Assembly: GCF_003991565.1 (NCBI RefSeq)
Contig: NZ_CP032819.1
Location: forward strand, 2,852,001 to 2,916,000
Length of the DNA: 64,000 bases
Direction: 5' to 3'
Source of the DNA: Butyricimonas faecalis
GTDB taxonomy: Bacteria; Bacteroidota; Bacteroidia; Bacteroidales; Marinifilaceae
The notes beneath the pieces were generated by a model. It made no database searches, was not told where the DNA came from, and saw only the letters and a list, made by a program, of their open reading frames with translations. A program made the translations under genes and the position numbers. Numbering within the stretch: the stretch's first letter is position 1; every line of letters starts with the position of its first letter. Positions 1 to 64,000 of this stretch are shown in pieces.

Positions 1-1496
1 TTCACATCCACCACATCAAAGCCTTGATTAATCAATGCCGAACGGTACAGCTTTTCCGACACCATATAGGAATAATCCCGATTCCGGTCCCCCGTAATCG
101 TGCGGGCATAATGATCTGAAAGGAATCCCACGCTCGGCAACTTCATACCTATCCGTTTCAACGCAGCGGAAATTTCCCTTTCAAAAGGAACTCGCTGTGC
201 ATCATTAAACACCCGCAAAAAAGTCTTTTCTCCATTTTCACGTTCCAACAACACCACGAAGCGATACCCCTCGTCTCTCAAATCCACGTCAGGATCGACC
301 TTCGATAGAGGAACATATTTTCGAGCATTAACCCCTTGGAATTTTGCCATTTCTTTTGCAGCCTCGGTCAACGTCTTTCCCGCAAAACGGTGCGCAAAAA
401 ATCCGTCCGTCGTGTCCGTGTAATAATAAAACACGTAATCCATCTTTGTCTCCGGTTTGAACCGTATATAAGAATTATAACGTGCTATATCAGCCATCAC
501 TTTGGCAGGAGTAATATTGTAAACACTACCGAACAAATTCACGTAAGTCGTCATTTTCAATCCCCCGTCCAACTTGGATACGATCTCCTGGCTAGCCTCG
601 GTCAACGTGTTTGTCTTGGTATGCGTCGAATCGTGATACAATCGTAACATCGGCCGAGAAGTCACGTATCCCAGCAACATCGCCACGATAAACACACCTA
701 GGAAGCGTCCGACTTTACTCAACACAGAACGACGCTCCCGAATAAACTGCAATTTCAAAATCGCGAACCCGAGGAACATGGCCGTCATAATAACAAAGTA
801 GAGAAAATCCTCACTGCAAATCATCCCGTTAATAAACGTACCGGCCCGTCGGTCCAGTGCCAGCCAATACGTAATATCCCGGACAAAAGTATATTCCTGC
901 CACAACCCGGACACGAAACGTAAGAAAGTCAACAAAGCCAGCATATAAATAGCCGCCACGATCGGGTAAGTCGTCAGCGTGGACATGAACAGACCGATTG
1001 CCGCGTAAGTTCCGAAAAGAAGGTACAGCCCCAACAGTCCGGTCAACACCGCTGCCCAGTCAAAGGATTCAATCCAACATCCGGCAAGAATAACGTACAC
1101 CAGCAACACGCTAAACATCAACAACCCATACATCATCATCCCCAGAAACTTTCCCAACACGATATGACGACTGGTAATCGGGGCTACAAACAACAATTTG
1201 ATCGATCCCCGGCTGAACTCCTGACTGATTAACCCCATCGTCAACAAAGGCATAATCATGTACAACAAATTACTGATCTTAGGCCACAACCCCCGTCCCG
1301 TTGCATCGAAAAATAACGCCCGGGACAAGTCAGACAAGCCCCCGCCCCGGAATTCCTGACTTCTCGCGTATGCCCAAAGCACATCCGTAAAATTCATCGC
1401 TGTCATAAAGACAAAAAGGATCAAGATCAACCATGCGATCGGCGAGTAAAAAAGATTTGATAACTCCAAACGAGCTATTCTGTATATTGCTCTCAT
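1..1496 (-). CDS. GldF/GldG-type ABC permease fusion, partial (runs off left edge)
   Basis: This gene is cut by the window edge; about 498 codons are visible from an ATG at 1496. The start reads MRAIYRIARLELSNLFYSP, followed by ABC-2-type membrane segments over roughly the first 240 residues. After that comes a periplasmic part like GldG/ABC_transp_aux (for example SKLDGGLKMTTYVNL). It is a clear paralogue of the complete 767-residue protein at 50968-53271, which shows the same order of parts. In the gliding-motility family GldF is the permease and GldG the auxiliary subunit; fused versions are common in non-gliding Bacteroidota and their substrate is unknown. The gene lies 26 bp downstream of its ATPase at 1523-2446, so the two should form one transporter. 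Both sit at the distal end of the first sigma/FecR/SusCD cluster. Confidence 0.85.
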   Translation of the reverse strand, partial: MRAIYRIARLELSNLFYSPIAWLILILFVFMTAMNFTDVLWAYARSQEFRGGGLSDLSRALFFDATGRGLWPKISNLLYMIMPLLTMGLISQEFSRGSIKLLFVAPITSRHIVLGKFLGMMMYGLLMFSVLLVYVILAGCWIESFDWAAVLTGLLGLYLLFGTYAAIGLFMSTLTTYPIVAAIYMLALLTFLRFVSGLWQEYTFVRDITYWLALDRRAGTFINGMICSEDFLYFVIMTAMFLGFAILKLQFIRERRSVLSKVGRFLGVFIVAMLLGYVTSRPMLRLYHDSTHTKTNTLTEASQEIVSKLDGGLKMTTYVNLFGSVYNITPAKVMADIARYNSYIRFKPETKMDYVFYYYTDTTDGFFAHRFAGKTLTEAAKEMAKFQGVNARKYVPLSKVDPDVDLRDEGYRFVVLLERENGEKTFLRVFNDAQRVPFEREISAALKRIGMKLPSVGFLSDHYARTITGDRNRDYSYMVSEKLYRSALINQGFDVVDV

Positions 1497-1522
1497 AACA
1501 TTTACTTCTTAGAATTAATTGA

Positions 1523-2446
1523 TTATTTACCGGACAATTTAGCAAATACGGCTTCCATGGAACTCTTCTCCTTTCGCAATTCTATCATATCCCATCCCCG
1601 AGAAACAGCCTCCCGCATCACTTGCTTAATCGTTCCCCGCTCCCCGTCATACCACAAACGAACGCCATGATTATCCAATGCTTCCGCCCGTTTGATACCG
1701 GGCAACTTCATCAATTCATCCATTTCCGGAAGTTGATCAAATTCCAAATAGAGCGTGTTCGGTTCGATATAATTATCAAAATCTTCCGTACTACCGGAAA
1801 AAACTACTCTCCCGTGTTCAATCATCTTGATAGAAGAGCAAGTAGCCTGAACCTCCGACAAAATATGCGTCGAAAGCATCACGGTCCGATCCACTGCAAT
1901 ATCCTTGATTAACTGACGGACTTCCAGTATTTGGTTCGGGTCCAACCCGTTCGTCGGTTCATCAAGCACCACGAACTTCGGATCATGTAAGATGGCCTGA
2001 GCCAGCCCGACGCGTTGCTGATACCCTCCCGAAAGATTACGCAACAACCTATCTTTCATATGAGTAATACCACAACGTTCCTCGGCAGCAGCGATAGCTG
2101 ATTTAATCTTTTTCTTATCCATCCACTGTATTTCTGCACAAAAACGCAAATACTCATCGACCGTCAGATCCGGGTACAAAGGGGGTTTCTGGGGTAAGAA
2201 ACCGATCAACTTACGAGCCTTCACAGGTTCTTTCAACGTGTTTATCCCGCCAATATATACCTCCCCCGCGGTCTGTCTCATCACCCCGCAAATAATATTC
2301 ATCGTGGTAGACTTACCCGCCCCATTCGATCCCAACAAACCAACCACCCCGGCATCATCAATCTGGAAATTAATATCCTCTATCGCCCAGCGACTGGAAG
2401 TATACCGATGATACAAATGTTCAACTCTTACAATTGGATTTTCCAT
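1523..2446 (-). CDS. ABC transporter ATP-binding protein (GldA/CcmA-like)
   Basis: A 307-residue ABC ATPase. Walker A is GSNGAGKST at residues 39-47, the Q-loop lies in GFLPQKPP, the signature LSGGYQ is at 138-143, Walker B VVLDEP at 159-164 and the switch histidine is H194 in STHIL. The C-terminal ~80 residues form the accessory domain typical of GldA/CcmA-like ATPases of ABC-2 transporters. It should power the adjacent downstream permease from the cytoplasmic face. It is strongly similar to the ATPase at 53283-54209 (shared stretches such as GFLPQKPPLY and LDPNQI), so the window holds two copies of the same kind of module. It begins 95 bp downstream of the lipoprotein gene of the SusCD cluster on the same strand. 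Co-transcription with that cluster is plausible but not proven. Confidence 0.93.
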   Translation of the reverse strand: MENPIVRVEHLYHRYTSSRWAIEDINFQIDDAGVVGLLGSNGAGKSTTMNIICGVMRQTAGEVYIGGINTLKEPVKARKLIGFLPQKPPLYPDLTVDEYLRFCAEIQWMDKKKIKSAIAAAEERCGITHMKDRLLRNLSGGYQQRVGLAQAILHDPKFVVLDEPTNGLDPNQILEVRQLIKDIAVDRTVMLSTHILSEVQATCSSIKMIEHGRVVFSGSTEDFDNYIEPNTLYLEFDQLPEMDELMKLPGIKRAEALDNHGVRLWYDGERGTIKQVMREAVSRGWDMIELRKEKSSMEAVFAKLSGK

Positions 2447-2541
2447 ACAAACGATTTATTATCAAAATACTAGACATAACTCTCCCGTGACAGCAAATAG
2501 CCATCATTTTTTACTCTCCAGAAACACATACAAACAGGAGA

Positions 2542-3531
2542 TTATTCGTAATACAAGTCTCCTATGGCCGGTAAGTCTACCCCCCAATCTTTAAAGGCAG
2601 CGACAATAAGATCATATTTCTTCTTAATGTTCCCCGCCACATCCTTCGACGGATGCAAAAAACCGGCATAATCATAATTCCTAATCACCCAGAACAGCGG
2701 ATCTTGACGGGATACTGAATTCACATCTATTTCCAATATCTCCTTCGGTGTCGTAATGATCATCTCCAAGTAAGTCCGGACATCCGTTCTTTTTGCTTCT
2801 TCCTCGAAATTTGCCAACCGTCCCAACCAACCTTCAGACACCCACTCTTCATAATAATCCGCGGACAAGGTTTTAGAATAATCCGTCACGGAAAGGAAAT
2901 CTTCCAACTCCGCCATCGGGTAATCATCCACCAACTTCTCCGTCAACATCCACGTGTGCAAATCATTCTTCATCTCTAGCATATCTTCATTTGCCAAATT
3001 CTCCACGGACGCATCCCCATGACTAAATATCAACGTATTGGCGATATTATTGAAATAATCCCGTTCCTGTTCTGACAAAATATTATTACCCAAACGACGG
3101 CAATAAGTCACATTCTTGGCAAGAATCACTTTCTTCACCATCTTCTTTTTCAACAATTCCCTGGAATAATGGTTCAAAAACAACTTCTCAATCCACTCCA
3201 GTTGCTTGCCGACGTACTCCTCGTCCGGTAACTCCACACGCAAACCGGGATTATAAAACACAAGCTCGCTCTCGTTGATCCGCGACGTATCCTCCACAAA
3301 CCCTGCCCATCGGTCATTCTCGTTATAATACACATCCTTATTCTCGAACTTGTACAAGAAATAAATCCCGCAGTCTTCATACCAGCTCACGATCTTCGTG
3401 TCATAATCGTGATCCCCTTGCGGAAGGACATAACGAAACTCCGGTTCCGTCGAAGGTGTCAACTTCTCGTCATCGTCATTACATCCCGTCCACAAAAACA
3501 ATCCTAATATTATTATCAAAAAATATCTCAT
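2542..3531 (-). CDS. SusCD-associated lipoprotein resembling zinc metallohydrolases, active site lost
   Basis: A 329-residue lipoprotein with signal peptide and lipobox ending in Cys17 (LFLWTGC). Its position right after susD, its length and the general pattern of its C-terminal half resemble the family described as substrate import-associated zinc metallohydrolase lipoproteins (HExxH proteins next to SusC/SusD). No HExxH is present. The best positional match I find is HTWML in DLHTWMLTEK, which keeps only the first histidine. If the family assignment is right, this is a pseudoenzyme, perhaps a surface-exposed ligand-binding subunit of the SusCD complex. The assignment rests on pattern and context rather than a strong motif, so an unrelated SusCD accessory lipoprotein remains possible. 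It is 25 bp downstream of susD. Confidence 0.6.
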   Translation of the reverse strand: MRYFLIIILGLFLWTGCNDDDEKLTPSTEPEFRYVLPQGDHDYDTKIVSWYEDCGIYFLYKFENKDVYYNENDRWAGFVEDTSRINESELVFYNPGLRVELPDEEYVGKQLEWIEKLFLNHYSRELLKKKMVKKVILAKNVTYCRRLGNNILSEQERDYFNNIANTLIFSHGDASVENLANEDMLEMKNDLHTWMLTEKLVDDYPMAELEDFLSVTDYSKTLSADYYEEWVSEGWLGRLANFEEEAKRTDVRTYLEMIITTPKEILEIDVNSVSRQDPLFWVIRNYDYAGFLHPSKDVAGNIKKKYDLIVAAFKDWGVDLPAIGDLYYE

Positions 3532-3556
3532 AATACCCTAGTTTTAATTTCCATGA

Positions 3557-5056
3557 CTATTTATTCTGTTCCAATCGGGGATTCAAACGGATCACCTCTT
3601 CAGCGATCGGCAACACGTACCTGTTCTTCTGTAATGTCACTTCCGTCTTGTTACCGGAAGCCGTCTCAAAAAAAGTATGGTTAATTTCCGGCATACCGTA
3701 TCTTCTCAAATCACACCAGCGATGCATCCAGTCTCCGGCCAACTCCCTACGCCGTTCCTCCTGATAGAATTTAAACAAATCATCCGGGTCCGTGATATTC
3801 ACCTCCTCATACGTGTACTCCACATTATTGAAACGGTGACGACGCAATTCATTCAAATCGTTCAAAGCCTTCTGACAACAAGACGCATCACCTCCTGCCA
3901 TATATTTACGGATATATCCCTCGGCGCGATTCAAATACATTTCAGCCGTACGAATCCCTTGGTACACGCCATTATTACTTCCCCCGATAGACAAATAACT
4001 CCGGTAATACGTGATAGACGGGAACGCCATTTTAAAATTCCACGCAAAATACAAACAACCCCGTATATCCCGAATCTTTTTATCTTTGACCATTACCTGT
4101 GTACACGGGCCATACAAATCCAACAATTCATCGGAAACCATATAACAAGGATCCGAGGCCTGCATATCCGGCAACTCCCGGTAACCTTCCCGCATCCAAA
4201 TCACCTCATCCGGCGTTTCGATGGAATACACGGACAACGACTCCGGGGATTTAGGCGTGCTCCACTGCACGGTGTTCAAATCCAACAAATTCGGCTTCAC
4301 CTGCAACACGCTGTCCGCGTAAGCAATCGCCCGGTCCCAATCCTCCATGTACAGATACATCCTCGACAGAAGAGCCTTGGCAGCCAGATGACCTATCCGC
4401 AAAAAGTTACGGTTATAATCATACTCCGTTAGCAACCGATTACCTCTCAATAAATCCCGTTCAATCTGCCCGTACACCTCTGCCACTGAATTACGGGGAA
4501 AACGTTCATCCCGAACCTCCATGGTCAACTTCAAAGGCACCCCCGGATTCAGGTTCGGATCACCTTCATTGTAAGGCATTCCATACATATTCACCAACAT
4601 CAAGTAGTACATGGAACGCAACGTCAACGCCTCCCCCCGAAGATTCTCTCTCAAAGATGCCTCTCCAGTCATATCATCCAGACAATCCAGCACGATATTA
4701 CATCCCAATATCTTGTTGTAAGGTAATTCCCAAAAGGCAGCATCATATCCTCCACCGGCATTGTTAAACATATCCGCATCCCACAAGAAACGCCACTTCA
4801 TATTCTCAAGATAAGTCCGGTAACCTTCACTCTTCAACCCGTTACATTTTATATCATCCGTGAAAATATCCATGATATTATACTGCACCTCTTTTTGTCC
4901 GGCATCCAGATAAGCATCTCCCAGAAGCAACTGTTCTACATCGGTAAGTTCTGTCGGTCGAACTTCGGTTATACTATATTCGTCAAGGAAGCCGTCACAA
5001 CCGACAAGCATCCACAACATGAACGAACCAACAAATGTTAATACGATCGATTTCAT
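3557..5056 (-). CDS. SusD/RagB-family outer-membrane lipoprotein (locus 1)
   Basis: A 499-residue surface lipoprotein with a lipobox at Cys20 (WMLVGC), followed by the CDGFLDE-type start common in SusD proteins. The middle shows TPR-like helices (for example LRSMYYLMLVNMYGMPY and AAKALLSRMYLYM). The C-terminus carries typical SusD signatures: RTAEMYLNRAEGYIR, the ERRRELAGDWMHRWCDLRRYG region and a final YVLPIAEEVIRLNP. SusD proteins form the lid of the SusC barrel and bind the ligand. The gene starts 16 bp after susC on the same strand. The ligand cannot be deduced from the sequence. Confidence 0.95.
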   Translation of the reverse strand: MKSIVLTFVGSFMLWMLVGCDGFLDEYSITEVRPTELTDVEQLLLGDAYLDAGQKEVQYNIMDIFTDDIKCNGLKSEGYRTYLENMKWRFLWDADMFNNAGGGYDAAFWELPYNKILGCNIVLDCLDDMTGEASLRENLRGEALTLRSMYYLMLVNMYGMPYNEGDPNLNPGVPLKLTMEVRDERFPRNSVAEVYGQIERDLLRGNRLLTEYDYNRNFLRIGHLAAKALLSRMYLYMEDWDRAIAYADSVLQVKPNLLDLNTVQWSTPKSPESLSVYSIETPDEVIWMREGYRELPDMQASDPCYMVSDELLDLYGPCTQVMVKDKKIRDIRGCLYFAWNFKMAFPSITYYRSYLSIGGSNNGVYQGIRTAEMYLNRAEGYIRKYMAGGDASCCQKALNDLNELRRHRFNNVEYTYEEVNITDPDDLFKFYQEERRRELAGDWMHRWCDLRRYGMPEINHTFFETASGNKTEVTLQKNRYVLPIAEEVIRLNPRLEQNK

Positions 5057-5072
5057 GTTCTTTATATATTAA

Positions 5073-8000
5073 TTAAAAACTCACGTTTAAACTAAAAGTA
5101 AAATTCCTTGTCAATGGCTGACTTCCCTTAGCCACTTCCGGATCCCGGCTATCAAAATCGCTACTCACGATCTGGAATGGATTGGATAACGTCATGGTAA
5201 AACCCACGTTCTGGGCAAACCGGCGAATCAACCTCTCCGGGAACACGTAAGAAAGGCTTATACTGTTGCAACGCAAATACCACGCATCCGCAACCCGGAC
5301 ATCCGAATTCGCCCACGCCTCGTAAGGATAAAGACTCACGCTGGAATCTTTAAACGGATACATGGGCAAACAATTCTCGCCCACCGGGATAGAAGGAATA
5401 TTCGTGTACTTCTCGTCACCTGATTTTCGCCAACGCTTTAACAGTTGAGTCGAGGCATTTTTGTACTCGCTCGGCATACCATACGTGTTATTCATCTCGC
5501 CATACGGGGAACTCAAAAAACACTGGTTACCGGTTGACCAATAAAAAGAAGTCGCCAGCGTCCAATTCTTGTATCGGAAATTCATATTCAGTCCCGCCGT
5601 TAAATCCGGATCCAACTTCCCGGCATGAACCATGTACTGTGTCACGTCCAACTCACCCGCATTCGTGTTCGCCCCGGACATATCGAATAAAGGCCCGCCA
5701 TTTTCCGGATTCAGTCCGGCAAAACGGAATGCCCAGAAACTGGAAACAGGATATCCTTTCTTGTTATATTTCCCGCCTACAACCTCTCTCCAATCTCCCG
5801 TCGGTTCAAACTCCGAACTCACCTCGTTATACACTTTTGAAGTATTGAATCCCAAACTCCACACGAAATCCCGCGTGCGAACAGGTACCAGACTGAATGA
5901 CAATTCCCAACCGGAATTCTTCATATTACCGCCATTCACGTACATAGAATGCTCCCCGTTCTCGTAAGGAATCTCCCGTTGGGTAACCAAATCCTCTGTC
6001 TTCTTGTAATAATACTCGAACGAACCGTTCACCTTACTATGCAAAACGCTAAAATTAATTCCCAAATTAATCGACTTTGTCTTTTCCCATTTCAAATCGG
6101 GATTCGGCAATTTCGTGTAAGTCATCTTGAACTCTCCTGTCTCCGTATCCAAAGGCAAGATTTTCGCAATCAGATTCGCACTCACGTTCTCCACCACGTT
6201 TCCTTGATAACCGTAAGTGGCCGACAAAGACAAGTAATTCAACAAATCCTGCCCCTGCAACCAATGTTCATCCGTCACGTTCCACCGGGCACCGATAGAC
6301 CACACCGGCAGATATTTCTCTTTCTCGTCCTGTCCGAAACGGTTGGAACCATCACCTCTCACGGAGAAATTCAAGGCATAGCGATTATCATACATATAAG
6401 AACCCGAAACATAGTAAGACAACGTGTTATTCAACGATTTCGACAAAGAGGGAACCGTGCGTGCATACCCGTTCAGCGTGTAATTGACATCCGTACTCGG
6501 TCTCGTTCCCAGAGGTACATCCACGAATGACAAACCCCGCTCCGGCATATACCCATAATCCGTTTGTGCGTAAGATTTACGCTTATTACTACTCAACTCT
6601 CCCCCGACCATCATATTCACAGCGTGACGGCCAAAATTCTTTATATATTCAAACTGTCCTCGCCAGCTATAATTGAATCCTTCATTCTCGCTCACGTTCA
6701 ACTCGCCTCCATAAGGTAAAGGTGAAGTTTTCAGATCCGTGTCAAACGCATCGTGTTCGCCATAATTATATCCACGGATTCCGGCAATATAATTAGTCCG
6801 TTCCGTAAACCATGACTCCCCGAACGTAGAAATAGAACCTCCTCCCAAGGTGGTAGAAAAGACTAAATCTTCCAGAATCGTCCAACGGACATCAACACTC
6901 AAATTCAGACTTCTGCTTCTATTTTCATTCCCGGAATATTTCAATTCATTCAAAATATTATAATCATACCCTTTGCCCCCGCTAGCATAATAAAACAAAC
7001 TCCCATCCTCATTGTAGCAAGCGATTGCCCGGTTAGCATTGATGGCATAATTGAATGGATCCACCCCATTGGCAAAAGCTTTTGTCTCGGTATGAGAACC
7101 GGATAAAGAGACATTCAACCGCAACTTGTTCCAAAACGTAGAACTCAAATTCAAACGCCCGGTATAAGAAGTCTGTGAATTTCCTTTCGCCGTATTCTGA
7201 TTATTTGAATAACCTAAAGAAGCATAATAAGTAGAGTTGTTATTACCTCCCGAAAAACTCAGCGAATGAGAATGAGAAAACGGGGTTTGGTAAAGCACGT
7301 CAAACCAGTTCGTGTTCACGGATTCCAATGCCTTAGCTCCTCGGTCAAACTCATCGTAAGAAATCTCTCCCCGCTGGTAAGCCAACGCCAACCCGATATA
7401 TCCGATTTTATCATTCGGCACCTGTGCACCTCTCTCGTAAGCCTCCCGGGAAAGATCAACCCGCTGTTTGGAATTCATAATCTCCAGTTTGTCATAATTC
7501 AACTTTTCTCCCACGGAATAATTACCGGAATAGTTCAACGACAAACGTCCCCGCTCCCCTTTCTTCGTTGTGATCACGATCACCCCATTAGCAGCCTTTA
7601 CCCCGTAAATAGCCGTGGACGAAGCATCTTTTAGTACTGTTATATCCTGAATGTCATTGGGATTCAACCAAGCAATGGCTCCCCCGACAAAATTCTTGAT
7701 CATATCTATGTTATCATCACCAATATTGGTCAATTCACTGGCACTGAAAGGCAATGGATCTTGTTGAATAATCCCGTCAACCACCCACACCGGATCAGCA
7801 TTCCCCACCAGCGTGGAAGTACCCCGAACACGCACTTTCTGACGAGTACCGGTCAACCCACTTTGGTTAATCACCATCACACCCGGCAACTTACCCTGCA
7901 ACATCTGTTCGAGCGTCTGCGATCCGGTCATCACTAACTCATCGGCATCCACTTTCGAATATGATCCGACCATCGCTTTCTTCTTCACGGCCTGGTAGCC

Positions 8001-8657
8001 CGTGACAACCACTTCATCCATCTTAATTAGTTCCTCTTTCAAAACAACTCGCATCGTGTCCCTCGCCGTACGGGCCGAAAAGTCTACGATTTGAGTGGCA
8101 AACCCCACAAAAGAAAACTCCAGCCTACCCTCGGAAACAGGCAATTGTAATGAAAACCATCCTTTCGCATCCGTAGCCGTCCCGAGAGAAGTTCCCGATA
8201 ATTTTACCGTCACTCCCGGCATCGCCCGCTTTTTCTCGTCCACAACCCATCCTTTCAACCGGACGGAAATTCTCTCCGGATCTTGATTAACCGTCAAATC
8301 CTTGATCACAATCACATCATCCAGCAACGTGTACGTAAGCCCGGTTCCGCCCAACAAGCGATTCAACACATCTTTCAGTTCCTCGTTCTTGGCATCAACA
8401 GAAAGGTGATCAATCGCTTTTATCTTATCAATGCTATAGAAAAAGCGAATACCTGTCTGCTCCCGTAACTCGAGAATAATCGTTTCCAAGGAAACATCTT
8501 TCATCTGCAAAGACACCTTGTTCTCTTGAGAGAACCCCGTTGCCCAAGTACTGACCTGCAACACAACGGTGAGTAAAAAAGTCAGTTTCATCATCAAAAA
8601 AACTTTTTTTAAGACATGGATCGGCACACCACGCCTACTAATCCAATTTTTTTTCAT
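5073..8657 (-). CDS. SusC/RagA-family TonB-dependent transporter with STN signalling domain (locus 1)
   Basis: A 1194-residue outer-membrane transporter. The order is signal sequence (hydrophobic stretch near 24-40), STN domain (about 46-122, starting VSLQMKDVSLETIILEL), a carboxypeptidase-regulatory-like domain (about 132-215, with GVTVKLSGTSLGTATDAKG), plug (from about 213, KMDEVVVTGYQ, with VLKDASSTAIYG and ANGVIVITTKKG), then a large beta-barrel ending FTFSLNVSF with a terminal aromatic residue. The STN domain marks it as a TonB-dependent transducer that reports ligand occupancy to the FecR encoded just upstream. The start ATG lies 70 bp from the fecR stop, and a hairpin sits in that gap. 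Its SusD partner follows directly. Confidence 0.96.
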   Translation of the reverse strand: MKKNWISRRGVPIHVLKKVFLMMKLTFLLTVVLQVSTWATGFSQENKVSLQMKDVSLETIILELREQTGIRFFYSIDKIKAIDHLSVDAKNEELKDVLNRLLGGTGLTYTLLDDVIVIKDLTVNQDPERISVRLKGWVVDEKKRAMPGVTVKLSGTSLGTATDAKGWFSLQLPVSEGRLEFSFVGFATQIVDFSARTARDTMRVVLKEELIKMDEVVVTGYQAVKKKAMVGSYSKVDADELVMTGSQTLEQMLQGKLPGVMVINQSGLTGTRQKVRVRGTSTLVGNADPVWVVDGIIQQDPLPFSASELTNIGDDNIDMIKNFVGGAIAWLNPNDIQDITVLKDASSTAIYGVKAANGVIVITTKKGERGRLSLNYSGNYSVGEKLNYDKLEIMNSKQRVDLSREAYERGAQVPNDKIGYIGLALAYQRGEISYDEFDRGAKALESVNTNWFDVLYQTPFSHSHSLSFSGGNNNSTYYASLGYSNNQNTAKGNSQTSYTGRLNLSSTFWNKLRLNVSLSGSHTETKAFANGVDPFNYAINANRAIACYNEDGSLFYYASGGKGYDYNILNELKYSGNENRSRSLNLSVDVRWTILEDLVFSTTLGGGSISTFGESWFTERTNYIAGIRGYNYGEHDAFDTDLKTSPLPYGGELNVSENEGFNYSWRGQFEYIKNFGRHAVNMMVGGELSSNKRKSYAQTDYGYMPERGLSFVDVPLGTRPSTDVNYTLNGYARTVPSLSKSLNNTLSYYVSGSYMYDNRYALNFSVRGDGSNRFGQDEKEKYLPVWSIGARWNVTDEHWLQGQDLLNYLSLSATYGYQGNVVENVSANLIAKILPLDTETGEFKMTYTKLPNPDLKWEKTKSINLGINFSVLHSKVNGSFEYYYKKTEDLVTQREIPYENGEHSMYVNGGNMKNSGWELSFSLVPVRTRDFVWSLGFNTSKVYNEVSSEFEPTGDWREVVGGKYNKKGYPVSSFWAFRFAGLNPENGGPLFDMSGANTNAGELDVTQYMVHAGKLDPDLTAGLNMNFRYKNWTLATSFYWSTGNQCFLSSPYGEMNNTYGMPSEYKNASTQLLKRWRKSGDEKYTNIPSIPVGENCLPMYPFKDSSVSLYPYEAWANSDVRVADAWYLRCNSISLSYVFPERLIRRFAQNVGFTMTLSNPFQIVSSDFDSRDPEVAKGSQPLTRNFTFSLNVSF

Positions 8658-8695
8658 ACATTTGAATGTTTAATTATAAATAATTATAACCATTT

Positions 8696-8728
8696 AGACA
8701 GGGTTGCCGGACCAGGGCATCCCTGTCT
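8696..8728 (-). other. Hairpin in the fecR-susC gap, locus 1
   Basis: Perfect 8-bp arms AGACAGGG (8696-8703) and CCCTGTCT (8721-8728), with a possible inner TGCC/GGCA pairing. The structure touches the fecR stop codon. On the coding (minus) strand the sequence that follows is AT-rich but not a U-run, so it looks more like an RNA-processing or attenuation element than a strong intrinsic terminator. Confidence 0.6.
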
Positions 8729-9906
8729 TATTTTTTATACACAGTAATCGTACGCTCCTTCACCACAAAACGAACATCCCCACCCGTCTCTATAAATCTC
8801 AAAAAATGCTCGACTGTCTCATACTTCTGCAAATCTCCCGAAAAAACCAGTTGCTTACACTCTTCGTTTGCGAAAAAGACCGTCACGTCATAATTCCGCT
8901 CAACCACCCTCATCAATTCCTCCAGCGTCAAATGACTAAACACGTAAAGCCCGCTACGCCATCCCACATACTCCCTCAAATTCACTTCCCGCACATCACT
9001 CACACCTGTCAAAGAATCAGCTATCACCTGAAAGCCGGGCTTCAACACCACTTTCTTCTTATCCTTTCCCGTGAACTGCACGGAACCATTTACCAGCGTA
9101 GTCACCACTCGATATTCTTCCGGATAATCACGCACGTTAAATTCCGTCCCCAACACTTTCACGCATCCTCGAGAAGTATGTACCAGAAAAGGCCTTGATT
9201 CATCCCTCTCCACTTGAAAATAAGCCTCTCCCGACAACAAATACACCTCCCGGCTATTCTCCTTGAAACGCACCGGGAACTTTAACCGGGAATCGGCATT
9301 CACCCAAACTTTCGTTCCATCGGTCAGCACCAGCATATACTCCCCTCCCCGCGGAACATTCAATTCGTTGTAAGCAATTTTATCCGTTGGCATTACATCT
9401 GCCGAGGCATACACGACCTTCACGGAATCCCGAATAATCTTTATCCCATCTGCCTCCCGCACCTCTCCTTCATCCTCTCCCAAATCAATCCGACTCCCGT
9501 CATCCAACATGATATATCCCTTCGACATGATGGGCTGTATCCCTTCGGCTAACTCCACGTGATTCCGTTTTTCCCAATGCACATTCAACCAATAAGCAGC
9601 CCCTCCCAGCGCAAGTACCAATAAAAACGAGGCAGCAATCCTCATCCTCCGCAACATTCGGACTTTCCGTCCCCGTTTCACGTAGGTCTGAAATTTTTTG
9701 AACCCCTCCTTCGAAGAAAAACGAGGAGGTTCTTTTAACCAAGACGCAAGTTGCTCCTTATCTTCCAGTCCGGAAGCATTATTCAACAAACCCGGTTCTC
9801 GCATCAATCGCTGAAACTCCTTTTTTGCCTCTTCATCTTCCTCGTTGAAAAAGTTCCGAACCACTTGTTGAACAACTTCAAATATAGTATGACCATTACG
9901 TTTCAT
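8728..9906 (-). CDS. FecR-family anti-sigma factor (locus 1)
   Basis: A single-pass inner-membrane anti-sigma factor of 392 residues from the ATG at 9906. The frame extends upstream to 9942 only through a TTG, and the N-terminal helix lines up with the other two FecR proteins of this window if the ATG is used. An N-terminal cytoplasmic region is followed by a membrane segment (SFLLVLALGGAAYWL) and the FecR domain (YNELNVPRGGEYMLVL, VWVNADSRLKFPV, LLSGEAYFQV, VLGTEFNVRDY). The C-terminal DUF4974/STN-like domain (LEELMRVVERNYDV) contacts the SusC signalling domain in this family. It lies between its sigma factor and its SusC, the standard layout for trans-envelope signalling. Confidence 0.93.
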   Translation of the reverse strand: MKRNGHTIFEVVQQVVRNFFNEEDEEAKKEFQRLMREPGLLNNASGLEDKEQLASWLKEPPRFSSKEGFKKFQTYVKRGRKVRMLRRMRIAASFLLVLALGGAAYWLNVHWEKRNHVELAEGIQPIMSKGYIMLDDGSRIDLGEDEGEVREADGIKIIRDSVKVVYASADVMPTDKIAYNELNVPRGGEYMLVLTDGTKVWVNADSRLKFPVRFKENSREVYLLSGEAYFQVERDESRPFLVHTSRGCVKVLGTEFNVRDYPEEYRVVTTLVNGSVQFTGKDKKKVVLKPGFQVIADSLTGVSDVREVNLREYVGWRSGLYVFSHLTLEELMRVVERNYDVTVFFANEECKQLVFSGDLQKYETVEHFLRFIETGGDVRFVVKERTITVYKK

Positions 9907-9977
9907 TACACTTCTTGTATTGGATTCACCTATTAAATCCAAAAAAACGAAAAAGTATAAAAAGAAAAATGATTTTT

Positions 9978-10547
9978 TTATAGAAAAAATAACATGGCCA
10001 CGATCCAGTACTTGCCAAGTTCCTGTTTTATAAATTTATAAGCTAAATATTTTTGTTGTTTAACCGTATGAATCGTCACTCCCAACTTAGCCGCAATCTC
10101 CTCCCCGCTCATCCCGTCCATGCTCATCAAGATCACTTTCCGACGTTCTCCCGGTAACAAATCGATCAACTCCCTCAACTTTCGTAACACCTCTTCCCGC
10201 ACCACGCTCGAAAAATTCTCTTCGGACATCTCCTGTTCCACCTCGCTCCACAACCTCAACCGGGCCTCCTCCGTGTTCCGGTCCCGCAAATATTTCAAGG
10301 CATTGTTCGTTACCGACCGATATAAATAAACCGTCAAAGCCTTCTCGTTCTCGAAAACAGCCGTTCCGTTCCACAGGTTCACGAACACCTCCTGCACGAT
10401 ATCCTCCGTCACCTGATCATCCAATAAAATCCGAGCCGCGTGATTACACAAACTTTCATAGTAAGAGTCGAATAACTCTTGCCACACTTTCTCATCCTTA
10501 CGATTTACCCCGTAAATCAATCTTGTATATTCATCGCCAAGCTCCAT
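9978..10547 (-). CDS. ECF RNA polymerase sigma factor (locus 1)
   Basis: A 189-residue sigma-70-family protein of the Bacteroidota FecI-like ECF type. Region 2 covers about 20-90 (DQVTEDIVQEVFVNLW and YLYRSVTNNALKYL). Region 4 covers about 115-180, with the helix-turn-helix MSGEEIAAKLGVTIHTVKQQ. The C-terminus ends in a short hydrophobic tail (YWIVAMLFFL). It is the first gene of the cluster and should direct transcription of the downstream susCD genes when released by FecR. A TATATTTG box lies 21 bp upstream of the start. Confidence 0.95.
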   Translation of the reverse strand: MELGDEYTRLIYGVNRKDEKVWQELFDSYYESLCNHAARILLDDQVTEDIVQEVFVNLWNGTAVFENEKALTVYLYRSVTNNALKYLRDRNTEEARLRLWSEVEQEMSEENFSSVVREEVLRKLRELIDLLPGERRKVILMSMDGMSGEEIAAKLGVTIHTVKQQKYLAYKFIKQELGKYWIVAMLFFL

Positions 10548-10567
10548 ACGAATGTACTACTCAGGAA

Positions 10568-10575
10568 CAAATATA
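10568..10575 (-). promoter_or_regulatory. Promoter -7 box upstream of ECF sigma gene, locus 1
   Basis: The minus strand reads TATATTTG, matching the Bacteroidota -7 consensus TANNTTTG, 21 bp before the sigma start. The -33 element is weak (T-rich). The same octamer precedes all three sigma genes in this window. Confidence 0.55.
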
Positions 10576-10648
10576 GAAAAAATATTTAGTATCAATTACG
10601 ATTTCTTCTTAGAACCTTCGAAAACAGGTTTCCACCTCTGCCCGCCTT

Positions 10649-13222
10649 TCAATTCTCCGAATGATACTCCACCACCCGGTCGAAACGTGGAACCACGAGA
10701 GCCTCCACCACCTTATCTCCGAATTGTTTCCTTTCAATCTGAATTGTCCGGTCCACCTCTTCCCCGAAAGCCTCCTTTATCCTTTGATGAAGAAACAACT
10801 CATACTTGTCCAGATTGCAACACAGGTAATCCAAATCCGCCTGAATCCCCACGGGTATCCCTTTATCGCTCATCCCGATATACACGACCCCTCCCTGATC
10901 GTTCAGGAAACGGCATATATCCTGCATAATTGAATCCAGTTGGGCCTCCACGTCCACGTGCTTCGCACCTACCGGGTAGACCAACGAATTCTTAAACGTC
11001 CTCTTTCCTCCCATACTCCCGGACATGGCATCTTCTTCACCTTCCCCCTTCAAGGATAACAATTCCAACAACTCATCCTCCCCCCAACGAGATTCTTCGA
11101 GAAGATTCCCCTGTACATTCTTAGCCAATATCGCTTCAGCCACTTTAGCCACATACTCATTTTCCGAATGAGAAAAACGTTCCAATTCATCGGCAAAAGA
11201 AGGATCGCCATACGATGCCAGCATCTTCACTACCGCCCACAACGATTTCAACGCGGGATAAGCCCGGAAATCCCTCTCCAAAGCCCCTAGATCCAAATCA
11301 CCCAGACGCCCTTCCACGAACTCGTATTTCACAATCAAATGATTGATCAAGCAATCATAATACCCTTTCAAACGGGAATCTCCCAGCACATGAGCCAACA
11401 AACGAATATAATAAAGCAAATTCAAATTCTCCAAACAAACTTCCCGCGTCAAATAAAGCTGCAACAACCGGGTCAACTCCTTCACGTACTTACCCGAAAT
11501 CCCGATAGAACGCTCGATCTTACCCGTGCTAAACGTTCCCTGTCCATCCCTATTCCTATCCTTACACGCCTCTATATAACTGTAAACCAGATTGGCGACC
11601 GCCTCATGCCGGTCAAATCGTTCCTTCGTGGCCTCCAAAACCTTTCCTCTAATCCTCCCTACCTGGGGAACATCGGTAATCTCCAAAAGATAGTATCCCC
11701 CTTTCTCCTCGCTCACCCCTTCAGCAAGAGGAGTCGATACCAAAAAACCGCTTTCCGACAACCAAATCAAGAAACCGTTTTTTTCACTCAACAGCAAAGC
11801 GTTACACTGATCCCCTTCCCGCAAGTGCTCCACGGCCACTTGATTCAATTCCTCCCAAATCGAAAACTGTAGGCGATCATCTTCCGACTCGACCACGGTT
11901 GCCGCCATAACATCCCCGGGATGGAAAATATCTTTCAAACTATCCAACCTTGCCCGAGTCACCCGACTGACATGCAAAACCCCCTGTCCGCCATACCGCG
12001 GGTCCACAACCGTAACGAAAACCAGCGTGGGCTTAAGATCGTGCACCGACTTCACCCGTATATTCACGACAGCCCCCACGGGCGGTTGTTTCTTCTGAAT
12101 CACGCTCTTTCTCAGCTCATCTGAAAAATCAGCAAAAACACCTCGCCAGGCCAAGGTTGTCCCGACCAACCCTTCCTCAAAACTCAACTTTTTCTTACTG
12201 TACCCAAGCTTCAACGCGACACCGTCAATCTCCATCAACGTATCAAACTTCAAAGAAACCGGTGCGGCAAGCGTAATCGCCTTTGTCTCCACCAGTAATT
12301 GCCCATGCCCTTCGAACAAACGTCCCTGACAATTCCGAATCACATCAACGCTTTTTTGCCCTATCGATTCCAACAGAACAGGCACGGAGAACTTCAACAA
12401 CTCCTCCCACGTGAACACCGCGTTCTTTTGATTAAACAACAACGAATTAAATGCGTTCTTCCGAGCTAACTCCTCCTTCTTATCCGATAACAAATACAGG
12501 TATCTGAAAAACATGGAACGCAAACTTGCCAATTCCTCCTGCACCGGATCTCCCAACAAAACCCGGGCCCCGAGAAGCCAAACTGCCTCTTGCAACTGTT
12601 CCCGGGTATGCCCGTCAAAATACAAGGCATCATCCTGCTCTCTCACGAGAGCCACCCGTTCATTGAAACAATCCAACACCCTGGGATTCGGCTTGTTCAA
12701 CGTGTTATACACCAGCAAAACAAGTCCCCGCGCCGGCAACAAATGCAACCTCGGACTAAATCGCACGATCGTCAGTAACGTTATCCACACGAGAGACTTC
12801 TTGTACAAGTATCCCGACACCATCAACTTTTCCAACTTCGAGGTAACATACACTCCTTCCTCCCCCGCGTCAATCAACCGAACGGCCTCCCTACCGGCAA
12901 TAGCCTCATCCAAGTAGCGTTCAACCTGCATACGCGCATCGTTCAACTTAACCCCCTCAAAACATTTTAAACAGTCAGACCCTTCAAGCAACCATTCCAA
13001 AATACGAATAAAAATATCATTCAAAAGACCGTAATCCTCCAAAATCATATCTCCATTACCCAGCTCCGCCCGAACAACACTCAACAAAGAAAATATCCAC
13101 TCCGGTCCCTGTTTTCCAACAACCGTGAAATCATAATCGCAAATATACTCTTCAAGAACACCCACCTCTTCTTGTGTAAGAGGAAGTTCCTTGAACAAGC
13201 GTTCAGGAGATAAAAAATCCAT
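10649..13222 (-). CDS. Large protein with central S1/OB-like region and C-terminal AlbA_2 (Schlafen-type) domain
   Basis: About 857 residues from the ATG at 13222 (MDFLSPERLFKELPLT). An upstream ATG at 13255 would add 11 residues, but the shorter start has the more natural N-terminus. The first ~350 residues are helical and unrecognised. Around 376-460 there is an OB/S1-like stretch (VGAVVNIRVKSV, GQGVLHVSRVTR, HPGDVMAATVV). The last ~115 residues look like an AlbA_2 putative DNA-binding domain (FKNSLVYP, ICRFLNDQGGVVYIGMSDKG, VEALVVPRF). The protein stops soon after the last AlbA_2 strand, and 18 further in-frame codons follow the TGA. AlbA_2 proteins are usually regulators or nucleic-acid enzymes; no specific role can be assigned. 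It is single, divergent from rnhA. Confidence 0.72.
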   Translation of the reverse strand: MDFLSPERLFKELPLTQEEVGVLEEYICDYDFTVVGKQGPEWIFSLLSVVRAELGNGDMILEDYGLLNDIFIRILEWLLEGSDCLKCFEGVKLNDARMQVERYLDEAIAGREAVRLIDAGEEGVYVTSKLEKLMVSGYLYKKSLVWITLLTIVRFSPRLHLLPARGLVLLVYNTLNKPNPRVLDCFNERVALVREQDDALYFDGHTREQLQEAVWLLGARVLLGDPVQEELASLRSMFFRYLYLLSDKKEELARKNAFNSLLFNQKNAVFTWEELLKFSVPVLLESIGQKSVDVIRNCQGRLFEGHGQLLVETKAITLAAPVSLKFDTLMEIDGVALKLGYSKKKLSFEEGLVGTTLAWRGVFADFSDELRKSVIQKKQPPVGAVVNIRVKSVHDLKPTLVFVTVVDPRYGGQGVLHVSRVTRARLDSLKDIFHPGDVMAATVVESEDDRLQFSIWEELNQVAVEHLREGDQCNALLLSEKNGFLIWLSESGFLVSTPLAEGVSEEKGGYYLLEITDVPQVGRIRGKVLEATKERFDRHEAVANLVYSYIEACKDRNRDGQGTFSTGKIERSIGISGKYVKELTRLLQLYLTREVCLENLNLLYYIRLLAHVLGDSRLKGYYDCLINHLIVKYEFVEGRLGDLDLGALERDFRAYPALKSLWAVVKMLASYGDPSFADELERFSHSENEYVAKVAEAILAKNVQGNLLEESRWGEDELLELLSLKGEGEEDAMSGSMGGKRTFKNSLVYPVGAKHVDVEAQLDSIMQDICRFLNDQGGVVYIGMSDKGIPVGIQADLDYLCCNLDKYELFLHQRIKEAFGEEVDRTIQIERKQFGDKVVEALVVPRFDRVVEYHSEN

Positions 13223-13398
13223 TATTCTTATTTTTATTATTGCAAAAATATTCAAACACGCACTTCCTTGTGAAAATGCCCTACCTCATGACAAAAAATC
13301 GACGTATCCTCGTTCCCCTCTGATTATTACCATGCAAAGTAACAACTTTTTTCTGAAAGTCGACACCTTTATACTTTACAATTTTAACCAAATATTAC

Positions 13399-13406
13399 TA
13401 CATTTG
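13399..13406 (+). promoter_or_regulatory. Putative promoter -7 box for RNase HI gene
   Basis: TACATTTG matches TANNTTTG and lies 61 bp before the rnhA ATG in the 245-bp divergent gap. The expected -33 region is only T-rich. Apart from this the gap holds no other recognisable element. Confidence 0.45.
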
Positions 13407-13467
13407 CTTTCATCGGTACAAACAAATACCTTATAAATACTTACTTTTACGGCGCAAAAACAAATAT

Positions 13468-13956
13468 ATGTCACATAATATCACGATATACACAGACGGA
13501 GCCGCTAGCGGTAACCCCGGACCGGGAGGTTACGGGGTCGTACTCATGGCCGGCTCCCATCGCAAAGAACTGTCGGAAGGCTTTCGCCGGACCACCAACA
13601 ACCGCATGGAACTGCTCGCCGTCATCATCGGCCTTGCTGCCCTACGTTTTGAAGGAAGCAACGTAACCATCTACTCCGACTCGAAATACGTGGTCGATGC
13701 CGTCGAAAAAGGCTGGGTCTTCGGCTGGGAAAAGACCGGGTTCAAAAAGAAAAAGAACCCCGATCTCTGGCGACAATTCCTAGCCCTTTATCGCAAGCAT
13801 CACGTGAAATTCATCTGGGTAAAAGGACACGCCAGCATCCCGGAAAACGAACGTTGCGACCAACTCGCCGTGGCCGCCTACAAAGCCCCAAACCTGCAGA
13901 TTGATGAATATTATGAAGCAGAACAAAATTCTGACAAACAACTTTTCAGTGAATAG
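13468..13956 (+). CDS. rnhA: Ribonuclease HI
   Basis: A 162-residue RNase H1 that cleaves the RNA strand of RNA-DNA hybrids (replication primers, R-loops). The four carboxylates of the active site are visible: D10 in IYTDGAASGNPGPGG, E48 in NNRMELLA, D71 in IYSDSKYV and D130 in NERCDQLA. The flexible histidine loop WVKGHASIPENE is also present. The length is normal for bacterial RNase HI, with a short acidic tail. The gene is monocistronic, divergent from the AlbA_2-domain gene; the next gene starts about 110 bp downstream. Confidence 0.95.
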   Translation: MSHNITIYTDGAASGNPGPGGYGVVLMAGSHRKELSEGFRRTTNNRMELLAVIIGLAALRFEGSNVTIYSDSKYVVDAVEKGWVFGWEKTGFKKKKNPDLWRQFLALYRKHHVKFIWVKGHASIPENERCDQLAVAAYKAPNLQIDEYYEAEQNSDKQLFSE

Positions 13957-14064
13957 ACAAAAAAAATTGACAATTATTAATCAATAAGATGCTAAAATAA
14001 CTATTTTCGCGCTACAATCTAAAACTAGGAAAAGTAACATCGTTCATCACAAAAACTTATAGAG

Positions 14065-15033
14065 ATGAAAAAAATATTAATCGTTGGTGCAGGGGGACAA
14101 ATCGGTTCCGAACTGGTACCCCACTTGAGATCCATTTATGGAAACAACAATGTAGTGGCAGCTGATATCAGTGCCGAAAAATGTAAAGTATTGGCAGAAG
14201 CAGGTCCATTCGAAGAATTGAACGCTCTTGACGGGGAAAGTTTCAGTGCCATCGTGAAAAAATACAACATCGACACCATCTTCAACCTGGTTGCCTTGTT
14301 GTCTGCCACGGGAGAAAAGAACCCGAAACTAGCTTGGGACATCAATATCGGTGCGCTAACCAATTCTTTATACATCGCGAAAGACAACAACTGCGCCGTG
14401 TTTACCCCGAGTTCCATCGGTGCTTTCGGTAAAGACACCCCGAAAGACAAAACTCCGCAAGACACCCTACAACGTTCCAACACGACCATGTACGGCGTAT
14501 GCAAAGTAACGGGAGAACTTTTAAGCGACTACTACTTCAACCGTTTCGGCGTTGACACCCGTAGCGTGCGTTTCCCGGGCTTGATATCATACGTGACCCT
14601 TCCCGGTGGAGGAACCACGGACTATGCCGTAGAAATCTACTACGACGCCATCCGCAAAGGCTCATTCACCTGCAACGTGAAAGCAGGAACTTACATGGAC
14701 ATGATGTACATGCCGGATGCCTTGAATGCGGTTGTTCAGTTGATGGAAGCCGATCCTAGCAAATTAAAACACCGGAACAGTTTCAACATCGCATCCATGA
14801 GTTTCGAGCCGGAACAAATTGCTGCCGAAATTCGCAAACACCTCCCCGACTTCAAGATGGACTACCAGATTGATCCGGTAAAACAAGCCATCGCCGACAG
14901 CTGGCCAAACAGCATGGACGACACTTGCGCCCGCGAAGAATGGGGCTGGGCTCCGAAATATGACCTTACCAGCATGACAAACGATATGTTGATCAAGGTA
15001 AAAGAAAAATTCGACAAAGGATTGATCAAATAA
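14065..15033 (+). CDS. L-threonine 3-dehydrogenase, short-chain (epimerase-like) type
   Basis: A 322-residue extended short-chain dehydrogenase. The NAD-binding motif GAGGQIG has its glycines at 8, 11 and 14, and the catalytic residues are Ser116/117 (TPSSIGAFG) and Y143/K147 (YGVCK). The sequence matches the UDP-galactose-epimerase-like L-threonine dehydrogenases of Bacteroidota (RVRFPGLIS-type and GGGTTDYAVEIYYDA motifs). That enzyme oxidises L-threonine to 2-amino-3-ketobutyrate, a route to glycine and acetyl-CoA. No Kbl ligase gene is adjacent in this window. Another NAD-dependent epimerase is the main alternative. A terminator hairpin follows. Confidence 0.85.
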   Translation: MKKILIVGAGGQIGSELVPHLRSIYGNNNVVAADISAEKCKVLAEAGPFEELNALDGESFSAIVKKYNIDTIFNLVALLSATGEKNPKLAWDINIGALTNSLYIAKDNNCAVFTPSSIGAFGKDTPKDKTPQDTLQRSNTTMYGVCKVTGELLSDYYFNRFGVDTRSVRFPGLISYVTLPGGGTTDYAVEIYYDAIRKGSFTCNVKAGTYMDMMYMPDALNAVVQLMEADPSKLKHRNSFNIASMSFEPEQIAAEIRKHLPDFKMDYQIDPVKQAIADSWPNSMDDTCAREEWGWAPKYDLTSMTNDMLIKVKEKFDKGLIK

Positions 15034-15044
15034 CAATATCTAAC

Positions 15045-15075
15045 AAAGAGCCGCTTTTTAAAAGTGGCTCTTTTT
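15045..15075 (+). terminator. Rho-independent terminator after the threonine dehydrogenase gene
   Basis: Stem AGAGCCGCTTTT / AAAAGTGGCTCT (with one G-T pair) followed by TTTTT, starting 14 bp after the stop codon. Confidence 0.85.
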
Positions 15076-15259
15076 CGATACATCCACAACGGTTCCTTTC
15101 CATTGCTTTTCCAATTTCACCTTCAGAAGCCGGATACCCGGAACACCTCGATCCCTCCTCTCCTCAAGAAAGACAGCCCGCCTGTATACGATTTACAGAA
15201 ATTCATACCCGAATTACGGAACATGAAAACACATCAACTATTTTTCCGATAAAATATCT

Positions 15260-15267
15260 TATCTTTG
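15260..15267 (+). promoter_or_regulatory. Putative promoter -7 box for the AraC-family gene
   Basis: TATCTTTG fits TANNTTTG and lies 22 bp before the ATG at 15290. About 21 bp upstream is a T-rich stretch (TATTTTTCC) that could serve as the -33 element. Confidence 0.55.
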
Positions 15268-15289
15268 TGAATAGTTAATAACGAACAAC

Positions 15290-16186
15290 ATGGAAGAGGT
15301 ACTGAAAATAAACAGCATAGACGACTATAACAAGCTCTTCGGATTGGAAACCCGCCACCCGTTAGTCAGCGTTGTCGATTTATCACAAGCCACCCGATGG
15401 CCCACAAAAGCAGTCTTTAATTACGGCATCTACGTCCTTTTCCTGAAAGACGTCAAATGTGGAGACATCCGCTATGGGCGACAACTTTACGACTATCAAG
15501 AGGGCACCATCGTCAGTTTCAGCCCGGGACAGATCGCCGGGGTTAACATGCCTTCCGGAGTTCGCCCCGCGGCCCACGGGCTACTGTTCCATCCCGACCT
15601 TATCCGGGGCACGGCTCTCGGGCAAGAGATGCGCAACTACACGTTCTTTTCCTACGAGTCCAACGAAGCCCTACACCTCTCCGAAGAGGAACGCCAAACC
15701 ATCATGGATTGCTTGGGCAAAATACAAGCAGAACTGGAGCACTCCATCGATAAACACAGTCGACGCCTAATCACGGCAAACATCGGGGTGTTATTGGATT
15801 ATTGCCTCCGCTTCTACGACCGGCAATTTGTTACCCGTAACCAGCAAAACAACGATATCATCGCCCGGTTCGAACGCTTGCTGGATGAATATTTCGATGG
15901 TCCGCTACCACAACAAGAAGGCTTACCATCGGTCAAATACTTCGCGGACAAAGTCTTTCTTTCCCCGAATTATTTCGGTGATATGATCCGCAAGCAAACC
16001 GGAAAGACCGCCTCGGAATACATTCAAACCAAGGTCATCGAACGAGCCAAGGATAATTTACTCTCCTCGGACAAGACGATGAGCGAAATCGCTTACAACC
16101 TGGGATTCCAATATCCCCAGCATTTAAGCCGGATGTTCAAACGGGTGGCCGGATGCACGCCCAACGAGTTCCGAGCCCAGAATTGA
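15290..16186 (+). CDS. AraC-family transcriptional regulator
   Basis: A 298-residue regulator. The N-terminal half is a cupin-like sensor region (GIYVLFLKDVKCGDIRYG, YQEGTIVSFSPGQIAGV). The C-terminal ~100 residues carry two AraC helix-turn-helix motifs: FADKVFLSPNYFGDMIRKQTGKTASEYI with VIERAKDNLL, then MSEIAYNLGFQYPQHLSRMFKRVAGCTPNEFR. It is transcribed alone, and no neighbouring gene is an obvious target. Proteins of this shape in Bacteroidota often control a nearby short-chain dehydrogenase or efflux gene, so the threonine dehydrogenase upstream is one candidate target, as an inference only. Confidence 0.93.
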   Translation: MEEVLKINSIDDYNKLFGLETRHPLVSVVDLSQATRWPTKAVFNYGIYVLFLKDVKCGDIRYGRQLYDYQEGTIVSFSPGQIAGVNMPSGVRPAAHGLLFHPDLIRGTALGQEMRNYTFFSYESNEALHLSEEERQTIMDCLGKIQAELEHSIDKHSRRLITANIGVLLDYCLRFYDRQFVTRNQQNNDIIARFERLLDEYFDGPLPQQEGLPSVKYFADKVFLSPNYFGDMIRKQTGKTASEYIQTKVIERAKDNLLSSDKTMSEIAYNLGFQYPQHLSRMFKRVAGCTPNEFRAQN

Positions 16187-16238
16187 TTTTTTAAAGATAA
16201 TTACAAGGTGCTTCGGGGGAATATTAAAACTCCATATT

Positions 16239-16404
16239 CCAACTCCCTCCCCCCTTCGGGGTACTCCCTCTATAAACAGAGGGAGAGTTAAAATACACCC
16301 AATCTTCGGGAAGAAGCTCCAGCTTCTCCTCTGTTAATAGAGAGGAGAGAACTGCTTGGTAACCAGCCCTCCCCCTGTGCAAGGGGGAGTCGGAGGGGGG
16401 TAGT
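16239..16404. repeat. Cluster of three CT/GA-rich palindromes (dispersed family, copy set 1)
   Basis: Three stem-loops in a row: ACTCCCTC...GAGGGAGAGT (16263-16288), TCTCCTCT...AGAGAGGAGA (16324-16349) and CTCCCCCT-GTGCA-AGGGGGAG (16369-16389). Each is flanked by CTCC/GGAGG-rich sequence. Related palindromes occur at 19218-19254, 22613-22648 and 32950-33048, always between genes. Confidence 0.75.
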
Positions 16405-16550
16405 AACCTCCCTCCTAAAGGGACTTTTCCTCCTTATCACCTCTTTCTCCCCACGATAAACCGTTTAAATCCCTTGTTCCATAATCATTACATCAATCCT
16501 AACGGAGCACATCGTGATCACTTCCGAATAAAAAATTATAACTAAGCAAT

Positions 16551-16621
16551 TAAAATGCTATTAGAACGCTATTCCGTATAGCGTTTTAATAGCGTTCTAA
16601 TAGCGCTTTAATAGCGCTTTA
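16551..16621. repeat. 11-bp repeat array with dyad symmetry
   Basis: Four direct 11-bp units (ATAGCGTTTTA, ATAGCGTTCTA, ATAGCGCTTTA, ATAGCGCTTTA at 16578-16621) are preceded by two units in opposite orientation (TAAAATGCTAT 16551-16561, TAGAACGCTAT 16562-16572). The second inverted unit is the exact reverse complement of direct unit 2. Spacing is one helical turn. It lies about 300 bp upstream of rnr and 365 bp downstream of the AraC gene. Confidence 0.85.
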
Positions 16622-16918
16622 CATGGTAGTGATCCGCTATTGATATTGAAGTATACCACATCCCGTTATAAAAAACGTTATGAATAACTATTTAACTGTC
16701 AAGCTATTCGCAATGCCAACAATAATCGCTCGAAAAAAAATCAAAATACGTTCCCCCAAAAAGCATTTAAATCGTCTATACATCTCCTCGGAAAGAAAAA
16801 TAGAAATTTTGAAACTTTATATATAAAAATACGAAAATAAAACTGTACATTAGTAACTTCATTTAAGAGGGACAAGCGTGCTTTCGGCGCCCACACCCGA
16901 TATTTTACGATTTAGATT

Positions 16919-19201
16919 ATGCCAAAGAAAGAGAAAAAAAGCAAGAGAGACATCGGTAAAAAAGAATTACACCGATTATTATACGATATATTTTCCGGTA
17001 ACCCCGATCAAAATTTCAATTACAAGCAACTAGCCCAACGATTAGGCATCAAGAATATGAATGCCAAACAATTGATCATGACGGTTCTCAACGAGATGAA
17101 AAATGACAACATGCTCACGGAGGAATCAACCGGGGTATTCAAATTCAAGGTAAACACCATTTACGTTACCGGAACCATCGACTTGACGGCAAAAGGCACC
17201 GCCTACCTGATCTCGGACGATTGCAAGGAGGATGTTTTCATTCCCCAAGTGGGTCTGAATCACGCCTTAAATGGAGACAAGGTAAAAGTGCTGCTCTATG
17301 CCCGGAGTTCCAAAAGACGCCCCGAGGGGGAAGTGGTGGAAATCCTGGAACGCAAGAAAGAAACATTCGTGGGCATCATACAATGCTCCAAACAATATGC
17401 CTTTCTCGTTCCCACGGGCAAGCAATTACCTTACGATATTTTTATTCCCCTGGCTGATTTGAACGGGGCCAAGGACGGGGAAAAAGCTATTGTCAAGATC
17501 ACCGAGTGGCCGGAGAACCAAAAGAACCCGGTGGGGAAAGTACTGGAAGTTCTCGGAACACCGGGAGATAACGACACGGAAATGAACGCCATCATGGCGG
17601 AATACGAGTTGCCCGTGCAATTCCCCGCGAGCGTGGAAAGAGCTGCCAAAAAGATAAAAGATGTCATCCCGGCAGAGGAGATCAAGAAGCGGAGAGATTT
17701 CCGGGAAATCACGACATTCACGATCGACCCGAAGGATGCCAAGGACTTCGATGATGCCCTTTCGCTCCAAAAATTAAAAAACGGGAATTACGAGGTCGGC
17801 GTGCATATCGCGGATGTCAGTTTCTACGTGACCCCGGATTCGGTGCTGGACAAGGAAGCCTACACCCGTGCCACATCCGTGTATCTCGTGGATCGCACGA
17901 TCCCGATGTTACCGGAACACTTGTCCAACGGGTTGTGTTCGCTACGCCCCAACGAGGAAAAACTTTGTTTCTCGGCCGTTTTCGAGTTGAATGACAAGGC
18001 GGAGGTTATCAATCAATGGTTCGGACGGACGATTATCAAGTCAAACCGCCGATTCACTTACGAGGAAGCACAAGCCATGATCGAGGGGGGCGAGGGCGAC
18101 TACAAAGAAGAGATATTAACCCTTAATGATCTGGCCCAGAAGTTACGGGCTGTCCGTTTCCAGAACGGCGCCATCGCTTTCGACCGGATCGAGGTTCGCT
18201 TTGATATTGACGAGAAGGGAAAACCCACGGGCGTGTACTTCAAACGTTCGAAAGAGGCCAACAAGTTGATCGAGGAGTTCATGCTTCTCGCCAACAAGAA
18301 GGTGGCGGAAAGAATCGGGAAGGTCAAGGAAGGACAGAAAGCCAAAACGTTCGTGTATCGTATTCACGAGCAACCGAACACCGAAAAGCTGGAAGATTTT
18401 AACCGCTTTATTGCCAAATTCGGCTACCGTTTACGCACGAGTACTCCCCGGCAAATATCCTCTTCCATGAATAAATTGATGGAAGACGTGCAGGACCGCC
18501 CGGAACAAAATATGATCGAAACACTGGCCATCCGTACCATGGCAAAGGCCGCCTACTCGACGGTGAACGTGGGACACTACGGGTTGGCTTTCGACTACTA
18601 TTCACACTTCACGTCGCCGATCCGTCGGTACCCGGACGTGATGACCCACCGCTTGTTGCAACGTTATCTCGACGGTGGACGCTCTGCCAATGCCGAGAAG
18701 TATGAAGAGATGTGCAAGCATTGCTCCGACATGGAACAAGTCGCCTCTAACGCGGAAAGGGCCTCCATCAAGTACAAGCAAGTCGAGTTCATGAGCGACA
18801 AACTCGGAGAGAATTTCATGGGAACGATTTCCGGCGTGACGCAATGGGGCTTTTACGTGGAACTGAATGACACGAAATGCGAAGGCCTCGTTGCCATCAA
18901 TGAGCTGGAAGGAGATTATTACGAGTTCGACGAGGAGAATTACTGCATCGTGGGCCGCCACCACCGGAAAGTGTACCAACTCGGTGATCAGGTGCTCGTG
19001 AAAGTGGTAAAGGCCAATCTGGTTGCCCGTCAGCTTGATTTCGCTCTCGTGGAAAGCACGAGTACCACAACTGCCGCCCCGGCAAAGGTGGTCCCTCCCA
19101 AAGCCTCCGGCCATCGCCAACGCCCGGAACGCAAGCTCCGACGGGGAAGACGGGGAAACGCTCCAACGAGACGGAAAGAGAAGAAGAGGAAGAGTCATTG
19201 A
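16919..19201 (+). CDS. rnr: Ribonuclease R
   Basis: A 760-residue 3'-to-5' exoribonuclease that degrades structured RNA. The parts in order are a basic N-terminus with a winged-helix-like region (about 1-80), cold-shock/OB domains (about 85-225), and the RNB catalytic domain from about 262 with the metal-binding aspartates in TIDPKDAKDFDDA (about 267-279). HYTS-type signatures follow (YSHFTSPIRRYPDVMTHR), then an S1 domain (about 630-715, MGTISGVTQWGFYVEL). It ends in a highly basic Arg/Lys tail, as is usual for RNase R. Length and order are standard. It is monocistronic, preceded by a long repeat-bearing intergenic region and followed by a CT/GA palindrome that may act at its 3' end. Confidence 0.95.
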   Translation: MPKKEKKSKRDIGKKELHRLLYDIFSGNPDQNFNYKQLAQRLGIKNMNAKQLIMTVLNEMKNDNMLTEESTGVFKFKVNTIYVTGTIDLTAKGTAYLISDDCKEDVFIPQVGLNHALNGDKVKVLLYARSSKRRPEGEVVEILERKKETFVGIIQCSKQYAFLVPTGKQLPYDIFIPLADLNGAKDGEKAIVKITEWPENQKNPVGKVLEVLGTPGDNDTEMNAIMAEYELPVQFPASVERAAKKIKDVIPAEEIKKRRDFREITTFTIDPKDAKDFDDALSLQKLKNGNYEVGVHIADVSFYVTPDSVLDKEAYTRATSVYLVDRTIPMLPEHLSNGLCSLRPNEEKLCFSAVFELNDKAEVINQWFGRTIIKSNRRFTYEEAQAMIEGGEGDYKEEILTLNDLAQKLRAVRFQNGAIAFDRIEVRFDIDEKGKPTGVYFKRSKEANKLIEEFMLLANKKVAERIGKVKEGQKAKTFVYRIHEQPNTEKLEDFNRFIAKFGYRLRTSTPRQISSSMNKLMEDVQDRPEQNMIETLAIRTMAKAAYSTVNVGHYGLAFDYYSHFTSPIRRYPDVMTHRLLQRYLDGGRSANAEKYEEMCKHCSDMEQVASNAERASIKYKQVEFMSDKLGENFMGTISGVTQWGFYVELNDTKCEGLVAINELEGDYYEFDEENYCIVGRHHRKVYQLGDQVLVKVVKANLVARQLDFALVESTSTTTAAPAKVVPPKASGHRQRPERKLRRGRRGNAPTRRKEKKRKSH

Positions 19202-19217
19202 AGATGAAGAGTATTTT

Positions 19218-19254
19218 AACTCTCCCCCCGTGCAAGGGGAGAGTTGGTGGGGAT
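19218..19254. repeat. CT/GA-rich palindrome downstream of rnr (copy 2)
   Basis: Perfect 10-bp arms AACTCTCCCC (19218-19227) and GGGGAGAGTT (19236-19245) around CCGTGCAA, followed by GGTGGGG. It belongs to the same family as the palindromes at 16369, 22613 and 32950 and may cap the rnr transcript. Confidence 0.75.
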
Positions 19255-19289
19255 AGTGATGTCTCGTCAACAAGACTTTTTCGGCACCC

Positions 19290-21572
19290 TCATTTTACCT
19301 TCACCCATTTAACGGCATCGGCTACTACCAGTTGACTATACGTACTCCGAAATTTTTCATCCGTAATAGGAGCTATACCCCGGTCATCCAACACGACACG
19401 CGATTCTCCTGCAGGTAGGGAAAATGTGCCTAATGATACCCAAGCTTCTTCTGCCGATAAGGAATACTCGTAGACGAGTCGATTATCGTCTTCCGGGACC
19501 TCCAAGACGATTTCTTTCCCGCCCTCGGGCGTATAGACGGTATAGTAATTTTTCATCCCAGGATAATCTGTTGTTCCCGTATCTTCCCCATACGTGATAA
19601 TATGAGGCCGATGGATAAATATCTCATACTTTCCCGCTTCCGGAAGGTTTGCCACCCATTCCGCCTTGCACTTCCCCGTTCCGTTTTTTTTTATGAAACC
19701 GCTACGAATATGCCCGCCACAAAATTCCTGAGATAAAGTAAGATTCCACGCGTTAGCCTTAATCTTGTGCAAAGTAACGTATTTTTCACCATTCTCTTTT
19801 TTGATTAAATCGGCCAATCGTTTCCGATTGTTTGAGGAGTCAATCACGTGAAAGTTTTCATCCTCGTTGTCAACTACAATTTCTCCCGGGGGATAGAATT
19901 GATTTCTTTCGAGCAAGGTAACACTTTCGGCCGGCACGGCACCAGAGCATGGAAAGTTTCTGTTATCGAATGAAATATCCCGTGGGAAGCATCCGGAGAA
20001 ATTCGTGGTCAATTGCAGGCGCTTGCCTATGTCTTCATGCATGACAATTCGTTTACACTCCCCGGGTTTGATCAGGTAACTTCGACAATAATTTATCATT
20101 TGGCCACCGATTTGATACTCACCGGTCGTAATGGAAACAACGCCTTCCGTATCGCTAAAGTTTCCTACTTTAAAATCAATGATTTGCATCTCGTCTGTTG
20201 TTTTTCGAGATATATCTTTTATCGTTAACAAGGGTATCCGTTTACTCGTGTACCACTCGTCCAGGTAGGCTTTAATGTCCTGCCCGAAACGCTGTTCAAA
20301 TCCCTCGATAAAGGAATCGAAATGGACATCCCGGAAACGCGTACCCGCGTTAAATTCCTGCATAAAGCGGGTTAAAGAATCCCACGTGGTAATCGTTGTG
20401 AGATAGCCCAATAAAGATGAAACTTTTAAGGTAACGAGCGTGCCTTGTTCCCCGCTATACTCTCCCGAGATCACTCCTTCCAATCCTTTTTCCGCGATAT
20501 GATCTAACATTTGCGGGGTTATTTTATCCCGAATACTTCGAGAGTTTATCATTTCTTTGAATATCAACTCTATGCCTTGATAGGTGTCGGACGTGATGCT
20601 ACTACTGTAATTCGAGAAAAGATGATTTACACCCATCATGCTCAAATCGAAGGGAATTTTGTTATCCAACAGAAAATCTTGCACGCTCACTCCCCTGTCA
20701 GGTTCACCGGTATAAAAACCGGGATGAGGTGTCTCCACTTTACACAGCCGTTCACTAAAGAACACGATCTCCGGTTGAACATTATTACTGAACGATCTTG
20801 TGACGAGCAAGGATAAGGACGAGGGGGCTTCTATCAACTTTAGGTATTTGAAAGGATAGGGGTTAGGTTTGCCACCTTCGACGACATCTTTACTCCGTTT
20901 CACGATTTCCAGCAACTTCTTTTCCCGATCCGGATTATCTTTTCTCAGGTCATCCCATTCATCGAAATACTTCAGGTAGAAATCATTCCCCGGGTAGGTA
21001 TAAAACTCGATGGTAACAGAATCGACGGTAACCGCTCTTTTCTCGTACATTCCCATGCAAAGGCTTAAGCCCGTCAAGTTTTGCAAATTATTGAATGTAA
21101 TGTTATCTCCTTCCCTCGTGGGGGTTCCTTGAGATAAAACAGTCATTTCCCCCGGGTTTTTAACATGAAGGGTATAATCCGTGAAATTAATTTCTTTAGC
21201 GGCCTGCAACTCCACAGGTGGGACTGTCATCGGATACCACATCACTTCCGGTACAAGCAGCGTAAAGCCGCTCGACACGAAAGCCTTGCGCCTGCCATAG
21301 TTTTCTTTTTGTGCATAGGGAGCAATGGGAGAAAAAAACTCGTTATCGGGGATGTTTACCTGATAGATATCCTCGTCAATGCCTCCCTCGTATTCAATCT
21401 CCAATTCAATATCTCCACCGGGAGCCAAAGGATGATCGATGAGAATCACTTGGTAATCCCTGCTAAAAGGAAGGTTTTGTCCATTGGATTCAATTTTACC
21501 GATTTCCAATCCCGGGTTCAAAAAGAGCAAAAGCTTATCCATTTTTACCTTTTTCTGGTTCCGGATACTCAT
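19290..21572 (-). CDS. C-terminal part of a split ABC-permease/M1-like peptidase protein, with golvesin-like C-terminal domain
   Basis: A 760-residue reading frame whose first ATG overlaps the stop of the upstream frame by four bases. Upstream of that ATG the same frame reads KISATSR, which continues smoothly from the permease frame if one A is added at 21590-21594, so this is probably the second half of one ~1080-residue protein. Residues ~10-500 resemble the M1 (gluzincin) aminopeptidase region found fused to ABC-2 permeases in Bacteroidota (LLFLNPGLEI, YPYPFKYLKLIE-like, HFDSFIEGFEQRFGQDI). The zinc motif HExxH is absent; the expected area reads MMGVNHLFSNYSSS. The last ~150 residues resemble a golvesin C-terminal-like domain (GKYEIFIHRP, WVSLGTFSLPAGESRVVLDD, VVADAVKWV). 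It likely lies in the periplasm and is catalytically inactive as a peptidase. It may be a broken gene or one needing frameshifting. Confidence 0.75.
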   Translation of the reverse strand: MSIRNQKKVKMDKLLLFLNPGLEIGKIESNGQNLPFSRDYQVILIDHPLAPGGDIELEIEYEGGIDEDIYQVNIPDNEFFSPIAPYAQKENYGRRKAFVSSGFTLLVPEVMWYPMTVPPVELQAAKEINFTDYTLHVKNPGEMTVLSQGTPTREGDNITFNNLQNLTGLSLCMGMYEKRAVTVDSVTIEFYTYPGNDFYLKYFDEWDDLRKDNPDREKKLLEIVKRSKDVVEGGKPNPYPFKYLKLIEAPSSLSLLVTRSFSNNVQPEIVFFSERLCKVETPHPGFYTGEPDRGVSVQDFLLDNKIPFDLSMMGVNHLFSNYSSSITSDTYQGIELIFKEMINSRSIRDKITPQMLDHIAEKGLEGVISGEYSGEQGTLVTLKVSSLLGYLTTITTWDSLTRFMQEFNAGTRFRDVHFDSFIEGFEQRFGQDIKAYLDEWYTSKRIPLLTIKDISRKTTDEMQIIDFKVGNFSDTEGVVSITTGEYQIGGQMINYCRSYLIKPGECKRIVMHEDIGKRLQLTTNFSGCFPRDISFDNRNFPCSGAVPAESVTLLERNQFYPPGEIVVDNEDENFHVIDSSNNRKRLADLIKKENGEKYVTLHKIKANAWNLTLSQEFCGGHIRSGFIKKNGTGKCKAEWVANLPEAGKYEIFIHRPHIITYGEDTGTTDYPGMKNYYTVYTPEGGKEIVLEVPEDDNRLVYEYSLSAEEAWVSLGTFSLPAGESRVVLDDRGIAPITDEKFRSTYSQLVVADAVKWVKVK

Positions 21573-22534
21573 CCGGCTGGTTGCCGAAATTTTTCTCCCC
21601 CGGGACGATACGTGACGTCGTGGGTAAGCACGCGTGAGGTGGGATATTCATTGTACTTCAGGAACGTTTCACGGTACGCCATTCTATTTTCCTGACGAGT
21701 TTGAAATTTTCCGACGTAAACGCCCCCGAGCACCAAGGATAGAGCCAGAAACAGGGAAGCAGGGACAATCAGATAGTGTTTTCGATCGGAGGTGTTGGAT
21801 TTTCTCTTTACAAACAAAACAGAGAAACAAAGGAAACTGATTCCCAAGAACAAGAAAACCGTCCGCTGGAGCAAGTAATCCTCAAGATTCACGAATCCGA
21901 TCAAGGTGGAAAAAGAACTTGGAAGTAAGCTACCCCGAAAATTCAATATTCCATAAAGGGGCGTTACACCATAATTACAAGCGAAATAAAGAAAAGCAGT
22001 CAAGATTACCCAACAGACAAAAGGCTGTTTGAACAATTTGTTCACAAGCAAAGATAGCCCGGTGATAAAAACAAGCGCGGGCAGCATAAGCGTGAGCAGA
22101 TAAAAAAGGTTCACCCCAATGTTCATCGGTGAATCAGGAATGATCATACCGATAACCACACAGGCAATCATAAAAACCATATCTACAATCAAAAACGGGA
22201 TAAGAATGCCCAGAAGCTCCCCGAGCACAGATTGCCTGTTGCCGATAGGTCGTGCGGAAAGGACGTCACGGGTTTCAGCTTTTCTTCGCTTCCTTTCAAG
22301 ATCACAAATAATAAAAATAACGATTAACGATTGAAATAGATTCAAAAAGTAAATTCCACGTATAGGAATGGAAGAAGCAAACGCAACATTCTCCCAAAAA
22401 ATCCAATCTCGTGTCCAAGGAACGAGAACACTCAAAATGCCTAATACGCCGAAAATGAAGAAATAGAATAGCCAATTTCTTCTTACCAGCTTACTCTCGT
22501 AAGAGATAGCTGCCTTTAAAGCCGTTGTTTCCAT
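21569..22534 (-). CDS. N-terminal ABC-2-type permease part of the split gene
   Basis: About 321 residues from the ATG at 22534 (METTALKAAISYESKLVRRNW). An upstream in-frame ATG at 22594 would add 20 hydrophobic residues without a plausible start context. Six to seven membrane segments are visible (FYFFIFGVLGILSVLVPW, LFQSLIVIFIICDL, LIPFLIVDMVFMIACVVIGMII, VNLFYLLTLMLPALVFIT, CWVILTAFLYFACNYG, FLFLGISFLCFSVLFV, ASLFLALSLVLGGVYV). The frame ends with EKFRQPAG just after a periplasmic segment begins. It matches the permease half of permease/M1-peptidase fusions, and no ATPase gene is adjacent. It follows two TlpA genes of the locus 2 cluster at a distance of about 115 bp containing a palindrome and a promoter-like box, so it may be transcribed separately. 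Confidence 0.78.
   Translation of the reverse strand: METTALKAAISYESKLVRRNWLFYFFIFGVLGILSVLVPWTRDWIFWENVAFASSIPIRGIYFLNLFQSLIVIFIICDLERKRRKAETRDVLSARPIGNRQSVLGELLGILIPFLIVDMVFMIACVVIGMIIPDSPMNIGVNLFYLLTLMLPALVFITGLSLLVNKLFKQPFVCWVILTAFLYFACNYGVTPLYGILNFRGSLLPSSFSTLIGFVNLEDYLLQRTVFLFLGISFLCFSVLFVKRKSNTSDRKHYLIVPASLFLALSLVLGGVYVGKFQTRQENRMAYRETFLKYNEYPTSRVLTHDVTYRPGGEKFRQPAG
21587..21594 (-). other. Probable frameshift site joining the two halves
   Basis: On the coding strand the tract is GAAAAATTT, with the five A residues at 21594-21590. Reading GGA GAA AAA and then stepping back one base gives ATT TCG GCA ACC AGC CGG ATG, i.e. GGEKISATSRM, fusing both frames with sensible residues at every position. 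A deletion of one A or -1 slippage on AAA both explain it. Confidence 0.75.
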
Positions 22535-22558
22535 GATAAAGTTTATTTTAGTACAAAA

Positions 22559-22566
22559 CAAAGGTA
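22559..22566 (-). promoter_or_regulatory. Putative promoter -7 box for the split permease gene
   Basis: The minus strand reads TACCTTTG (TANNTTTG), 25 bp before the ATG at 22534. No good -33 TTTG is seen at the usual spacing, so support is modest. Confidence 0.4.
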
Positions 22567-22612
22567 GGAATAAAATTAGCAATATCGGCAGCAATAATAA
22601 AAATACAGAGAA

Positions 22613-22648
22613 CTACCCCTCCAGCTCTCCCTTACACAGGGGGAGAGA
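22613..22648. repeat. CT/GA-rich palindrome (copy 3)
   Basis: CTCTCCCT-TACAC-AGGGGGAGAG with CTACCCCTCCAG on the left, ending next to the TlpA stop codon at 22649. It is the same family as at 16369, 19218 and 32950. Here it sits inside the locus 2 gene string. Confidence 0.75.
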
Positions 22649-23734
22649 TTAGCAATCAGTCAAGATTTCACGCAGTTGTTCCAAGGTTGGTTTTTTCGCT
22701 ACAATGTTTCCTTGAGGATCGATTAAATAAACGGTCGGAAGGGAGTCAAATTTATAAGACTTACGCAATTCACTAGCCTTGAAACCCTTTGGATCAATCA
22801 ATTGGGTCCAAGTTATTTTATCCGCTTCAACAGCCTTGATCCATAGAGCCCGATCGTCATCCAAAGAAACAGAAATTATTTCCAGGCCTGCCGCTTTTAA
22901 TTCCGGATAGTACTTAAATAATTCCCGGTTATTTTGCCGGCAACTCACACACCAAGAAGCCCAAAAATCCACTAAAACATATTTACCGCGGAAAGAGGAT
23001 AAGCGAACGAGTTTTCCCTTCATATCGGGCAATTCAAAATCCGGAGCCATGCCTGTCAGCTGTTTTGCCTTCAATTTAGCATAAGCTGTCGTTAAACGAT
23101 TCTTCATCGGGGTTTCTGCCATTTGCCCGTTCAATATCTCCATCACTTTGGTAAAACCGGCATAATCAACTTCCCAATGATAAAGTTTCTCATCCGCGAG
23201 AAAGTCGCCGATCTGAGTCCCTGCAAATTGACGAATCCCGGAAAGTAGATACTCTTGATTTTCGTCAAATATTTTGCCCATTCGATCTGAAAACCGGACT
23301 TTTTCTTCCATATCGGTAATTGTTTCATACCCCCTACATTCCATATTATATGCCGTTTCCCGTTGATCTTGTTCCTTACGAAATTTTGTAAATCGATTTT
23401 GCAAAGATTCTTCCAGGGAAGAAACCAAATAATAATTTTCTCCGCTCTTTTCCAACGTGTAATTCTGACTTTCAGCATACCATGGAATAGAGATATAATC
23501 TTTATACAAGTCGAGTACCAACATCGTGCCCTCGGGCAAACTTCCCGTCCAGGAAAAACTTCCATCGTCCTTCATCGGAATGGTAAACAGGACACTGTCC
23601 CGATGACTATTCGGCATCTTTACCTCTATAAATTTACTTTTAATCCCTTGTCCGAATTTCCCGTTTAAACGGGCTTGCGGCCCGGATTGACAACCGCAGA
23701 CCGCAATAACCAAGAATAAAAACAAATACTTCAT
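22649..23734 (-). CDS. TlpA-like thiol-disulfide oxidoreductase lipoprotein
   Basis: A 361-residue lipoprotein (lipobox VCGC, Cys15). The N-terminal ~100 residues resemble a DUF4369 beta domain (SVLFTIPMKDDGSFSWTGSLPEGT). A helical linker follows, then a thioredoxin-like AhpC/TSA domain from about 228 (APDFELPDMKGKLVRLSSFRGKYVLVDFWASWC). The redox motif is CVSC at 262-265, a departure from the usual CxPC because Ser replaces Pro, which may raise or lower its redox potential. The cis-proline loop SLPTVYLID is intact. Such proteins reduce or isomerise disulfides in the periplasm. It is 6 bp downstream of a second TlpA gene and part of locus 2. Confidence 0.9.
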   Translation of the reverse strand: MKYLFLFLVIAVCGCQSGPQARLNGKFGQGIKSKFIEVKMPNSHRDSVLFTIPMKDDGSFSWTGSLPEGTMLVLDLYKDYISIPWYAESQNYTLEKSGENYYLVSSLEESLQNRFTKFRKEQDQRETAYNMECRGYETITDMEEKVRFSDRMGKIFDENQEYLLSGIRQFAGTQIGDFLADEKLYHWEVDYAGFTKVMEILNGQMAETPMKNRLTTAYAKLKAKQLTGMAPDFELPDMKGKLVRLSSFRGKYVLVDFWASWCVSCRQNNRELFKYYPELKAAGLEIISVSLDDDRALWIKAVEADKITWTQLIDPKGFKASELRKSYKFDSLPTVYLIDPQGNIVAKKPTLEQLREILTDC

Positions 23735-23740
23735 TCTACT

Positions 23741-24874
23741 TTATTTTATATATTTCGTGATGGCTTCCCGAATTCCATCTCCCCACAATTCTTTCTCCAA
23801 GATAATGCCTTCCGGAGAGATCAGAATAATAAAAGGTATCCCGTTGTAATTATACAATTTCCCAGTTATTCCTTCGGGATCATGCAATTGCAAATAAGGT
23901 AAGTTCTCTTCCTCCAAGGCCTTTTCCCAGTCCTTTGTTTTTTTGTCGACAGAAACCCCGATTACCTGAAGTCCTTTGTTCTTAAATTCTTCATTCGCTT
24001 TTTTCACGAGAGGCAATGCCTTACGACAAGGTCCGCACCAGGAAGCCCAGAAATCCATAAGCACGTATTTTCCCCGGAAAGAAGATAGTTTTACCATTTT
24101 CCCAGACGTATCCTTCAATTCAAAGTCGGGAGCAACGGCACCAACAGCACAATTCTTTATTAAGTCTATCCGTTGTTGCATTTTCTCTAGCCCGTAGCAA
24201 TGCCGGATAGAAGCATCAAATTGATTCAACAAGGCTTCCTGTTGTGCCACGTCATGATATGCCGCATACGAGCTGATAATCACGGCCAATGCCTTGTTTT
24301 TAGGATCAGTAGGAATGGAAGCAAAAAGTTGTTGCATTTGTAGATCCTGTAAAGAATCCACTTTGGCACTGCATTTTTTCAATATAGCTAGATTTTCATC
24401 CGTCATGGACACCACGTTATATTCATGAAAAGCCTTATTATAGATAGGGATAGCCTCATTCAATTCCTTTGTAACCGGCAAATTTGCAAACACGGCCTCA
24501 TAAGCCAGCGACAAGGGTGATCCTTTAATGCTCTCTTTGTTGATTCCTTTTTCATTTATAAATCCCGTCACTTCCACCTGATCCGAATCTACAAAAAGCA
24601 TCATGGTCGGTATTTTCATAGAAGGTCCAAGCGGGGCAATCGAAGGGAAATGTATAAAAAAAGGTTGACCGTAATCCGTGTCCACGGTAAGTTCCAAGGT
24701 AAATTTATCATTCACGCCCTTCGTTCGCGCCATTTCTTTATTATCGAAAGTATAAAGAACTACTTCGTTGTTTCCCAAGCCTTTTATATTCCCGGTAACT
24801 TTTACCGGTTTTTCGACAGCACAAGCCGCCAACACTATAAAAAACAGTGCAAAAAATACATACAATGATTTCAT
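23741..24874 (-). CDS. TlpA-like thiol-disulfide oxidoreductase lipoprotein with DUF4369 domain
   Basis: A 377-residue lipoprotein (lipobox VLAAC, Cys18). DUF4369-like N-terminus (VTGNIKGLGNNEVVLYTFDN), helical middle, then a thioredoxin-fold domain from about 245 (APDFELKDTSGKMVKLSSFRGKYVLMDFWASWC) with the classical CGPC at 280-283 and cis-proline loop GIPFIILIS. It differs from its downstream neighbour in the redox motif (CGPC against CVSC), so the pair may work at different potentials. It follows susD of locus 2 by 27 bp. Confidence 0.92.
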   Translation of the reverse strand: MKSLYVFFALFFIVLAACAVEKPVKVTGNIKGLGNNEVVLYTFDNKEMARTKGVNDKFTLELTVDTDYGQPFFIHFPSIAPLGPSMKIPTMMLFVDSDQVEVTGFINEKGINKESIKGSPLSLAYEAVFANLPVTKELNEAIPIYNKAFHEYNVVSMTDENLAILKKCSAKVDSLQDLQMQQLFASIPTDPKNKALAVIISSYAAYHDVAQQEALLNQFDASIRHCYGLEKMQQRIDLIKNCAVGAVAPDFELKDTSGKMVKLSSFRGKYVLMDFWASWCGPCRKALPLVKKANEEFKNKGLQVIGVSVDKKTKDWEKALEEENLPYLQLHDPEGITGKLYNYNGIPFIILISPEGIILEKELWGDGIREAITKYIK

Positions 24875-24901
24875 ACAATATGATTTTAATTATTTATTCG
24901 C

Positions 24902-26272
24902 CTATCTTGGATTCTGTTCTATACCATTATTCAATATCCGTACTTTTGCCGCGATCGGGAACATGTACCTGTTCGAATTGGGTGCAAGAGTGTACGTCGT
25001 TTCTTTGAATTGACGAGTAAGTGTTCGGGTATATATCCCTTCTTTAGCCAGACGTTTCATGTCAAAGAATCGTACTCCACTATATACCAATTCCCGTTGC
25101 CGTTCCTCCAACACCACGCCCAATAATTTATCGCCATTTACTTCCGGTAGATCCGTGTATTTATCTGTAGCGATACGCTTTTTACGTAATTCATTCAACA
25201 CGTTCAAGGCTTTCGGGTCTTTCTTTCGGGCCAAGCATTCAGCCTTAATCAACATCATTTCCGGAACTCCTATATTATAATCGAGTTCTTGCAAGAACAA
25301 AGGATAAGGTTCATCTATTGGCTTCCCGGATCTATCGAGCACGGTAAAATTAAATTTATAACGCAAATCGGCATCCGTATCAAAAAGATCGAGTAGTTCG
25401 GGTGACATACAACAAGAAGAAAGGATTGATTGGAAGCTAGTAGAACGATACATAATCATTTCAGGCGATTCCCTTGGAATAGGACGATTATTGATTCCCC
25501 CGGAAGGTTTTCCTTCATTCTTAAAACTGAATGTGTTGTAATCAACTAACTTATTGTTCAATTTCAACGCTTCTTCCGCATTCTCCAATGCTGCATCATA
25601 ATTTCCGAAAAACAAGTTCACCCGAGCCGCCAAACCAAATGCTGCCATACGAGGAAGATGATAAACCGAAATACTCTCTTCAGGCAAATCCATAGCCACG
25701 TTCTTCAAATCTTCCAATATTTGTGTAACCACTTTATCGGAAGTAGCCCGCTTCACTTTGGCTTCCAAATCAGGTTCCAATACCAATGGAACACTCAAGT
25801 CCGCTGCAGCCGTTTCCGGAGCATAAGCCGGAGCATAACAAGAATGTAAATACCAATAGTAAAAAGCACGATTCACCCGGGCCTCCGCCATTACTCGTGC
25901 TCGATCAGCATCTGATCCCTCCTTTGCTTTGGGAGTTTCCTGTAATACCAGATTGCACGTGTAAATAATCTCGTAGGCACTGTTCCATGTCGCATCGTCC
26001 TCTTCCGGAAGATAAAATTCTTCCTGCCACGTGTAGGCTTTTCCCTGTTCTGACATCATTTTCCCTGTTAAGCGTTCCTCCGTCATATAAAGATTATCAC
26101 CACACATTTCTGCAAGAGGGTTGATTGATGACGGATTACGGGAATCCCCGATCATCTCGTCAAAATCCTGCACTTTTTCAGGGAGCAACTTTCCCTTGGG
26201 AGTCACATCCAAAAAAGAGTCACATCCACATAACAAAATAATCGCTAAAGCTATATTACATATTCTTTTCAT
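24902..26272 (-). CDS. SusD/RagB-family outer-membrane lipoprotein (locus 2)
   Basis: A 456-residue lipoprotein with lipobox LLCGC (Cys17) followed by DSFLDVTPKGK, typical of SusD. Visible signatures are AYEIIYTCNLVLQ, ARVNRAFYYWYLHSCYAP, GLAARVNLFFGNYDAAL, VPEMMLIKAECLARK, NELRKKRI, LEERQRELVYSGVRFFDMKRL and the C-terminal RYMFPIAAKVRILNNGIEQNPR. It caps the SusC encoded 18 bp upstream. The protein is short for the family, as is common for peptide-type or non-glycan SusDs, so the ligand stays open. Confidence 0.94.
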   Translation of the reverse strand: MKRICNIALAIILLCGCDSFLDVTPKGKLLPEKVQDFDEMIGDSRNPSSINPLAEMCGDNLYMTEERLTGKMMSEQGKAYTWQEEFYLPEEDDATWNSAYEIIYTCNLVLQETPKAKEGSDADRARVMAEARVNRAFYYWYLHSCYAPAYAPETAAADLSVPLVLEPDLEAKVKRATSDKVVTQILEDLKNVAMDLPEESISVYHLPRMAAFGLAARVNLFFGNYDAALENAEEALKLNNKLVDYNTFSFKNEGKPSGGINNRPIPRESPEMIMYRSTSFQSILSSCCMSPELLDLFDTDADLRYKFNFTVLDRSGKPIDEPYPLFLQELDYNIGVPEMMLIKAECLARKKDPKALNVLNELRKKRIATDKYTDLPEVNGDKLLGVVLEERQRELVYSGVRFFDMKRLAKEGIYTRTLTRQFKETTYTLAPNSNRYMFPIAAKVRILNNGIEQNPR

Positions 26273-26290
26273 AACATTTCAATTTTCCGG

Positions 26291-29200
26291 TTAGAACTCT
26301 ACTCTTAAACCTAACGTGAAAGAAGGAGCCTCGCTCAATCCCAACGTTCCATGAATCGGATCAACTACTTCCGGATCAAACCCTTCTTTATTTTTCGTCC
26401 ACATCCACACGGTATTTGCTTGTGCTGTTAGGCTTACACGAGAAAATGGCGTTTTCTTGATTAATTGAGAAGGTAATTCGTAATTCAATGTGATCTCCCG
26501 CAAACGAATGAAATCTCCCTTGCGAACACTATTGGACGAGTACGAGGCTAGATGTTGTCTCATTCCATCATAGGATTCCCATGTCAATGTTGCCGGAATA
26601 TCCGTCTTATTCTCATCTCCCGGCTTTTGCCAACGTTTGGCAACAAATGCACTCAAATCGGCAGTCCCTTCCAGAGGGTTCATCGTAGGGTAGGCAATAC
26701 GGAAGACATGCCCAAAGTTATAGACAAAAGCAAATGACAAGAGGATGTTCTTATATTTAAAGTCTGTTGAAAGACTTCCACTATATTTCGGTCGATAGGT
26801 TCCATTGCATTCAATAGATTCTGCTACAGGAGTACGAGTTTTATTTCCCTCCGCATCATAGGTCTGAGGATTACCATTTTCATCCAATCCAGCCCAACGA
26901 TAACTCCACAATGCTTCCCGCGGATAACCTTTAACAAATTCGGTAACAGCATGGGTGCGGTTATAAGCCGGATTTCCATCCGAAATATTATTATTCGTAA
27001 TCTTATTTTTATTATACCCAAAAACAAAGTTCACAAACCACGAGAAATCTTTCAGACGCAGGGCTTCGGCATTTAACTGCATTTCAACTCCCCGGTTACG
27101 CATATCGGCAGCATTAATATACCCTCCGCTAAACCCAAGTGTCGGATCGATTTGAACATTTCCCAACAAGTCGTAACTACGTTTGTCGTAATATTCCAAC
27201 ACGATTGACAAACGATTAAACAATTCTGTCTCGACTCCGATATTTAACGTTTTTGTCCGTTCCCATCTCAATTTGGGGTTCGGAGCATTTGACACACGTG
27301 ATAGATAAGCACCGATCGCACTATTGAAACTTCTCCTAACGGTCAACAAAGGAGTAGATGACCCGCTCCGGTCGAAATTACCCGTTAATCCGTAAGAAAT
27401 TCGAGGGGCTAAACGGTTGATAACATTAGAATGGAAAAAATCTTCTTCGTGTACATTCCAACTTAAACCCACTGACCACAAGGGGTTACGACGATATTTC
27501 TTCGCTGCCCCGAATAAATTGGACTCATCAATACGGAACGTTCCGCTCAACGTGTAACGACTATCATACGTATACACGGCAGAGCCATAGTAAGATACTT
27601 CTCGGTTATCCCGATATGAAAATTTGTCATAATAACTGGCATCATAAGTATGCTTATACATGTCCCAAGCGTCAATCCCCGTTTTAGCTAACTCTTGCTC
27701 GTCAAATAATTGGTAAGACAACAATTCATCATCATAACCCAATTTACGATAAGAATTAGATTTGGAGGTATGCTTGCGTAATTCGAAACCGGCGACAACA
27801 TTCACGTAATGTTCTCCTTCTTTACCAAAATTCCGATTTAATATACCCCCAATTTTTAAAGCATGTGCAGTCAAGTCCTCATTCTTCATGTCCAAAATAT
27901 CGCCCATAGGTAAATGATTCACGAGTTTACCATTTTCCACATTTGTCATATAATTCAATTGCTCCCGAACAGCATATGTTTCTTCATCCTGCAAATTTTT
28001 GGTCTCACTATGCGTCCGTTCATACTGGTAATCGGCAGAAAGTTTCAACCCATCCAATATGGTTATGTCAAGCCCCATTTTCGCCCGTAATCCGAACTTA
28101 TTGGTCTTATTATTAGCCAAATCAATTTCATCCAACACGTTGAATCCATAATCTTTATAGCCTTCTTCTACTAACTCCTGATTTTTTTGGATATTAAAGT
28201 TCGCGTAATCTTTTACCCGGTTTCCCTCTTCGTCAACTAACATTTGGTAAGGCAAAATCGTATTAATAACACTTTTTACATCGTATCCATGATTTTCTTT
28301 CCCATAAACTGCATTCAAGTCCGCCCGTACGGAGATTCTAGGTGTAACCACATAGGTGTTTTTAGATAAAATATTTATAGAATTCTTACTACTTCCATCC
28401 TTGTATACAGAATTTTCACCCGTGTAACTTCCGGACAAGAAGTATGAAAACTTCTCACTTCCTCCGCTCAAGGAAAGGTTATGATTATGGCGTATTGCTG
28501 TACGTAACAATTTATCCTCGATCTGTTTCTTATTGGACATTCCACCCAGAATTTCCAACTTTTCTTCTAACTGATCGCGAGTAATGTTGTTCTTCTCATA
28601 TTCGAAAATCCAACCCAAAGAAGGGGAATAACCATTAGCGCTATTCTCATAGATTCCTCCGAATATCAATTCTTTATCAAACATTTCAAGATCATAATCC
28701 ACCAACGTTTTCGAGTCTGCTCGATTCAAATCATCAAAATCAGGTTTACACATTAGATTGACATTACCGGAATAAGATAACTTACTGTGACCGACAGTTC
28801 CTTTTTTCATCTCTATTACAATCACGCCATTGGCGGCACGAGTACCCCATATTGCTGCCGCCGCCGCATCTTTCAACACGGTAATTCGTTCTACAAGGTC
28901 CATGTTTTCCGGTAGTTCATCCACTTCAAAACCATCCACGATATATAACGGTTTAGTTCCCACTTTTTCAGAAATAGTACTTCCACCTCGTATACGAACG
29001 TCATTATTATAAATCGTCAAACCAGGGACTTTACCTTCCAATAAACGATTCAAGCCTGCACTTCCTCGCAATTCTATCGCTTGGGGTGAAATCGTAGAGA
29101 AAGATCCTGTAGTATTAACTTTCTTTAAAGTCTGATAACCGGTACATACCACATCCCCCAGTTCTTGCGCATCCATTTGCATAACCACGTTGTAGGACAA

Positions 29201-29755
29201 ACGATTGGGAACAAGTTTCACCTCTTGCATTTTCATCCCGACCATCGTAAATTGTAAAACAACACCTTCTAGTTTAACAATTTCCAGTTGGAAATTACCA
29301 TCCGCATCGGTAGCCACTCCCACCGTGGTTCCTTTGATGATTACGGACACTCCCGGTAGGGGTAAACCCGCCTCATCGACAACATTTCCTTTGATCGTGT
29401 GTTTCTTTTCCTGAGTCACACGGGAAACCACGATATGGTCTGCCAAGATTTCATAAGCAAAAGGTTTTCCTCGAAAAATCACATCCAAGATTTCACTTAC
29501 GGTTTTACCCATGAAATTCTGCTTATTTGCTTGGAAACCCTGCACATCCTCGTGATTAAACACGAACTTTAAATTTGTTTTCTGCTGGATCAAATCGAAT
29601 AATTGAACAAAGGTCACTTGTTCAAATTTCAGATTGATTCGTTCCTGCTGGGACCAGACTTTCGCACTTAGTCCCGAACACGTTAACAGAACGACCAGAC
29701 ACGCCAACTTCATTTTAATCATGATCCGGTTCAATTTTTGAATTGTTTTTTTCAT
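26291..29755 (-). CDS. SusC/RagA-family TonB-dependent transporter with STN domain (locus 2)
   Basis: A transporter of 1154 residues from the ATG at 29755 (MKKTIQKLNRIMIKMKLACL); an upstream ATG at 29779 gives 8 more residues. Signal sequence, STN domain (about 40-114, INLKFEQVTFVQLFDLIQQK), carboxypeptidase-regulatory-like domain (VDEAGLPLPGVSVIIKGTTVG), plug with VLKDAAAAAIWGTRAANGVIVIE, and a barrel ending SFTLGLRVEF. The STN domain makes it the likely ligand sensor for the upstream FecR/sigma pair. It is followed after 18 bp by its SusD partner. Confidence 0.95.
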   Translation of the reverse strand: MKKTIQKLNRIMIKMKLACLVVLLTCSGLSAKVWSQQERINLKFEQVTFVQLFDLIQQKTNLKFVFNHEDVQGFQANKQNFMGKTVSEILDVIFRGKPFAYEILADHIVVSRVTQEKKHTIKGNVVDEAGLPLPGVSVIIKGTTVGVATDADGNFQLEIVKLEGVVLQFTMVGMKMQEVKLVPNRLSYNVVMQMDAQELGDVVCTGYQTLKKVNTTGSFSTISPQAIELRGSAGLNRLLEGKVPGLTIYNNDVRIRGGSTISEKVGTKPLYIVDGFEVDELPENMDLVERITVLKDAAAAAIWGTRAANGVIVIEMKKGTVGHSKLSYSGNVNLMCKPDFDDLNRADSKTLVDYDLEMFDKELIFGGIYENSANGYSPSLGWIFEYEKNNITRDQLEEKLEILGGMSNKKQIEDKLLRTAIRHNHNLSLSGGSEKFSYFLSGSYTGENSVYKDGSSKNSINILSKNTYVVTPRISVRADLNAVYGKENHGYDVKSVINTILPYQMLVDEEGNRVKDYANFNIQKNQELVEEGYKDYGFNVLDEIDLANNKTNKFGLRAKMGLDITILDGLKLSADYQYERTHSETKNLQDEETYAVREQLNYMTNVENGKLVNHLPMGDILDMKNEDLTAHALKIGGILNRNFGKEGEHYVNVVAGFELRKHTSKSNSYRKLGYDDELLSYQLFDEQELAKTGIDAWDMYKHTYDASYYDKFSYRDNREVSYYGSAVYTYDSRYTLSGTFRIDESNLFGAAKKYRRNPLWSVGLSWNVHEEDFFHSNVINRLAPRISYGLTGNFDRSGSSTPLLTVRRSFNSAIGAYLSRVSNAPNPKLRWERTKTLNIGVETELFNRLSIVLEYYDKRSYDLLGNVQIDPTLGFSGGYINAADMRNRGVEMQLNAEALRLKDFSWFVNFVFGYNKNKITNNNISDGNPAYNRTHAVTEFVKGYPREALWSYRWAGLDENGNPQTYDAEGNKTRTPVAESIECNGTYRPKYSGSLSTDFKYKNILLSFAFVYNFGHVFRIAYPTMNPLEGTADLSAFVAKRWQKPGDENKTDIPATLTWESYDGMRQHLASYSSNSVRKGDFIRLREITLNYELPSQLIKKTPFSRVSLTAQANTVWMWTKNKEGFDPEVVDPIHGTLGLSEAPSFTLGLRVEF

Positions 29756-29780
29756 AACTTTGTTGCTGTGATTAAACATG

Positions 29781-29798
29781 ATTCCCCGCCAAGGGAAT
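29781..29798 (-). other. Small hairpin in the fecR-susC gap, locus 2
   Basis: Arms ATTCCC (29781-29786) and GGGAAT (29793-29798) around CGCCAA, between the fecR stop (29842) and the susC start. It is weaker than the hairpins of loci 1 and 3 but in the same place. Confidence 0.45.
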
Positions 29799-29841
29799 TT
29801 AAATTACCTCCGGGATATGCGCCAACATATTCCGGTCTTTT

Positions 29842-30984
29842 TTATTGTATTGATTTTTTCTGCACGATTAATGTTTTCCCATCCAGTTTCATCTTGATTT
29901 TTTTCGTTTTCTCTAACACCTCGATGACTTCTGCAATAGAAGCGTTACGACGGAACCACGCTGTAAAGTGATAATTCTTCACTTCCGTATCCTGATAGTA
30001 CACGTCGAAATCATACCAACGTGCCAATTCGTTGATAATGTCCTCCAAACGAACTTCTTTAAAACTAAATGTACCATCTCGCCAACCGATTACATCCACT
30101 ACATTTACTTCCTTCATGACCAATTGCCCATCAACGAGTAAGGCCTGTTGTCCGGGATGCATTTTCAGGACTTCCTTTCCTCGCTCCAGTTGTACGCTTC
30201 CCTCAACCAAAGTCGTAGCCACCCTTTCTCCGGAATAATTACGCACATTAAATTGTGTTCCTGTTACCCGGATATCATAATCGCTTATTTTCACGACAAA
30301 AGGCTTTTCCACGTTCTTTGCTACTTCAAAATAAGCTTCTCCCCGTAGTTCAACCTGACGTTTATCCCCAGAAAAAGCAACCGGGAAACGGATGTAACTG
30401 TCCGAATTCAACCAAACCGTTGTACCATCAGCCAAGACAAGCCTATATTCTCCTCCTCGCGGGATCGTGATCGTATTATAAGCTTCATTAACAGGCATCT
30501 TATTTTCAACCTGTTTATACACTAACTCGTTATCTGTTAAGGTTGAAATCTCCGCACCTTGTTCACTTATAGCGGAAACACCTCCAACAAGTTCTACTTG
30601 TTTACCGGTAGATAATGTCAACACGGCAAGCTTTCCTCCCGGTTTAACAGTCGGCTCGACATAAACCGTTTGCACCTTTTCCTGTTCTCGGGTAAGCAAA
30701 AGAAGACCCACGCCTAAAGGCAATAACAAGATGGCCGCGTACTTCAACACTTGACGTACTCGAGAGATTTTCCGAACTGGACGAACTTTATTCCAAGCTT
30801 TTTTACGATCCACTTTATCTTTCACGGAATAGGCCATCACTCCCGAACGAAATTTCGACAACTCTCGAAAATACCTTTGATGAGAAGGAGTTTTAAACCA
30901 CTCTTCAAAACATACTTTTTCATCTTCCGACAATATCTCGGAAGCAAGTTGTTTCATGATTATTTCTTCTAATTTCTTTTCCAT
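29842..30984 (-). CDS. FecR-family anti-sigma factor (locus 2)
   Basis: A 380-residue single-pass anti-sigma factor: cytoplasmic N-terminus (about 1-80), membrane segment ILLLPLGVGLLLLT, periplasmic FecR domain (YNTITIPRGGEYRLVLADGTTVWLN, ELRGEAYFEVA, VTGTQFNVRNYSG) and C-terminal DUF4974 (LEDIINELARWYDFDVYY). It links the STN domain of the downstream SusC to the upstream sigma factor. It starts 78 bp after the sigma stop and is transcribed in the same direction. Confidence 0.94.
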   Translation of the reverse strand: MEKKLEEIIMKQLASEILSEDEKVCFEEWFKTPSHQRYFRELSKFRSGVMAYSVKDKVDRKKAWNKVRPVRKISRVRQVLKYAAILLLPLGVGLLLLTREQEKVQTVYVEPTVKPGGKLAVLTLSTGKQVELVGGVSAISEQGAEISTLTDNELVYKQVENKMPVNEAYNTITIPRGGEYRLVLADGTTVWLNSDSYIRFPVAFSGDKRQVELRGEAYFEVAKNVEKPFVVKISDYDIRVTGTQFNVRNYSGERVATTLVEGSVQLERGKEVLKMHPGQQALLVDGQLVMKEVNVVDVIGWRDGTFSFKEVRLEDIINELARWYDFDVYYQDTEVKNYHFTAWFRRNASIAEVIEVLEKTKKIKMKLDGKTLIVQKKSIQ

Positions 30985-31062
30985 TTTTCCCGTATTATAT
31001 TCTAAAGACAGGAAAAGAAATAAATCGAGTGGTTCAAAAAATAAAAAATAAAGAATTATTTT

Positions 31063-31638
31063 TCACACATACTTTTCACGATAGTAGAAAGCACAAAAAA
31101 GTATGGGAGATGAAATATCTTTACGCATTTCCTCCCGCAGAAAAGCGTATGCCTTCTTTATATGGTCTTTCACCGTATTCAACGAGATTTTTAAAGAACT
31201 TGCAATCTCTGCATAAGATTTCGATTCCAAAATACTCATTTCTAATACTTTTCTGCGTTTTTCAGGTAATTTGTTCAATAGATTCCCAACTTCTTCAATG
31301 AAAGTCTCCGGTTCTTCCTCGTCATCCGAGATTTCTTGTAGCAAGCAATACTGACGGTACTTATCCATAACTTGCTGATGTTCGAGAAGGTTTAAACACT
31401 TATTCCGGATACTAAAAAGTAAATACCCTTGAATATTTTGAATTTCCCTCAACTCTTCACGTTTTTCCCATAAGCGCATGAAAACCTCCTGAACAATATC
31501 TTCTGCCGCATTCAAATCATTCGTGTAATACACGGCACGCTGCACCATCCCGACATACGAGTGATCAAACAGGGATTTAAATACTTTCTCATCCCCACGT
31601 ATTAAACGCTCTATATCAACTGAAATAAATGGTGTCAT
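31063..31638 (-). CDS. ECF RNA polymerase sigma factor (locus 2)
   Basis: A 191-residue FecI-like ECF sigma factor with region 2 (LNAAEDIVQEVFMRLWEKRE, YLLFSIRNKCLNLL) and region 4 with helix-turn-helix (SKSYAEIASSLKISLNTVKDHIKKAYAFL). It is the head gene of locus 2. The minus strand carries TATATTTG at 31697-31690, 52 bp upstream of the ATG. The 222-bp gap to the divergent hydrolase gene contains both promoters and no other feature I can name. Confidence 0.95.
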   Translation of the reverse strand: MTPFISVDIERLIRGDEKVFKSLFDHSYVGMVQRAVYYTNDLNAAEDIVQEVFMRLWEKREELREIQNIQGYLLFSIRNKCLNLLEHQQVMDKYRQYCLLQEISDDEEEPETFIEEVGNLLNKLPEKRRKVLEMSILESKSYAEIASSLKISLNTVKDHIKKAYAFLREEMRKDISSPILFCAFYYREKYV

Positions 31639-31689
31639 AAAATAACATCTATGATTAAAAATAAAAAGAGCCCCACATGTTCACTCGAT

Positions 31690-31697
31690 CAAATATA
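31690..31697 (-). promoter_or_regulatory. Promoter -7 box upstream of ECF sigma gene, locus 2
   Basis: TATATTTG on the minus strand, identical to the boxes before the other two sigma genes. A second TATATTTG lies about 35 bp further upstream, at roughly 31725-31732 on the same strand. Confidence 0.5.
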
Positions 31698-31860
31698 CGT
31701 TACACAGAACATTCTTTTTATGGCACAAATATAAAAATCAATGACCAGATTATCAACTTTCCAACATTTCAACATAGGAAAGAATTTTATCATCTTGCAT
31801 AATTTTAAGAAACCTATTGCACACTCTATTCGTTTAATATATAAATCAAACAGAATAGAA

Positions 31861-32898
31861 ATGAAAGCATTATTTATTACAACATTATTGATCGCAGGAA
31901 TGCTGACAACATATACCCAAGCTTGTACCCGTGTAGTATATCTCGGTAAGAACGGGATGGTTGTGACAGGTCGAACCATGGACTGGAAAGAAGACTTAAA
32001 ATCAAATATTTACGTGTTTCCCAGAGGAATTGAAAGAGCGGGGGCGGACAAGGGGAACACGATTCATTGGAAATCCAAATACGGAAGTGTCATCACGGCC
32101 GGATATGACATTGGCACTTCCGATGGTATGAATGAAAAGGGATTGGTGGCCAACCTTTTATATCTGGCGGAATCCGATTATTACCGTCCCAATGATACCC
32201 GTCCGGTCATGGGAATCAGTATCTGGACCCAGTACGTACTCGACAATTTTGCAACCGTGGACGAGGCTGTAAAAGAGTTAAGCAAAGAGACATTCCGGAT
32301 AGATGCACCGGATATGCCGAATGGGGCGAAATCAACCTTGCATTTGGCCATTTCTGACGCCTCAGGGAATAGTGCCATATTTGAATACATCAAGGGGAAA
32401 CTCATCATACATGAGGGAAAAGAATATCAGGTTATGACAAACTCCCCTTCTTACGAACAACAAATCACGTTAAATAATTACTGGAAACAAATCGGGGGAT
32501 TAGTGATGCTACCGGGGACGAATCGGGCTGTAGACCGTTTTGTCAGGGCATCATTTTACATCAATGTTATCCCACAAACTGACAATCAACGAGAGGCTGT
32601 AGCCGGAGTTTTTAGCGTTATACGGAATGTATCGGTTCCTCTCGGGATCTCCGTTCCAGCACAACCTAATATTTCCTCCACCCGATGGAGAACTGTAGCA
32701 GACCAAAAGAACAAGGTGTACTTCTTCGAATCCACGATGACCCCCAATATATTCTGGATTAACATGAAAGACCTGGATTTTTCCGCAGGGGCACCTATCA
32801 AGAAATTAAACCTTGCAAACGGAGAAACTTACGCCGGGAATGCAGCCAAAAATATGGTAGACAGCCCGTCATTCAAATTCCTATTTGAAGTACTATAA
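31861..32898 (+). CDS. Choloylglycine hydrolase-family linear amide C-N hydrolase (bile salt hydrolase or penicillin V acylase-like)
   Basis: 345 residues from the ATG at 31861. The frame is open further upstream but without a signal sequence; this start gives a clean signal peptide (MKALFITTLLIAGMLTTYTQA) cut exactly before the nucleophile Cys22. Counting that Cys as residue 2 of the mature enzyme, the family residues fall in place: Arg18 and Asp21 in GRTMDW, the Asn of GMNEKGL (Asn82-type), the Asn of MTNSPSY (Asn175-type) and the Arg of NRAVDRFVRA (Arg228-type). The enzyme is therefore an N-terminal-nucleophile hydrolase active in the periplasm. Members deconjugate bile salts or cleave acyl amides; the sequence alone does not separate these. 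It is divergent from locus 2 and apparently monocistronic. Confidence 0.9.
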   Translation: MKALFITTLLIAGMLTTYTQACTRVVYLGKNGMVVTGRTMDWKEDLKSNIYVFPRGIERAGADKGNTIHWKSKYGSVITAGYDIGTSDGMNEKGLVANLLYLAESDYYRPNDTRPVMGISIWTQYVLDNFATVDEAVKELSKETFRIDAPDMPNGAKSTLHLAISDASGNSAIFEYIKGKLIIHEGKEYQVMTNSPSYEQQITLNNYWKQIGGLVMLPGTNRAVDRFVRASFYINVIPQTDNQREAVAGVFSVIRNVSVPLGISVPAQPNISSTRWRTVADQKNKVYFFESTMTPNIFWINMKDLDFSAGAPIKKLNLANGETYAGNAAKNMVDSPSFKFLFEVL

Positions 32899-32921
32899 CA
32901 AAAATCATCTGATTGGATAAA

Positions 32922-33075
32922 GGGATTGTCTAACAAATCTTATTCCTATCAACAAGCTACCCCCTCCAACTCCCCCTTACACAGGGGGAGGACTGATTAC
33001 CAAACGGTTTCCCCTCCTGTGCAAGGAGGAGTTAGGGGAGGTTGTCATTAAAAGACGGACTTGTTAGATAGTCCC
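32922..33075. mobile_element. MITE-like element with terminal inverted repeats and CT/GA palindromes (copy set 4)
   Basis: Left end GGGATTGTCTAACAAATC (32922-32939) and right end GACTTGTTAGATAGTCCC (33058-33075) are inverted copies matching at 15 of 18 positions (GGGAYTRTCTAACAARTC). Inside, two CT/GA-rich palindromes face each other (CCCCCTCCAACTCCCCCT... at 32960 and ...AGGAGGAGTTAGGGGAGG up to 33041), so the whole 154 bp can fold into one long hairpin. No transposase ORF. Flanking target duplications are not obvious. Confidence 0.6.
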
Positions 33076-33173
33076 GTCATTTTTATATTACAACTACAGA
33101 CCCTCGCTCGCAGCCCGACAAACCAGCATTTCTTTTTTTCATGTTCAAGAATTATAATATACTACATTTTTTA

Positions 33174-33181
33174 TAATTTTG
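33174..33181 (+). promoter_or_regulatory. Putative promoter -7 box for the CstA-family gene
   Basis: TAATTTTG fits TANNTTTG, 25 bp before the ATG at 33207. The upstream -33 region is AT-rich without a clear TTTG. Confidence 0.45.
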
Positions 33182-33206
33182 TGATCATGCAAAAATTCCA
33201 AAGCAA

Positions 33207-34640
33207 ATGCTAACATTTATTATCTCTATCGGTTTATTAATCGTTGCTTATTTCACCTACGGGAAATTTGTTGAACGATTCTTCGGAGCCTCATCTGCAA
33301 TAGCGACTCCGGTGAAACGCCTAGCAGACGGCGTGGATTATCACGAGTTAAAACCTTGGCGAATTTTCGTTATCCAGTTTTTGAATATTGCCGGTCTGGG
33401 ACCGATCTTCGGGGCAATTCTAGGTGCGGCTTACGGTCCTATGGCCTACGTATGGATCGTGATCGGTTGTATTTTTATGGGTGCTACTCACGATTATTTT
33501 TCCGGTATGCTTTCCATCCGCCACGATGGGACAAGCCTGCCTGACATTGTCGGGAAATACCTTGGGAATAACGTGCGTAAATTCATGACGTTTTTCACTG
33601 GATTTTTATTACTGGCCGTTGGGGTCTCTTTCGTGAACGGACCGGCAGATTTGCTTGGAAACTTGACGAACATGAGCATGACACCTTGGCTATATGTCAT
33701 TTTTGCCTACTATATTCTTGCCACGTTACTCCCCATTGATAAGATCATCGGTAAAATATACCCTTTCATGGGACTGGCATTAATATTCATGGCGGTTGCA
33801 GTGGGAGGTTATCTCCTTTACGGGGGATTTACCGGGAAACTTTATCTTGAAGAATTAACCTTCGACACGATGAAGAATATGCACGCTGATCCGGCAAACA
33901 ACATCCTTTTCCCGATGCTGTTTATCGTGATTTCCTGCGGGGCCATTTCCGGTTTCCATGCCACACAATCCCCCATGATGGCACGCTGCATGACAGACGA
34001 AAAATACGGTCGTCCCATCTTCTACGGCGCCATGATTTCAGAGGGAATCGTGGCTATGATTTGGGCAACCGCGGCAATGGCCTATTTCGGGGGAGCAGAA
34101 GGTCTAAACGCCGCAGCAGAGGCAGGAAAGACGCCTGCTATAATCGTGGATGTGATCTGCAATTCATGGTTAGGACGTTTGGGAGCAATCATCGCTATTG
34201 TCGGGGTGGTTGTTTGTCCGATCACATCTGGCGACACGGCATTCCGCAGTATGCGATTGATCATTGCCGACGCTTTGAAATTCAACCAGAAACCGATTAA
34301 GAACCGCTTGATTGTATCCGTTCCAATTTTCGTGGTTGCCTACCTGCTCTGTAACGTGGATTTCTCCACGATATGGAAATACGTGGGCATCGGTAATCAA
34401 GTGTTGGCAACCATTACTCTGTGGACGGCAGCTACCTACCTAGCTAAAAAAGGGAAAGCACATTGGATGATGTCACTCCCGGCTACATTTTTAAGTATCG
34501 TATGTACAACCTATTTCTTGATAGCCCCCTATAAAGTAGGTGGTTTGCATCTTTCCCCCACCATTAGTTACCCGGTAGGAGCAATCGTAGGAATCGGTCT
34601 TTTCGTTCTGTTTATCACGAAAATTACTAAAAACAAATAA
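33207..34640 (+). CDS. CstA-family carbon starvation/pyruvate-type transporter
   Basis: A 477-residue inner-membrane protein with about 13 membrane segments. The N-terminus reads MLTFIISIGLLIVAYFTYGKF, followed by the family's conserved YHELKPWRIFVIQFLNIAGLGPIFGAILGA region, GATHDYFSGMLSIRHDG, FVNGPADLL, CGAISGFHATQSPMMARC and SGDTAFRSMRLIIAD. CstA/BtsT proteins move pyruvate or peptides and are induced on starvation. This is the shorter (~480-residue) form common in Bacteroidota. The gene is monocistronic and ends at a strong bidirectional terminator. Confidence 0.93.
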   Translation: MLTFIISIGLLIVAYFTYGKFVERFFGASSAIATPVKRLADGVDYHELKPWRIFVIQFLNIAGLGPIFGAILGAAYGPMAYVWIVIGCIFMGATHDYFSGMLSIRHDGTSLPDIVGKYLGNNVRKFMTFFTGFLLLAVGVSFVNGPADLLGNLTNMSMTPWLYVIFAYYILATLLPIDKIIGKIYPFMGLALIFMAVAVGGYLLYGGFTGKLYLEELTFDTMKNMHADPANNILFPMLFIVISCGAISGFHATQSPMMARCMTDEKYGRPIFYGAMISEGIVAMIWATAAMAYFGGAEGLNAAAEAGKTPAIIVDVICNSWLGRLGAIIAIVGVVVCPITSGDTAFRSMRLIIADALKFNQKPIKNRLIVSVPIFVVAYLLCNVDFSTIWKYVGIGNQVLATITLWTAATYLAKKGKAHWMMSLPATFLSIVCTTYFLIAPYKVGGLHLSPTISYPVGAIVGIGLFVLFITKITKNK

Positions 34641-34643
34641 AAA

Positions 34644-34668
34644 AAGGCCGCTCGATACGAGCGGCCTT
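34644..34668. terminator. Bidirectional rho-independent terminator
   Basis: An 11-bp perfect stem AAGGCCGCTCG/CGAGCGGCCTT with a 3-base ATA loop lies between two convergent genes. An A-run precedes it, giving a U-run for the minus-strand transcript. Confidence 0.9.
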
Positions 34669-34689
34669 CATCACATAAAGGAAATATTA

Positions 34690-35913
34690 TTAATTCATTC
34701 GAATAGCTCTAACGGCTTTTCCTCCGCTTCTCTTCTCTCCCTCTTTATTATATTTCTCTTCTTCCATCTTCGCCTTGTCTGCCCCAAGCGTGTCTCCGAT
34801 TTTAGTCAACAAACGGGCTTTAGAATTCATCAAATTAGCTTTGCTGAAATAATCTTTTGTTTGAGCACATCTGGCATCAAGCCAATCGATACCTTCCTGC
34901 ACGAGAGCTTTGTCATCACAACCAGTCAAAGCCTCAATGTTACTTTGGAAGTACATCTGGTCCTCACCATTCCTGAACACGTTGTATTTGAACGCCTCAT
35001 GCATACTATTCAACATTCCCTTATAATCACCTTTTCGAATATACTCGGCGGTATATAAACTAGCCAAAGATCCCGGGATAAAAGCATAATCCAAAGATTG
35101 AAGTAATTTAACTAACTCGGCATTTCTAGTCTCGTCAAATTCCCCGTTCCCCGGACGCCAATACATGATTTCTGCCACGGCTCCCTTTATCGAATTTTCC
35201 AATTTATAGTCTACCACTTCTTTACCGGCCACTTCATAAAAACGCCCGATATTTGCAATCACTTGCCGTATAGGTTTTGACAGAGGATCGCTCACGTTCT
35301 TTTTAATCAACTCCCAGTTCTCCTTGGTCACAATCTCGTCATCCGACAAGGCATTCAAATATTCAGCGGCAACAGCCCCTTGCTTTTCCTGCATGTAAGC
35401 AGAGGATAATGCCGTTAAATAACGACTTAACAAATCCGTGCTCCGCTCTCCGGCCTCATACCGCTTCGTCAGACCGTTCAAATTATTCTGGGGATCTTTC
35501 GCCATCTTTCCACCTGCCATCAACCACTCGGCAGAACCGGCTCCAACCATTTTGTGAACTACCTGCTGCGTGTTCGGGTCCACGAAAACCAACGTCGGGA
35601 AGGCCTTCACTTCAAATTTATCTTTCAATATCACGCCATCCGCATCCTTTTCCATATCATACTTCACGTTCACGAAATCCGCATTAAACTGATTTCCCAC
35701 GTCCTCACGGGTAAACACCTGCGATGATAACATCTTACAAGGCCCGCACCAAGAAGTGTAACAATCGATAAAGATCAGCTTCTTTTCTTTCTTAGCCTTT
35801 TTCAAAACTTTCTTCCATTCTTTCGTCTGTTCGAAAGTAATCCCCTTGCTTTGAGCCTCTGCACCCCAAACAATTCCGGCTATCAAAACGATTAATACAA
35901 ATAATTTCTTCAT
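34690..35913 (-). CDS. Exported thioredoxin-fold protein with long helical C-terminus
   Basis: 407 residues from the ATG at 35913 (MKKLFVLIVLIAGIVWGAEA, a cleavable signal). Upstream frame extension is unlikely to be used. The thioredoxin-like domain is N-terminal (about 22-150) with CGPC at 56-59 (DCYTSWCGPCKM) and cis-proline AFPTLVFVD. It is of the thioredoxin_7/DUF255-like kind. The remaining ~250 residues are helical and unrecognised, perhaps TPR-like (YLTALSSAYMQEKQGAVAAEYL). It is the last gene of the locus 3 string, ending at the shared bidirectional terminator. It probably acts in the periplasm on imported material or on envelope proteins. Confidence 0.88.
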   Translation of the reverse strand: MKKLFVLIVLIAGIVWGAEAQSKGITFEQTKEWKKVLKKAKKEKKLIFIDCYTSWCGPCKMLSSQVFTREDVGNQFNADFVNVKYDMEKDADGVILKDKFEVKAFPTLVFVDPNTQQVVHKMVGAGSAEWLMAGGKMAKDPQNNLNGLTKRYEAGERSTDLLSRYLTALSSAYMQEKQGAVAAEYLNALSDDEIVTKENWELIKKNVSDPLSKPIRQVIANIGRFYEVAGKEVVDYKLENSIKGAVAEIMYWRPGNGEFDETRNAELVKLLQSLDYAFIPGSLASLYTAEYIRKGDYKGMLNSMHEAFKYNVFRNGEDQMYFQSNIEALTGCDDKALVQEGIDWLDARCAQTKDYFSKANLMNSKARLLTKIGDTLGADKAKMEEEKYNKEGEKRSGGKAVRAIRMN

Positions 35914-35951
35914 TACATAAAATTTTAATTGAACATCCTCTCGTAATATCA

Positions 35952-36446
35952 CTATTTAAATTTTTTCTGCAAACTGGTAATAATCGTATCGAACTCTTCG
36001 GTCATTCCTTTCTTGAATTCAGGCGAAAGTTCGTCAAACCCATTGTAAACAGACAACACGACCTCACATTTTTTGTCTCCTTTGGGATGGACTTCAAAAG
36101 CATAAACCCACTGTTTATCACCCGTGTAATCCGATCGGGTAATAAAATAACAAATCTTGAAGACATCATAATCAATCACGCTGATATATTGACTCCTTTT
36201 TTTACCATCTTTCCCGGTCAACTCGATTTTAGCATTCAAAGCCTTCTCCTCACAAGTAAATTCCTTCACGCCCGAAAACTTCTTGTAATTTGCCGGTTCC
36301 GAGATGTAGTCCCACACTTTTTGAGCAGATGCTTTCAACACGATCTTTTTCTCAATAGCAGGTGGTATTTTCTTCGCTGCCGTCATTTGTGCCGAAGCCA
36401 ACCCGGACATACAGCACATCAATACAAAACTAAGTAATATTCTCAT
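35952..36446 (-). CDS. Exported SRPBCC-family (START-like) protein
   Basis: 164 residues from the ATG at 36446 (MRILLSFVLMCCMSGLASAQ, a signal peptide). A longer frame up to 36527 lacks this logic. The mature part shows the SRPBCC helix-grip pattern: IEKKIVLKASAQKVWDYISEPANYKKFSG at the start, a beta-rich core and the terminal helix GMTEEFDTIITSLQKKFK. Members bind hydrophobic ligands or act as polyketide cyclase-like enzymes; an exported copy is unusual. It sits between two thioredoxin-fold genes. Confidence 0.8.
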   Translation of the reverse strand: MRILLSFVLMCCMSGLASAQMTAAKKIPPAIEKKIVLKASAQKVWDYISEPANYKKFSGVKEFTCEEKALNAKIELTGKDGKKRSQYISVIDYDVFKICYFITRSDYTGDKQWVYAFEVHPKGDKKCEVVLSVYNGFDELSPEFKKGMTEEFDTIITSLQKKFK

Positions 36447-36557
36447 TTCCTTTACCGTTAAATATTCTAAAAGAAGTAGGGAGATGCATGCAAAGAACTG
36501 TGTGATAAGAAGAAGCATTACTCCCAACCTTACACGCCATCCCCCTGCCCCTTTTTA

Positions 36558-37736
36558 CTACATTCCCATCGCGGGCATCGCCACACTCTTCTTTTTACCA
36601 CTAAGTAATTCCTCTAGCTTATCCGTCAATGCCTTTCCCCGCAAATTCTTTGCCACGATTTTCCCCTCCTTGTCCAAAACCAAAATATAAGGGATTCCCG
36701 AGAACTGGTATTGTTTCATCACGTCTTTACCGGCCTTCGGAGCCTGTACTTGAGCCCAAGGCATATTCTCTTCCTTCATGGCTTTTCTCCAAGCAGCATT
36801 ATCTTTATCAATGGATACACTAAAGAATGCCACGCCCTTGTTGCTATATTCCTTATAAGCCTCCTTTAAGTGAGGAATTTCAGCCCGACAAGGCCCACAC
36901 CAAGAAGCCCAAAAATCAAGCACAAGAATCTTTCCTTTAAAATCCTGAGGACCTAACATCTTTTTACCGTCAGGGGTAGGGAATGAAAATTCCGGAGCGA
37001 TCTTTCCCTCAGCCAAACGCTCTTTTTGAGCTTTCGCCTCAGCCATTTCTGCCTTATATTTCAACAAAGGAGCATAATTCGGGTTTTTACTTTCCAAACG
37101 GGCCAACACTTGCTGCACCAATTCCTCGTTTTCTTCTCCTCTCAACGCCGGTAATACAGCCAGCACACTATTCCGGTCGGCATAATGTTCAGCCAAAAAA
37201 CGTATCCTTGCCCTTGACTCATCCCCCAGCATATCGTAGAATTTACCGGAAACTTCCTGTTTTGTCTGATCATCAATACCCGGAATACGATATACACCTT
37301 GCGATATACCGATCATCAACTGGTATCCCCTGTATCCATTCCAATTCATCAGGTTCATAACTTCGTTATTCGGTCCTCCTTTAATGTACACGTAAGGCGG
37401 GTTCTTTATTTTGATTCTAGCCGTGTCCTCTCCTCTGAAATTAATCTCCAAATCCTCGTCCTCTGCCCAAAATTGTACAGATTGCCACTTCTGACAATCC
37501 AGCGTGTAAACACCCGGTTTATCCACCTTCATTTTAAATTCATACGTTCCGTCATCTTTCACCTTACACGAATCAATAATCGTCTTATCGAATCCCTGTC
37601 GTTCAATAATTTCCATATTGAAACGGTTATAAGGAAACTTTACTTTTCCCTTGATCGTGATCGTTTTTTGAGCAAAAACACTATTTGTAGTCACCACGAT
37701 ACAAACCAATAACAACAATCTTAAAATCTTTCTCAT
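36558..37736 (-). CDS. TlpA-like thiol-disulfide oxidoreductase (DUF4369 + AhpC/TSA)
   Basis: 392 residues from the ATG at 37736 (MRKILRLLLLVCIVVTTNSVFA, signal peptide). Another ATG three codons upstream is possible. The order is a DUF4369-like beta domain (ITIKGKVKFPYNRFNMEII), a helical linker rich in Lys/Glu/Ala, then a redoxin domain (APEFSFPTPDGKKMLGPQDFKGKILVLDFWASWCGPC, CGPC near 280-283) with the GIPYILVLD cis-proline loop. The C-terminus ends SVAMPAMGM, a short Met-rich tail that could bind metal. It is co-directional within locus 3. Confidence 0.9.
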   Translation of the reverse strand: MRKILRLLLLVCIVVTTNSVFAQKTITIKGKVKFPYNRFNMEIIERQGFDKTIIDSCKVKDDGTYEFKMKVDKPGVYTLDCQKWQSVQFWAEDEDLEINFRGEDTARIKIKNPPYVYIKGGPNNEVMNLMNWNGYRGYQLMIGISQGVYRIPGIDDQTKQEVSGKFYDMLGDESRARIRFLAEHYADRNSVLAVLPALRGEENEELVQQVLARLESKNPNYAPLLKYKAEMAEAKAQKERLAEGKIAPEFSFPTPDGKKMLGPQDFKGKILVLDFWASWCGPCRAEIPHLKEAYKEYSNKGVAFFSVSIDKDNAAWRKAMKEENMPWAQVQAPKAGKDVMKQYQFSGIPYILVLDKEGKIVAKNLRGKALTDKLEELLSGKKKSVAMPAMGM

Positions 37737-37799
37737 AAATATCATTTTAATTCATTAAATGCCTTATCCTTACATTGCTTATTTACCCGCAATTCTCAA

Positions 37800-38657
37800 T
37801 TATAAAGCAGTATCCTCGATAAACTCTATTCCCTTGGCCTTTTCTAAAGCAGTCTTTCCATAACCGATAAACTCATCACCTTCTGTGTATCCACTCTCCA
37901 TATAAACCAATTTTCCGTCACCATTAATAAACAGGAATGCCGGATAACCACTTGTTCCATATTTCTCTGCAAGTTCTTTCTCCTTGCCGAAATGCATTTT
38001 CAAGTTTATAAAGTTCTGATTGTAAAAATCAGCCACAGCATTCAATGAAAACACATTTTTCACCATCAACATGCAAGGTTGGCAATAATCCGTATAAGCA
38101 TCAATAAAAATCAACCGATTTTCTTTTTTTGCTTTTGCCATGGCATCCTTCAAGCCAATTTCTTCAAACCGAATCGAACGTGTATTATTTCTCTTCACCA
38201 CGGCATCTTTCAACGCCTTATTCCCGACCTCCATGAACTTTTCCGGTTTTTGTGCCAAAAGAAAAGGACTTACAACCCCAAGAATATCCCCGTTGGGCAT
38301 GAAAAAACCATAGGTCGGGTACATATTCATCATTAATTTAGGTGCAAATGCCTTACCTGCTTCTGACCCCATATCAATGTGAATAGCAATCACGTGCTGA
38401 TTACAAAAATCCATGATTTCAGGAGTTGAGAACAATTTCCGTTCGGCAACATCCTGTTTCCTCTGATCCTCCGGGGTTCGAGCTTTTCGCATGGCATCCA
38501 CCAACACAATCTTTCCTTCTTTCTGCGCCTGCTCTGCCGCTTGTTCCCAAGTCAGGTTTTTAAACACTGATTTATACTTCTGGGCGTTTACCGATATCGT
38601 TAATACAACGAACAAACAAGCAAAACCAACAATCTTAAGTAATCTATTTTTTTTCAT
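37800..38657 (-). CDS. Exported protein with two thioredoxin-like domains, the first without cysteines
   Basis: 285 residues with signal peptide (cleavage near SVNAQ, residues 22-26). Domain 1 (about 30-150) has the thioredoxin_7 shape (WEQAAEQAQKEGKIVLVDA), but where CxxC should stand it reads RKARTPED; the cis-proline MYPTYGFF is kept. Domain 2 (about 165-280) repeats the pattern (LKDAMAKAKKENRLIFIDAYTDYCQPC) with CQPC at 192-195 and cis-proline SGYPAFLFI. One redox-active and one inactive domain in tandem suggests an oxidoreductase with a substrate-holding domain, as an inference. It follows the PKD-like lipoprotein gene across a 22-bp-core hairpin. Confidence 0.87.
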   Translation of the reverse strand: MKKNRLLKIVGFACLFVVLTISVNAQKYKSVFKNLTWEQAAEQAQKEGKIVLVDAMRKARTPEDQRKQDVAERKLFSTPEIMDFCNQHVIAIHIDMGSEAGKAFAPKLMMNMYPTYGFFMPNGDILGVVSPFLLAQKPEKFMEVGNKALKDAVVKRNNTRSIRFEEIGLKDAMAKAKKENRLIFIDAYTDYCQPCMLMVKNVFSLNAVADFYNQNFINLKMHFGKEKELAEKYGTSGYPAFLFINGDGKLVYMESGYTEGDEFIGYGKTALEKAKGIEFIEDTAL

Positions 38658-38676
38658 TAATACTCATTTTAGAACT

Positions 38677-38702
38677 TTCCCCTCATGAAAACATGAGGGG
38701 AA
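38677..38702 (-). other. Intra-cluster hairpin between the PKD-like and double-thioredoxin genes
   Basis: An 11-bp perfect stem TTCCCCTCATG/CATGAGGGGAA with an AAAA loop. On the coding strand no clean U-run follows, so partial termination or an mRNA-stabilising 3' end for the susCD part is more likely than full termination. Confidence 0.6.
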
Positions 38703-38713
38703 TATTTCTATTT

Positions 38714-40261
38714 TTATTCTTTATTCATCATATCAATAATTCTCCCGAAACCGGTATACTCCTCAATCTCTCCATCCAACTGTCCGTTCAACTCATTGAA
38801 TTTAATCTTGTATACTTTTCCAACAGAACCGTCATAAGTTGCCACGAATAACATACGACCACTGTAATCTTCATTGGCAGAATGCGTGTACAACTTCATG
38901 GAAACGATCTCCTCTCCCGGAGTAGAAAGCAATTCGGTTACCGCCCCATCGAACACGTAACTATAAACCTTCGAAGTTGTCGCATAAAACAGCACATCAC
39001 CCCGTGTCCCGAAAGTAAAATATTTAGCATCGTCAATATCTTGCAGATCTCCTAAATCGTAAATCTCTAATGCTAACGGCTTAGAAACATCCCGAAAATC
39101 TGCAGTGTAAAGCGAAAACTTCCCTGCATTTAGTTCATCTTTAAATAATGCACAAGTAATACCATCTCGACCTTGTCCCAAATACTCTAATTTAAGTTGC
39201 ATGGACTCATTCATATTAATCGCTCCGGTATTAAATTTCCCATCTGGAGTCCTCGGGAAACCAGCAGCACCACTACTATTTATAGTAATAAATTGACCTC
39301 TAGCATTACTAATATCATTATACAGAACAGCACGAACAGTATTACCTGTCACAGGAACCGGAGCTATAAACGGATTGACTTTATAAGCCGTCCCAAACGC
39401 TCCTATAGGCGTAGTGTATTTATCTTCCTGTCCCAACATATTCCATCTGATCGTGTACATCTCATTATTATTCACGAATACTTCGACTTGTCCATACATC
39501 GGGCTAGGATAATAGAGGGCCATCGGAGCATTTTTCGCTGGCTGGGTAGAAAATAAAGTAGAATAATCTTCCGTAATAACTTCGTAAGTCCCGGCTTTCA
39601 TTTTGTACATTCCATCCTCTTTAAAAAGATATAAATGATCGTATCGATTATTCATATTTCTTCTTCCCAAGAACTTTCCTCCCTGCAATTTCTTTCCTCC
39701 ATTAGCCGTGGAAAAATAATTTCGAACAATACCCGTCTGAATCGAAGACAATTCCGGTACAATTTCACGATCACGAATAATTTGGAAATCTCCATCTCCA
39801 CTAGCGACTTCATCATAAATAATCCACCCAACCACAGAATTAATATTCAATTCAAATTTATAGTCTGTACACGAACCCATTTTTTTATGCGTCACCTTCA
39901 AAACCACATAATATTTATCCGGCTCATCAATTAGCCTATATGACAGTTGTGGTTGATCACCAATAACCTTCTTGGGAATATAAGCATCATCATCATCTTT
40001 TTGTGATTGTTGAGTATATAAACTCCATTCAAAATTATAATCATCCACAGAAGAACCGGCTTGATATTGTATCTCGGGATTAAAACTCAATTCGGCGTAG
40101 CGATCCCGACTAATCTTACCTCCATTCTCTTTCACTTCCTGTATTTCAACTATTGCATCTTCAATTTCCGTGTAATCATAATTGCCTTTATCATCAATAC
40201 ATGAAGCGACGGAAAATAGTATTACCGAAAGAAATAATACATGTTTTATCTTATTTTTCAT
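38714..40261 (-). CDS. PKD-like family lipoprotein (locus 3)
   Basis: A 515-residue lipoprotein with lipobox SVASC (Cys21) and the CIDDKGNYDYTEI start typical of the Bacteroidota PKD-like lipoprotein family (PF16407-type). The first ~150 residues would hold PKD/Ig-like beta folds (EWSLYTQ, YYVVLKVTHKKMG). The remainder, from SVVGWIIYDEVASGDGDFQIIRD on, looks like a beta-propeller-type region. Such proteins sit on the cell surface next to SusC/SusD/DUF4843 sets and probably help capture ligand; the substrate is unknown. Confidence 0.85.
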   Translation of the reverse strand: MKNKIKHVLFLSVILFSVASCIDDKGNYDYTEIEDAIVEIQEVKENGGKISRDRYAELSFNPEIQYQAGSSVDDYNFEWSLYTQQSQKDDDDAYIPKKVIGDQPQLSYRLIDEPDKYYVVLKVTHKKMGSCTDYKFELNINSVVGWIIYDEVASGDGDFQIIRDREIVPELSSIQTGIVRNYFSTANGGKKLQGGKFLGRRNMNNRYDHLYLFKEDGMYKMKAGTYEVITEDYSTLFSTQPAKNAPMALYYPSPMYGQVEVFVNNNEMYTIRWNMLGQEDKYTTPIGAFGTAYKVNPFIAPVPVTGNTVRAVLYNDISNARGQFITINSSGAAGFPRTPDGKFNTGAINMNESMQLKLEYLGQGRDGITCALFKDELNAGKFSLYTADFRDVSKPLALEIYDLGDLQDIDDAKYFTFGTRGDVLFYATTSKVYSYVFDGAVTELLSTPGEEIVSMKLYTHSANEDYSGRMLFVATYDGSVGKVYKIKFNELNGQLDGEIEEYTGFGRIIDMMNKE

Positions 40262-40313
40262 AAACTCTAAATTTTAATTCATCAATATACCAATACTCCA
40301 ATACACTTAAATA

Positions 40314-41045
40314 TCAGGTACCAGCAGAGAACCACATTTTACTTCCATCATCATCCAGCAAGTATTCCCCATCATGATCGGCAGCATACTTTTCCAATTT
40401 GGCATTCAATTCATTTTGCATCGCTATAATCGGAGTATAATTCCATCCCGCATAATCTTTCAAGTCAATAGTACCTAAATGTTCAAAAACGAATTGGTAT
40501 TTATTTTTCGTACATTTACCCCAGAAATAAGGTATTGCTCCTACATCTGAAGTCGTACTTGCATACCAATTTTTGGGGAAATCACCGGCAAAAGAAAGTT
40601 TCATCTTCCCGTAGACACCCGGAATGAAATCTTTGGATGCTCCAACAACAAGCTCAACGACCAATCCTCCCTCAATATCAGCCAATCCTTTTTTATAGAC
40701 TTTCACCGGTACGATAACGGAAGTCTCCCCGGCAGGAATGGTAACATTTTCGACCACCTCGAAATTTTCTCCGGCAACAGCCGTTGTCAATGCTCCCAAG
40801 TTAATTTTCACCTCTCGATCTTCATTCTTCAATACAGATTGGATTCTAAGTTCTACGTTAAAGACATATTCAGTCAACGTTGGTCCAAGAGCCAAAAAGG
40901 ACATCTCGGCACTATCTCTCGTCGTACCTATCCACATATTGACCGCATCCGGACCGGAATAAGTTTCAATCTCATCTTCGTTACATGATATCATAAAGAA
41001 TGACACCAGCCCTGCAAGCATCCATATTTTAAATATACTTCTCAT
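40314..41045 (-). CDS. DUF4843 family lipoprotein (locus 3)
   Basis: 243 residues from the ATG at 41045 (MRSIFKIWMLAGLVSFFMISC, lipobox ISC at Cys21). It contains Ig-like strands (EVKINLGALTTAVAGENFEVVENVTIPAGETSVIVPVKVYK) and the family's typical later part (GKMKLSFAGDFPKNWYA, FWGKCTKNKYQFVFEHLG). DUF4843 proteins are surface lipoproteins found in this exact order after susD and before a PKD-like lipoprotein. Their role is unproven, likely ligand binding. Confidence 0.87.
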   Translation of the reverse strand: MRSIFKIWMLAGLVSFFMISCNEDEIETYSGPDAVNMWIGTTRDSAEMSFLALGPTLTEYVFNVELRIQSVLKNEDREVKINLGALTTAVAGENFEVVENVTIPAGETSVIVPVKVYKKGLADIEGGLVVELVVGASKDFIPGVYGKMKLSFAGDFPKNWYASTTSDVGAIPYFWGKCTKNKYQFVFEHLGTIDLKDYAGWNYTPIIAMQNELNAKLEKYAADHDGEYLLDDDGSKMWFSAGT

Positions 41046-41062
41046 AATCAACAAATTTAAAA

Positions 41063-42514
41063 TTATTCACGTTCACCAAGATCGATTTCCAGATCCGGTA
41101 TCGGGAGTTTATAAACAGCATTTGCCGTTGCGATATTCCTCGTTCCCTGTCTTTTATGGAAGAAAAATAGCTGCCCTTCTCCTAAAAACTCTCTCTCGTA
41201 CTCTTTCTGTATTTCTTGTTGAATCGCATCAGGATTCAAGTCGGCAAGCAACTCTGTCAATCCGCGCATCTTACGCACCAAGTTCAATTTATCCAATGCT
41301 CCTTGAGGATCAGAAATCTTCATCGACTCTGCCACGATATAATACATCTCTGAAATCCGAATCATCGGCATCCTGTCCCTCTTCGGTAAAACAATCCCGT
41401 CTACCGTTTTCTTATCGCTTTGCCAGAATTTTGAAAATACATTTATCAACCCGTTCTCATTATCAAACCACTTCAATCGATAATCAGCCACATCATACAA
41501 ATAATCCGAACCACTCGTGATTGCTTGTCGAGGAAGCATTGGAGACATCGTCTCTTTAAAATATCCTTTGATATTCTCGTCCAATTTGATCGTATTCAAG
41601 GCAAAAAGATGCTCCGTGGAAAAAGTACGATCTTTCAATGTTACATCACTAGGATTTATATCATTCTTTTTCACCCAAGGAAAAATATCTTTATTTTCCT
41701 GTGCGCCAATTACGACCAAAGCTGCCTCTGCCGCTTTATCCATTTGTTTCGCATAAGCCAATACCCTGGCTTTCAATCCTTGCACAGCGTAATAATTCAA
41801 GTGAAAATTCCGGTTGGCTAAATAACCATTATCTTCACCAGAGACATCCTGCCCCGTGTAAATAGGATCTTTTTCCAATAAATCAAGAGCATCTTTTATA
41901 TCTCCCAGAACTAATTCCACCACACCTGCCGGAGTATATTGTGGAGCAATCGCCGGCTTGGCCTCTTTCACATAAGGAATTGAAAGCCCTGCCGTTTCCG
42001 AAAAATCAGCTTCCGCATACAACCGTAAAAGATCAAAATGAATAAAAGCTCTTAAAGCCAAAGCCTCCCCACGAATAATCTCATAATTATTCCCTCTCAA
42101 CACATCCCGTTTTTTTTCCGTATACTCAAGTAATGTATTTACATTGGCAATCGTCTTGTACATCTCTCCCCATACCTTCTCCACGATAGCTTTCGACACC
42201 GTTTCATCATATCTATATCGCAAGAAAAAAGAATATGCCGAACTGGATTGATCCAAAGTTCCTCCACCTCCCCATTCTTGCCCTAAAATGCCTACCATTC
42301 CGAAGGTCAACTCTCTACCGTATAACTCGGGCTGACTCAAAGAAATATAAGCACCTGCCAAAGCAGACTTAAATCCTTCTTCCGTACTAAACATACGTTC
42401 AGCTTCTTCCTCCGTCTTAGGTTTCACATCCAACCAGCTATCGCAGGAAGTTGTAACAAACAAAGCCAGAAGAATCCAAACGGATAACTTTATTTTATGT
42501 ACTATATTCTTCAT
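41063..42514 (-). CDS. SusD/RagB-family outer-membrane lipoprotein (locus 3)
   Basis: 483 residues from the ATG at 42514 (MKNIVHKIKLSVWILLALFVTTSC, lipobox Cys24, then DSWLDVKPKTE). SusD marks are EEGFKSALAGAYISLSQPELYG, ALALRAFIHFDLLRLYA, AVQGLKARVLAYAKQMDKA, MPMIRISEMYYIVAESM, LNLVRKMRGL and a final YKLPIPDLEIDLGERE. It pairs with the SusC encoded 26 bp upstream and precedes DUF4843 by about 17 bp, so the four surface proteins form one set. Confidence 0.95.
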   Translation of the reverse strand: MKNIVHKIKLSVWILLALFVTTSCDSWLDVKPKTEEEAERMFSTEEGFKSALAGAYISLSQPELYGRELTFGMVGILGQEWGGGGTLDQSSSAYSFFLRYRYDETVSKAIVEKVWGEMYKTIANVNTLLEYTEKKRDVLRGNNYEIIRGEALALRAFIHFDLLRLYAEADFSETAGLSIPYVKEAKPAIAPQYTPAGVVELVLGDIKDALDLLEKDPIYTGQDVSGEDNGYLANRNFHLNYYAVQGLKARVLAYAKQMDKAAEAALVVIGAQENKDIFPWVKKNDINPSDVTLKDRTFSTEHLFALNTIKLDENIKGYFKETMSPMLPRQAITSGSDYLYDVADYRLKWFDNENGLINVFSKFWQSDKKTVDGIVLPKRDRMPMIRISEMYYIVAESMKISDPQGALDKLNLVRKMRGLTELLADLNPDAIQQEIQKEYEREFLGEGQLFFFHKRQGTRNIATANAVYKLPIPDLEIDLGERE

Positions 42515-42540
42515 AATTTCCTTTTTTATCATTCAAAAAT

Positions 42541-45500
42541 CTAAAACGTTGCCTGCAAAGTAAATGAATACGTTCTGGCATACGGATATTCAGTACCTCG
42601 TTCCGTTTTCACCGTTGATAATCTAAACAAATCATTTGCGTAGAATTGTAATTTTAACCGTTCAATCGCCCCACTCTTCATAAAACCACAATTACGGAAA
42701 TCATATCCTATATTTAATGATGTCATTTGCAATTCATTTAAATCTTGAACAAAACGAGAGGTCGGCCGGGTAAAAGGTTCACTGCTATTAAAGGCTTTAT
42801 ATTTAGCCGCAACACCTGGGGTAGTCCAACGATCTGTGTACATTCTACGATCCACATTATATTGTATATCAGCATTCTCCACCTTATTTACCAATGTCTG
42901 ATTATAATATTGTCCGCCCAATCTATAATAAAACGATGTGTTCACAGAAAAGCCTTTATATTCAAAATTAAAACCGAAAGTACCGGAAACCTTGGGTAAA
43001 TCATCACCAACAACCACTTGATCTTTGGGGTCCCATTTATAAACCATCTTTCCGTCTGCCGACAAAAAGATTTCATCTCCATTCATCGGATCTATTCCCA
43101 ATGATCTCACCGCCCAAATTGCATTCATGGATTGTCCTTCCGCATAACGGGTTGAAGGCTTAGTCACGCCCTTCCCATTCTCGTGATCCGGAATATTACT
43201 CCCTACCTTTTCTTCATCCCGAGTATTATTTAACGTGTTCAACGCATCTGAAATCTTGGTTATTTTGTTCTTATTATGCATAAGAGAGCCAAACACGCTT
43301 AAATACATTTCACGCTTTGTATCTCTGATCGCACGTAGATTCACTTTTGCCTCGACTCCTCGATTTTTCGTCTCGCCTAAATTCTCCACGTAACTATCAA
43401 AACCGGCTGAAGGAGGAAGCGAAACAGGCGTCAACAAATTTTCCGTGTTCTTTATGTAATAATCAAACGTGACATCCAACATATTCAACATTGAAAACTC
43501 TATACCAAAATTATTATCTTGAGTTTTTTGCCATTGTAGCTCCGGATTCGCCAAACTAATTAGGTATGACCCCATAATATTATCATAGCTCTCGTTATAA
43601 TACTTATAAGTGGCTATAGCCTGATAAGAATTAAAGTTCTGCGAACCGGAATATCCTGTCGAAGCTCTTAATCTCAATTTTTCCAAAAAACTAACTCCTT
43701 CAAAGAACCTCTCTTTATGAATATTCCAGCCAATTCCTGCAGACCAGAAACTACCCCAACGTTTATCGGCTCCGAATAAAGAAGAAGCATTCGCCCGATA
43801 AGTAGCATCCAATAAATAGCGATCATCATAAGAATAGTTGACAGAGGCCAAGACACTAGTTTCCCTTACGACGGACTCGTTTCCATAAGGACTGCCGGAT
43901 ACATACTCTTTTGCATTCGTGATATAATCCATTTTGTTATTAGCAAACCCTTGAGCTTGAAAGTATACCATCTCACTCTTTTTTTGACTTATGCTCCATT
44001 GGGCATTAGCAAACAACAAATGCTTACCGAATAATTTCGAATAATTCGCGGAAAGATCTACATTATAATCTAAGCGCGTACCATTACCTTTCGTATACTT
44101 CCCTCTATTGAAATAATCCTCGCTATCAGGCGATATATCCCGGAAAGATGTATGATCACGCGGTAAAAACACCTCACTATCATTCTTACTGCTAACCAAC
44201 CCAAAACGTCCTTTTACCTTCATTCCTTCAAAAGCATCCCATTCTGCATAAAAATTATTCGTGATGTCGGTATAAGAAGTCGATGTCTTCGTATTTAATG
44301 AAGCATTTATCATCGGGTTATATATAGGATGACTTCCTTGCATATTTGCTATTTGATAATCTCCCATAACTTCCCTAATACTACCATCATCATTGTAAGC
44401 TCGCCAATAGGGATTTAACTTCGCATACTCGGAGAAAGCTCCATAAGGAGACTCATCTGCCTTATTAAAAGTAACAGACAATTGATCCCTAAAAAGGAAT
44501 TTACCGTAGCGATATTGAAAATTAAAACCACCCGAAATTACTTCTCGATCAGATCCCTTCATTACACCAGCGACTTTATTATACGAGAAATCAATACTAT
44601 AGCGGATAATATCATCTCCACCTTCAAAATTCAACGAATGTTTGTGTCCCACACCCACTCGCAAAGGTTTTTCCAACCAATAGGTATCCACACCCCGTAA
44701 GATTTCCTTGTAATACTCATTATACTTCTCATCATATTGTTGTTGCACATCGGGACGTCCCAATTTATCCGTGTAAACACCTGCTCTTCTCTCAATCTCT
44801 AGTTTTTCTGCCGCATTTGCCAAATCATAACTCCCCAAATCCGGAGCCTGGATACTAAGATTTCCTGAATAAGAAACTCTCATTTTCCCAACTTCCGGAG
44901 TCACGGTCTCGATCACGACGACCCCATTGGCTCCTTTAGAACCGTAAAGCGCCTTGGCTGTTGCATCTTTCAACAAAGTAATCGAGGCCACCCGATTCAT
45001 ATCCATATCCATTACTTTCTCTATCGACTGTTCGAATCCGTCAACAATGAAAAGCGGTTGGTTCGGGTTTGTCTGATATTTATCTTTCATATCCGAAAAA
45101 TTAGATGCTCCACGCATCTGAATATCCGGCACCTTATTCGGGTCAGAACCAAATTCATTATTCTCTAATACTTGGAAAGAGGGATCGATATTTTTCAGTG
45201 ATTGCAACACGTTCTGGTTACCAACTCGCTGCAATTCTTCCTTTTTAATCGTCGTCACTGCACCGGTATAGCTATCCGCTTTACGAGTAAAAATACCTGT
45301 CACAACGACCTCTGCCATCTCCGTTATATCAGAATTTAGAGTCACATTCAACGTCGACTCACCTTTGTACACCACTTCCTTGGTTTCCATCCCCACGAAA
45401 GAAAATACCAATATCATATCCTTCGTCAAAGGAACCGTAAACCGATATTTTCCGTCAATATCTGTCGCTCCTCCCAAAGAAGTTCCTTTAATTACAACGG

Positions 45501-45924
45501 ACACTCCCGGTAAAGTTTGACCGTCTTTATCTCGTACCGTACCACTCAATGTTACTTGTTGTGCTTTTTCCATTTTCGCAGCAGACTTACGGATAACAAC
45601 CACGTTATTCGTCAGCTCGTATTCCAAGCCTGTCCCTTCCAAGCATTTCTTCATAGCCTCATCTACCGTGACATTTTTCATCTGGACATCCTTTCTTTTG
45701 ATATCCTTCAAATCATCATTACTAAACATGAAACTCAAATGTGTCTGTCGTTTAATCTCGTTAAACACCTCCGATAAAGAAGCATTTTTCATGTTAAGTG
45801 TTACCCGATCCGTGTTCTGCTGAGCAAATGAAAACGATACTGCCACCAGCACGACATTCACAGATAATAGTAGTCGGCACAGCCAACGGGGGAACCCCCG
45901 TAAACTCTCATGATGTTTTTTCAT
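42541..45924 (-). CDS. SusC/RagA-family TonB-dependent transporter with STN domain (locus 3)
   Basis: A 1127-residue outer-membrane transporter. The N-terminal signal (VNVVLVAVSFSFA) is followed by the STN domain (about 41-113, VTLNMKNASLSEVFNEIKRQ), a carboxypeptidase-regulatory-like domain (GVSVVIKGTSLGGATDIDGKY), plug (MAEVVVTGIFTRKADSYTGA, with TLLKDATAKALYGSKGANGVVVIE) and a barrel ending YSFTLQATF. It is a transducer partner for the upstream FecR. The leader between fecR and this gene is 181 bp, longer than in the other loci, and contains two hairpins and a duplicated 23-mer. Confidence 0.95.
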   Translation of the reverse strand: MKKHHESLRGFPRWLCRLLLSVNVVLVAVSFSFAQQNTDRVTLNMKNASLSEVFNEIKRQTHLSFMFSNDDLKDIKRKDVQMKNVTVDEAMKKCLEGTGLEYELTNNVVVIRKSAAKMEKAQQVTLSGTVRDKDGQTLPGVSVVIKGTSLGGATDIDGKYRFTVPLTKDMILVFSFVGMETKEVVYKGESTLNVTLNSDITEMAEVVVTGIFTRKADSYTGAVTTIKKEELQRVGNQNVLQSLKNIDPSFQVLENNEFGSDPNKVPDIQMRGASNFSDMKDKYQTNPNQPLFIVDGFEQSIEKVMDMDMNRVASITLLKDATAKALYGSKGANGVVVIETVTPEVGKMRVSYSGNLSIQAPDLGSYDLANAAEKLEIERRAGVYTDKLGRPDVQQQYDEKYNEYYKEILRGVDTYWLEKPLRVGVGHKHSLNFEGGDDIIRYSIDFSYNKVAGVMKGSDREVISGGFNFQYRYGKFLFRDQLSVTFNKADESPYGAFSEYAKLNPYWRAYNDDGSIREVMGDYQIANMQGSHPIYNPMINASLNTKTSTSYTDITNNFYAEWDAFEGMKVKGRFGLVSSKNDSEVFLPRDHTSFRDISPDSEDYFNRGKYTKGNGTRLDYNVDLSANYSKLFGKHLLFANAQWSISQKKSEMVYFQAQGFANNKMDYITNAKEYVSGSPYGNESVVRETSVLASVNYSYDDRYLLDATYRANASSLFGADKRWGSFWSAGIGWNIHKERFFEGVSFLEKLRLRASTGYSGSQNFNSYQAIATYKYYNESYDNIMGSYLISLANPELQWQKTQDNNFGIEFSMLNMLDVTFDYYIKNTENLLTPVSLPPSAGFDSYVENLGETKNRGVEAKVNLRAIRDTKREMYLSVFGSLMHNKNKITKISDALNTLNNTRDEEKVGSNIPDHENGKGVTKPSTRYAEGQSMNAIWAVRSLGIDPMNGDEIFLSADGKMVYKWDPKDQVVVGDDLPKVSGTFGFNFEYKGFSVNTSFYYRLGGQYYNQTLVNKVENADIQYNVDRRMYTDRWTTPGVAAKYKAFNSSEPFTRPTSRFVQDLNELQMTSLNIGYDFRNCGFMKSGAIERLKLQFYANDLFRLSTVKTERGTEYPYARTYSFTLQATF

Positions 45925-45937
45925 AAAAATAAATTGT

Positions 45938-46066
45938 TTGATTTTACATTTGTCTGTTATCCATCTTTAGCCTCAATTCTGCTTGCGGTAGAAATGAGGC
46001 TCCTTTTTCTTTTCTTGTTCTAATTATTTTCCATAACTTTGTATTGATTTTACATTTGTCTGTTAT
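45938..46066. repeat. Perfect 23-bp direct repeat in the locus 3 fecR-susC leader
   Basis: The same 23 bases stand at 45938-45960 and 46044-46066 (106-bp period). The core is GATTTTACATTTGTCTG, and each copy is followed at its 3' (plus-strand) side by different sequence. A hairpin lies between the copies. Confidence 0.85.
45969..46001 (-). other. Hairpin A in the fecR-susC leader, locus 3
   Basis: Inverted arms AGCCTCA and TGAGGCT enclose about 19 bases in the susC-proximal part of the leader. Plus-strand T-rich sequence follows it, but that is the non-coding direction. Confidence 0.55.
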
Positions 46067-46076
46067 CAGGCATTCA

Positions 46077-46105
46077 AGAGGGTAGTATTTGCGGTACTAC
46101 TCTCT
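46077..46105 (-). other. Hairpin B right after fecR, locus 3
   Basis: Arms AGAG-GGTAGTA and TACTAC-TCTCT around TTTGCGG. It directly abuts the fecR stop codon (46106-46108), the same placement as the locus 1 hairpin. Confidence 0.6.
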
Positions 46106-47269
46106 TTATTTTAAGATCACATTATTCCCATTTACCTCGAAAGAAACTCTTCGAATCTTTTCCATCAAGTCAAATATCTCTGAAACTTCTTTGTATTTCA
46201 CGATATCCATCGAGAAACGTAACTCTTTAAGTTCCGAATTCGTGTAAAACACGTTAAAATCATACCATCTTTGCAACTCGTTCATGATATCTTCCAAACG
46301 AGCGTCCGTGAACACGATCCGTCCCAATTTCCAAGCAACAAATTCATCCGTATTCACCTTCGCAACCGCTATACTTCCGGCATTGTCGACTTTTGCTTGT
46401 TCTCCCGGCTCAATACGATGCACGTTATTCTCACTCTTCACTTCAACGCTACCTTTCACCAAAGTTGTCAGGAACTTCTTCTCGTCAGCATATGCTCTCA
46501 CACCGAACTCAGTTCCCAACACCGAAACATCAGCCCGATCCGTTCTTACAATAAATCGACGCTTGCTCTCATGTTCAACATTAAAATAAGCTTCGCCCTT
46601 CAACCAAACCAACCTCTCCTCCGATCCGAAATGAACGGGAATTCGTAATTCCGACTCGGAATTCAAATAAACCACGGTCCCGTCTTCCAATCGTACGACA
46701 TACTCACCACCTCTCGGAATCTCAATAACCGTGTAACTATTTTCCGCTACAACCACATCGTTATTTTTCATGAAATTCAACGTGTCCTGCTGATTAATCA
46801 TCGTGGACAACCCGTCATTCACGCATACCGTAGTGTCACCAAAAAGAGTAACCCGCTCTCCTGTTGATAATGTAACCACCGCTTTAGATCCCCCCACCTT
46901 TATTTCTTGAGATACGAAAGGCAATCCCGACGACTTCTCCACAGAACCCATCATATACCAAATAAATCCTCCCAACACAAATGGGAAAATAATCGCCGCC
47001 GCGATACGAGATACCTGCCAACGAATCTTGCGAGACCTTACTTCTATCGTTTTTCTCTTTATTTGCTTCCACCCCGCATCACGCAACGCACGATTATGAT
47101 CTCCCACCGCCTTCTTTAGATACGCCTCGGAATGCAAACTCTCGAAAAAACTCCTGTTTTGTTCAGAAGCATCCAACCACTCGTCCAACTCACACTGCTC
47201 ACCTTCAGAAATCTCTTTCAAAAGCGCTTTTGTTATCAATTTTTCCACTCGCTTACTATCCATATCCAT
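46106..47269 (-). CDS. FecR-family anti-sigma factor (locus 3)
   Basis: A 387-residue single-pass anti-sigma factor; a second in-frame ATG lies two codons in. Cytoplasmic N-terminus (VEKLITKALLKEISEGEQCELDEWL), membrane segment IAAAIIFPFVLGGFIWYMM, FecR domain (YTVIEIPRGGEYVVRLEDGTVVYLN, WLKGEAYFNVEHE, VLGTEFGVRAY) and C-terminal DUF4974 (LEDIMNELQRWYDFNVFY). It couples the downstream STN-bearing SusC with the upstream sigma factor. The gap to the sigma gene is 178 bp, wider than in loci 1 and 2, leaving room for an extra promoter. Confidence 0.94.
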   Translation of the reverse strand: MDMDSKRVEKLITKALLKEISEGEQCELDEWLDASEQNRSFFESLHSEAYLKKAVGDHNRALRDAGWKQIKRKTIEVRSRKIRWQVSRIAAAIIFPFVLGGFIWYMMGSVEKSSGLPFVSQEIKVGGSKAVVTLSTGERVTLFGDTTVCVNDGLSTMINQQDTLNFMKNNDVVVAENSYTVIEIPRGGEYVVRLEDGTVVYLNSESELRIPVHFGSEERLVWLKGEAYFNVEHESKRRFIVRTDRADVSVLGTEFGVRAYADEKKFLTTLVKGSVEVKSENNVHRIEPGEQAKVDNAGSIAVAKVNTDEFVAWKLGRIVFTDARLEDIMNELQRWYDFNVFYTNSELKELRFSMDIVKYKEVSEIFDLMEKIRRVSFEVNGNNVILK

Positions 47270-47447
47270 ACTATCAGATGTATTGTAATCGGTAATTTTT
47301 AATCATCCTTTTATTAAGAACTCCAAAATATATAACAGGTAGTATTCCCAACCTGACTTTTTTCGTTAAAAAATCATGTGGTGATCAAAATCAAGATAAA
47401 GAATCCCATTCGTAGCCCAACCATAGAAAAAGAAGGGACAGGGGAAT

Positions 47448-47999
47448 TCAAGCTCCATAGAGCATGACAAGAAACAACAAGTCCTTCAGTCGTTTCCTTA
47501 AATAATTATTCGCATTCGTCTTGTGCTTTTTAATGGTTGTAATAGCGATATGCAATTCTTCCGCAATCTCCTTATGACTTTTGCCCTCCAAACTTTTCAC
47601 GTAAACATTCTTACAAGCATCCGGAAGTTCCTCGAAAATATCATTTATCAAAGCGTATATCTCGGCCTCAATCATTTGGTACACAAACGATTCCTCGGTA
47701 TCTTCCACCTCAAAACCTTCCATGCGTTTCTCTTTTCTTTGAGCATCTCGAATAAAAGTCAGGCAATAATTTCGAACGACCCGGTACAGATAAGTCTTCA
47801 ATTGTATCACGTTCTCAAAGCGATCTCCTTTCTCCCACAATTTCACAAAAACATCCTGCAACAAATCACAGGCCACCTCCTCGTCCTTCACGTAACGCAT
47901 GGCGAAATACTTCAAAGCGGTAAAATACTCCTCGTACACCTCTTTAAACCTCTTTCTCTCTGATAAACAGATTAAACCAACCTTAGTTTCATTCAACAT
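47448..47999 (-). CDS. ECF RNA polymerase sigma factor (locus 3)
   Basis: A 183-residue FecI-like ECF sigma factor. Region 2 shows DEEVACDLLQDVFVKLWEKGD and YLYRVVRNYCLTFI. Region 4 has the helix-turn-helix GKSHKEIAEELHIAITTIKKHK. It ends in a short hydrophobic tail (LLFLVMLYGA), like the locus 1 sigma. TATATTTG lies 28 bp upstream. It heads the longest of the three gene strings, reaching the terminator at 34644. Confidence 0.95.
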   Translation of the reverse strand: MLNETKVGLICLSERKRFKEVYEEYFTALKYFAMRYVKDEEVACDLLQDVFVKLWEKGDRFENVIQLKTYLYRVVRNYCLTFIRDAQRKEKRMEGFEVEDTEESFVYQMIEAEIYALINDIFEELPDACKNVYVKSLEGKSHKEIAEELHIAITTIKKHKTNANNYLRKRLKDLLFLVMLYGA

Positions 48000-48026
48000 T
48001 TATCTTGCATTACGTTTTGACGAATA

Positions 48027-48034
48027 CAAATATA
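48027..48034 (-). promoter_or_regulatory. Promoter -7 box upstream of ECF sigma gene, locus 3
   Basis: The minus strand reads TATATTTG, with T-rich sequence (TTTTTACTTTTAATG) just upstream as a possible -33 region. Confidence 0.55.
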
Positions 48035-48085
48035 AGCACATTAAAAGTAAAAATACGAATAGACTTCAATTTAAATGGGCGAACA

Positions 48086-48120
48086 AAAAATACCCCGGGA
48101 ACAAATACCATTCCCGGGGA
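48086..48120 (-). terminator. Rho-independent terminator of the tandem MutS-like genes
   Basis: Perfect 9-bp stem CCCCGGGAA (48093-48101) / TTCCCGGGG (48111-48119). On the minus strand it is followed by TATTTTTTG, 31 bp after the stop of the second MutS-like gene. Confidence 0.88.
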
Positions 48121-48150
48121 TCAATTATACTATCCTAAAATTTTATCCGA

Positions 48151-49488
48151 CTAAGAAGCCACCTCGCCCTTAATAATCTCGATAATTTTCTCGTTATTAA
48201 TAATAATCATACCGTGTTTATCACTCGTGATACCCGGTTCCAACTTATACGTATATGTCGGCAACTTCCCTTTCATCACGGTCGGGAGATACTCGAACGT
48301 CACGTTATCACAACGTTTTCCGAGTTCCTGTCCCACCTCTATAATATGGGTTGAAACCATAAACGCACAATTCTTTCTCTCGGCAATCGCCTCCGTAACG
48401 GCCAACGTGGCATCAAAAGCATCCTTCACGTTCGTACCCTTGAACAACTCGTCGAAGATCACAACCAAGCGTTTGTCACGACTCACCTCGATAGCAACCT
48501 TTTTCACACGAAGCACTTCAGCATAGAAGTGACTATAACCCAAGTTAATATTATCCGGCACGTTAATAGACGTGTACATACCATCTTGAATACGGAACTT
48601 CATGGATGTCGCTGCCACGGGGAATCCCATGTGGGCCAAGTACACCGAAATACCGAAAGATTTCATCAACGTGGACTTTCCGGCCATGTTAGCACCCGTC
48701 AAGAAGAACACGTTCTTCGTGGCCGTAACCTCTAGATCGTTCGAAATCGCCCCATCGATACGAGGATGGTGCAAACCTTTCACCGCAACCAAAATCTCCC
48801 CGTCATCAGCCGCTTCCGCGAAGCAGAACTTCTTCTCCCGAGCCACGCTACCTACCACCACGTTCACGTCAATCTCCTGTAACAACTCGACGATTTCCTT
48901 GAAGTTCTTGTGACAGACGCACCGCAAATTCCGATCAAAAAAGAGCATATCCATCAAACCGGGATTCTCCCGACGAGTATTCTCCAATAACTTCGTCACC
49001 CGGCTATCATTCAATAACGCCTTTCCGCGTTCCGCGATCTTCTGAAAAGGATTCCCGGCCACGTCACGTCCCAACTCGTCAAAATAAGTCCGGGCCTTCC
49101 GGAAAAATTCAATCGATGTCACGATACGATCCCGGATAATCCCGAATTCAGGATCATGGCTGATATAAAACATCGCTTTTGCTCGCAAAACTTGCAGCAT
49201 ATTCATAAAAGCTCGTTTCCCGCTAGCCCCGGCAATATATTGTTCCACGACATCAAACTCGTCTTTCCCGAAAGGAAAGCCAAAATCATGGTCTCTAAAA
49301 TAACGGAATACAGCAGACCGCTCGTTGATAGATTTCGCATCCGTCAACGGGTGCAGAAACATATCCTCCATCTTCCGCTCACCACCCCGGGTGACCGTCC
49401 CGACGTACAAACTGTAAACGGAATTATTCTTGTATTTCCCCAGAAGATTCAGATCGTCCAGGGTCTGTTTATCTGTCTCAAAACTCAT
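48151..49488 (-). CDS. MutS-like ATPase lacking mismatch-recognition domains (copy B)
   Basis: A 445-residue protein with only the MutS lever/core-like helical part (about 1-230) and ATPase domain V. Walker A is TGANMAGKS at 264-272 (MutS proper has TGPNMAGKS), the N3-like segment DNINLGYSHFYAEVLRVK, Walker B VVIFDELFKGTN with D346/E347, and H381 in the STHI H-loop. There is no N-terminal mismatch-binding domain and no Smr or HNH domain. It overlaps the upstream paralogue by 4 bp (ATGA), so the two are translationally coupled and could form a heterodimer. The substrate is unknown; a role in DNA structure handling rather than classical mismatch repair is inferred. Confidence 0.88.
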   Translation of the reverse strand: MSFETDKQTLDDLNLLGKYKNNSVYSLYVGTVTRGGERKMEDMFLHPLTDAKSINERSAVFRYFRDHDFGFPFGKDEFDVVEQYIAGASGKRAFMNMLQVLRAKAMFYISHDPEFGIIRDRIVTSIEFFRKARTYFDELGRDVAGNPFQKIAERGKALLNDSRVTKLLENTRRENPGLMDMLFFDRNLRCVCHKNFKEIVELLQEIDVNVVVGSVAREKKFCFAEAADDGEILVAVKGLHHPRIDGAISNDLEVTATKNVFFLTGANMAGKSTLMKSFGISVYLAHMGFPVAATSMKFRIQDGMYTSINVPDNINLGYSHFYAEVLRVKKVAIEVSRDKRLVVIFDELFKGTNVKDAFDATLAVTEAIAERKNCAFMVSTHIIEVGQELGKRCDNVTFEYLPTVMKGKLPTYTYKLEPGITSDKHGMIIINNEKIIEIIKGEVAS

Positions 49489-50819
49489 GCTTCTCCATTT
49501 TTAATGATTTCAATAATGTGTTCGTTATTCACGATCATCATACCATGACGATCATCCGTGACACCGGGAGCCAGCGTGTAAGTATAAATAGGCTTACTTC
49601 CCTCCATCTTGGTCGGCAAATAAACGAAATTAATGTTATCACACTTTGCTTTCAGTACTTCTCCCGCCTCTATAATATGAGTCGAAATGATAAACGTGCA
49701 ATTCCGGATTCCTGCAAAAGCCTCCGTCACTGCAACTGTCGCATCGTAAGCATCCTTCACGTTCGTACCGCGGAACAACTCGTCAAACACCACAACCAAA
49801 TGCTGGGTTTGTCTAACCTGCTGTGCCACTTTCTTCACCCGCAAAACTTCAGCGTAGAAATGGCTATATCCCATATTCAAGTTATCCGGTAGGTTAATCG
49901 TCGTGAACATCCCGTTCTGAACAGAAAACTCCATCTCTTTCGCGGGAACAGGGAATCCCACATGAGCCAAGAAAACCGTGATACCAAAACTCTTCATAAA
50001 AGTCGACTTTCCGGCCATATTTGCTCCCGTCAAAAAGATCACGTTACTATTCTCGTCCACCGTGATCGTGTTACCGACAGGCTTCGTGAGGAAAGGATGG
50101 AACATTCCCTTCATAACCAACCTGTTTTTATCATTCGGATGAGCTTTAGCGAAAACAAAACCACGTTCTTTTGCCACGTTGGCCACGGCCATGTAAACAT
50201 CCAGCAAATAAACGTAATACAAAATCTTCATCAACTTATCCCGTTCCTCGAAACGCAACACCCGGTCGTAAACAACCGCCTGCTCGTAACTTAGCTTTTT
50301 CTTCCCCTTCTCGGCAACATACCAGGACCACTTCTCGTTACCGAGCAATCCCCGCAAATTAGCGGTCAACTCGGCTATCGTCTTGTTCTCGGCATCTGCC
50401 TTGGAATTCTTCAAAAAGGCATCCAATGTATTCAACAACTCTATACAACAAACAATCCCGTTGTGGATTTGAGTATACTCTGTATCCGTCCCAACGAGAT
50501 TCTTAAATTTTCGTCCTAACGTGTTATCCTGCGTCATCAACTGCGTACGCCTGTCCGTGTTGCTCAGGTAGAATTCCATCGTGTCAAAAATTTCTCCACG
50601 GAACGGGAACTCTGCTTCAATATCACGATAATAACGGATCACGTCACTTCTCTCATTAATCTGGTCTGCATCCGATAGGGGATACAAAAACATCTCTTCA
50701 AGAATTTTCGCACCACCCCGCGTACGGGTCCGGTTGAAAATATCATAAACAGACTTCGTTCGGTTATTCCCAAAAATAGCCAAATCATCCAATGTCTGTT
50801 TGTCTATTTTAAAGCTCAT
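49485..50819 (-). CDS. MutS-like ATPase lacking mismatch-recognition domains (copy A)
   Basis: 444 residues, co-linear with its downstream neighbour over the full length: Walker A TGANMAGKS at the same positions 264-272, DNLNMGYSHFYAEVLRVK, VVVFDELFRGTNVKDA and STHIIEAGEVL. The N-terminal ~50 residues are especially close (MSF-IDKQTLDDL, and later LSDADQINERSDV against LTDAKSINERSAV), showing recent-to-moderate tandem duplication. Both copies keep every ATPase residue, so neither looks dead. It is separated by 148 bp from the next upstream gene. Confidence 0.88.
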   Translation of the reverse strand: MSFKIDKQTLDDLAIFGNNRTKSVYDIFNRTRTRGGAKILEEMFLYPLSDADQINERSDVIRYYRDIEAEFPFRGEIFDTMEFYLSNTDRRTQLMTQDNTLGRKFKNLVGTDTEYTQIHNGIVCCIELLNTLDAFLKNSKADAENKTIAELTANLRGLLGNEKWSWYVAEKGKKKLSYEQAVVYDRVLRFEERDKLMKILYYVYLLDVYMAVANVAKERGFVFAKAHPNDKNRLVMKGMFHPFLTKPVGNTITVDENSNVIFLTGANMAGKSTFMKSFGITVFLAHVGFPVPAKEMEFSVQNGMFTTINLPDNLNMGYSHFYAEVLRVKKVAQQVRQTQHLVVVFDELFRGTNVKDAYDATVAVTEAFAGIRNCTFIISTHIIEAGEVLKAKCDNINFVYLPTKMEGSKPIYTYTLAPGVTDDRHGMMIVNNEHIIEIIKNGEA

Positions 50820-50918
50820 CCTATATGAATTAAAAATGAAAAATGAAAATTAAAATGTACACCCTTACAAATATACATATTCTAATTTTCTTGACTCTCT
50901 AAATGATAGAATCTTTTT

Positions 50919-50956
50919 ATTTATGATCGGGAGATCATCAATCCCCCGGTCATAAA
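50919..50956 (-). other. Hairpin downstream of the second GldFG-like gene
   Basis: Imperfect arms TTTATGATCGGG and CCCGGTCATAAA. It lies 12 bp past the stop codon, but the coding strand continues A-rich rather than U-rich, so termination is uncertain. The rest of this 148-bp gap holds an A-rich AAAAATG-type simple repeat near 50828-50853. Confidence 0.45.
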
Positions 50957-50967
50957 TACTGTATCTT

Positions 50968-53271
50968 TTATCTTCCTTTTCTACGAATCCACAAGAAGAT
51001 ACCTATTCCTGCCAGTAATAGAGGCAACACGATCATGAACGACCATTTAATCACCTTGCTTCCGGTTTTTTCCACGTACACCTTATCATCCGGGAGAGCA
51101 GGACGTCTTACATCAATAGGCACTTCGTTATCCGACATCCAGAAGAAAGCTCCGGTAATCAACGAGAAGTTTGCAGTCCGAACACCTGGAACTCTTCGTC
51201 CGAATTCCCCGTTGCTGATACAATCCGCATCTCCGGTCAGAATAATCTTCTGTTCCTTATTCCCCACTTTTTTAGACAACGCAACCACGGTATTGTAGAT
51301 TTTCTCTACTTCACCGATAGCTGGGTTCAAACGTATCGTATCATCAATGAAATCTGTCGTTTCCAATTCATTCCAAACACCAAGCGTGTCAGTCGTGAAC
51401 ATATTCGTCACCGTGTACCCCTTGTCTGCGATTTGTTCTAACCCGGCAGTGCTAGGTGTCGTGATAACCATATGACGATGACGCATTATACCAAAATCAT
51501 AAGCAATACTATCAGCCTCTGCCGTCGGGTAAGAAAGGATCACATCAGCCTGCAAGTTTGTGTCTCTCTTCACCAGCACGCCTGTTGTCATCTCATAACC
51601 AAACTTGGCAAACAACTTGTTCATTACATCTCTACGTTTCGGTTCTCCCAAGATGAACAAATTACCTCCCCGATCAATATATTGTTGTAAGTTAGCTTCC
51701 TGCTCCGGAGTAAACCACTCACGCATATCAGAGATCACGATAATATTAATATCCTCCGGCACTTGCTGATCCATCACAACTTTCGTAACATCAAATCCTT
51801 GATTTTCCAAAGCATAACGGAAACCCTTGTCATTAGCAAAAGCACTATAATCGCGGTCTTTACCACCTGAATAACTGCGTTCACCCTGTCCTTCTACGAA
51901 TCCGACTTTCGGAAGCTCCATTACCATCCGTTTGAAAGCGGCAGAAATCTCTCTTTCACTCGGGAAACGTTGCATGTCATTATATATTCTCAACCATGCT
52001 TTTTCGCCGTTATCGCGAACAATCTGACGCACGAACGTGTTACCCTCTCCTGACAAATCTATGATTTTCCGAATCTCTTCTGGAGCCATGAACTTGTTGG
52101 AATCCAAACCGTAGATCTTACAAACCTCGACCATCTTCTCGCGAAGTGTTGCATTCGGGAATCTTCTGTCCAACATGGGGTTCGCCGTAGTATCATAATA
52201 ATACACGTATTTTAACTTCATGTCCGGTTTGAAACGCAAATATTGCTCGAAACGCTCCATATCCGGTTTCAAGAAATAAGGAGCTGCAAACCAAGATGAC
52301 CCTGGGTCAAGTGCATTAATATAGGTCGTTATTGTCATACCGCCATCCAATTTCGCCACGATATCCTGGCTATTCGGGGTCAACGTGTTAATTTTCGTTG
52401 ACGTCGCATCGTGATAGAGCTTCATTTGCGGAAGGGCAGACAAATAACCCAAGAAGCAAGCCAAGAAAATAACACCGATATTTCTTCCTAAAGTAATCAC
52501 GAAACGGATTTTCTGACGAACCGAATTCAAACGAATAATCGTTAATGACAAGAAAAGACAAACCACGATAACAAAATAAAGAACATCCTCGCTACAAATC
52601 AATCCGGCAATAAACTTCCCACTTCGACCGGGCATGGACAACCAATAAGTCACGTCGCGAATAAAATCATATTCCTGCCACCATCCGCCAATCATGCTCA
52701 ATACCATCAACACGGCAAACGTTCCAATAGCCGCCACGATCTGGTAAGAAGTCAAACTGGACATGAAAATACCGATAGCCGCGTAAGCACAGATCAACAG
52801 GTACAATCCCAACAATCCGGTTAAAACCATCGATAATTCAAAATCTTTAACGACAGCCCAGCTACAAAGAGTAATCAAGAATAAGATTCCAATCATGATA
52901 AGACCGTAAATCATCATGGAGAAGAATTTTCCCACGATAATCTGGGTATTCGTGATCGGAGAAGAATACAACAAACGGATAGATCCACTACTCAACTCCT
53001 TGCTCACCAAACTCATGGTCAACAAAGGAATATAGAAATACAAATAATTTTGCATCAAGGTGAAAACTCCACCCCATCTGCTGGCAAAAATAGTAATTGT
53101 AGCTCCCTCAACACTATACCCCATTTCTTGGGAACTCACGAGACCGGTCAACTGGTTAGCAAAAAGCATTCCCGATTGAACCCCAAATACGACTAAAATT
53201 AGCCATGCCACAGGAGAATAGAACAACATTTGTAATTCCGTCCTCGCTATATTATATATCATTTTAAACAT
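50968..53271 (-). CDS. GldF/GldG-type ABC permease fusion (complete)
   Basis: A 767-residue protein. Residues 1-~245 form an ABC-2 permease with six membrane segments (MFKMIYNIARTELQMLFYSP, LMSLVSKELSSGSIRLLYSSPI, IFMSSLTSYQIVAAIGTFAVLMVLSMIG). Then comes a membrane segment (NIGVIFLACFLGYLS) and a large periplasmic GldG/ABC_transp_aux-like region (SQDIVAKLDGGMTITTYIN, INIIVISDMREWFTPEQEANLQQYIDRGGNLFILGEPKR). A final membrane anchor (WSFMIVLPLLLAGIGIFLWIRRKGR) closes the protein. It is 11 bp downstream of its ATPase. In gliding species GldA/F/G are needed for motility, but fused homologues occur in non-gliding gut species and their cargo is undetermined. It is paralogous to the partial protein at 1-1496. 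Confidence 0.88.
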   Translation of the reverse strand: MFKMIYNIARTELQMLFYSPVAWLILVVFGVQSGMLFANQLTGLVSSQEMGYSVEGATITIFASRWGGVFTLMQNYLYFYIPLLTMSLVSKELSSGSIRLLYSSPITNTQIIVGKFFSMMIYGLIMIGILFLITLCSWAVVKDFELSMVLTGLLGLYLLICAYAAIGIFMSSLTSYQIVAAIGTFAVLMVLSMIGGWWQEYDFIRDVTYWLSMPGRSGKFIAGLICSEDVLYFVIVVCLFLSLTIIRLNSVRQKIRFVITLGRNIGVIFLACFLGYLSALPQMKLYHDATSTKINTLTPNSQDIVAKLDGGMTITTYINALDPGSSWFAAPYFLKPDMERFEQYLRFKPDMKLKYVYYYDTTANPMLDRRFPNATLREKMVEVCKIYGLDSNKFMAPEEIRKIIDLSGEGNTFVRQIVRDNGEKAWLRIYNDMQRFPSEREISAAFKRMVMELPKVGFVEGQGERSYSGGKDRDYSAFANDKGFRYALENQGFDVTKVVMDQQVPEDINIIVISDMREWFTPEQEANLQQYIDRGGNLFILGEPKRRDVMNKLFAKFGYEMTTGVLVKRDTNLQADVILSYPTAEADSIAYDFGIMRHRHMVITTPSTAGLEQIADKGYTVTNMFTTDTLGVWNELETTDFIDDTIRLNPAIGEVEKIYNTVVALSKKVGNKEQKIILTGDADCISNGEFGRRVPGVRTANFSLITGAFFWMSDNEVPIDVRRPALPDDKVYVEKTGSKVIKWSFMIVLPLLLAGIGIFLWIRRKGR

Positions 53272-53282
53272 AACCCGATTTT

Positions 53283-54209
53283 TTAATGTGCTTTCTTAGA
53301 TAATTCTGCGAATATATTATCGAGGGAACTCTTCTCCACCCGAACCTCTGACAAACGCCAATTGTTAGCGGCGCTTAGTTTCACGATTTGGTCAATAACC
53401 TCCTGTGCCTCGGTGAAACGAAGACGGAAATTCCGGTTTCCTAACTCTTCCACGCCAAGAACACCCTCTATCTTCGCCAACTCATCGGCAACGGGCGGGT
53501 CTATCATTGAAACATAGAGAGAATTCGGGATAATGTAATTATCAAATTCATCTACGGTTCCCATAAACACCAGCTTACCTTCCTCGATCATCAGGATATG
53601 ATCACACACAGCCTGCACTTCAGTCAAAATATGGGTAGAAAGAATCACGGTACGATCCTTGGCAATATCATGGATCAAGTGACGGATTTCCATAATCTGG
53701 TTCGGGTCCAAACCGTTTGTCGGCTCGTCAAAGATAACTAGATCAGGTTTATGAACAATGGCCTGAGCAATACCAACACGTTGCTGATAACCACCGGATA
53801 GATTCTTGATCAAGCGTTTGCGGAAATGAGTAATTCCACATTTTGCCAGTACTTCATCCACCGCCGGGAGAAGATCCTTGTCTGCCACCCAACGCAATCT
53901 TGCACAGTGAATCAAATACTCTTCCACCGTTAAATCACCATACAAAGGTGGTTTCTGCGGTAGAAAACCGATGTGACGTTTCGCATCAACCGGTCTTTTA
54001 CGGGCATCAATACCATTAATAAAAACCTGCCCTTCAGTTTGTTTAATGACTCCACTAATAATATTCATCGTGGTTGACTTTCCGGCCCCGTTAGACCCTA
54101 GCAACCCGTATATCCCCCCCCGGGGAATCTCGAAGCTAATGTCTCTTACGGCCCATTGGATGCTGTAACGATGTGACAAATGTTCGACTTTTACAACTGG
54201 CTCTTCCAT
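53283..54209 (-). CDS. ABC transporter ATP-binding protein (GldA/CcmA-like), second copy
   Basis: 308 residues from the ATG at 54209 (MEEPVVKVEHLSHRY), the start that aligns with its paralogue at 1523-2446; the frame extends 24 codons further. Walker A GSNGAGKST at 38-46, signature LSGGYQQR, Walker B LVIFDEPTNGLDP and STHIL switch are all intact. It has the same GldA-like C-terminal accessory region. It forms a two-gene transporter with 50968-53271 that is not attached to any SusCD cluster, unlike the copy in locus 1. Confidence 0.93.
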   Translation of the reverse strand: MEEPVVKVEHLSHRYSIQWAVRDISFEIPRGGIYGLLGSNGAGKSTTMNIISGVIKQTEGQVFINGIDARKRPVDAKRHIGFLPQKPPLYGDLTVEEYLIHCARLRWVADKDLLPAVDEVLAKCGITHFRKRLIKNLSGGYQQRVGIAQAIVHKPDLVIFDEPTNGLDPNQIMEIRHLIHDIAKDRTVILSTHILTEVQAVCDHILMIEEGKLVFMGTVDEFDNYIIPNSLYVSMIDPPVADELAKIEGVLGVEELGNRNFRLRFTEAQEVIDQIVKLSAANNWRLSEVRVEKSSLDNIFAELSKKAH

Positions 54210-54673
54210 AAACTTGTTATTAAAATTAATATTGTCTACAATAACACGTATAAACTTTATAAAAAGACGTTCCAAAAACAATTTAGTGTTATTCAGAAAT
54301 CAACTTTATGAAATTTTTAAGATATTCAAATTCCTCAACAAGTTGTTTTACATCAAATTACACAAACTACCATTCTGCATTTTCAGAAGAAAATAACATT
54401 TCAAACTTTTACATCATCACTTCAAAAACAAATATACACTAAAAAGTCAGGAACATTTTTTTATATTTTGTTTTGTCAAAAATAGTAAAATGCAAATAGG
54501 TGCAATATCAAAAATACAACTTTAACTTTTTATTAATAACAATATTAAGAATCTCTTCACACATTGAAAATCAGAAGGACAAAAAAAACATTTCTCCCTT
54601 ATTGCAGTTTCAATCGGAATCCCCTAACTTGCATCCCGGATTTTGAGTGAACATTAAGAATCAAACGGAAAAG
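54210..54673. other. AT-rich divergent promoter region
   Basis: 464 bp between two divergent genes, strongly AT-rich, with no credible ORF or RNA gene. A promoter for the M23 gene is visible at 54602-54631; the minus-strand promoter for the ABC ATPase could not be fixed with confidence. Confidence 0.6.
54602..54631 (+). promoter_or_regulatory. Putative promoter of the M23 peptidase gene
   Basis: TTG at 54602-54604, 20 bp spacer, TAACTTG at 54625-54631, a good fit to the Bacteroidota -33/-7 arrangement, 42 bp upstream of the ATG. Confidence 0.5.
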
Positions 54674-55933
54674 ATGAAAAAAACGAAATGGATTTGGATC
54701 TGGGCTGCCATAGGGTTTATATTGGGCATTGTTATTTTTTGGCCTAGCAACAAAGGAAACAAAGAGGCCATATTAGAGGCTAACGCGGTAGAGGAAGTTG
54801 TTGATACCACCGAACAACAACAGGTTCATTATAAATACGGTATCCCGGATGAAAATTTTCTTATAGAAGAAGGCACCGTGGGGAAAAATGAAAATCTTTC
54901 CTCAATCCTATCCAAATACAAGGTATCACCGGCAAAGATTCACGAAATCTCTCAACGCTGCAAAGACATTTTTGACGTACGAAGCATCAGACGAGGTCAA
55001 AACTACACGCTTTTCCTAGACCAAGACAGCCTTCGTACCCCGGAATTCTTCATTTACGAAAAAAATGCCTTGGAATACGTCGTTATCGACTTTAAAGAAA
55101 CGGCAGATGTTTACGTGGGGAAAAAAAACATCGTGACCAAAGAAAAAATGGCCCATATTATCATCACCTCCAACCTGTGGAATGCGATGGTTGATGCCCA
55201 AGCCGACCCCATGCTGGCCGTCACACTATCCGATATCTACGCGTGGAGCATCGACTTCTACGGCATAGCCAAAGGTGATTCCGTGAGAGTCCTTTACGAA
55301 CAGTCGTACGTGGAAGACAAACCGCTACGAGACTTCAACGTGAAAGCAGCCATTTTCACCAACTCCGGCAAAGACTTCTACGCCATTCCTTTTGAACAAA
55401 ACGAAAAATTATCCTATTTTGATGAAGAAGGGAACAGCCTTCAAAAAACCTTTTTAAAGGCCCCGTTAAGATACTCTCGTATTTCTTCAGGATTCTCCAA
55501 CAATCGATTCCATCCGGTACTGAAAAGATACAGGGCACATCATGGTGTAGACTATGCAGCCCCGACAGGCACGGAAGTACAAACCATCGGCGATGGCGTT
55601 GTCGTGAAAAAAGCCTATCAAGCCAACGGGGGTGGAAACTACGTAACAATCAAACACAACAGCGTGTACACCACAACCTACATGCACCTCTCTAAATTTG
55701 CCAAGGGCATCCAACCCGGCAAACGGGTAAAACAAGGGGATGTCATCGGCTATGTCGGCAGTACTGGATTGGCAACAGGTCCCCACTTGGATTTCCGAGT
55801 ATATAAAAATGGATCTCCCATCAACCCGTTAAAAATGAGTTCACCCCCCAAGGAACCCATCTCACCGGAAAACATGCCTCGTTTCATTCAAACGAGAGAC
55901 TCACTCGTGAAGATCTTAAAACAACCCTTATAA
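54674..55933 (+). CDS. M23-family peptidoglycan metallopeptidase, membrane-anchored
   Basis: 419 residues from the ATG at 54674 (MKKTKWIWIWAAIGFILGIVIFW, a signal anchor). A GTG nine codons upstream is the only longer alternative. Residues ~60-130 resemble a LysM/OapA-like region (VGKNENLSSILSKYKVSPAKIHEIS). The C-terminal M23 domain shows H289 and D293 (HHGVD) and H371-L-D373 in TGPHLDFRV. The usual HxH motif is HxD here, so the last zinc ligand would be Asp. The protein probably cuts peptide cross-bridges during wall growth. The gene is monocistronic and convergent with the next gene. Confidence 0.9.
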   Translation: MKKTKWIWIWAAIGFILGIVIFWPSNKGNKEAILEANAVEEVVDTTEQQQVHYKYGIPDENFLIEEGTVGKNENLSSILSKYKVSPAKIHEISQRCKDIFDVRSIRRGQNYTLFLDQDSLRTPEFFIYEKNALEYVVIDFKETADVYVGKKNIVTKEKMAHIIITSNLWNAMVDAQADPMLAVTLSDIYAWSIDFYGIAKGDSVRVLYEQSYVEDKPLRDFNVKAAIFTNSGKDFYAIPFEQNEKLSYFDEEGNSLQKTFLKAPLRYSRISSGFSNNRFHPVLKRYRAHHGVDYAAPTGTEVQTIGDGVVVKKAYQANGGGNYVTIKHNSVYTTTYMHLSKFAKGIQPGKRVKQGDVIGYVGSTGLATGPHLDFRVYKNGSPINPLKMSSPPKEPISPENMPRFIQTRDSLVKILKQPL

Positions 55934-55945
55934 TTTTAGATTTTA

Positions 55946-56032
55946 GATTTATGATTTATGATTTATGATTTAATGCTTAAGAACGCACAGGTAATGGGCG
56001 GAATCTTCAATCATAAATCTTCAATCATAAAT
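55946..56032. repeat. GATTTAT tandem repeat and inverted AATCATAAAT copies between convergent genes
   Basis: Four 7-bp units (three GATTTAT plus GATTTAA, 55946-55973) face a 14-bp tandem pair AATCTTCAATCATA (56002-56029) on the other side of a 28-bp spacer, allowing a hairpin. The right part overlaps the stop codon of the minus-strand gene at 56021. Confidence 0.7.
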
Positions 56033-58165
56033 TAAGAGATCGTCCCTTTTTTCCCCTGTTACCTTATAATACCGCCATTTCCCAGCCTGTCGCCCGTTCT
56101 TGTAACGTCCTTCACAGAGCAAGTGGCCGGTATTGTAATAAAACTTTGCCGTACCATGTCGTACACCTTTCCGATACGCGATCTCCGTACGGAGCGTACC
56201 ATCCGGAAAAAACTCCTTATATCCCGCAATCAGCCCGTTCTTATAAGTCACTTGAGCCAATAAATCCCCATTCTCGTAGAAGAACGGAGCAACCCCGTCA
56301 ATCTTTCCGTTGCCATACGGGAATTGTCCAAGCAACTTTCCCGCAACATTAAACACGCACCACACGCCATCCGGCTCCCCATCCTTCAGGGCTCCCTTGA
56401 AGATCGCCTGTTCCGACTTATACTCGTAATACTCCTGCCCACTCACCGCGATGCTATCGGGAATCACGGGATAATAAAAACCAGCCTCGATCTTGTTTAT
56501 CTGGTTCTCAAACTGACGATTTAACTCCCGCATCTTGTACTCCTCAGGAGCCTTATCATTATAATTTGCTATAATCTGTGTCTCAAAAACTCCCCCCTCC
56601 TTCGACAACGAGAAACCGATCGTTTCAAAACTCAGAAACGCCCCCTTGTTCTTCTCCAAACTCTCCCGGGTATCTGCCTTGAAAGCATCATATAAAAACT
56701 CGTATGTATTGGGGGTCTGCATGTAACCAAACACGTTTTTCCGACTTCCCAACTGCCCTTTCAAACGCGTATGCTTCTCGTTATTCGCCAACGTGTTTCC
56801 CAGCACATACTCTTTAATCATCTCGGCCAAAGTGGATGGAGAATTACTAAAAACGACATAATCACCCAAGAATGTATAATAAGGCCGTTCAAATCGTTCG
56901 AATATCCCCCCGAAAAAAAGCTGGAAAAAACCTTTTAAACGGAAATAATGAATCGTGTGCCCGTTAAACTCCATCGCCCTCTCCCGGATAGGAGTCCTCC
57001 ATTGAATCTGTTCGGCCAGATAAGCCATTTGATCCTCGGCCAGATGGATATCCTCTGCGCGTATCGCCAGAACAATATGATCCGCTTTTTGATCATTCTC
57101 CAAACGGGGTTTGATAATTGCCACCTCACCGCCAACCCAAGATGTGAACACCTCCAGCACGTCCATATCCAGAAATTTATTCAACCGATCCAGCGATTTC
57201 TTCATCTCTGTATAAGATTGCAGACGATTCACCTTATAATTCTCCAACAACAGATTTTCCGCGTCCTTAAAAGAAGGGAAACAAAAAGAGACATAAGCTG
57301 CCGTATTTTCACCAGCGATCGTCTCTAAGTTAGAAGAACCTCCTTCCAGAAAACTCACCACGTCCAACAAAGAGTATTTATTCGGATCAGGCCTCGTTTC
57401 CCCGACAAAACGAAGAGATTTATCATTTAATTGCATCATCAAACGGGTATTCCTCAACAACGAAAACTCATCCGCTACCGCTGACTCCTCCATGACCGAA
57501 GCAACCCACCTTCCCAACTGTCGATGATCAAGATCAAGCATTATATCCCCCGAAACCACCTCCTCCTGCTCCTCCTTACTCGCCTTGCACCGGGCCAGAG
57601 AACGGGCAACCAATGCGTGAGACAACGAACCTATCAGCAGATTATCCCGAATCGCAAAAAAGAAACGCCCGTTCCCCCAATGAACTTCCCGAATCTCCCC
57701 GTTCAGGTCCTTGATCGTCTTTATTTTTATCTCGTCATCCTGCACCAATCCCAACAGCAACGCTTCAAACACCTGAATCACGTTCAACTTCCCTAAATCA
57801 CAAACATACAAGAAATCGTATTTATTCAACCCCACCTGATGACACGAAATGGTAACCGGGCGATCAGTTAATATCTTTTCCAATTTAGGGTAGGCATTCG
57901 CCAAGGAATCCGCGTACTGCAAATTTGATTGATACTCCTCGAAATAGGGATAATTCTTCAACGACCTCCAAATAAAATTCCGGTGCAACCGTTCATACAC
58001 GCTATTCACGGATACAATATTCACCTTAAAGACCGCATCCGCGGGTACTGCCTGCAAAGTATCAAACTTCCCTGCCCTTCGGAAAATCCCGAACCACACG
58101 ATCAGTCCGACCATCATGCATACCCCCGAAATAACAATTATCTTCCTTTTCCTACTTTTCTTCAT
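56021..58165 (-). CDS. Large single-pass envelope protein, DUF3352-like with C-terminal MORN-type repeats
   Basis: A 714-residue protein with an N-terminal membrane anchor (IIVISGVCMMVGLIVWFGIF). The long middle region (VPADAVFKVNIVSVNSVYERL, FLYVCDLGKLNVIQVFEALL, DYVVFSNSPSTLAEMI) resembles DUF3352-type proteins, although this match is weak. The last ~130 residues contain MORN_2/YwqK-like repeats (GVWCVFNVAGKLLGQFPYGNGK, GVAPFFYENGDLLAQVTYKNG, GYKEFFPDGTLRTEIAYRKG, GTAKFYYNTGHLLCEGRYKNG, GKWRYYKVTGE), five units. Function unknown. It is divergent from the chromate transporter genes, and its last codons fall inside a simple-repeat element. Confidence 0.7.
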   Translation of the reverse strand: MKKSRKRKIIVISGVCMMVGLIVWFGIFRRAGKFDTLQAVPADAVFKVNIVSVNSVYERLHRNFIWRSLKNYPYFEEYQSNLQYADSLANAYPKLEKILTDRPVTISCHQVGLNKYDFLYVCDLGKLNVIQVFEALLLGLVQDDEIKIKTIKDLNGEIREVHWGNGRFFFAIRDNLLIGSLSHALVARSLARCKASKEEQEEVVSGDIMLDLDHRQLGRWVASVMEESAVADEFSLLRNTRLMMQLNDKSLRFVGETRPDPNKYSLLDVVSFLEGGSSNLETIAGENTAAYVSFCFPSFKDAENLLLENYKVNRLQSYTEMKKSLDRLNKFLDMDVLEVFTSWVGGEVAIIKPRLENDQKADHIVLAIRAEDIHLAEDQMAYLAEQIQWRTPIRERAMEFNGHTIHYFRLKGFFQLFFGGIFERFERPYYTFLGDYVVFSNSPSTLAEMIKEYVLGNTLANNEKHTRLKGQLGSRKNVFGYMQTPNTYEFLYDAFKADTRESLEKNKGAFLSFETIGFSLSKEGGVFETQIIANYNDKAPEEYKMRELNRQFENQINKIEAGFYYPVIPDSIAVSGQEYYEYKSEQAIFKGALKDGEPDGVWCVFNVAGKLLGQFPYGNGKIDGVAPFFYENGDLLAQVTYKNGLIAGYKEFFPDGTLRTEIAYRKGVRHGTAKFYYNTGHLLCEGRYKNGRQAGKWRYYKVTGEKRDDLLIYD

Positions 58166-58305
58166 ACATCAATCATCAAGTTCGTATTCTCTACACCAAA
58201 GCCTATACAAAAGGCTGAAATCACACGCCCAAAAAACCAACCGGGTTTTAACACGTCTGCGTTGATTTCAACGTTACAATATTAAGAATTTTAGTTGGGA
58301 AATCG

Positions 58306-58313
58306 TATCTTTG
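58306..58313 (+). promoter_or_regulatory. Putative promoter -7 box of the chromate transporter genes
   Basis: TATCTTTG (TANNTTTG), 23 bp before the ATG at 58337. A TTTTAG/TTGG-rich stretch lies upstream at weaker spacing. Confidence 0.5.
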
Positions 58314-58336
58314 CCCTTGATATATAACGCAAAATT

Positions 58337-58876
58337 ATGGCTTCATACTGGCAAATATTTATCTCATTTTTCAAGATCGGTTCTTTCACGCTGGGAGGTG
58401 GTTACGCGATGATACCACTCATCCAACAGGAAGTAGTGAATAAAAAAGGTTGGCTAAAAGAGAGCGAATTCGTGGAGATGATGGCAATAGCCCAATCTGC
58501 CCCCGGACCGATAGCCTTGAATACGGCCATTTTCGTGGGCTACAAAGCACGAGGAGTCAAAGGGGTTATTTTTTCCAGCCTCGGAACCATCCTCCCCTCC
58601 TTCATCGTGATCCTGCTGATCGCCATTATTTTCACGGATTTCAAAAACAATCCCGGAGTAGAACGAGTATTCAAAGGCATTCGCCCGGCAGTGGTGGCAC
58701 TCATTGCCGCCCCTTTATACAAAATGGGCAAATCGGCAGGAGTCACCCGCAAAACGGTCATCTTCCCGGTCATTGCCGTCCTCCTTGTTTGGCAACTCAA
58801 CCTCTCCCCGATATACATCATCATCGCCGCCATCCTCGGTGGCCTCCTTTACGGCAAAATCACCCACAAACTCTAA
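58337..58876 (+). CDS. Chromate transporter, short-chain subunit 1
   Basis: A 179-residue member of the CHR family in its short, single-domain form. The conserved opening FFKIGSFTLGGGYAMIPLIQQEVV is followed by the AQSAPGPIALNTAIFVGYKARGVKG motif and five to six membrane segments. Short CHR proteins act as pairs with opposite topology, and the second gene starts 4 bp downstream. Chromate export is the named activity, but in anaerobes sulfate or another oxyanion may be the real substrate (inference). Confidence 0.92.
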   Translation: MASYWQIFISFFKIGSFTLGGGYAMIPLIQQEVVNKKGWLKESEFVEMMAIAQSAPGPIALNTAIFVGYKARGVKGVIFSSLGTILPSFIVILLIAIIFTDFKNNPGVERVFKGIRPAVVALIAAPLYKMGKSAGVTRKTVIFPVIAVLLVWQLNLSPIYIIIAAILGGLLYGKITHKL

Positions 58877-58880
58877 ATAA

Positions 58881-59417
58881 ATGTCAGAACTTGATCTCTA
58901 TATCAGCCTCTTTATCACCTTCTTCAAAATCGGCCTATTCGGTTTTGGAGGTGGTTACGCCATGCTCTCGTTAATACAGCATGACGTCGTGGAAACTCAT
59001 AACTGGATCAGCGTGGCCGACTTCACGGACATCGTGGCCATCTCGCAAAGTACGCCCGGCCCCATCGCCTTCAACACCGCTACTTACATCGGTTATACGG
59101 CAACAGGCAGCATTTGGGGATCAGCCATCTGCACGATCGCTGTCAGCCTTCCCTCCTTAATCATCATGGTCATGATTTCCAAATTCTTTTTCATGTTCCG
59201 TGACAACAAATACGTGGAAATGGCCATGCAAGGATTAAAAATCACCGTTTTAGGACTTATCGGGGCTGCAGCATTGTTATTGATGAACAAACAAAACTTC
59301 GTGGACTACAAAAGCTATGTCATCTTCGCCATAGCCTTCATCGCCACCTTCAAATTCAAAATGGACCCGATTCTGATGATCATTGCAGCGGGAATTGTTG
59401 GGTACATTCTTTATTAG
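58881..59417 (+). CDS. Chromate transporter, short-chain subunit 2
   Basis: 178 residues of the same family (FFKIGLFGFGGGYAMLSLIQHDVV, SQSTPGPIAFNTATYIGYTATGS). It pairs with the preceding gene, four bases apart, giving a heteromeric transporter. The C-terminus is a short hydrophobic helix (MIIAAGIVGYILY). A bidirectional terminator follows 49 bp later. Confidence 0.92.
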   Translation: MSELDLYISLFITFFKIGLFGFGGGYAMLSLIQHDVVETHNWISVADFTDIVAISQSTPGPIAFNTATYIGYTATGSIWGSAICTIAVSLPSLIIMVMISKFFFMFRDNKYVEMAMQGLKITVLGLIGAAALLLMNKQNFVDYKSYVIFAIAFIATFKFKMDPILMIIAAGIVGYILY

Positions 59418-59465
59418 ATTACAAATTGAGCTTGCGATTAAATTACAGGCGAGAATACAAACAAA

Positions 59466-59487
59466 AAAACCGCCAATCGGCGGTTTT
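59466..59487. terminator. Bidirectional rho-independent terminator
   Basis: 9-bp stem AAAACCGCC/GGCGGTTTT with AATC loop between the convergent chromate transporter and thioredoxin genes; T/A runs on both sides. Confidence 0.9.
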
Positions 59488-59492
59488 ATATT

Positions 59493-59807
59493 TTAAAGCA
59501 GTGCATTGATTTTAGAAACCAACGTCGTCTTAGGTACTGCACCGACTTGTTTGTCAGCCACCTCGCCATTCTTAAAGAAAAGAATTGTCGGGATGTTACG
59601 AATACCATATTTAGCGGCAGCAGAACCTTCATCTACGTTCACTTTAGCAACCACTAATTTACCTTCGAACTCTTTAGAGATCTCTTCCACGATGGGTAAC
59701 ATCATTTTACATGGTCCACACCATTCTGCCCAGAAATCTACAAGAACAGGAACTTCTGCTTTGAGCACAACTTCCTCGAAATTTGAATCATTAACTGCAA
59801 TAGCCAT
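59493..59807 (-). CDS. trxA: Thioredoxin
   Basis: 104 residues from the ATG at 59807 (MAIAVNDSNFEEVVLKAEVPVLVDFWAEWCGPCKM). The frame reads on upstream for 23 codons without sense. It has the classical active site WCGPC and cis-proline loop IPTILFF, is of normal length, and is cytoplasmic with no signal peptide, unlike the exported thioredoxin-fold proteins of loci 2 and 3. It supplies reducing power to ribonucleotide reductase and peroxidases. It lies 88 bp downstream of dnaE on the same strand and ends at the shared terminator. Confidence 0.95.
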   Translation of the reverse strand: MAIAVNDSNFEEVVLKAEVPVLVDFWAEWCGPCKMMLPIVEEISKEFEGKLVVAKVNVDEGSAAAKYGIRNIPTILFFKNGEVADKQVGAVPKTTLVSKINALL

Positions 59808-59894
59808 ACTTCTATCTTTAAAATTTATAATAATATTCATGCTAAAAGCGTTGGATAAAGTTTCGCCATAATCCAACGCTTTGACATGGCGAAA

Positions 59895-62800
59895 TTAATT
59901 AATTTTCATTTTAATAGCATCATTATTTTCAAAATATTCATACAATTCTCTCGAACGCCCTATCTTACAGGTTCTTGAAAACATCTTTACCCGATGTCCC
60001 GTCCCGTCATACAAAACAAAGTTCAACGGCAAATCTCCCTTCTCGTTCACGAACTGGTTATGTAACTCTAGCACAAGCTCATGCGTCAATTTCTCCACAT
60101 CAACCTGCAACGTGATCGACCGGATCAAATTTTCACTGATAACGCTCAGTAAATCCATGCTCTGCACGTTAAAAGCCAGCTCATCACCATACTTCTTTTT
60201 CTGCACTTTCCCCTTGATATAAATCGATGTCTCCAGAATAAAATAATTCCGGAACTTGATATAGTCCTCCCCGAAAAAAGGCAATTCGTAAGAACCCGTG
60301 AAATCCTCGATCGTCAAAATGCCAAAATCATTCCCTTTCTTCGTCTTTCCCTCTCGCTTGGCAACAATAATACCCGCGATCGTCACCTCCCGATCTTTAT
60401 AAGAACTCAAATCACTGCTCAGACTCTCCAAAGGAGTACAAATTGCATTGATCTCCAACTTATACGAATCCAACGGGTGAGAAGTTAAATATATCCCGAT
60501 CAATTCCTTCTCTTTACGCGCCTTCTCCACGTCCGTCCAAGGCTCACACAAAGGAATAGTGGGCTTCTTCACGTCATATTCATCCATCCCCCCGAACAGC
60601 GTCGCCTGCATCATCAAACTATCCTGCTGCTTCTTCTGCCCGTAATTCACCAGATTGTCGAGGAACGTCATGTGACCATCAGGCATATGGAAATACTGCG
60701 ACCGATCCAACCCGAAACTATCCAACCCTCCGGCGACAATCAAATTCTCCAACGTCTTTTTATTCACCGTCTTATAATCCAAACGTTCGAAGAAATCAAA
60801 AAGATCCTTGTAAACCCCGTTAGTATTCCGTTCCCGGATAATCGAATGCACGGCAGCCTCGCCAACACCCTTGATTCCGGCCATTCCGAAACGAATATCC
60901 CCCTTGTGGTTCACCGTGAAATCATCGTCAGACTCGTTTACATCCGGCGCCAACACCTTCAACCCCATTCGCTTACACTCGTCCATAAAAACCGTCACCT
61001 TCTCAATCTGCGATAAATTGCAACTCAAGTTGGCCGCCATAAACTCGGCCGGATAATGAGCTTTCAAGAATCCCGTCTGGTAAGCAATATAAGCATAACA
61101 AACCGAATGCGACTTATTGAACGCGTACGAAGCAAACGCCTCCCAGTCACCCCAAATCTTATCGACCAACGGGTTAACCTCCTTCCCCATTTCCTTGCAT
61201 CCCTTCACGAACTCCTCGTTCTTGTTACACCCCTCGATAAATTGCGTCTTCAACTGATTCATCGTATCAATCTGCTTCTTACCCATCGCCTTACGAAGAG
61301 TATCCGACATACCCCGGGTAAAATTACCCAAAGCGCGGGACTGCAACATCACCTGTTCCTGGTAAACCGTAATACCATACGTATTCTTCAAATAAGGTTC
61401 CATCATCGGGTGATCATACTCGATAGGAGCTTCCCCGTGTTTACGCTTGATAAAATCAGGGATATACTCCATCGGTCCGGGACGATACAAAGCATTCATG
61501 GCCACCAAATCCTCGAAACGGTTCGGCTTCAACGCCCTCAAATGCTTCTTCATTCCCGGCGACTCAAACTGGAACAGGCCGGTCGTATCCCCCCTTGAAA
61601 ACAATTCGAATGTCTCCTTATCCTCCAACGAAATCGCATCCACATCCAACGTCTCGTGGCGGGATTTCTTTATATTATCCAAACAAGTTTTTATAATCGA
61701 AAGCGTCCTCAATCCCAGGAAGTCCATCTTGATCAACCCGATCGGCTCCACGAAGTGGCCGTCATACTGGGTGGTCATCAAACTTTCTCCCTCCGTCGGC
61801 ATAATCGGGATATGCTCCGTCAACGGGTCACGACTGATCAAGATACCACAAGCGTGTACCCCCGTCTGCCGCACGGAACCTTCCAAAATCTCTGCCAGGT
61901 GAAGCGTCTTCGCCACCAATGGATTCGACGACTCTCGCTCTTTTTCCAAATCCGGATTCTCCTTGTAAGCCTTCTTCAACGTGATCTTCGGGGTTTCCGG
62001 CACCATCTTGGCCAACCGGTTGGCCTCCGACAGATCCAACTTCAACACCCGCGCCACGTCCTTGATTGCCATCTTGGCCGCCATACTACCGAAAGTCACG
62101 ATGTGCGCCACCTTATCCGCCCCGTATTTCTGTGTAACCCACTCCAACACCCGCTGACGTCCGTCATCATCGAAGTCGACGTCAATATCAGGCAGCGAGA
62201 TACGATCGGGATTCAAAAAACGCTCGAACAGCAAATCATACTTCACCGGGTCAATATTCGTGATACCCAGGCTATACGCCACGGCACTCCCCGCGGCAGA
62301 ACCACGTCCCGGTCCCACGATTACCCCCATATCCCGAGCCGCCTGAATAAAATCCTGCACGATCAAGAAGTATCCCGGGAAACCCATCGTCTTCATGATA
62401 TGCAACTCGAAAATCAAACGCTCCATAATATCCGGTGGAATATTCTCCCCATAACGCCGCTTGGCACCCTTCATCGCCAACTCCTTCAAATAATCCGCCT
62501 CCAACTTGATACGGTAAAGCCGGTCATATCCCCCCAACTTCTTCACTTTCTTCTGGGCATCTTCCTCGCTCATAACGACCTCACCCTTCTCGTTACGGGT
62601 AAACTCGTTAAACAAATCCTCCTCCGTGAATCTCTTCCGGTACTCCTCCTCCGTACCGATCTCCGGCGGGATCGGGAAAACCGGCATCAACGGGTCGGAA
62701 TCCAGTTTATATTCTTCAACTTTATCAACAATCTCCTGTGTATTCTCTATCACCTGCGGAATATCCTTGAACAACTCCTCCATCTCGGCCGTCGTCTTGA

Positions 62801-63554
62801 ACCACTCCTGCCGCGTGTAACGCATCCGGTTGGGATCATCCAAATCCTTGCGGGTATTCAGACAAATCAACAAATCATGCGCCTCGGCATCCTCCGCGTT
62901 CAGGAAATGCACGTCGTTCGTGGCAATCACCTTGATCCCCAACTTCTCGCCCATACGCAGGATCTCCGCGTTACACTTCACCTGATTATCGTAAACCTCC
63001 GCCCTCTCCTTCGCTGATTCTGCGGGATGCCTCATCACCTCCAAGTAATAATCCTCCCCCACCAAATTCTTGTACCACAAGGCAGCCGCCTCCGCCCCCT
63101 CGATATCCCCTCCCATAATCTTCTGGCAAATCTCACCTCCCAAACAAGCCGATGAAATAATTAACCCCTCGTGATACTTCTCCAACAACGCCTTGTCAAT
63201 ACGCGGACGATAATAATACCCATCCACGAACGCCGTCGAACAAAGCTTGACCAAATTCAAATACCCCTTCAGATTCTTGGCCAGGATAATCAGATGCTCC
63301 CCCGAACGGTCCACCGGCTTCTCTTTGCTATACAAAGACTCCCGGGCCACGTAAGCCTCCACCCCCAAAATAGGCTTTATCCCCTTTTTGCGACAAGTAT
63401 CATAGAACAACTTTATCCCGAACATATTCCCGTGATCCGTCAACGAGATCGCCGTCATCCCGTCGGCAATCGCCTTCTCCACCAACCCGGGCACACTCGC
63501 CGCCCCGTCGAGAATAGAATACTGAGAATGTACATGAAAATGCGTAAATGCCAT
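59895..63554 (-). CDS. dnaE: DNA polymerase III subunit alpha
   Basis: The 1219-residue replicative polymerase. An N-terminal PHP domain (FHVHSQYSILDG, SLTDHGNMFG) with intact metal-type residues is followed by the PolC/DnaE core with catalytic aspartates in PDIDVDFDDDGR (about 447-458), VGPGRGSAAGS, the QTGVHACGI region, helix-hairpin-helix GIKGVGEAAVHSI and an OB-fold near 1040-1120 (VTIAGIIVAKREGKTKKGNDFGILTIEDF). Its length is normal for Bacteroidota. The start at 63554 begins MAFTHFHVHS, exactly where the PHP domain should start. It is followed by trxA. Confidence 0.97.
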   Translation of the reverse strand: MAFTHFHVHSQYSILDGAASVPGLVEKAIADGMTAISLTDHGNMFGIKLFYDTCRKKGIKPILGVEAYVARESLYSKEKPVDRSGEHLIILAKNLKGYLNLVKLCSTAFVDGYYYRPRIDKALLEKYHEGLIISSACLGGEICQKIMGGDIEGAEAAALWYKNLVGEDYYLEVMRHPAESAKERAEVYDNQVKCNAEILRMGEKLGIKVIATNDVHFLNAEDAEAHDLLICLNTRKDLDDPNRMRYTRQEWFKTTAEMEELFKDIPQVIENTQEIVDKVEEYKLDSDPLMPVFPIPPEIGTEEEYRKRFTEEDLFNEFTRNEKGEVVMSEEDAQKKVKKLGGYDRLYRIKLEADYLKELAMKGAKRRYGENIPPDIMERLIFELHIMKTMGFPGYFLIVQDFIQAARDMGVIVGPGRGSAAGSAVAYSLGITNIDPVKYDLLFERFLNPDRISLPDIDVDFDDDGRQRVLEWVTQKYGADKVAHIVTFGSMAAKMAIKDVARVLKLDLSEANRLAKMVPETPKITLKKAYKENPDLEKERESSNPLVAKTLHLAEILEGSVRQTGVHACGILISRDPLTEHIPIMPTEGESLMTTQYDGHFVEPIGLIKMDFLGLRTLSIIKTCLDNIKKSRHETLDVDAISLEDKETFELFSRGDTTGLFQFESPGMKKHLRALKPNRFEDLVAMNALYRPGPMEYIPDFIKRKHGEAPIEYDHPMMEPYLKNTYGITVYQEQVMLQSRALGNFTRGMSDTLRKAMGKKQIDTMNQLKTQFIEGCNKNEEFVKGCKEMGKEVNPLVDKIWGDWEAFASYAFNKSHSVCYAYIAYQTGFLKAHYPAEFMAANLSCNLSQIEKVTVFMDECKRMGLKVLAPDVNESDDDFTVNHKGDIRFGMAGIKGVGEAAVHSIIRERNTNGVYKDLFDFFERLDYKTVNKKTLENLIVAGGLDSFGLDRSQYFHMPDGHMTFLDNLVNYGQKKQQDSLMMQATLFGGMDEYDVKKPTIPLCEPWTDVEKARKEKELIGIYLTSHPLDSYKLEINAICTPLESLSSDLSSYKDREVTIAGIIVAKREGKTKKGNDFGILTIEDFTGSYELPFFGEDYIKFRNYFILETSIYIKGKVQKKKYGDELAFNVQSMDLLSVISENLIRSITLQVDVEKLTHELVLELHNQFVNEKGDLPLNFVLYDGTGHRVKMFSRTCKIGRSRELYEYFENNDAIKMKIN

Positions 63555-63599
63555 ATATACACTTAATTAAATATTAACACAACCTTAAAAGGCATATCA

Positions 63600-63607
63600 C
63601 AAATTTA
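63600..63607 (-). promoter_or_regulatory. Putative promoter -7 box of dnaE
   Basis: TAAATTTG on the minus strand, 46 bp before the dnaE ATG. No good -33 element is seen. The rest of the 264-bp gap to the next gene shows nothing further. Confidence 0.4.
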
Positions 63608-63818
63608 GCCAAAAATCCCGACACTACCACCCCCTACCATACAAACAATTCTAAAAAGCGGTATATTTCCCGTTAAACCGAAAACCAATCCCCAGTCACA
63701 ACATTTTTTTCAATAGCACCCATTCCTCAAAAAACCTCACGAGAATTTTCTGAAACATATTGCCCTACACCATAATACAAAGAAAGTTGTTCTTTATTTA
63801 CAGAAGATAGCGTCTCTT

Positions 63819-64000
63819 CTATTGCTTCAAACATCCTATCGGAACAATGTAAATTCCATCTTCAGGACGGCGATAAGCATATTCGCCTGTTGCCGTTAAT
63901 ATCATCTTAAAAGCTGGTGCTTTCATACGTGTCGTGTCAATCTGTTTGGCTAATGAGGTCAATATCTCTACACCTTCGTTTATCAATGTCTCGCCACCAA
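63819..64000 (-). CDS. C-terminal end of an unidentified gene (runs off right edge)
   Basis: 60 codons in an open frame ending at a TAG (63819-63821): ...GGETLINEGVEILTSL, then KAPAFKMILTATGEYAYRR and DGIYIVPIGCLKQ. The codon use and the strongly patterned C-terminus look like a real Bacteroidota protein, but I cannot name the family from this fragment. The upstream part lies outside the window. Confidence 0.65.
   Translation of the reverse strand, partial: GGETLINEGVEILTSLAKQIDTTRMKAPAFKMILTATGEYAYRRPEDGIYIVPIGCLKQ

Follow-up and report, generated by a model that had tools for sequence, protein, structure and literature searches.

A SusCD transducer locus of Butyricimonas faecalis paired with a GldFG-type ABC module

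Why should a SusCD transducer locus with no glycan-degrading enzyme end in the genes of an ABC machine, and does the pairing extend beyond one place in one genome? These questions are raised by a stretch of 64,000 nucleotides of Butyricimonas faecalis (contig NZ_CP032819.1; here called the window). An original prediction, made from the sequence alone, had described two loci in it as one design, in which a SusCD system captures peptides or similar ligands and hands them to an ABC machine.

Gene content of locus 1

Locus 1 spans window positions 3 to 10547 on the minus strand, with genes 16 to 95 bases apart, and its make-up proved to be as first described. It comprises an ECF sigma factor (9978..10547; Pfam Sigma70_r2 and r4_2), a FecR anti-sigma factor (8728..9942; FecR and FecR_C), a SusC with an STN domain (5073..8657; STN, CarbopepD_reg_2, Plug, and barrel), a SusD (3557..5056; SusD-like_3 and SusD_RagB), the lipoprotein P0003 (2542..3531), a GldA-like ABC ATPase (1523..2446; ABC_tran, with TIGR03522 under its cut-off), and an ABC-2 permease joined in one gene to a GldG-type periplasmic part (3..1496; ABC2_membrane_2, with TIGR03518 under its cut-off, and a structural model). 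With adjacent genes whose domains score above the Pfam cut-offs, locus 1 is an ECF/FecR-controlled SusCD transducer. The fusion gene crosses the left end of the window, which holds its 5' 498 codons; the complete protein has 804 amino acids (L011), and when seen in the genome its GldG-type part matches ABC_transp_aux.

The ATPase has intact motifs, and its second- and third-best models were drrA and a lantibiotic-protection ATPase, both under their cut-offs. PADLOC returned generic ATPase matches only for the ABC gene and no match for the other six proteins. Measured against NCBIfam equivalog cut-offs, locus 1 scored 74.8 to 78 for GldF (cut-off 288.5), 280.8 for GldA (402.6), and 19 for GldG (389.85). 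A separate, split gldA-gldF-gldG set is present elsewhere in the genome (L018), also under the equivalog cut-offs (346.1, 196.5, and 201.8). Given that set and scores so far under the cut-offs, we ruled out the fusion as the gliding-motility transporter.

P0003 is predicted by modeling to have the zinc-metallopeptidase fold of the TIGR04549/Peptidase_Mx1/M93 type, which agrees with the earlier claim of a peptidase-like lipoprotein that lacks HExxH. Its sequence matched neither the TIGR04549 nor the Peptidase_Mx1 profile, and PDB sequence searches with P0003 alone, with the six-row profile A2, or with the lipoprotein of L015 gave nothing useful. HExxH was found in none of 23 rows of P0003 and its relatives from the named loci (the best 79 of at least 549 relatives; one row is a 142-amino-acid fragment) and in none of eight P0003-like rows from the same genome, among which the window copy is counted twice and one row is weak. 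Five of the six relatives' stretches fetched for P0003 held such a lipoprotein in a SusCD locus with no GldFG in the stretch.

Recurrence of the SusCD and GldFG pairing

The original prediction had proposed conserved co-occurrence of SusCD with GldFG or with permease/M1 fusions as its own check, and for GldFG-type ABC genes the co-occurrence is conserved. It was found at 9 of 10 places in the same genome, where a binomial takes paralogous places as independent, and at 66 of 78 named loci. The named loci are the best 79 of at least 549 confirmed relatives, a non-random, Butyricimonas-rich set from which L110 was left out because no GldFG ORF was called there. The other 12 of the 78 had no same-strand SusD, and 8 of these 12 had at least 6 kb of 5' sequence. 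ORFs were called and families labeled with custom scripts, using profiles built from the window and its genome. Linkage of this extent, with tight spacing, would be hard to obtain other than by selection for the pairing.

A Butyricimonas-kind genome carries the cluster of SusCD, surface protein, and ABC machine about 10 times, related bacteria do likewise, and the surface protein is often protease-shaped but without the usual zinc-binding motif. Genomes of the genus have 12 to 28 GldFG matches of the SusCD-linked kind. In a phylum sample, the fusion was present at an E value of ≤1e-100 in 4 of 118 genomes, that of the window included, so it is rare outside the expanded lineages.

The module lies either 5' or 3' of SusCD, linkers have been exchanged repeatedly among the cassettes, and one paralogous cassette (L009) has a fucosidase gene on its 3' side. 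SusC and GldFG distances within the genome were uncorrelated (Mantel r = −0.08, P = 0.72; 7 of 9 units usable), which indicates that the ABC part is not matched to SusC subtype. Over 51 units (5 of 56 dropped for partial genes or identity) the correlation was 0.36, and within linker types it was 0.72 and 0.46, all of these values being confounded by species relatedness. The recurring neighbors of the cassettes are proteases and not metal genes.

A third locus (34690-54281), absent from the original prediction, has another ABC/GldFG module, placed 5' of the SusCD genes, all on the minus strand. Pfam scans identified a second GldA-like ATPase (53283..54281) and GldFG-type fusion (50968..53271), an ECF sigma factor (47448..47999), FecR (46106..47269), SusC with STN (42541..45924), SusD (41063..42532), and, at 38714..41054, a DUF4843 protein (40314-41054) and a PKD_2 protein (38714-40261). 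Between the module and the sigma factor are two short MutS-family ATPases with domains III and V (49485..50819 and 48151..49488). PDB sequence searches with the second fusion alone gave nothing useful, nor did those with the PKD_2 and DUF4843 proteins, whether used individually or as profiles.

As first stated, no glycan-degrading enzyme occurs among the Pfam matches for the genes of loci 1 to 3, which therefore lack the glycan-active enzyme of a polysaccharide utilization locus. A scan with a Bacteroides-type promoter pattern gave 1 match across the 64 kb, where 1.46 were expected; sigma-70-type sites numbered 22 (18.5 in shuffles) and terminator-like sites 14 (10.0 in shuffles). The promoter counts are at chance level; in locus 1, two of the sigma-70-like matches, both weak, fall across gene junctions.

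Locus 2 and the permease/M1 family

Locus 2 (19290-31638, minus strand) begins in the same manner, with an ECF sigma factor (31063..31638), FecR (29842..30984), SusC (26291..29779), and SusD (24902..26272) confirmed by Pfam scan; the STN domain fell short, at 22.5 bits against a Pfam cut-off of 28.4. The two supposed accessory lipoproteins are TlpA-type thioredoxin-fold proteins with CxxC (23741..24874 and 22649..23734). The supposed permease/M1 fusion is in fact two ORFs in different frames that overlap by 4 bases: a permease ORF (21569..22594) with no Pfam match at an E value of ≤0.01, and an M1-like pseudo-peptidase with a C-terminal Golvesin_C domain (19290..21572). Fused relatives match ABC2_membrane_2, and those in G002, G004, and G005 are single open frames of 1,079 to 1,129 amino acids; judged from its sequence, the gene is frame-disrupted here.

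The lack of HExxH held in all copies examined: 0 of 17 rows from the same genome (from 13 genes, counting split halves and a spurious row) and 0 of 12 from the named loci (the best 79 of at least 549 relatives). The M1 assignment itself comes from weak profile matches, namely, PF01433 in 2 of 6 fused relatives (E values of 0.007 and 0.022, both under the cut-off) and aminopeptidase N with profile A6 (E values of 8e-4 to 0.01). None of the genes in locus 2 was found to encode an ATP-binding subunit. A SusD lies 5' within 10 kb of only 4 of the 13 permease/M1 genes in the genome, and 1 of 7 stretches from locus 2 relatives contains one (L163). The co-occurrence proposed for permease/M1 fusions is therefore weak, and we ruled out that loci 1 and 2 share a design: they differ also in permease family, ATPase, and intactness of frame.

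A candidate mechanism, its rivals, and known systems

The repeated cluster seems to be a transport or handling system that has apparently not been described; the pairing was not found in the literature searched (one library). We postulate, at a probability of roughly one-half, that locus 1 represents an envelope module which recurs among Bacteroidota and equips a TonB-dependent SusCD transducer with an ABC engine of its own, acting mechanically on imported cargo. The genes of such a module would presumably be cotranscribed. SusD and the degenerate metallopeptidase-fold lipoprotein would hold the ligand at the cell surface. This ligand is probably a peptide or protein, or perhaps a carrier of metal, to judge from the peptidase theme and a single lead on iron. 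SusC would import it, and the STN domain would signal through FecR to the ECF factor, switching on the operon. The GldA-like ATPase may then power the NosY-like permease, whose fused periplasmic arm, with a predicted IFT52-like domain, would act on imported cargo or periplasmic partners, whether to unload, pass on, or remove them. Homodimers may form where ABC/GldFG is present once and heterodimers where it is in tandem. Counting against this reading are the chance-level promoter scans with the two weak matches at locus 1 junctions, the uncorrelated SusC and GldFG distances, the named loci that lack a same-strand SusD, and the P0003-like lipoproteins in SusCD loci that have no GldFG in the stretch.

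More tentatively, we speculate that there is a class of TonB-dependent SusCD systems with an inner-membrane ATP engine working mechanically across the periplasm on imported peptide or protein cargo. Inactivated peptidase folds would hold ligand at the surface or, for the permease/M1 family, within the periplasm, and a pair of MutS/KamC-like ATPases would assist in certain lineages.

Acquisition of iron or another metal is an unlikely rival: in the manner of Ics, the module would capture a metal complex or a host or microbial protein that carries iron, with the ABC part helping in release or handling. Iron uptake systems are classically under ECF/FecR control, and locus 1 carries genes for both factors; its permease also resembles, in models, NosY, part of a copper-enzyme maturation machine, and P0003 is predicted to share the fold of the Ics-type metallohydrolase family. 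In Riemerella anatipestifer, excerpts of one report describe B739_0103-0101 (SusC, RagB, and zinc-metallohydrolase) as upregulated 8- to 14-fold (log2 3.06 to 3.81) by iron depletion and equate these genes with icsC, icsD, and icsE of the Capnocytophaga canimorsus iron capture system (PMC5429918). However, those loci carry the HExxH-named family and not the HExxH-less branch, proteases and not metal genes accompany the cassettes, and the loci are too many per genome for one metal.

Two further readings strike us as improbable. That the cassette merely lies beside SusCD loci, as a passenger that moves or duplicates, fits the uncorrelated distances, exchanged linkers, and variable position, but not the close linkage at 9 of 10 places in the genome and at 66 of the 78 named loci (best of at least 549). 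Detoxification or immunity, in which SusCD senses antimicrobial peptides that an ABC-2 exporter and proteases remove, as in lantibiotic protection, is marginally less probable again. The lower-ranked ATPase models, the recurring proteases, and a weak match of the locus 2 permease ORF to a lantibiotic permease model (E value of 0.0066) favor it; yet ABC ATPases match numerous models, SusCD imports and would bring the toxin in, and a search by name found no immunity gene. We give very little credence to the joint model of the original prediction, with loci 1 and 2 as the same kind of peptide-capture system. In L034 the permease/M1 gene follows SusC, SusD, and a P0003-like lipoprotein, so both permease families can fill the same slot, and in L078, L086, L116, L126, and L142 a permease/M1 gene comes after a GldFG cassette of the same strand; the scarcity of SusD and the missing ATPase described above count against it.

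If locus 1 is indeed a SusCD module with its own engine, the recurrence of one ABC engine beside SusCD across several Bacteroidota families offers a candidate partner for the post-outer-membrane step of many non-glycan SusCD systems, places GldFG-type machines in a setting other than motility, and provides a shared genetic context for those members of a surface zinc-peptidase family that lack HExxH. That family (TIGR04549, PF15890 Peptidase_Mx1, MEROPS M93; 4l7a and 9urd), named “substrate import-associated zinc metallohydrolase lipoprotein,” shares its fold with P0003, which, like the relatives examined, differs in lacking HExxH. The locus 2 family has its permease and putative M1-like region in common with ABC transporter permease/M1 family aminopeptidase proteins, as its relative P0116 is named, whereas its 13 genes in this genome lack HExxH and have a C-terminal Golvesin_C domain.

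Among characterized systems, GldA/GldF/GldG of gliding motility shares the GldA-like ATPase, GldF-like permease, and GldG-type part with locus 1, where, in contrast, permease and GldG part form one gene present in many copies beside SusCD. The permease of NosFY, from the NosDFYL machine, has the fold predicted for the locus 1 fusion, which in addition bears a periplasmic arm; Pfam matches for loci 1 to 3 included no NosD or NosZ domain. Ics and its R. anatipestifer counterpart have SusC, SusD, and then a TIGR04549-type lipoprotein, the order of locus 1, and the excerpted description mentions no GldFG-type ABC module (PMC5429918). RagAB, reported to be implicated in protein uptake (PMC11817032), and other non-glycan SusCD systems resemble locus 1 in having SusCD without carbohydrate-active enzymes; to the RagAB plan, locus 1 adds ECF/FecR control, a degenerate lipoprotein, and an ABC engine.

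SusCD-GldFG pairing in the window and the genome

Locus 1 (window 3-10547, minus strand) encodes, in order, an ECF sigma factor, FecR, an STN-SusC, SusD, the lipoprotein P0003, an ABC ATPase, and a fusion of an ABC-2 permease with a GldG-type periplasmic part (GldFG), with intergenic gaps of 16 to 95 bases. P0003 (329 aa; 2542-3531) has a zinc-metallopeptidase fold that lacks HExxH. The fusion gene runs past the window end; it is complete in genome stretch L011 (804 aa), where a CxxC-containing TlpA-like protein comes after it. A protein of 868 aa (10649-13255), the C-terminal part of which matches Schlafen AlbA_2 and for which PADLOC gave no match, ends about 100 bases upstream of the locus 1 ECF gene.

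A PF09822 search of the 4.98-Mb genome returned 17 matches, 16 of them in fusions at 10 places and one in a split gldA-gldF-gldG set (L018). At nine of the 10 fusion places, a same-strand SusD is located 5' within 10 kb, and at eight within 4 kb; the chance for a random place, based on the 91 SusD matches in the genome, is 0.089 and 0.036, respectively (binomial, 3e-9 and 1e-10, assuming independence of paralogous places). The remaining place, at 50968-54281 in the window, itself lies 5' of the SusCD part of locus 3. We also detected 12, 15, 21, 25, and 28 GldFG-type matches (fragments among them) in five same-genus genomes and 16 in a genome from a different genus of the family; 8 of the 21 genomes examined, this one counted, had any such match. 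In L009, one GldFG cassette is followed, some 650 bases to its 3' side, by an alpha-L-fucosidase gene (1080-3179).

In locus 3 (34690-54281), the SusCD part (ECF, FecR, SusC, SusD, DUF4843, PKD_2, and thioredoxin-fold genes) is preceded on its 5' side by genes for an ABC ATPase and another GldFG fusion and by a pair of short MutS-family genes. The neighboring MutS-family ATPases (48151-50819) have domains III and V only, and both also match the reactivase ATPase KamC, under its cutoff. The order ABC, GldFG, MutS, MutS, ECF, FecR, SusC, SusD is also seen in L092, in L136, and, placed behind another SusCD, in L105.

Conservation and linker exchange across relatives

A search of genome contigs gave the named loci, the best 79 of 549 relatives, 78 of which have a called GldFG gene. 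Within these 78, a same-strand SusD was present in the fetched stretch of 66 (on the 5' side in 52 and solely 3' in 14), SusD and GldFG shared one same-strand run with gaps below 400 bases in 62, and the GldFG run included MutS genes in 24. The conserved co-occurrence of SusCD with GldFG, which the original prediction had proposed as a check, was borne out both here and in the genome itself. No same-strand SusD was found in the fetched stretches of the other 12 (L075, L076, L087, L088, L095, L098, L100, L118, L119, L128, L135, and L143), four of which had less than 3 kb of 5' sequence. Six Bacteroides records (L099, L123, L125, L132, L133, and L139) have two ABC/GldFG copies followed by SusC, SusD, DUF4843, and PKD_2, with no ECF or FecR labeled in their stretches. 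We found no description of this pairing in the literature searched, a body from which most subscription journals were absent.

The interval between SusD and the ABC gene holds a P0003 relative, a DUF4843 and PKD_2 pair, or no gene. Among the same best 79 of 549 relatives, we counted 21 DUF4843/PKD_2 linkers, 19 P0003-like linkers, five direct junctions of 33 to 82 bases (L108, L117, L124, L140, and L141), and two others. In a 51-protein GldFG tree, P0003-like linkers required 6 label changes and DUF4843/PKD_2 linkers 10, both below every one of 500 shuffles, a clustering that near-copies favor. Linker type was thus swapped several times, with the SusCD pairing kept.

Peptidase-like genes also occur in or beside related cassettes. 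Long genes are paired within SusCD/GldFG cassettes in L078 (3744-9028; two met-zincins, of which one has HExxH and one does not) and in L009 (7384-12672; a met-zincin with HExxH next to an 822-aa protein that lacks the motif). M16 peptidases (L102 and L145) and an M64-type protein (L119) occur beside others.

Locus 2 and the permease/M1 family

In locus 2 (19290-31638), the ECF, FecR, SusC, and SusD genes are accompanied by genes for a pair of TlpA-type proteins, a permease, and an M1-like/Golvesin_C protein. Loci 1 and 2 had been thought to share one design, but locus 2 has no ATPase gene, and SusD lies 5' within 10 kb of just 4 of the genome's 13 permease/M1-like genes (binomial, 0.02); locus 2 is a separate case. 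Nor is the predicted fusion seen in the window, where the gene is split into two ORFs that differ in frame; G002, G004, and G005 have copies in a single frame. The predicted lack of HExxH held for all 13 genes. Their M1 assignment is tentative and comes from weak profile matches. One of seven relatives' stretches fetched for the locus 2 gene comes after a SusCD locus (L163 of G004; 85% identity), and it is of another subtype. In L034, SusC, SusD, and a P0003-like lipoprotein precede a permease/M1 gene, so the GldFG and permease/M1 families can occupy the same slot.

Other family members in the genome include a gene with an in-frame stop (L027, 12353-15546) and one split over two ORFs (L025, 11649-14920). 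In L031 (3507-10451), a permease/M1-like fusion has as neighbors a 729-aa protein similar to ABC proteins and a 102-aa ORF, the start of which resembles a double-glycine leader.

Possible function

We place the probability of the module architecture and its linkage to SusCD at about 0.9. The ABC engine probably serves the SusCD system; a peptidic cargo on which the engine would work mechanically in the periplasm is a joint proposal that we rate as less likely than not. The main competing lead is that the module acts in iron acquisition and, because of it, our best explanation includes "perhaps a metal carrier," with its odds unaltered. This lead comes from R. anatipestifer, in which B739_0103-0101 (SusC, RagB, and a zinc-metallohydrolase) rose by log2 3.06 to 3.81 under iron depletion; the authors consider these genes the counterparts of icsC, icsD, and icsE in the iron capture system of C. 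canimorsus (PMC5429918).
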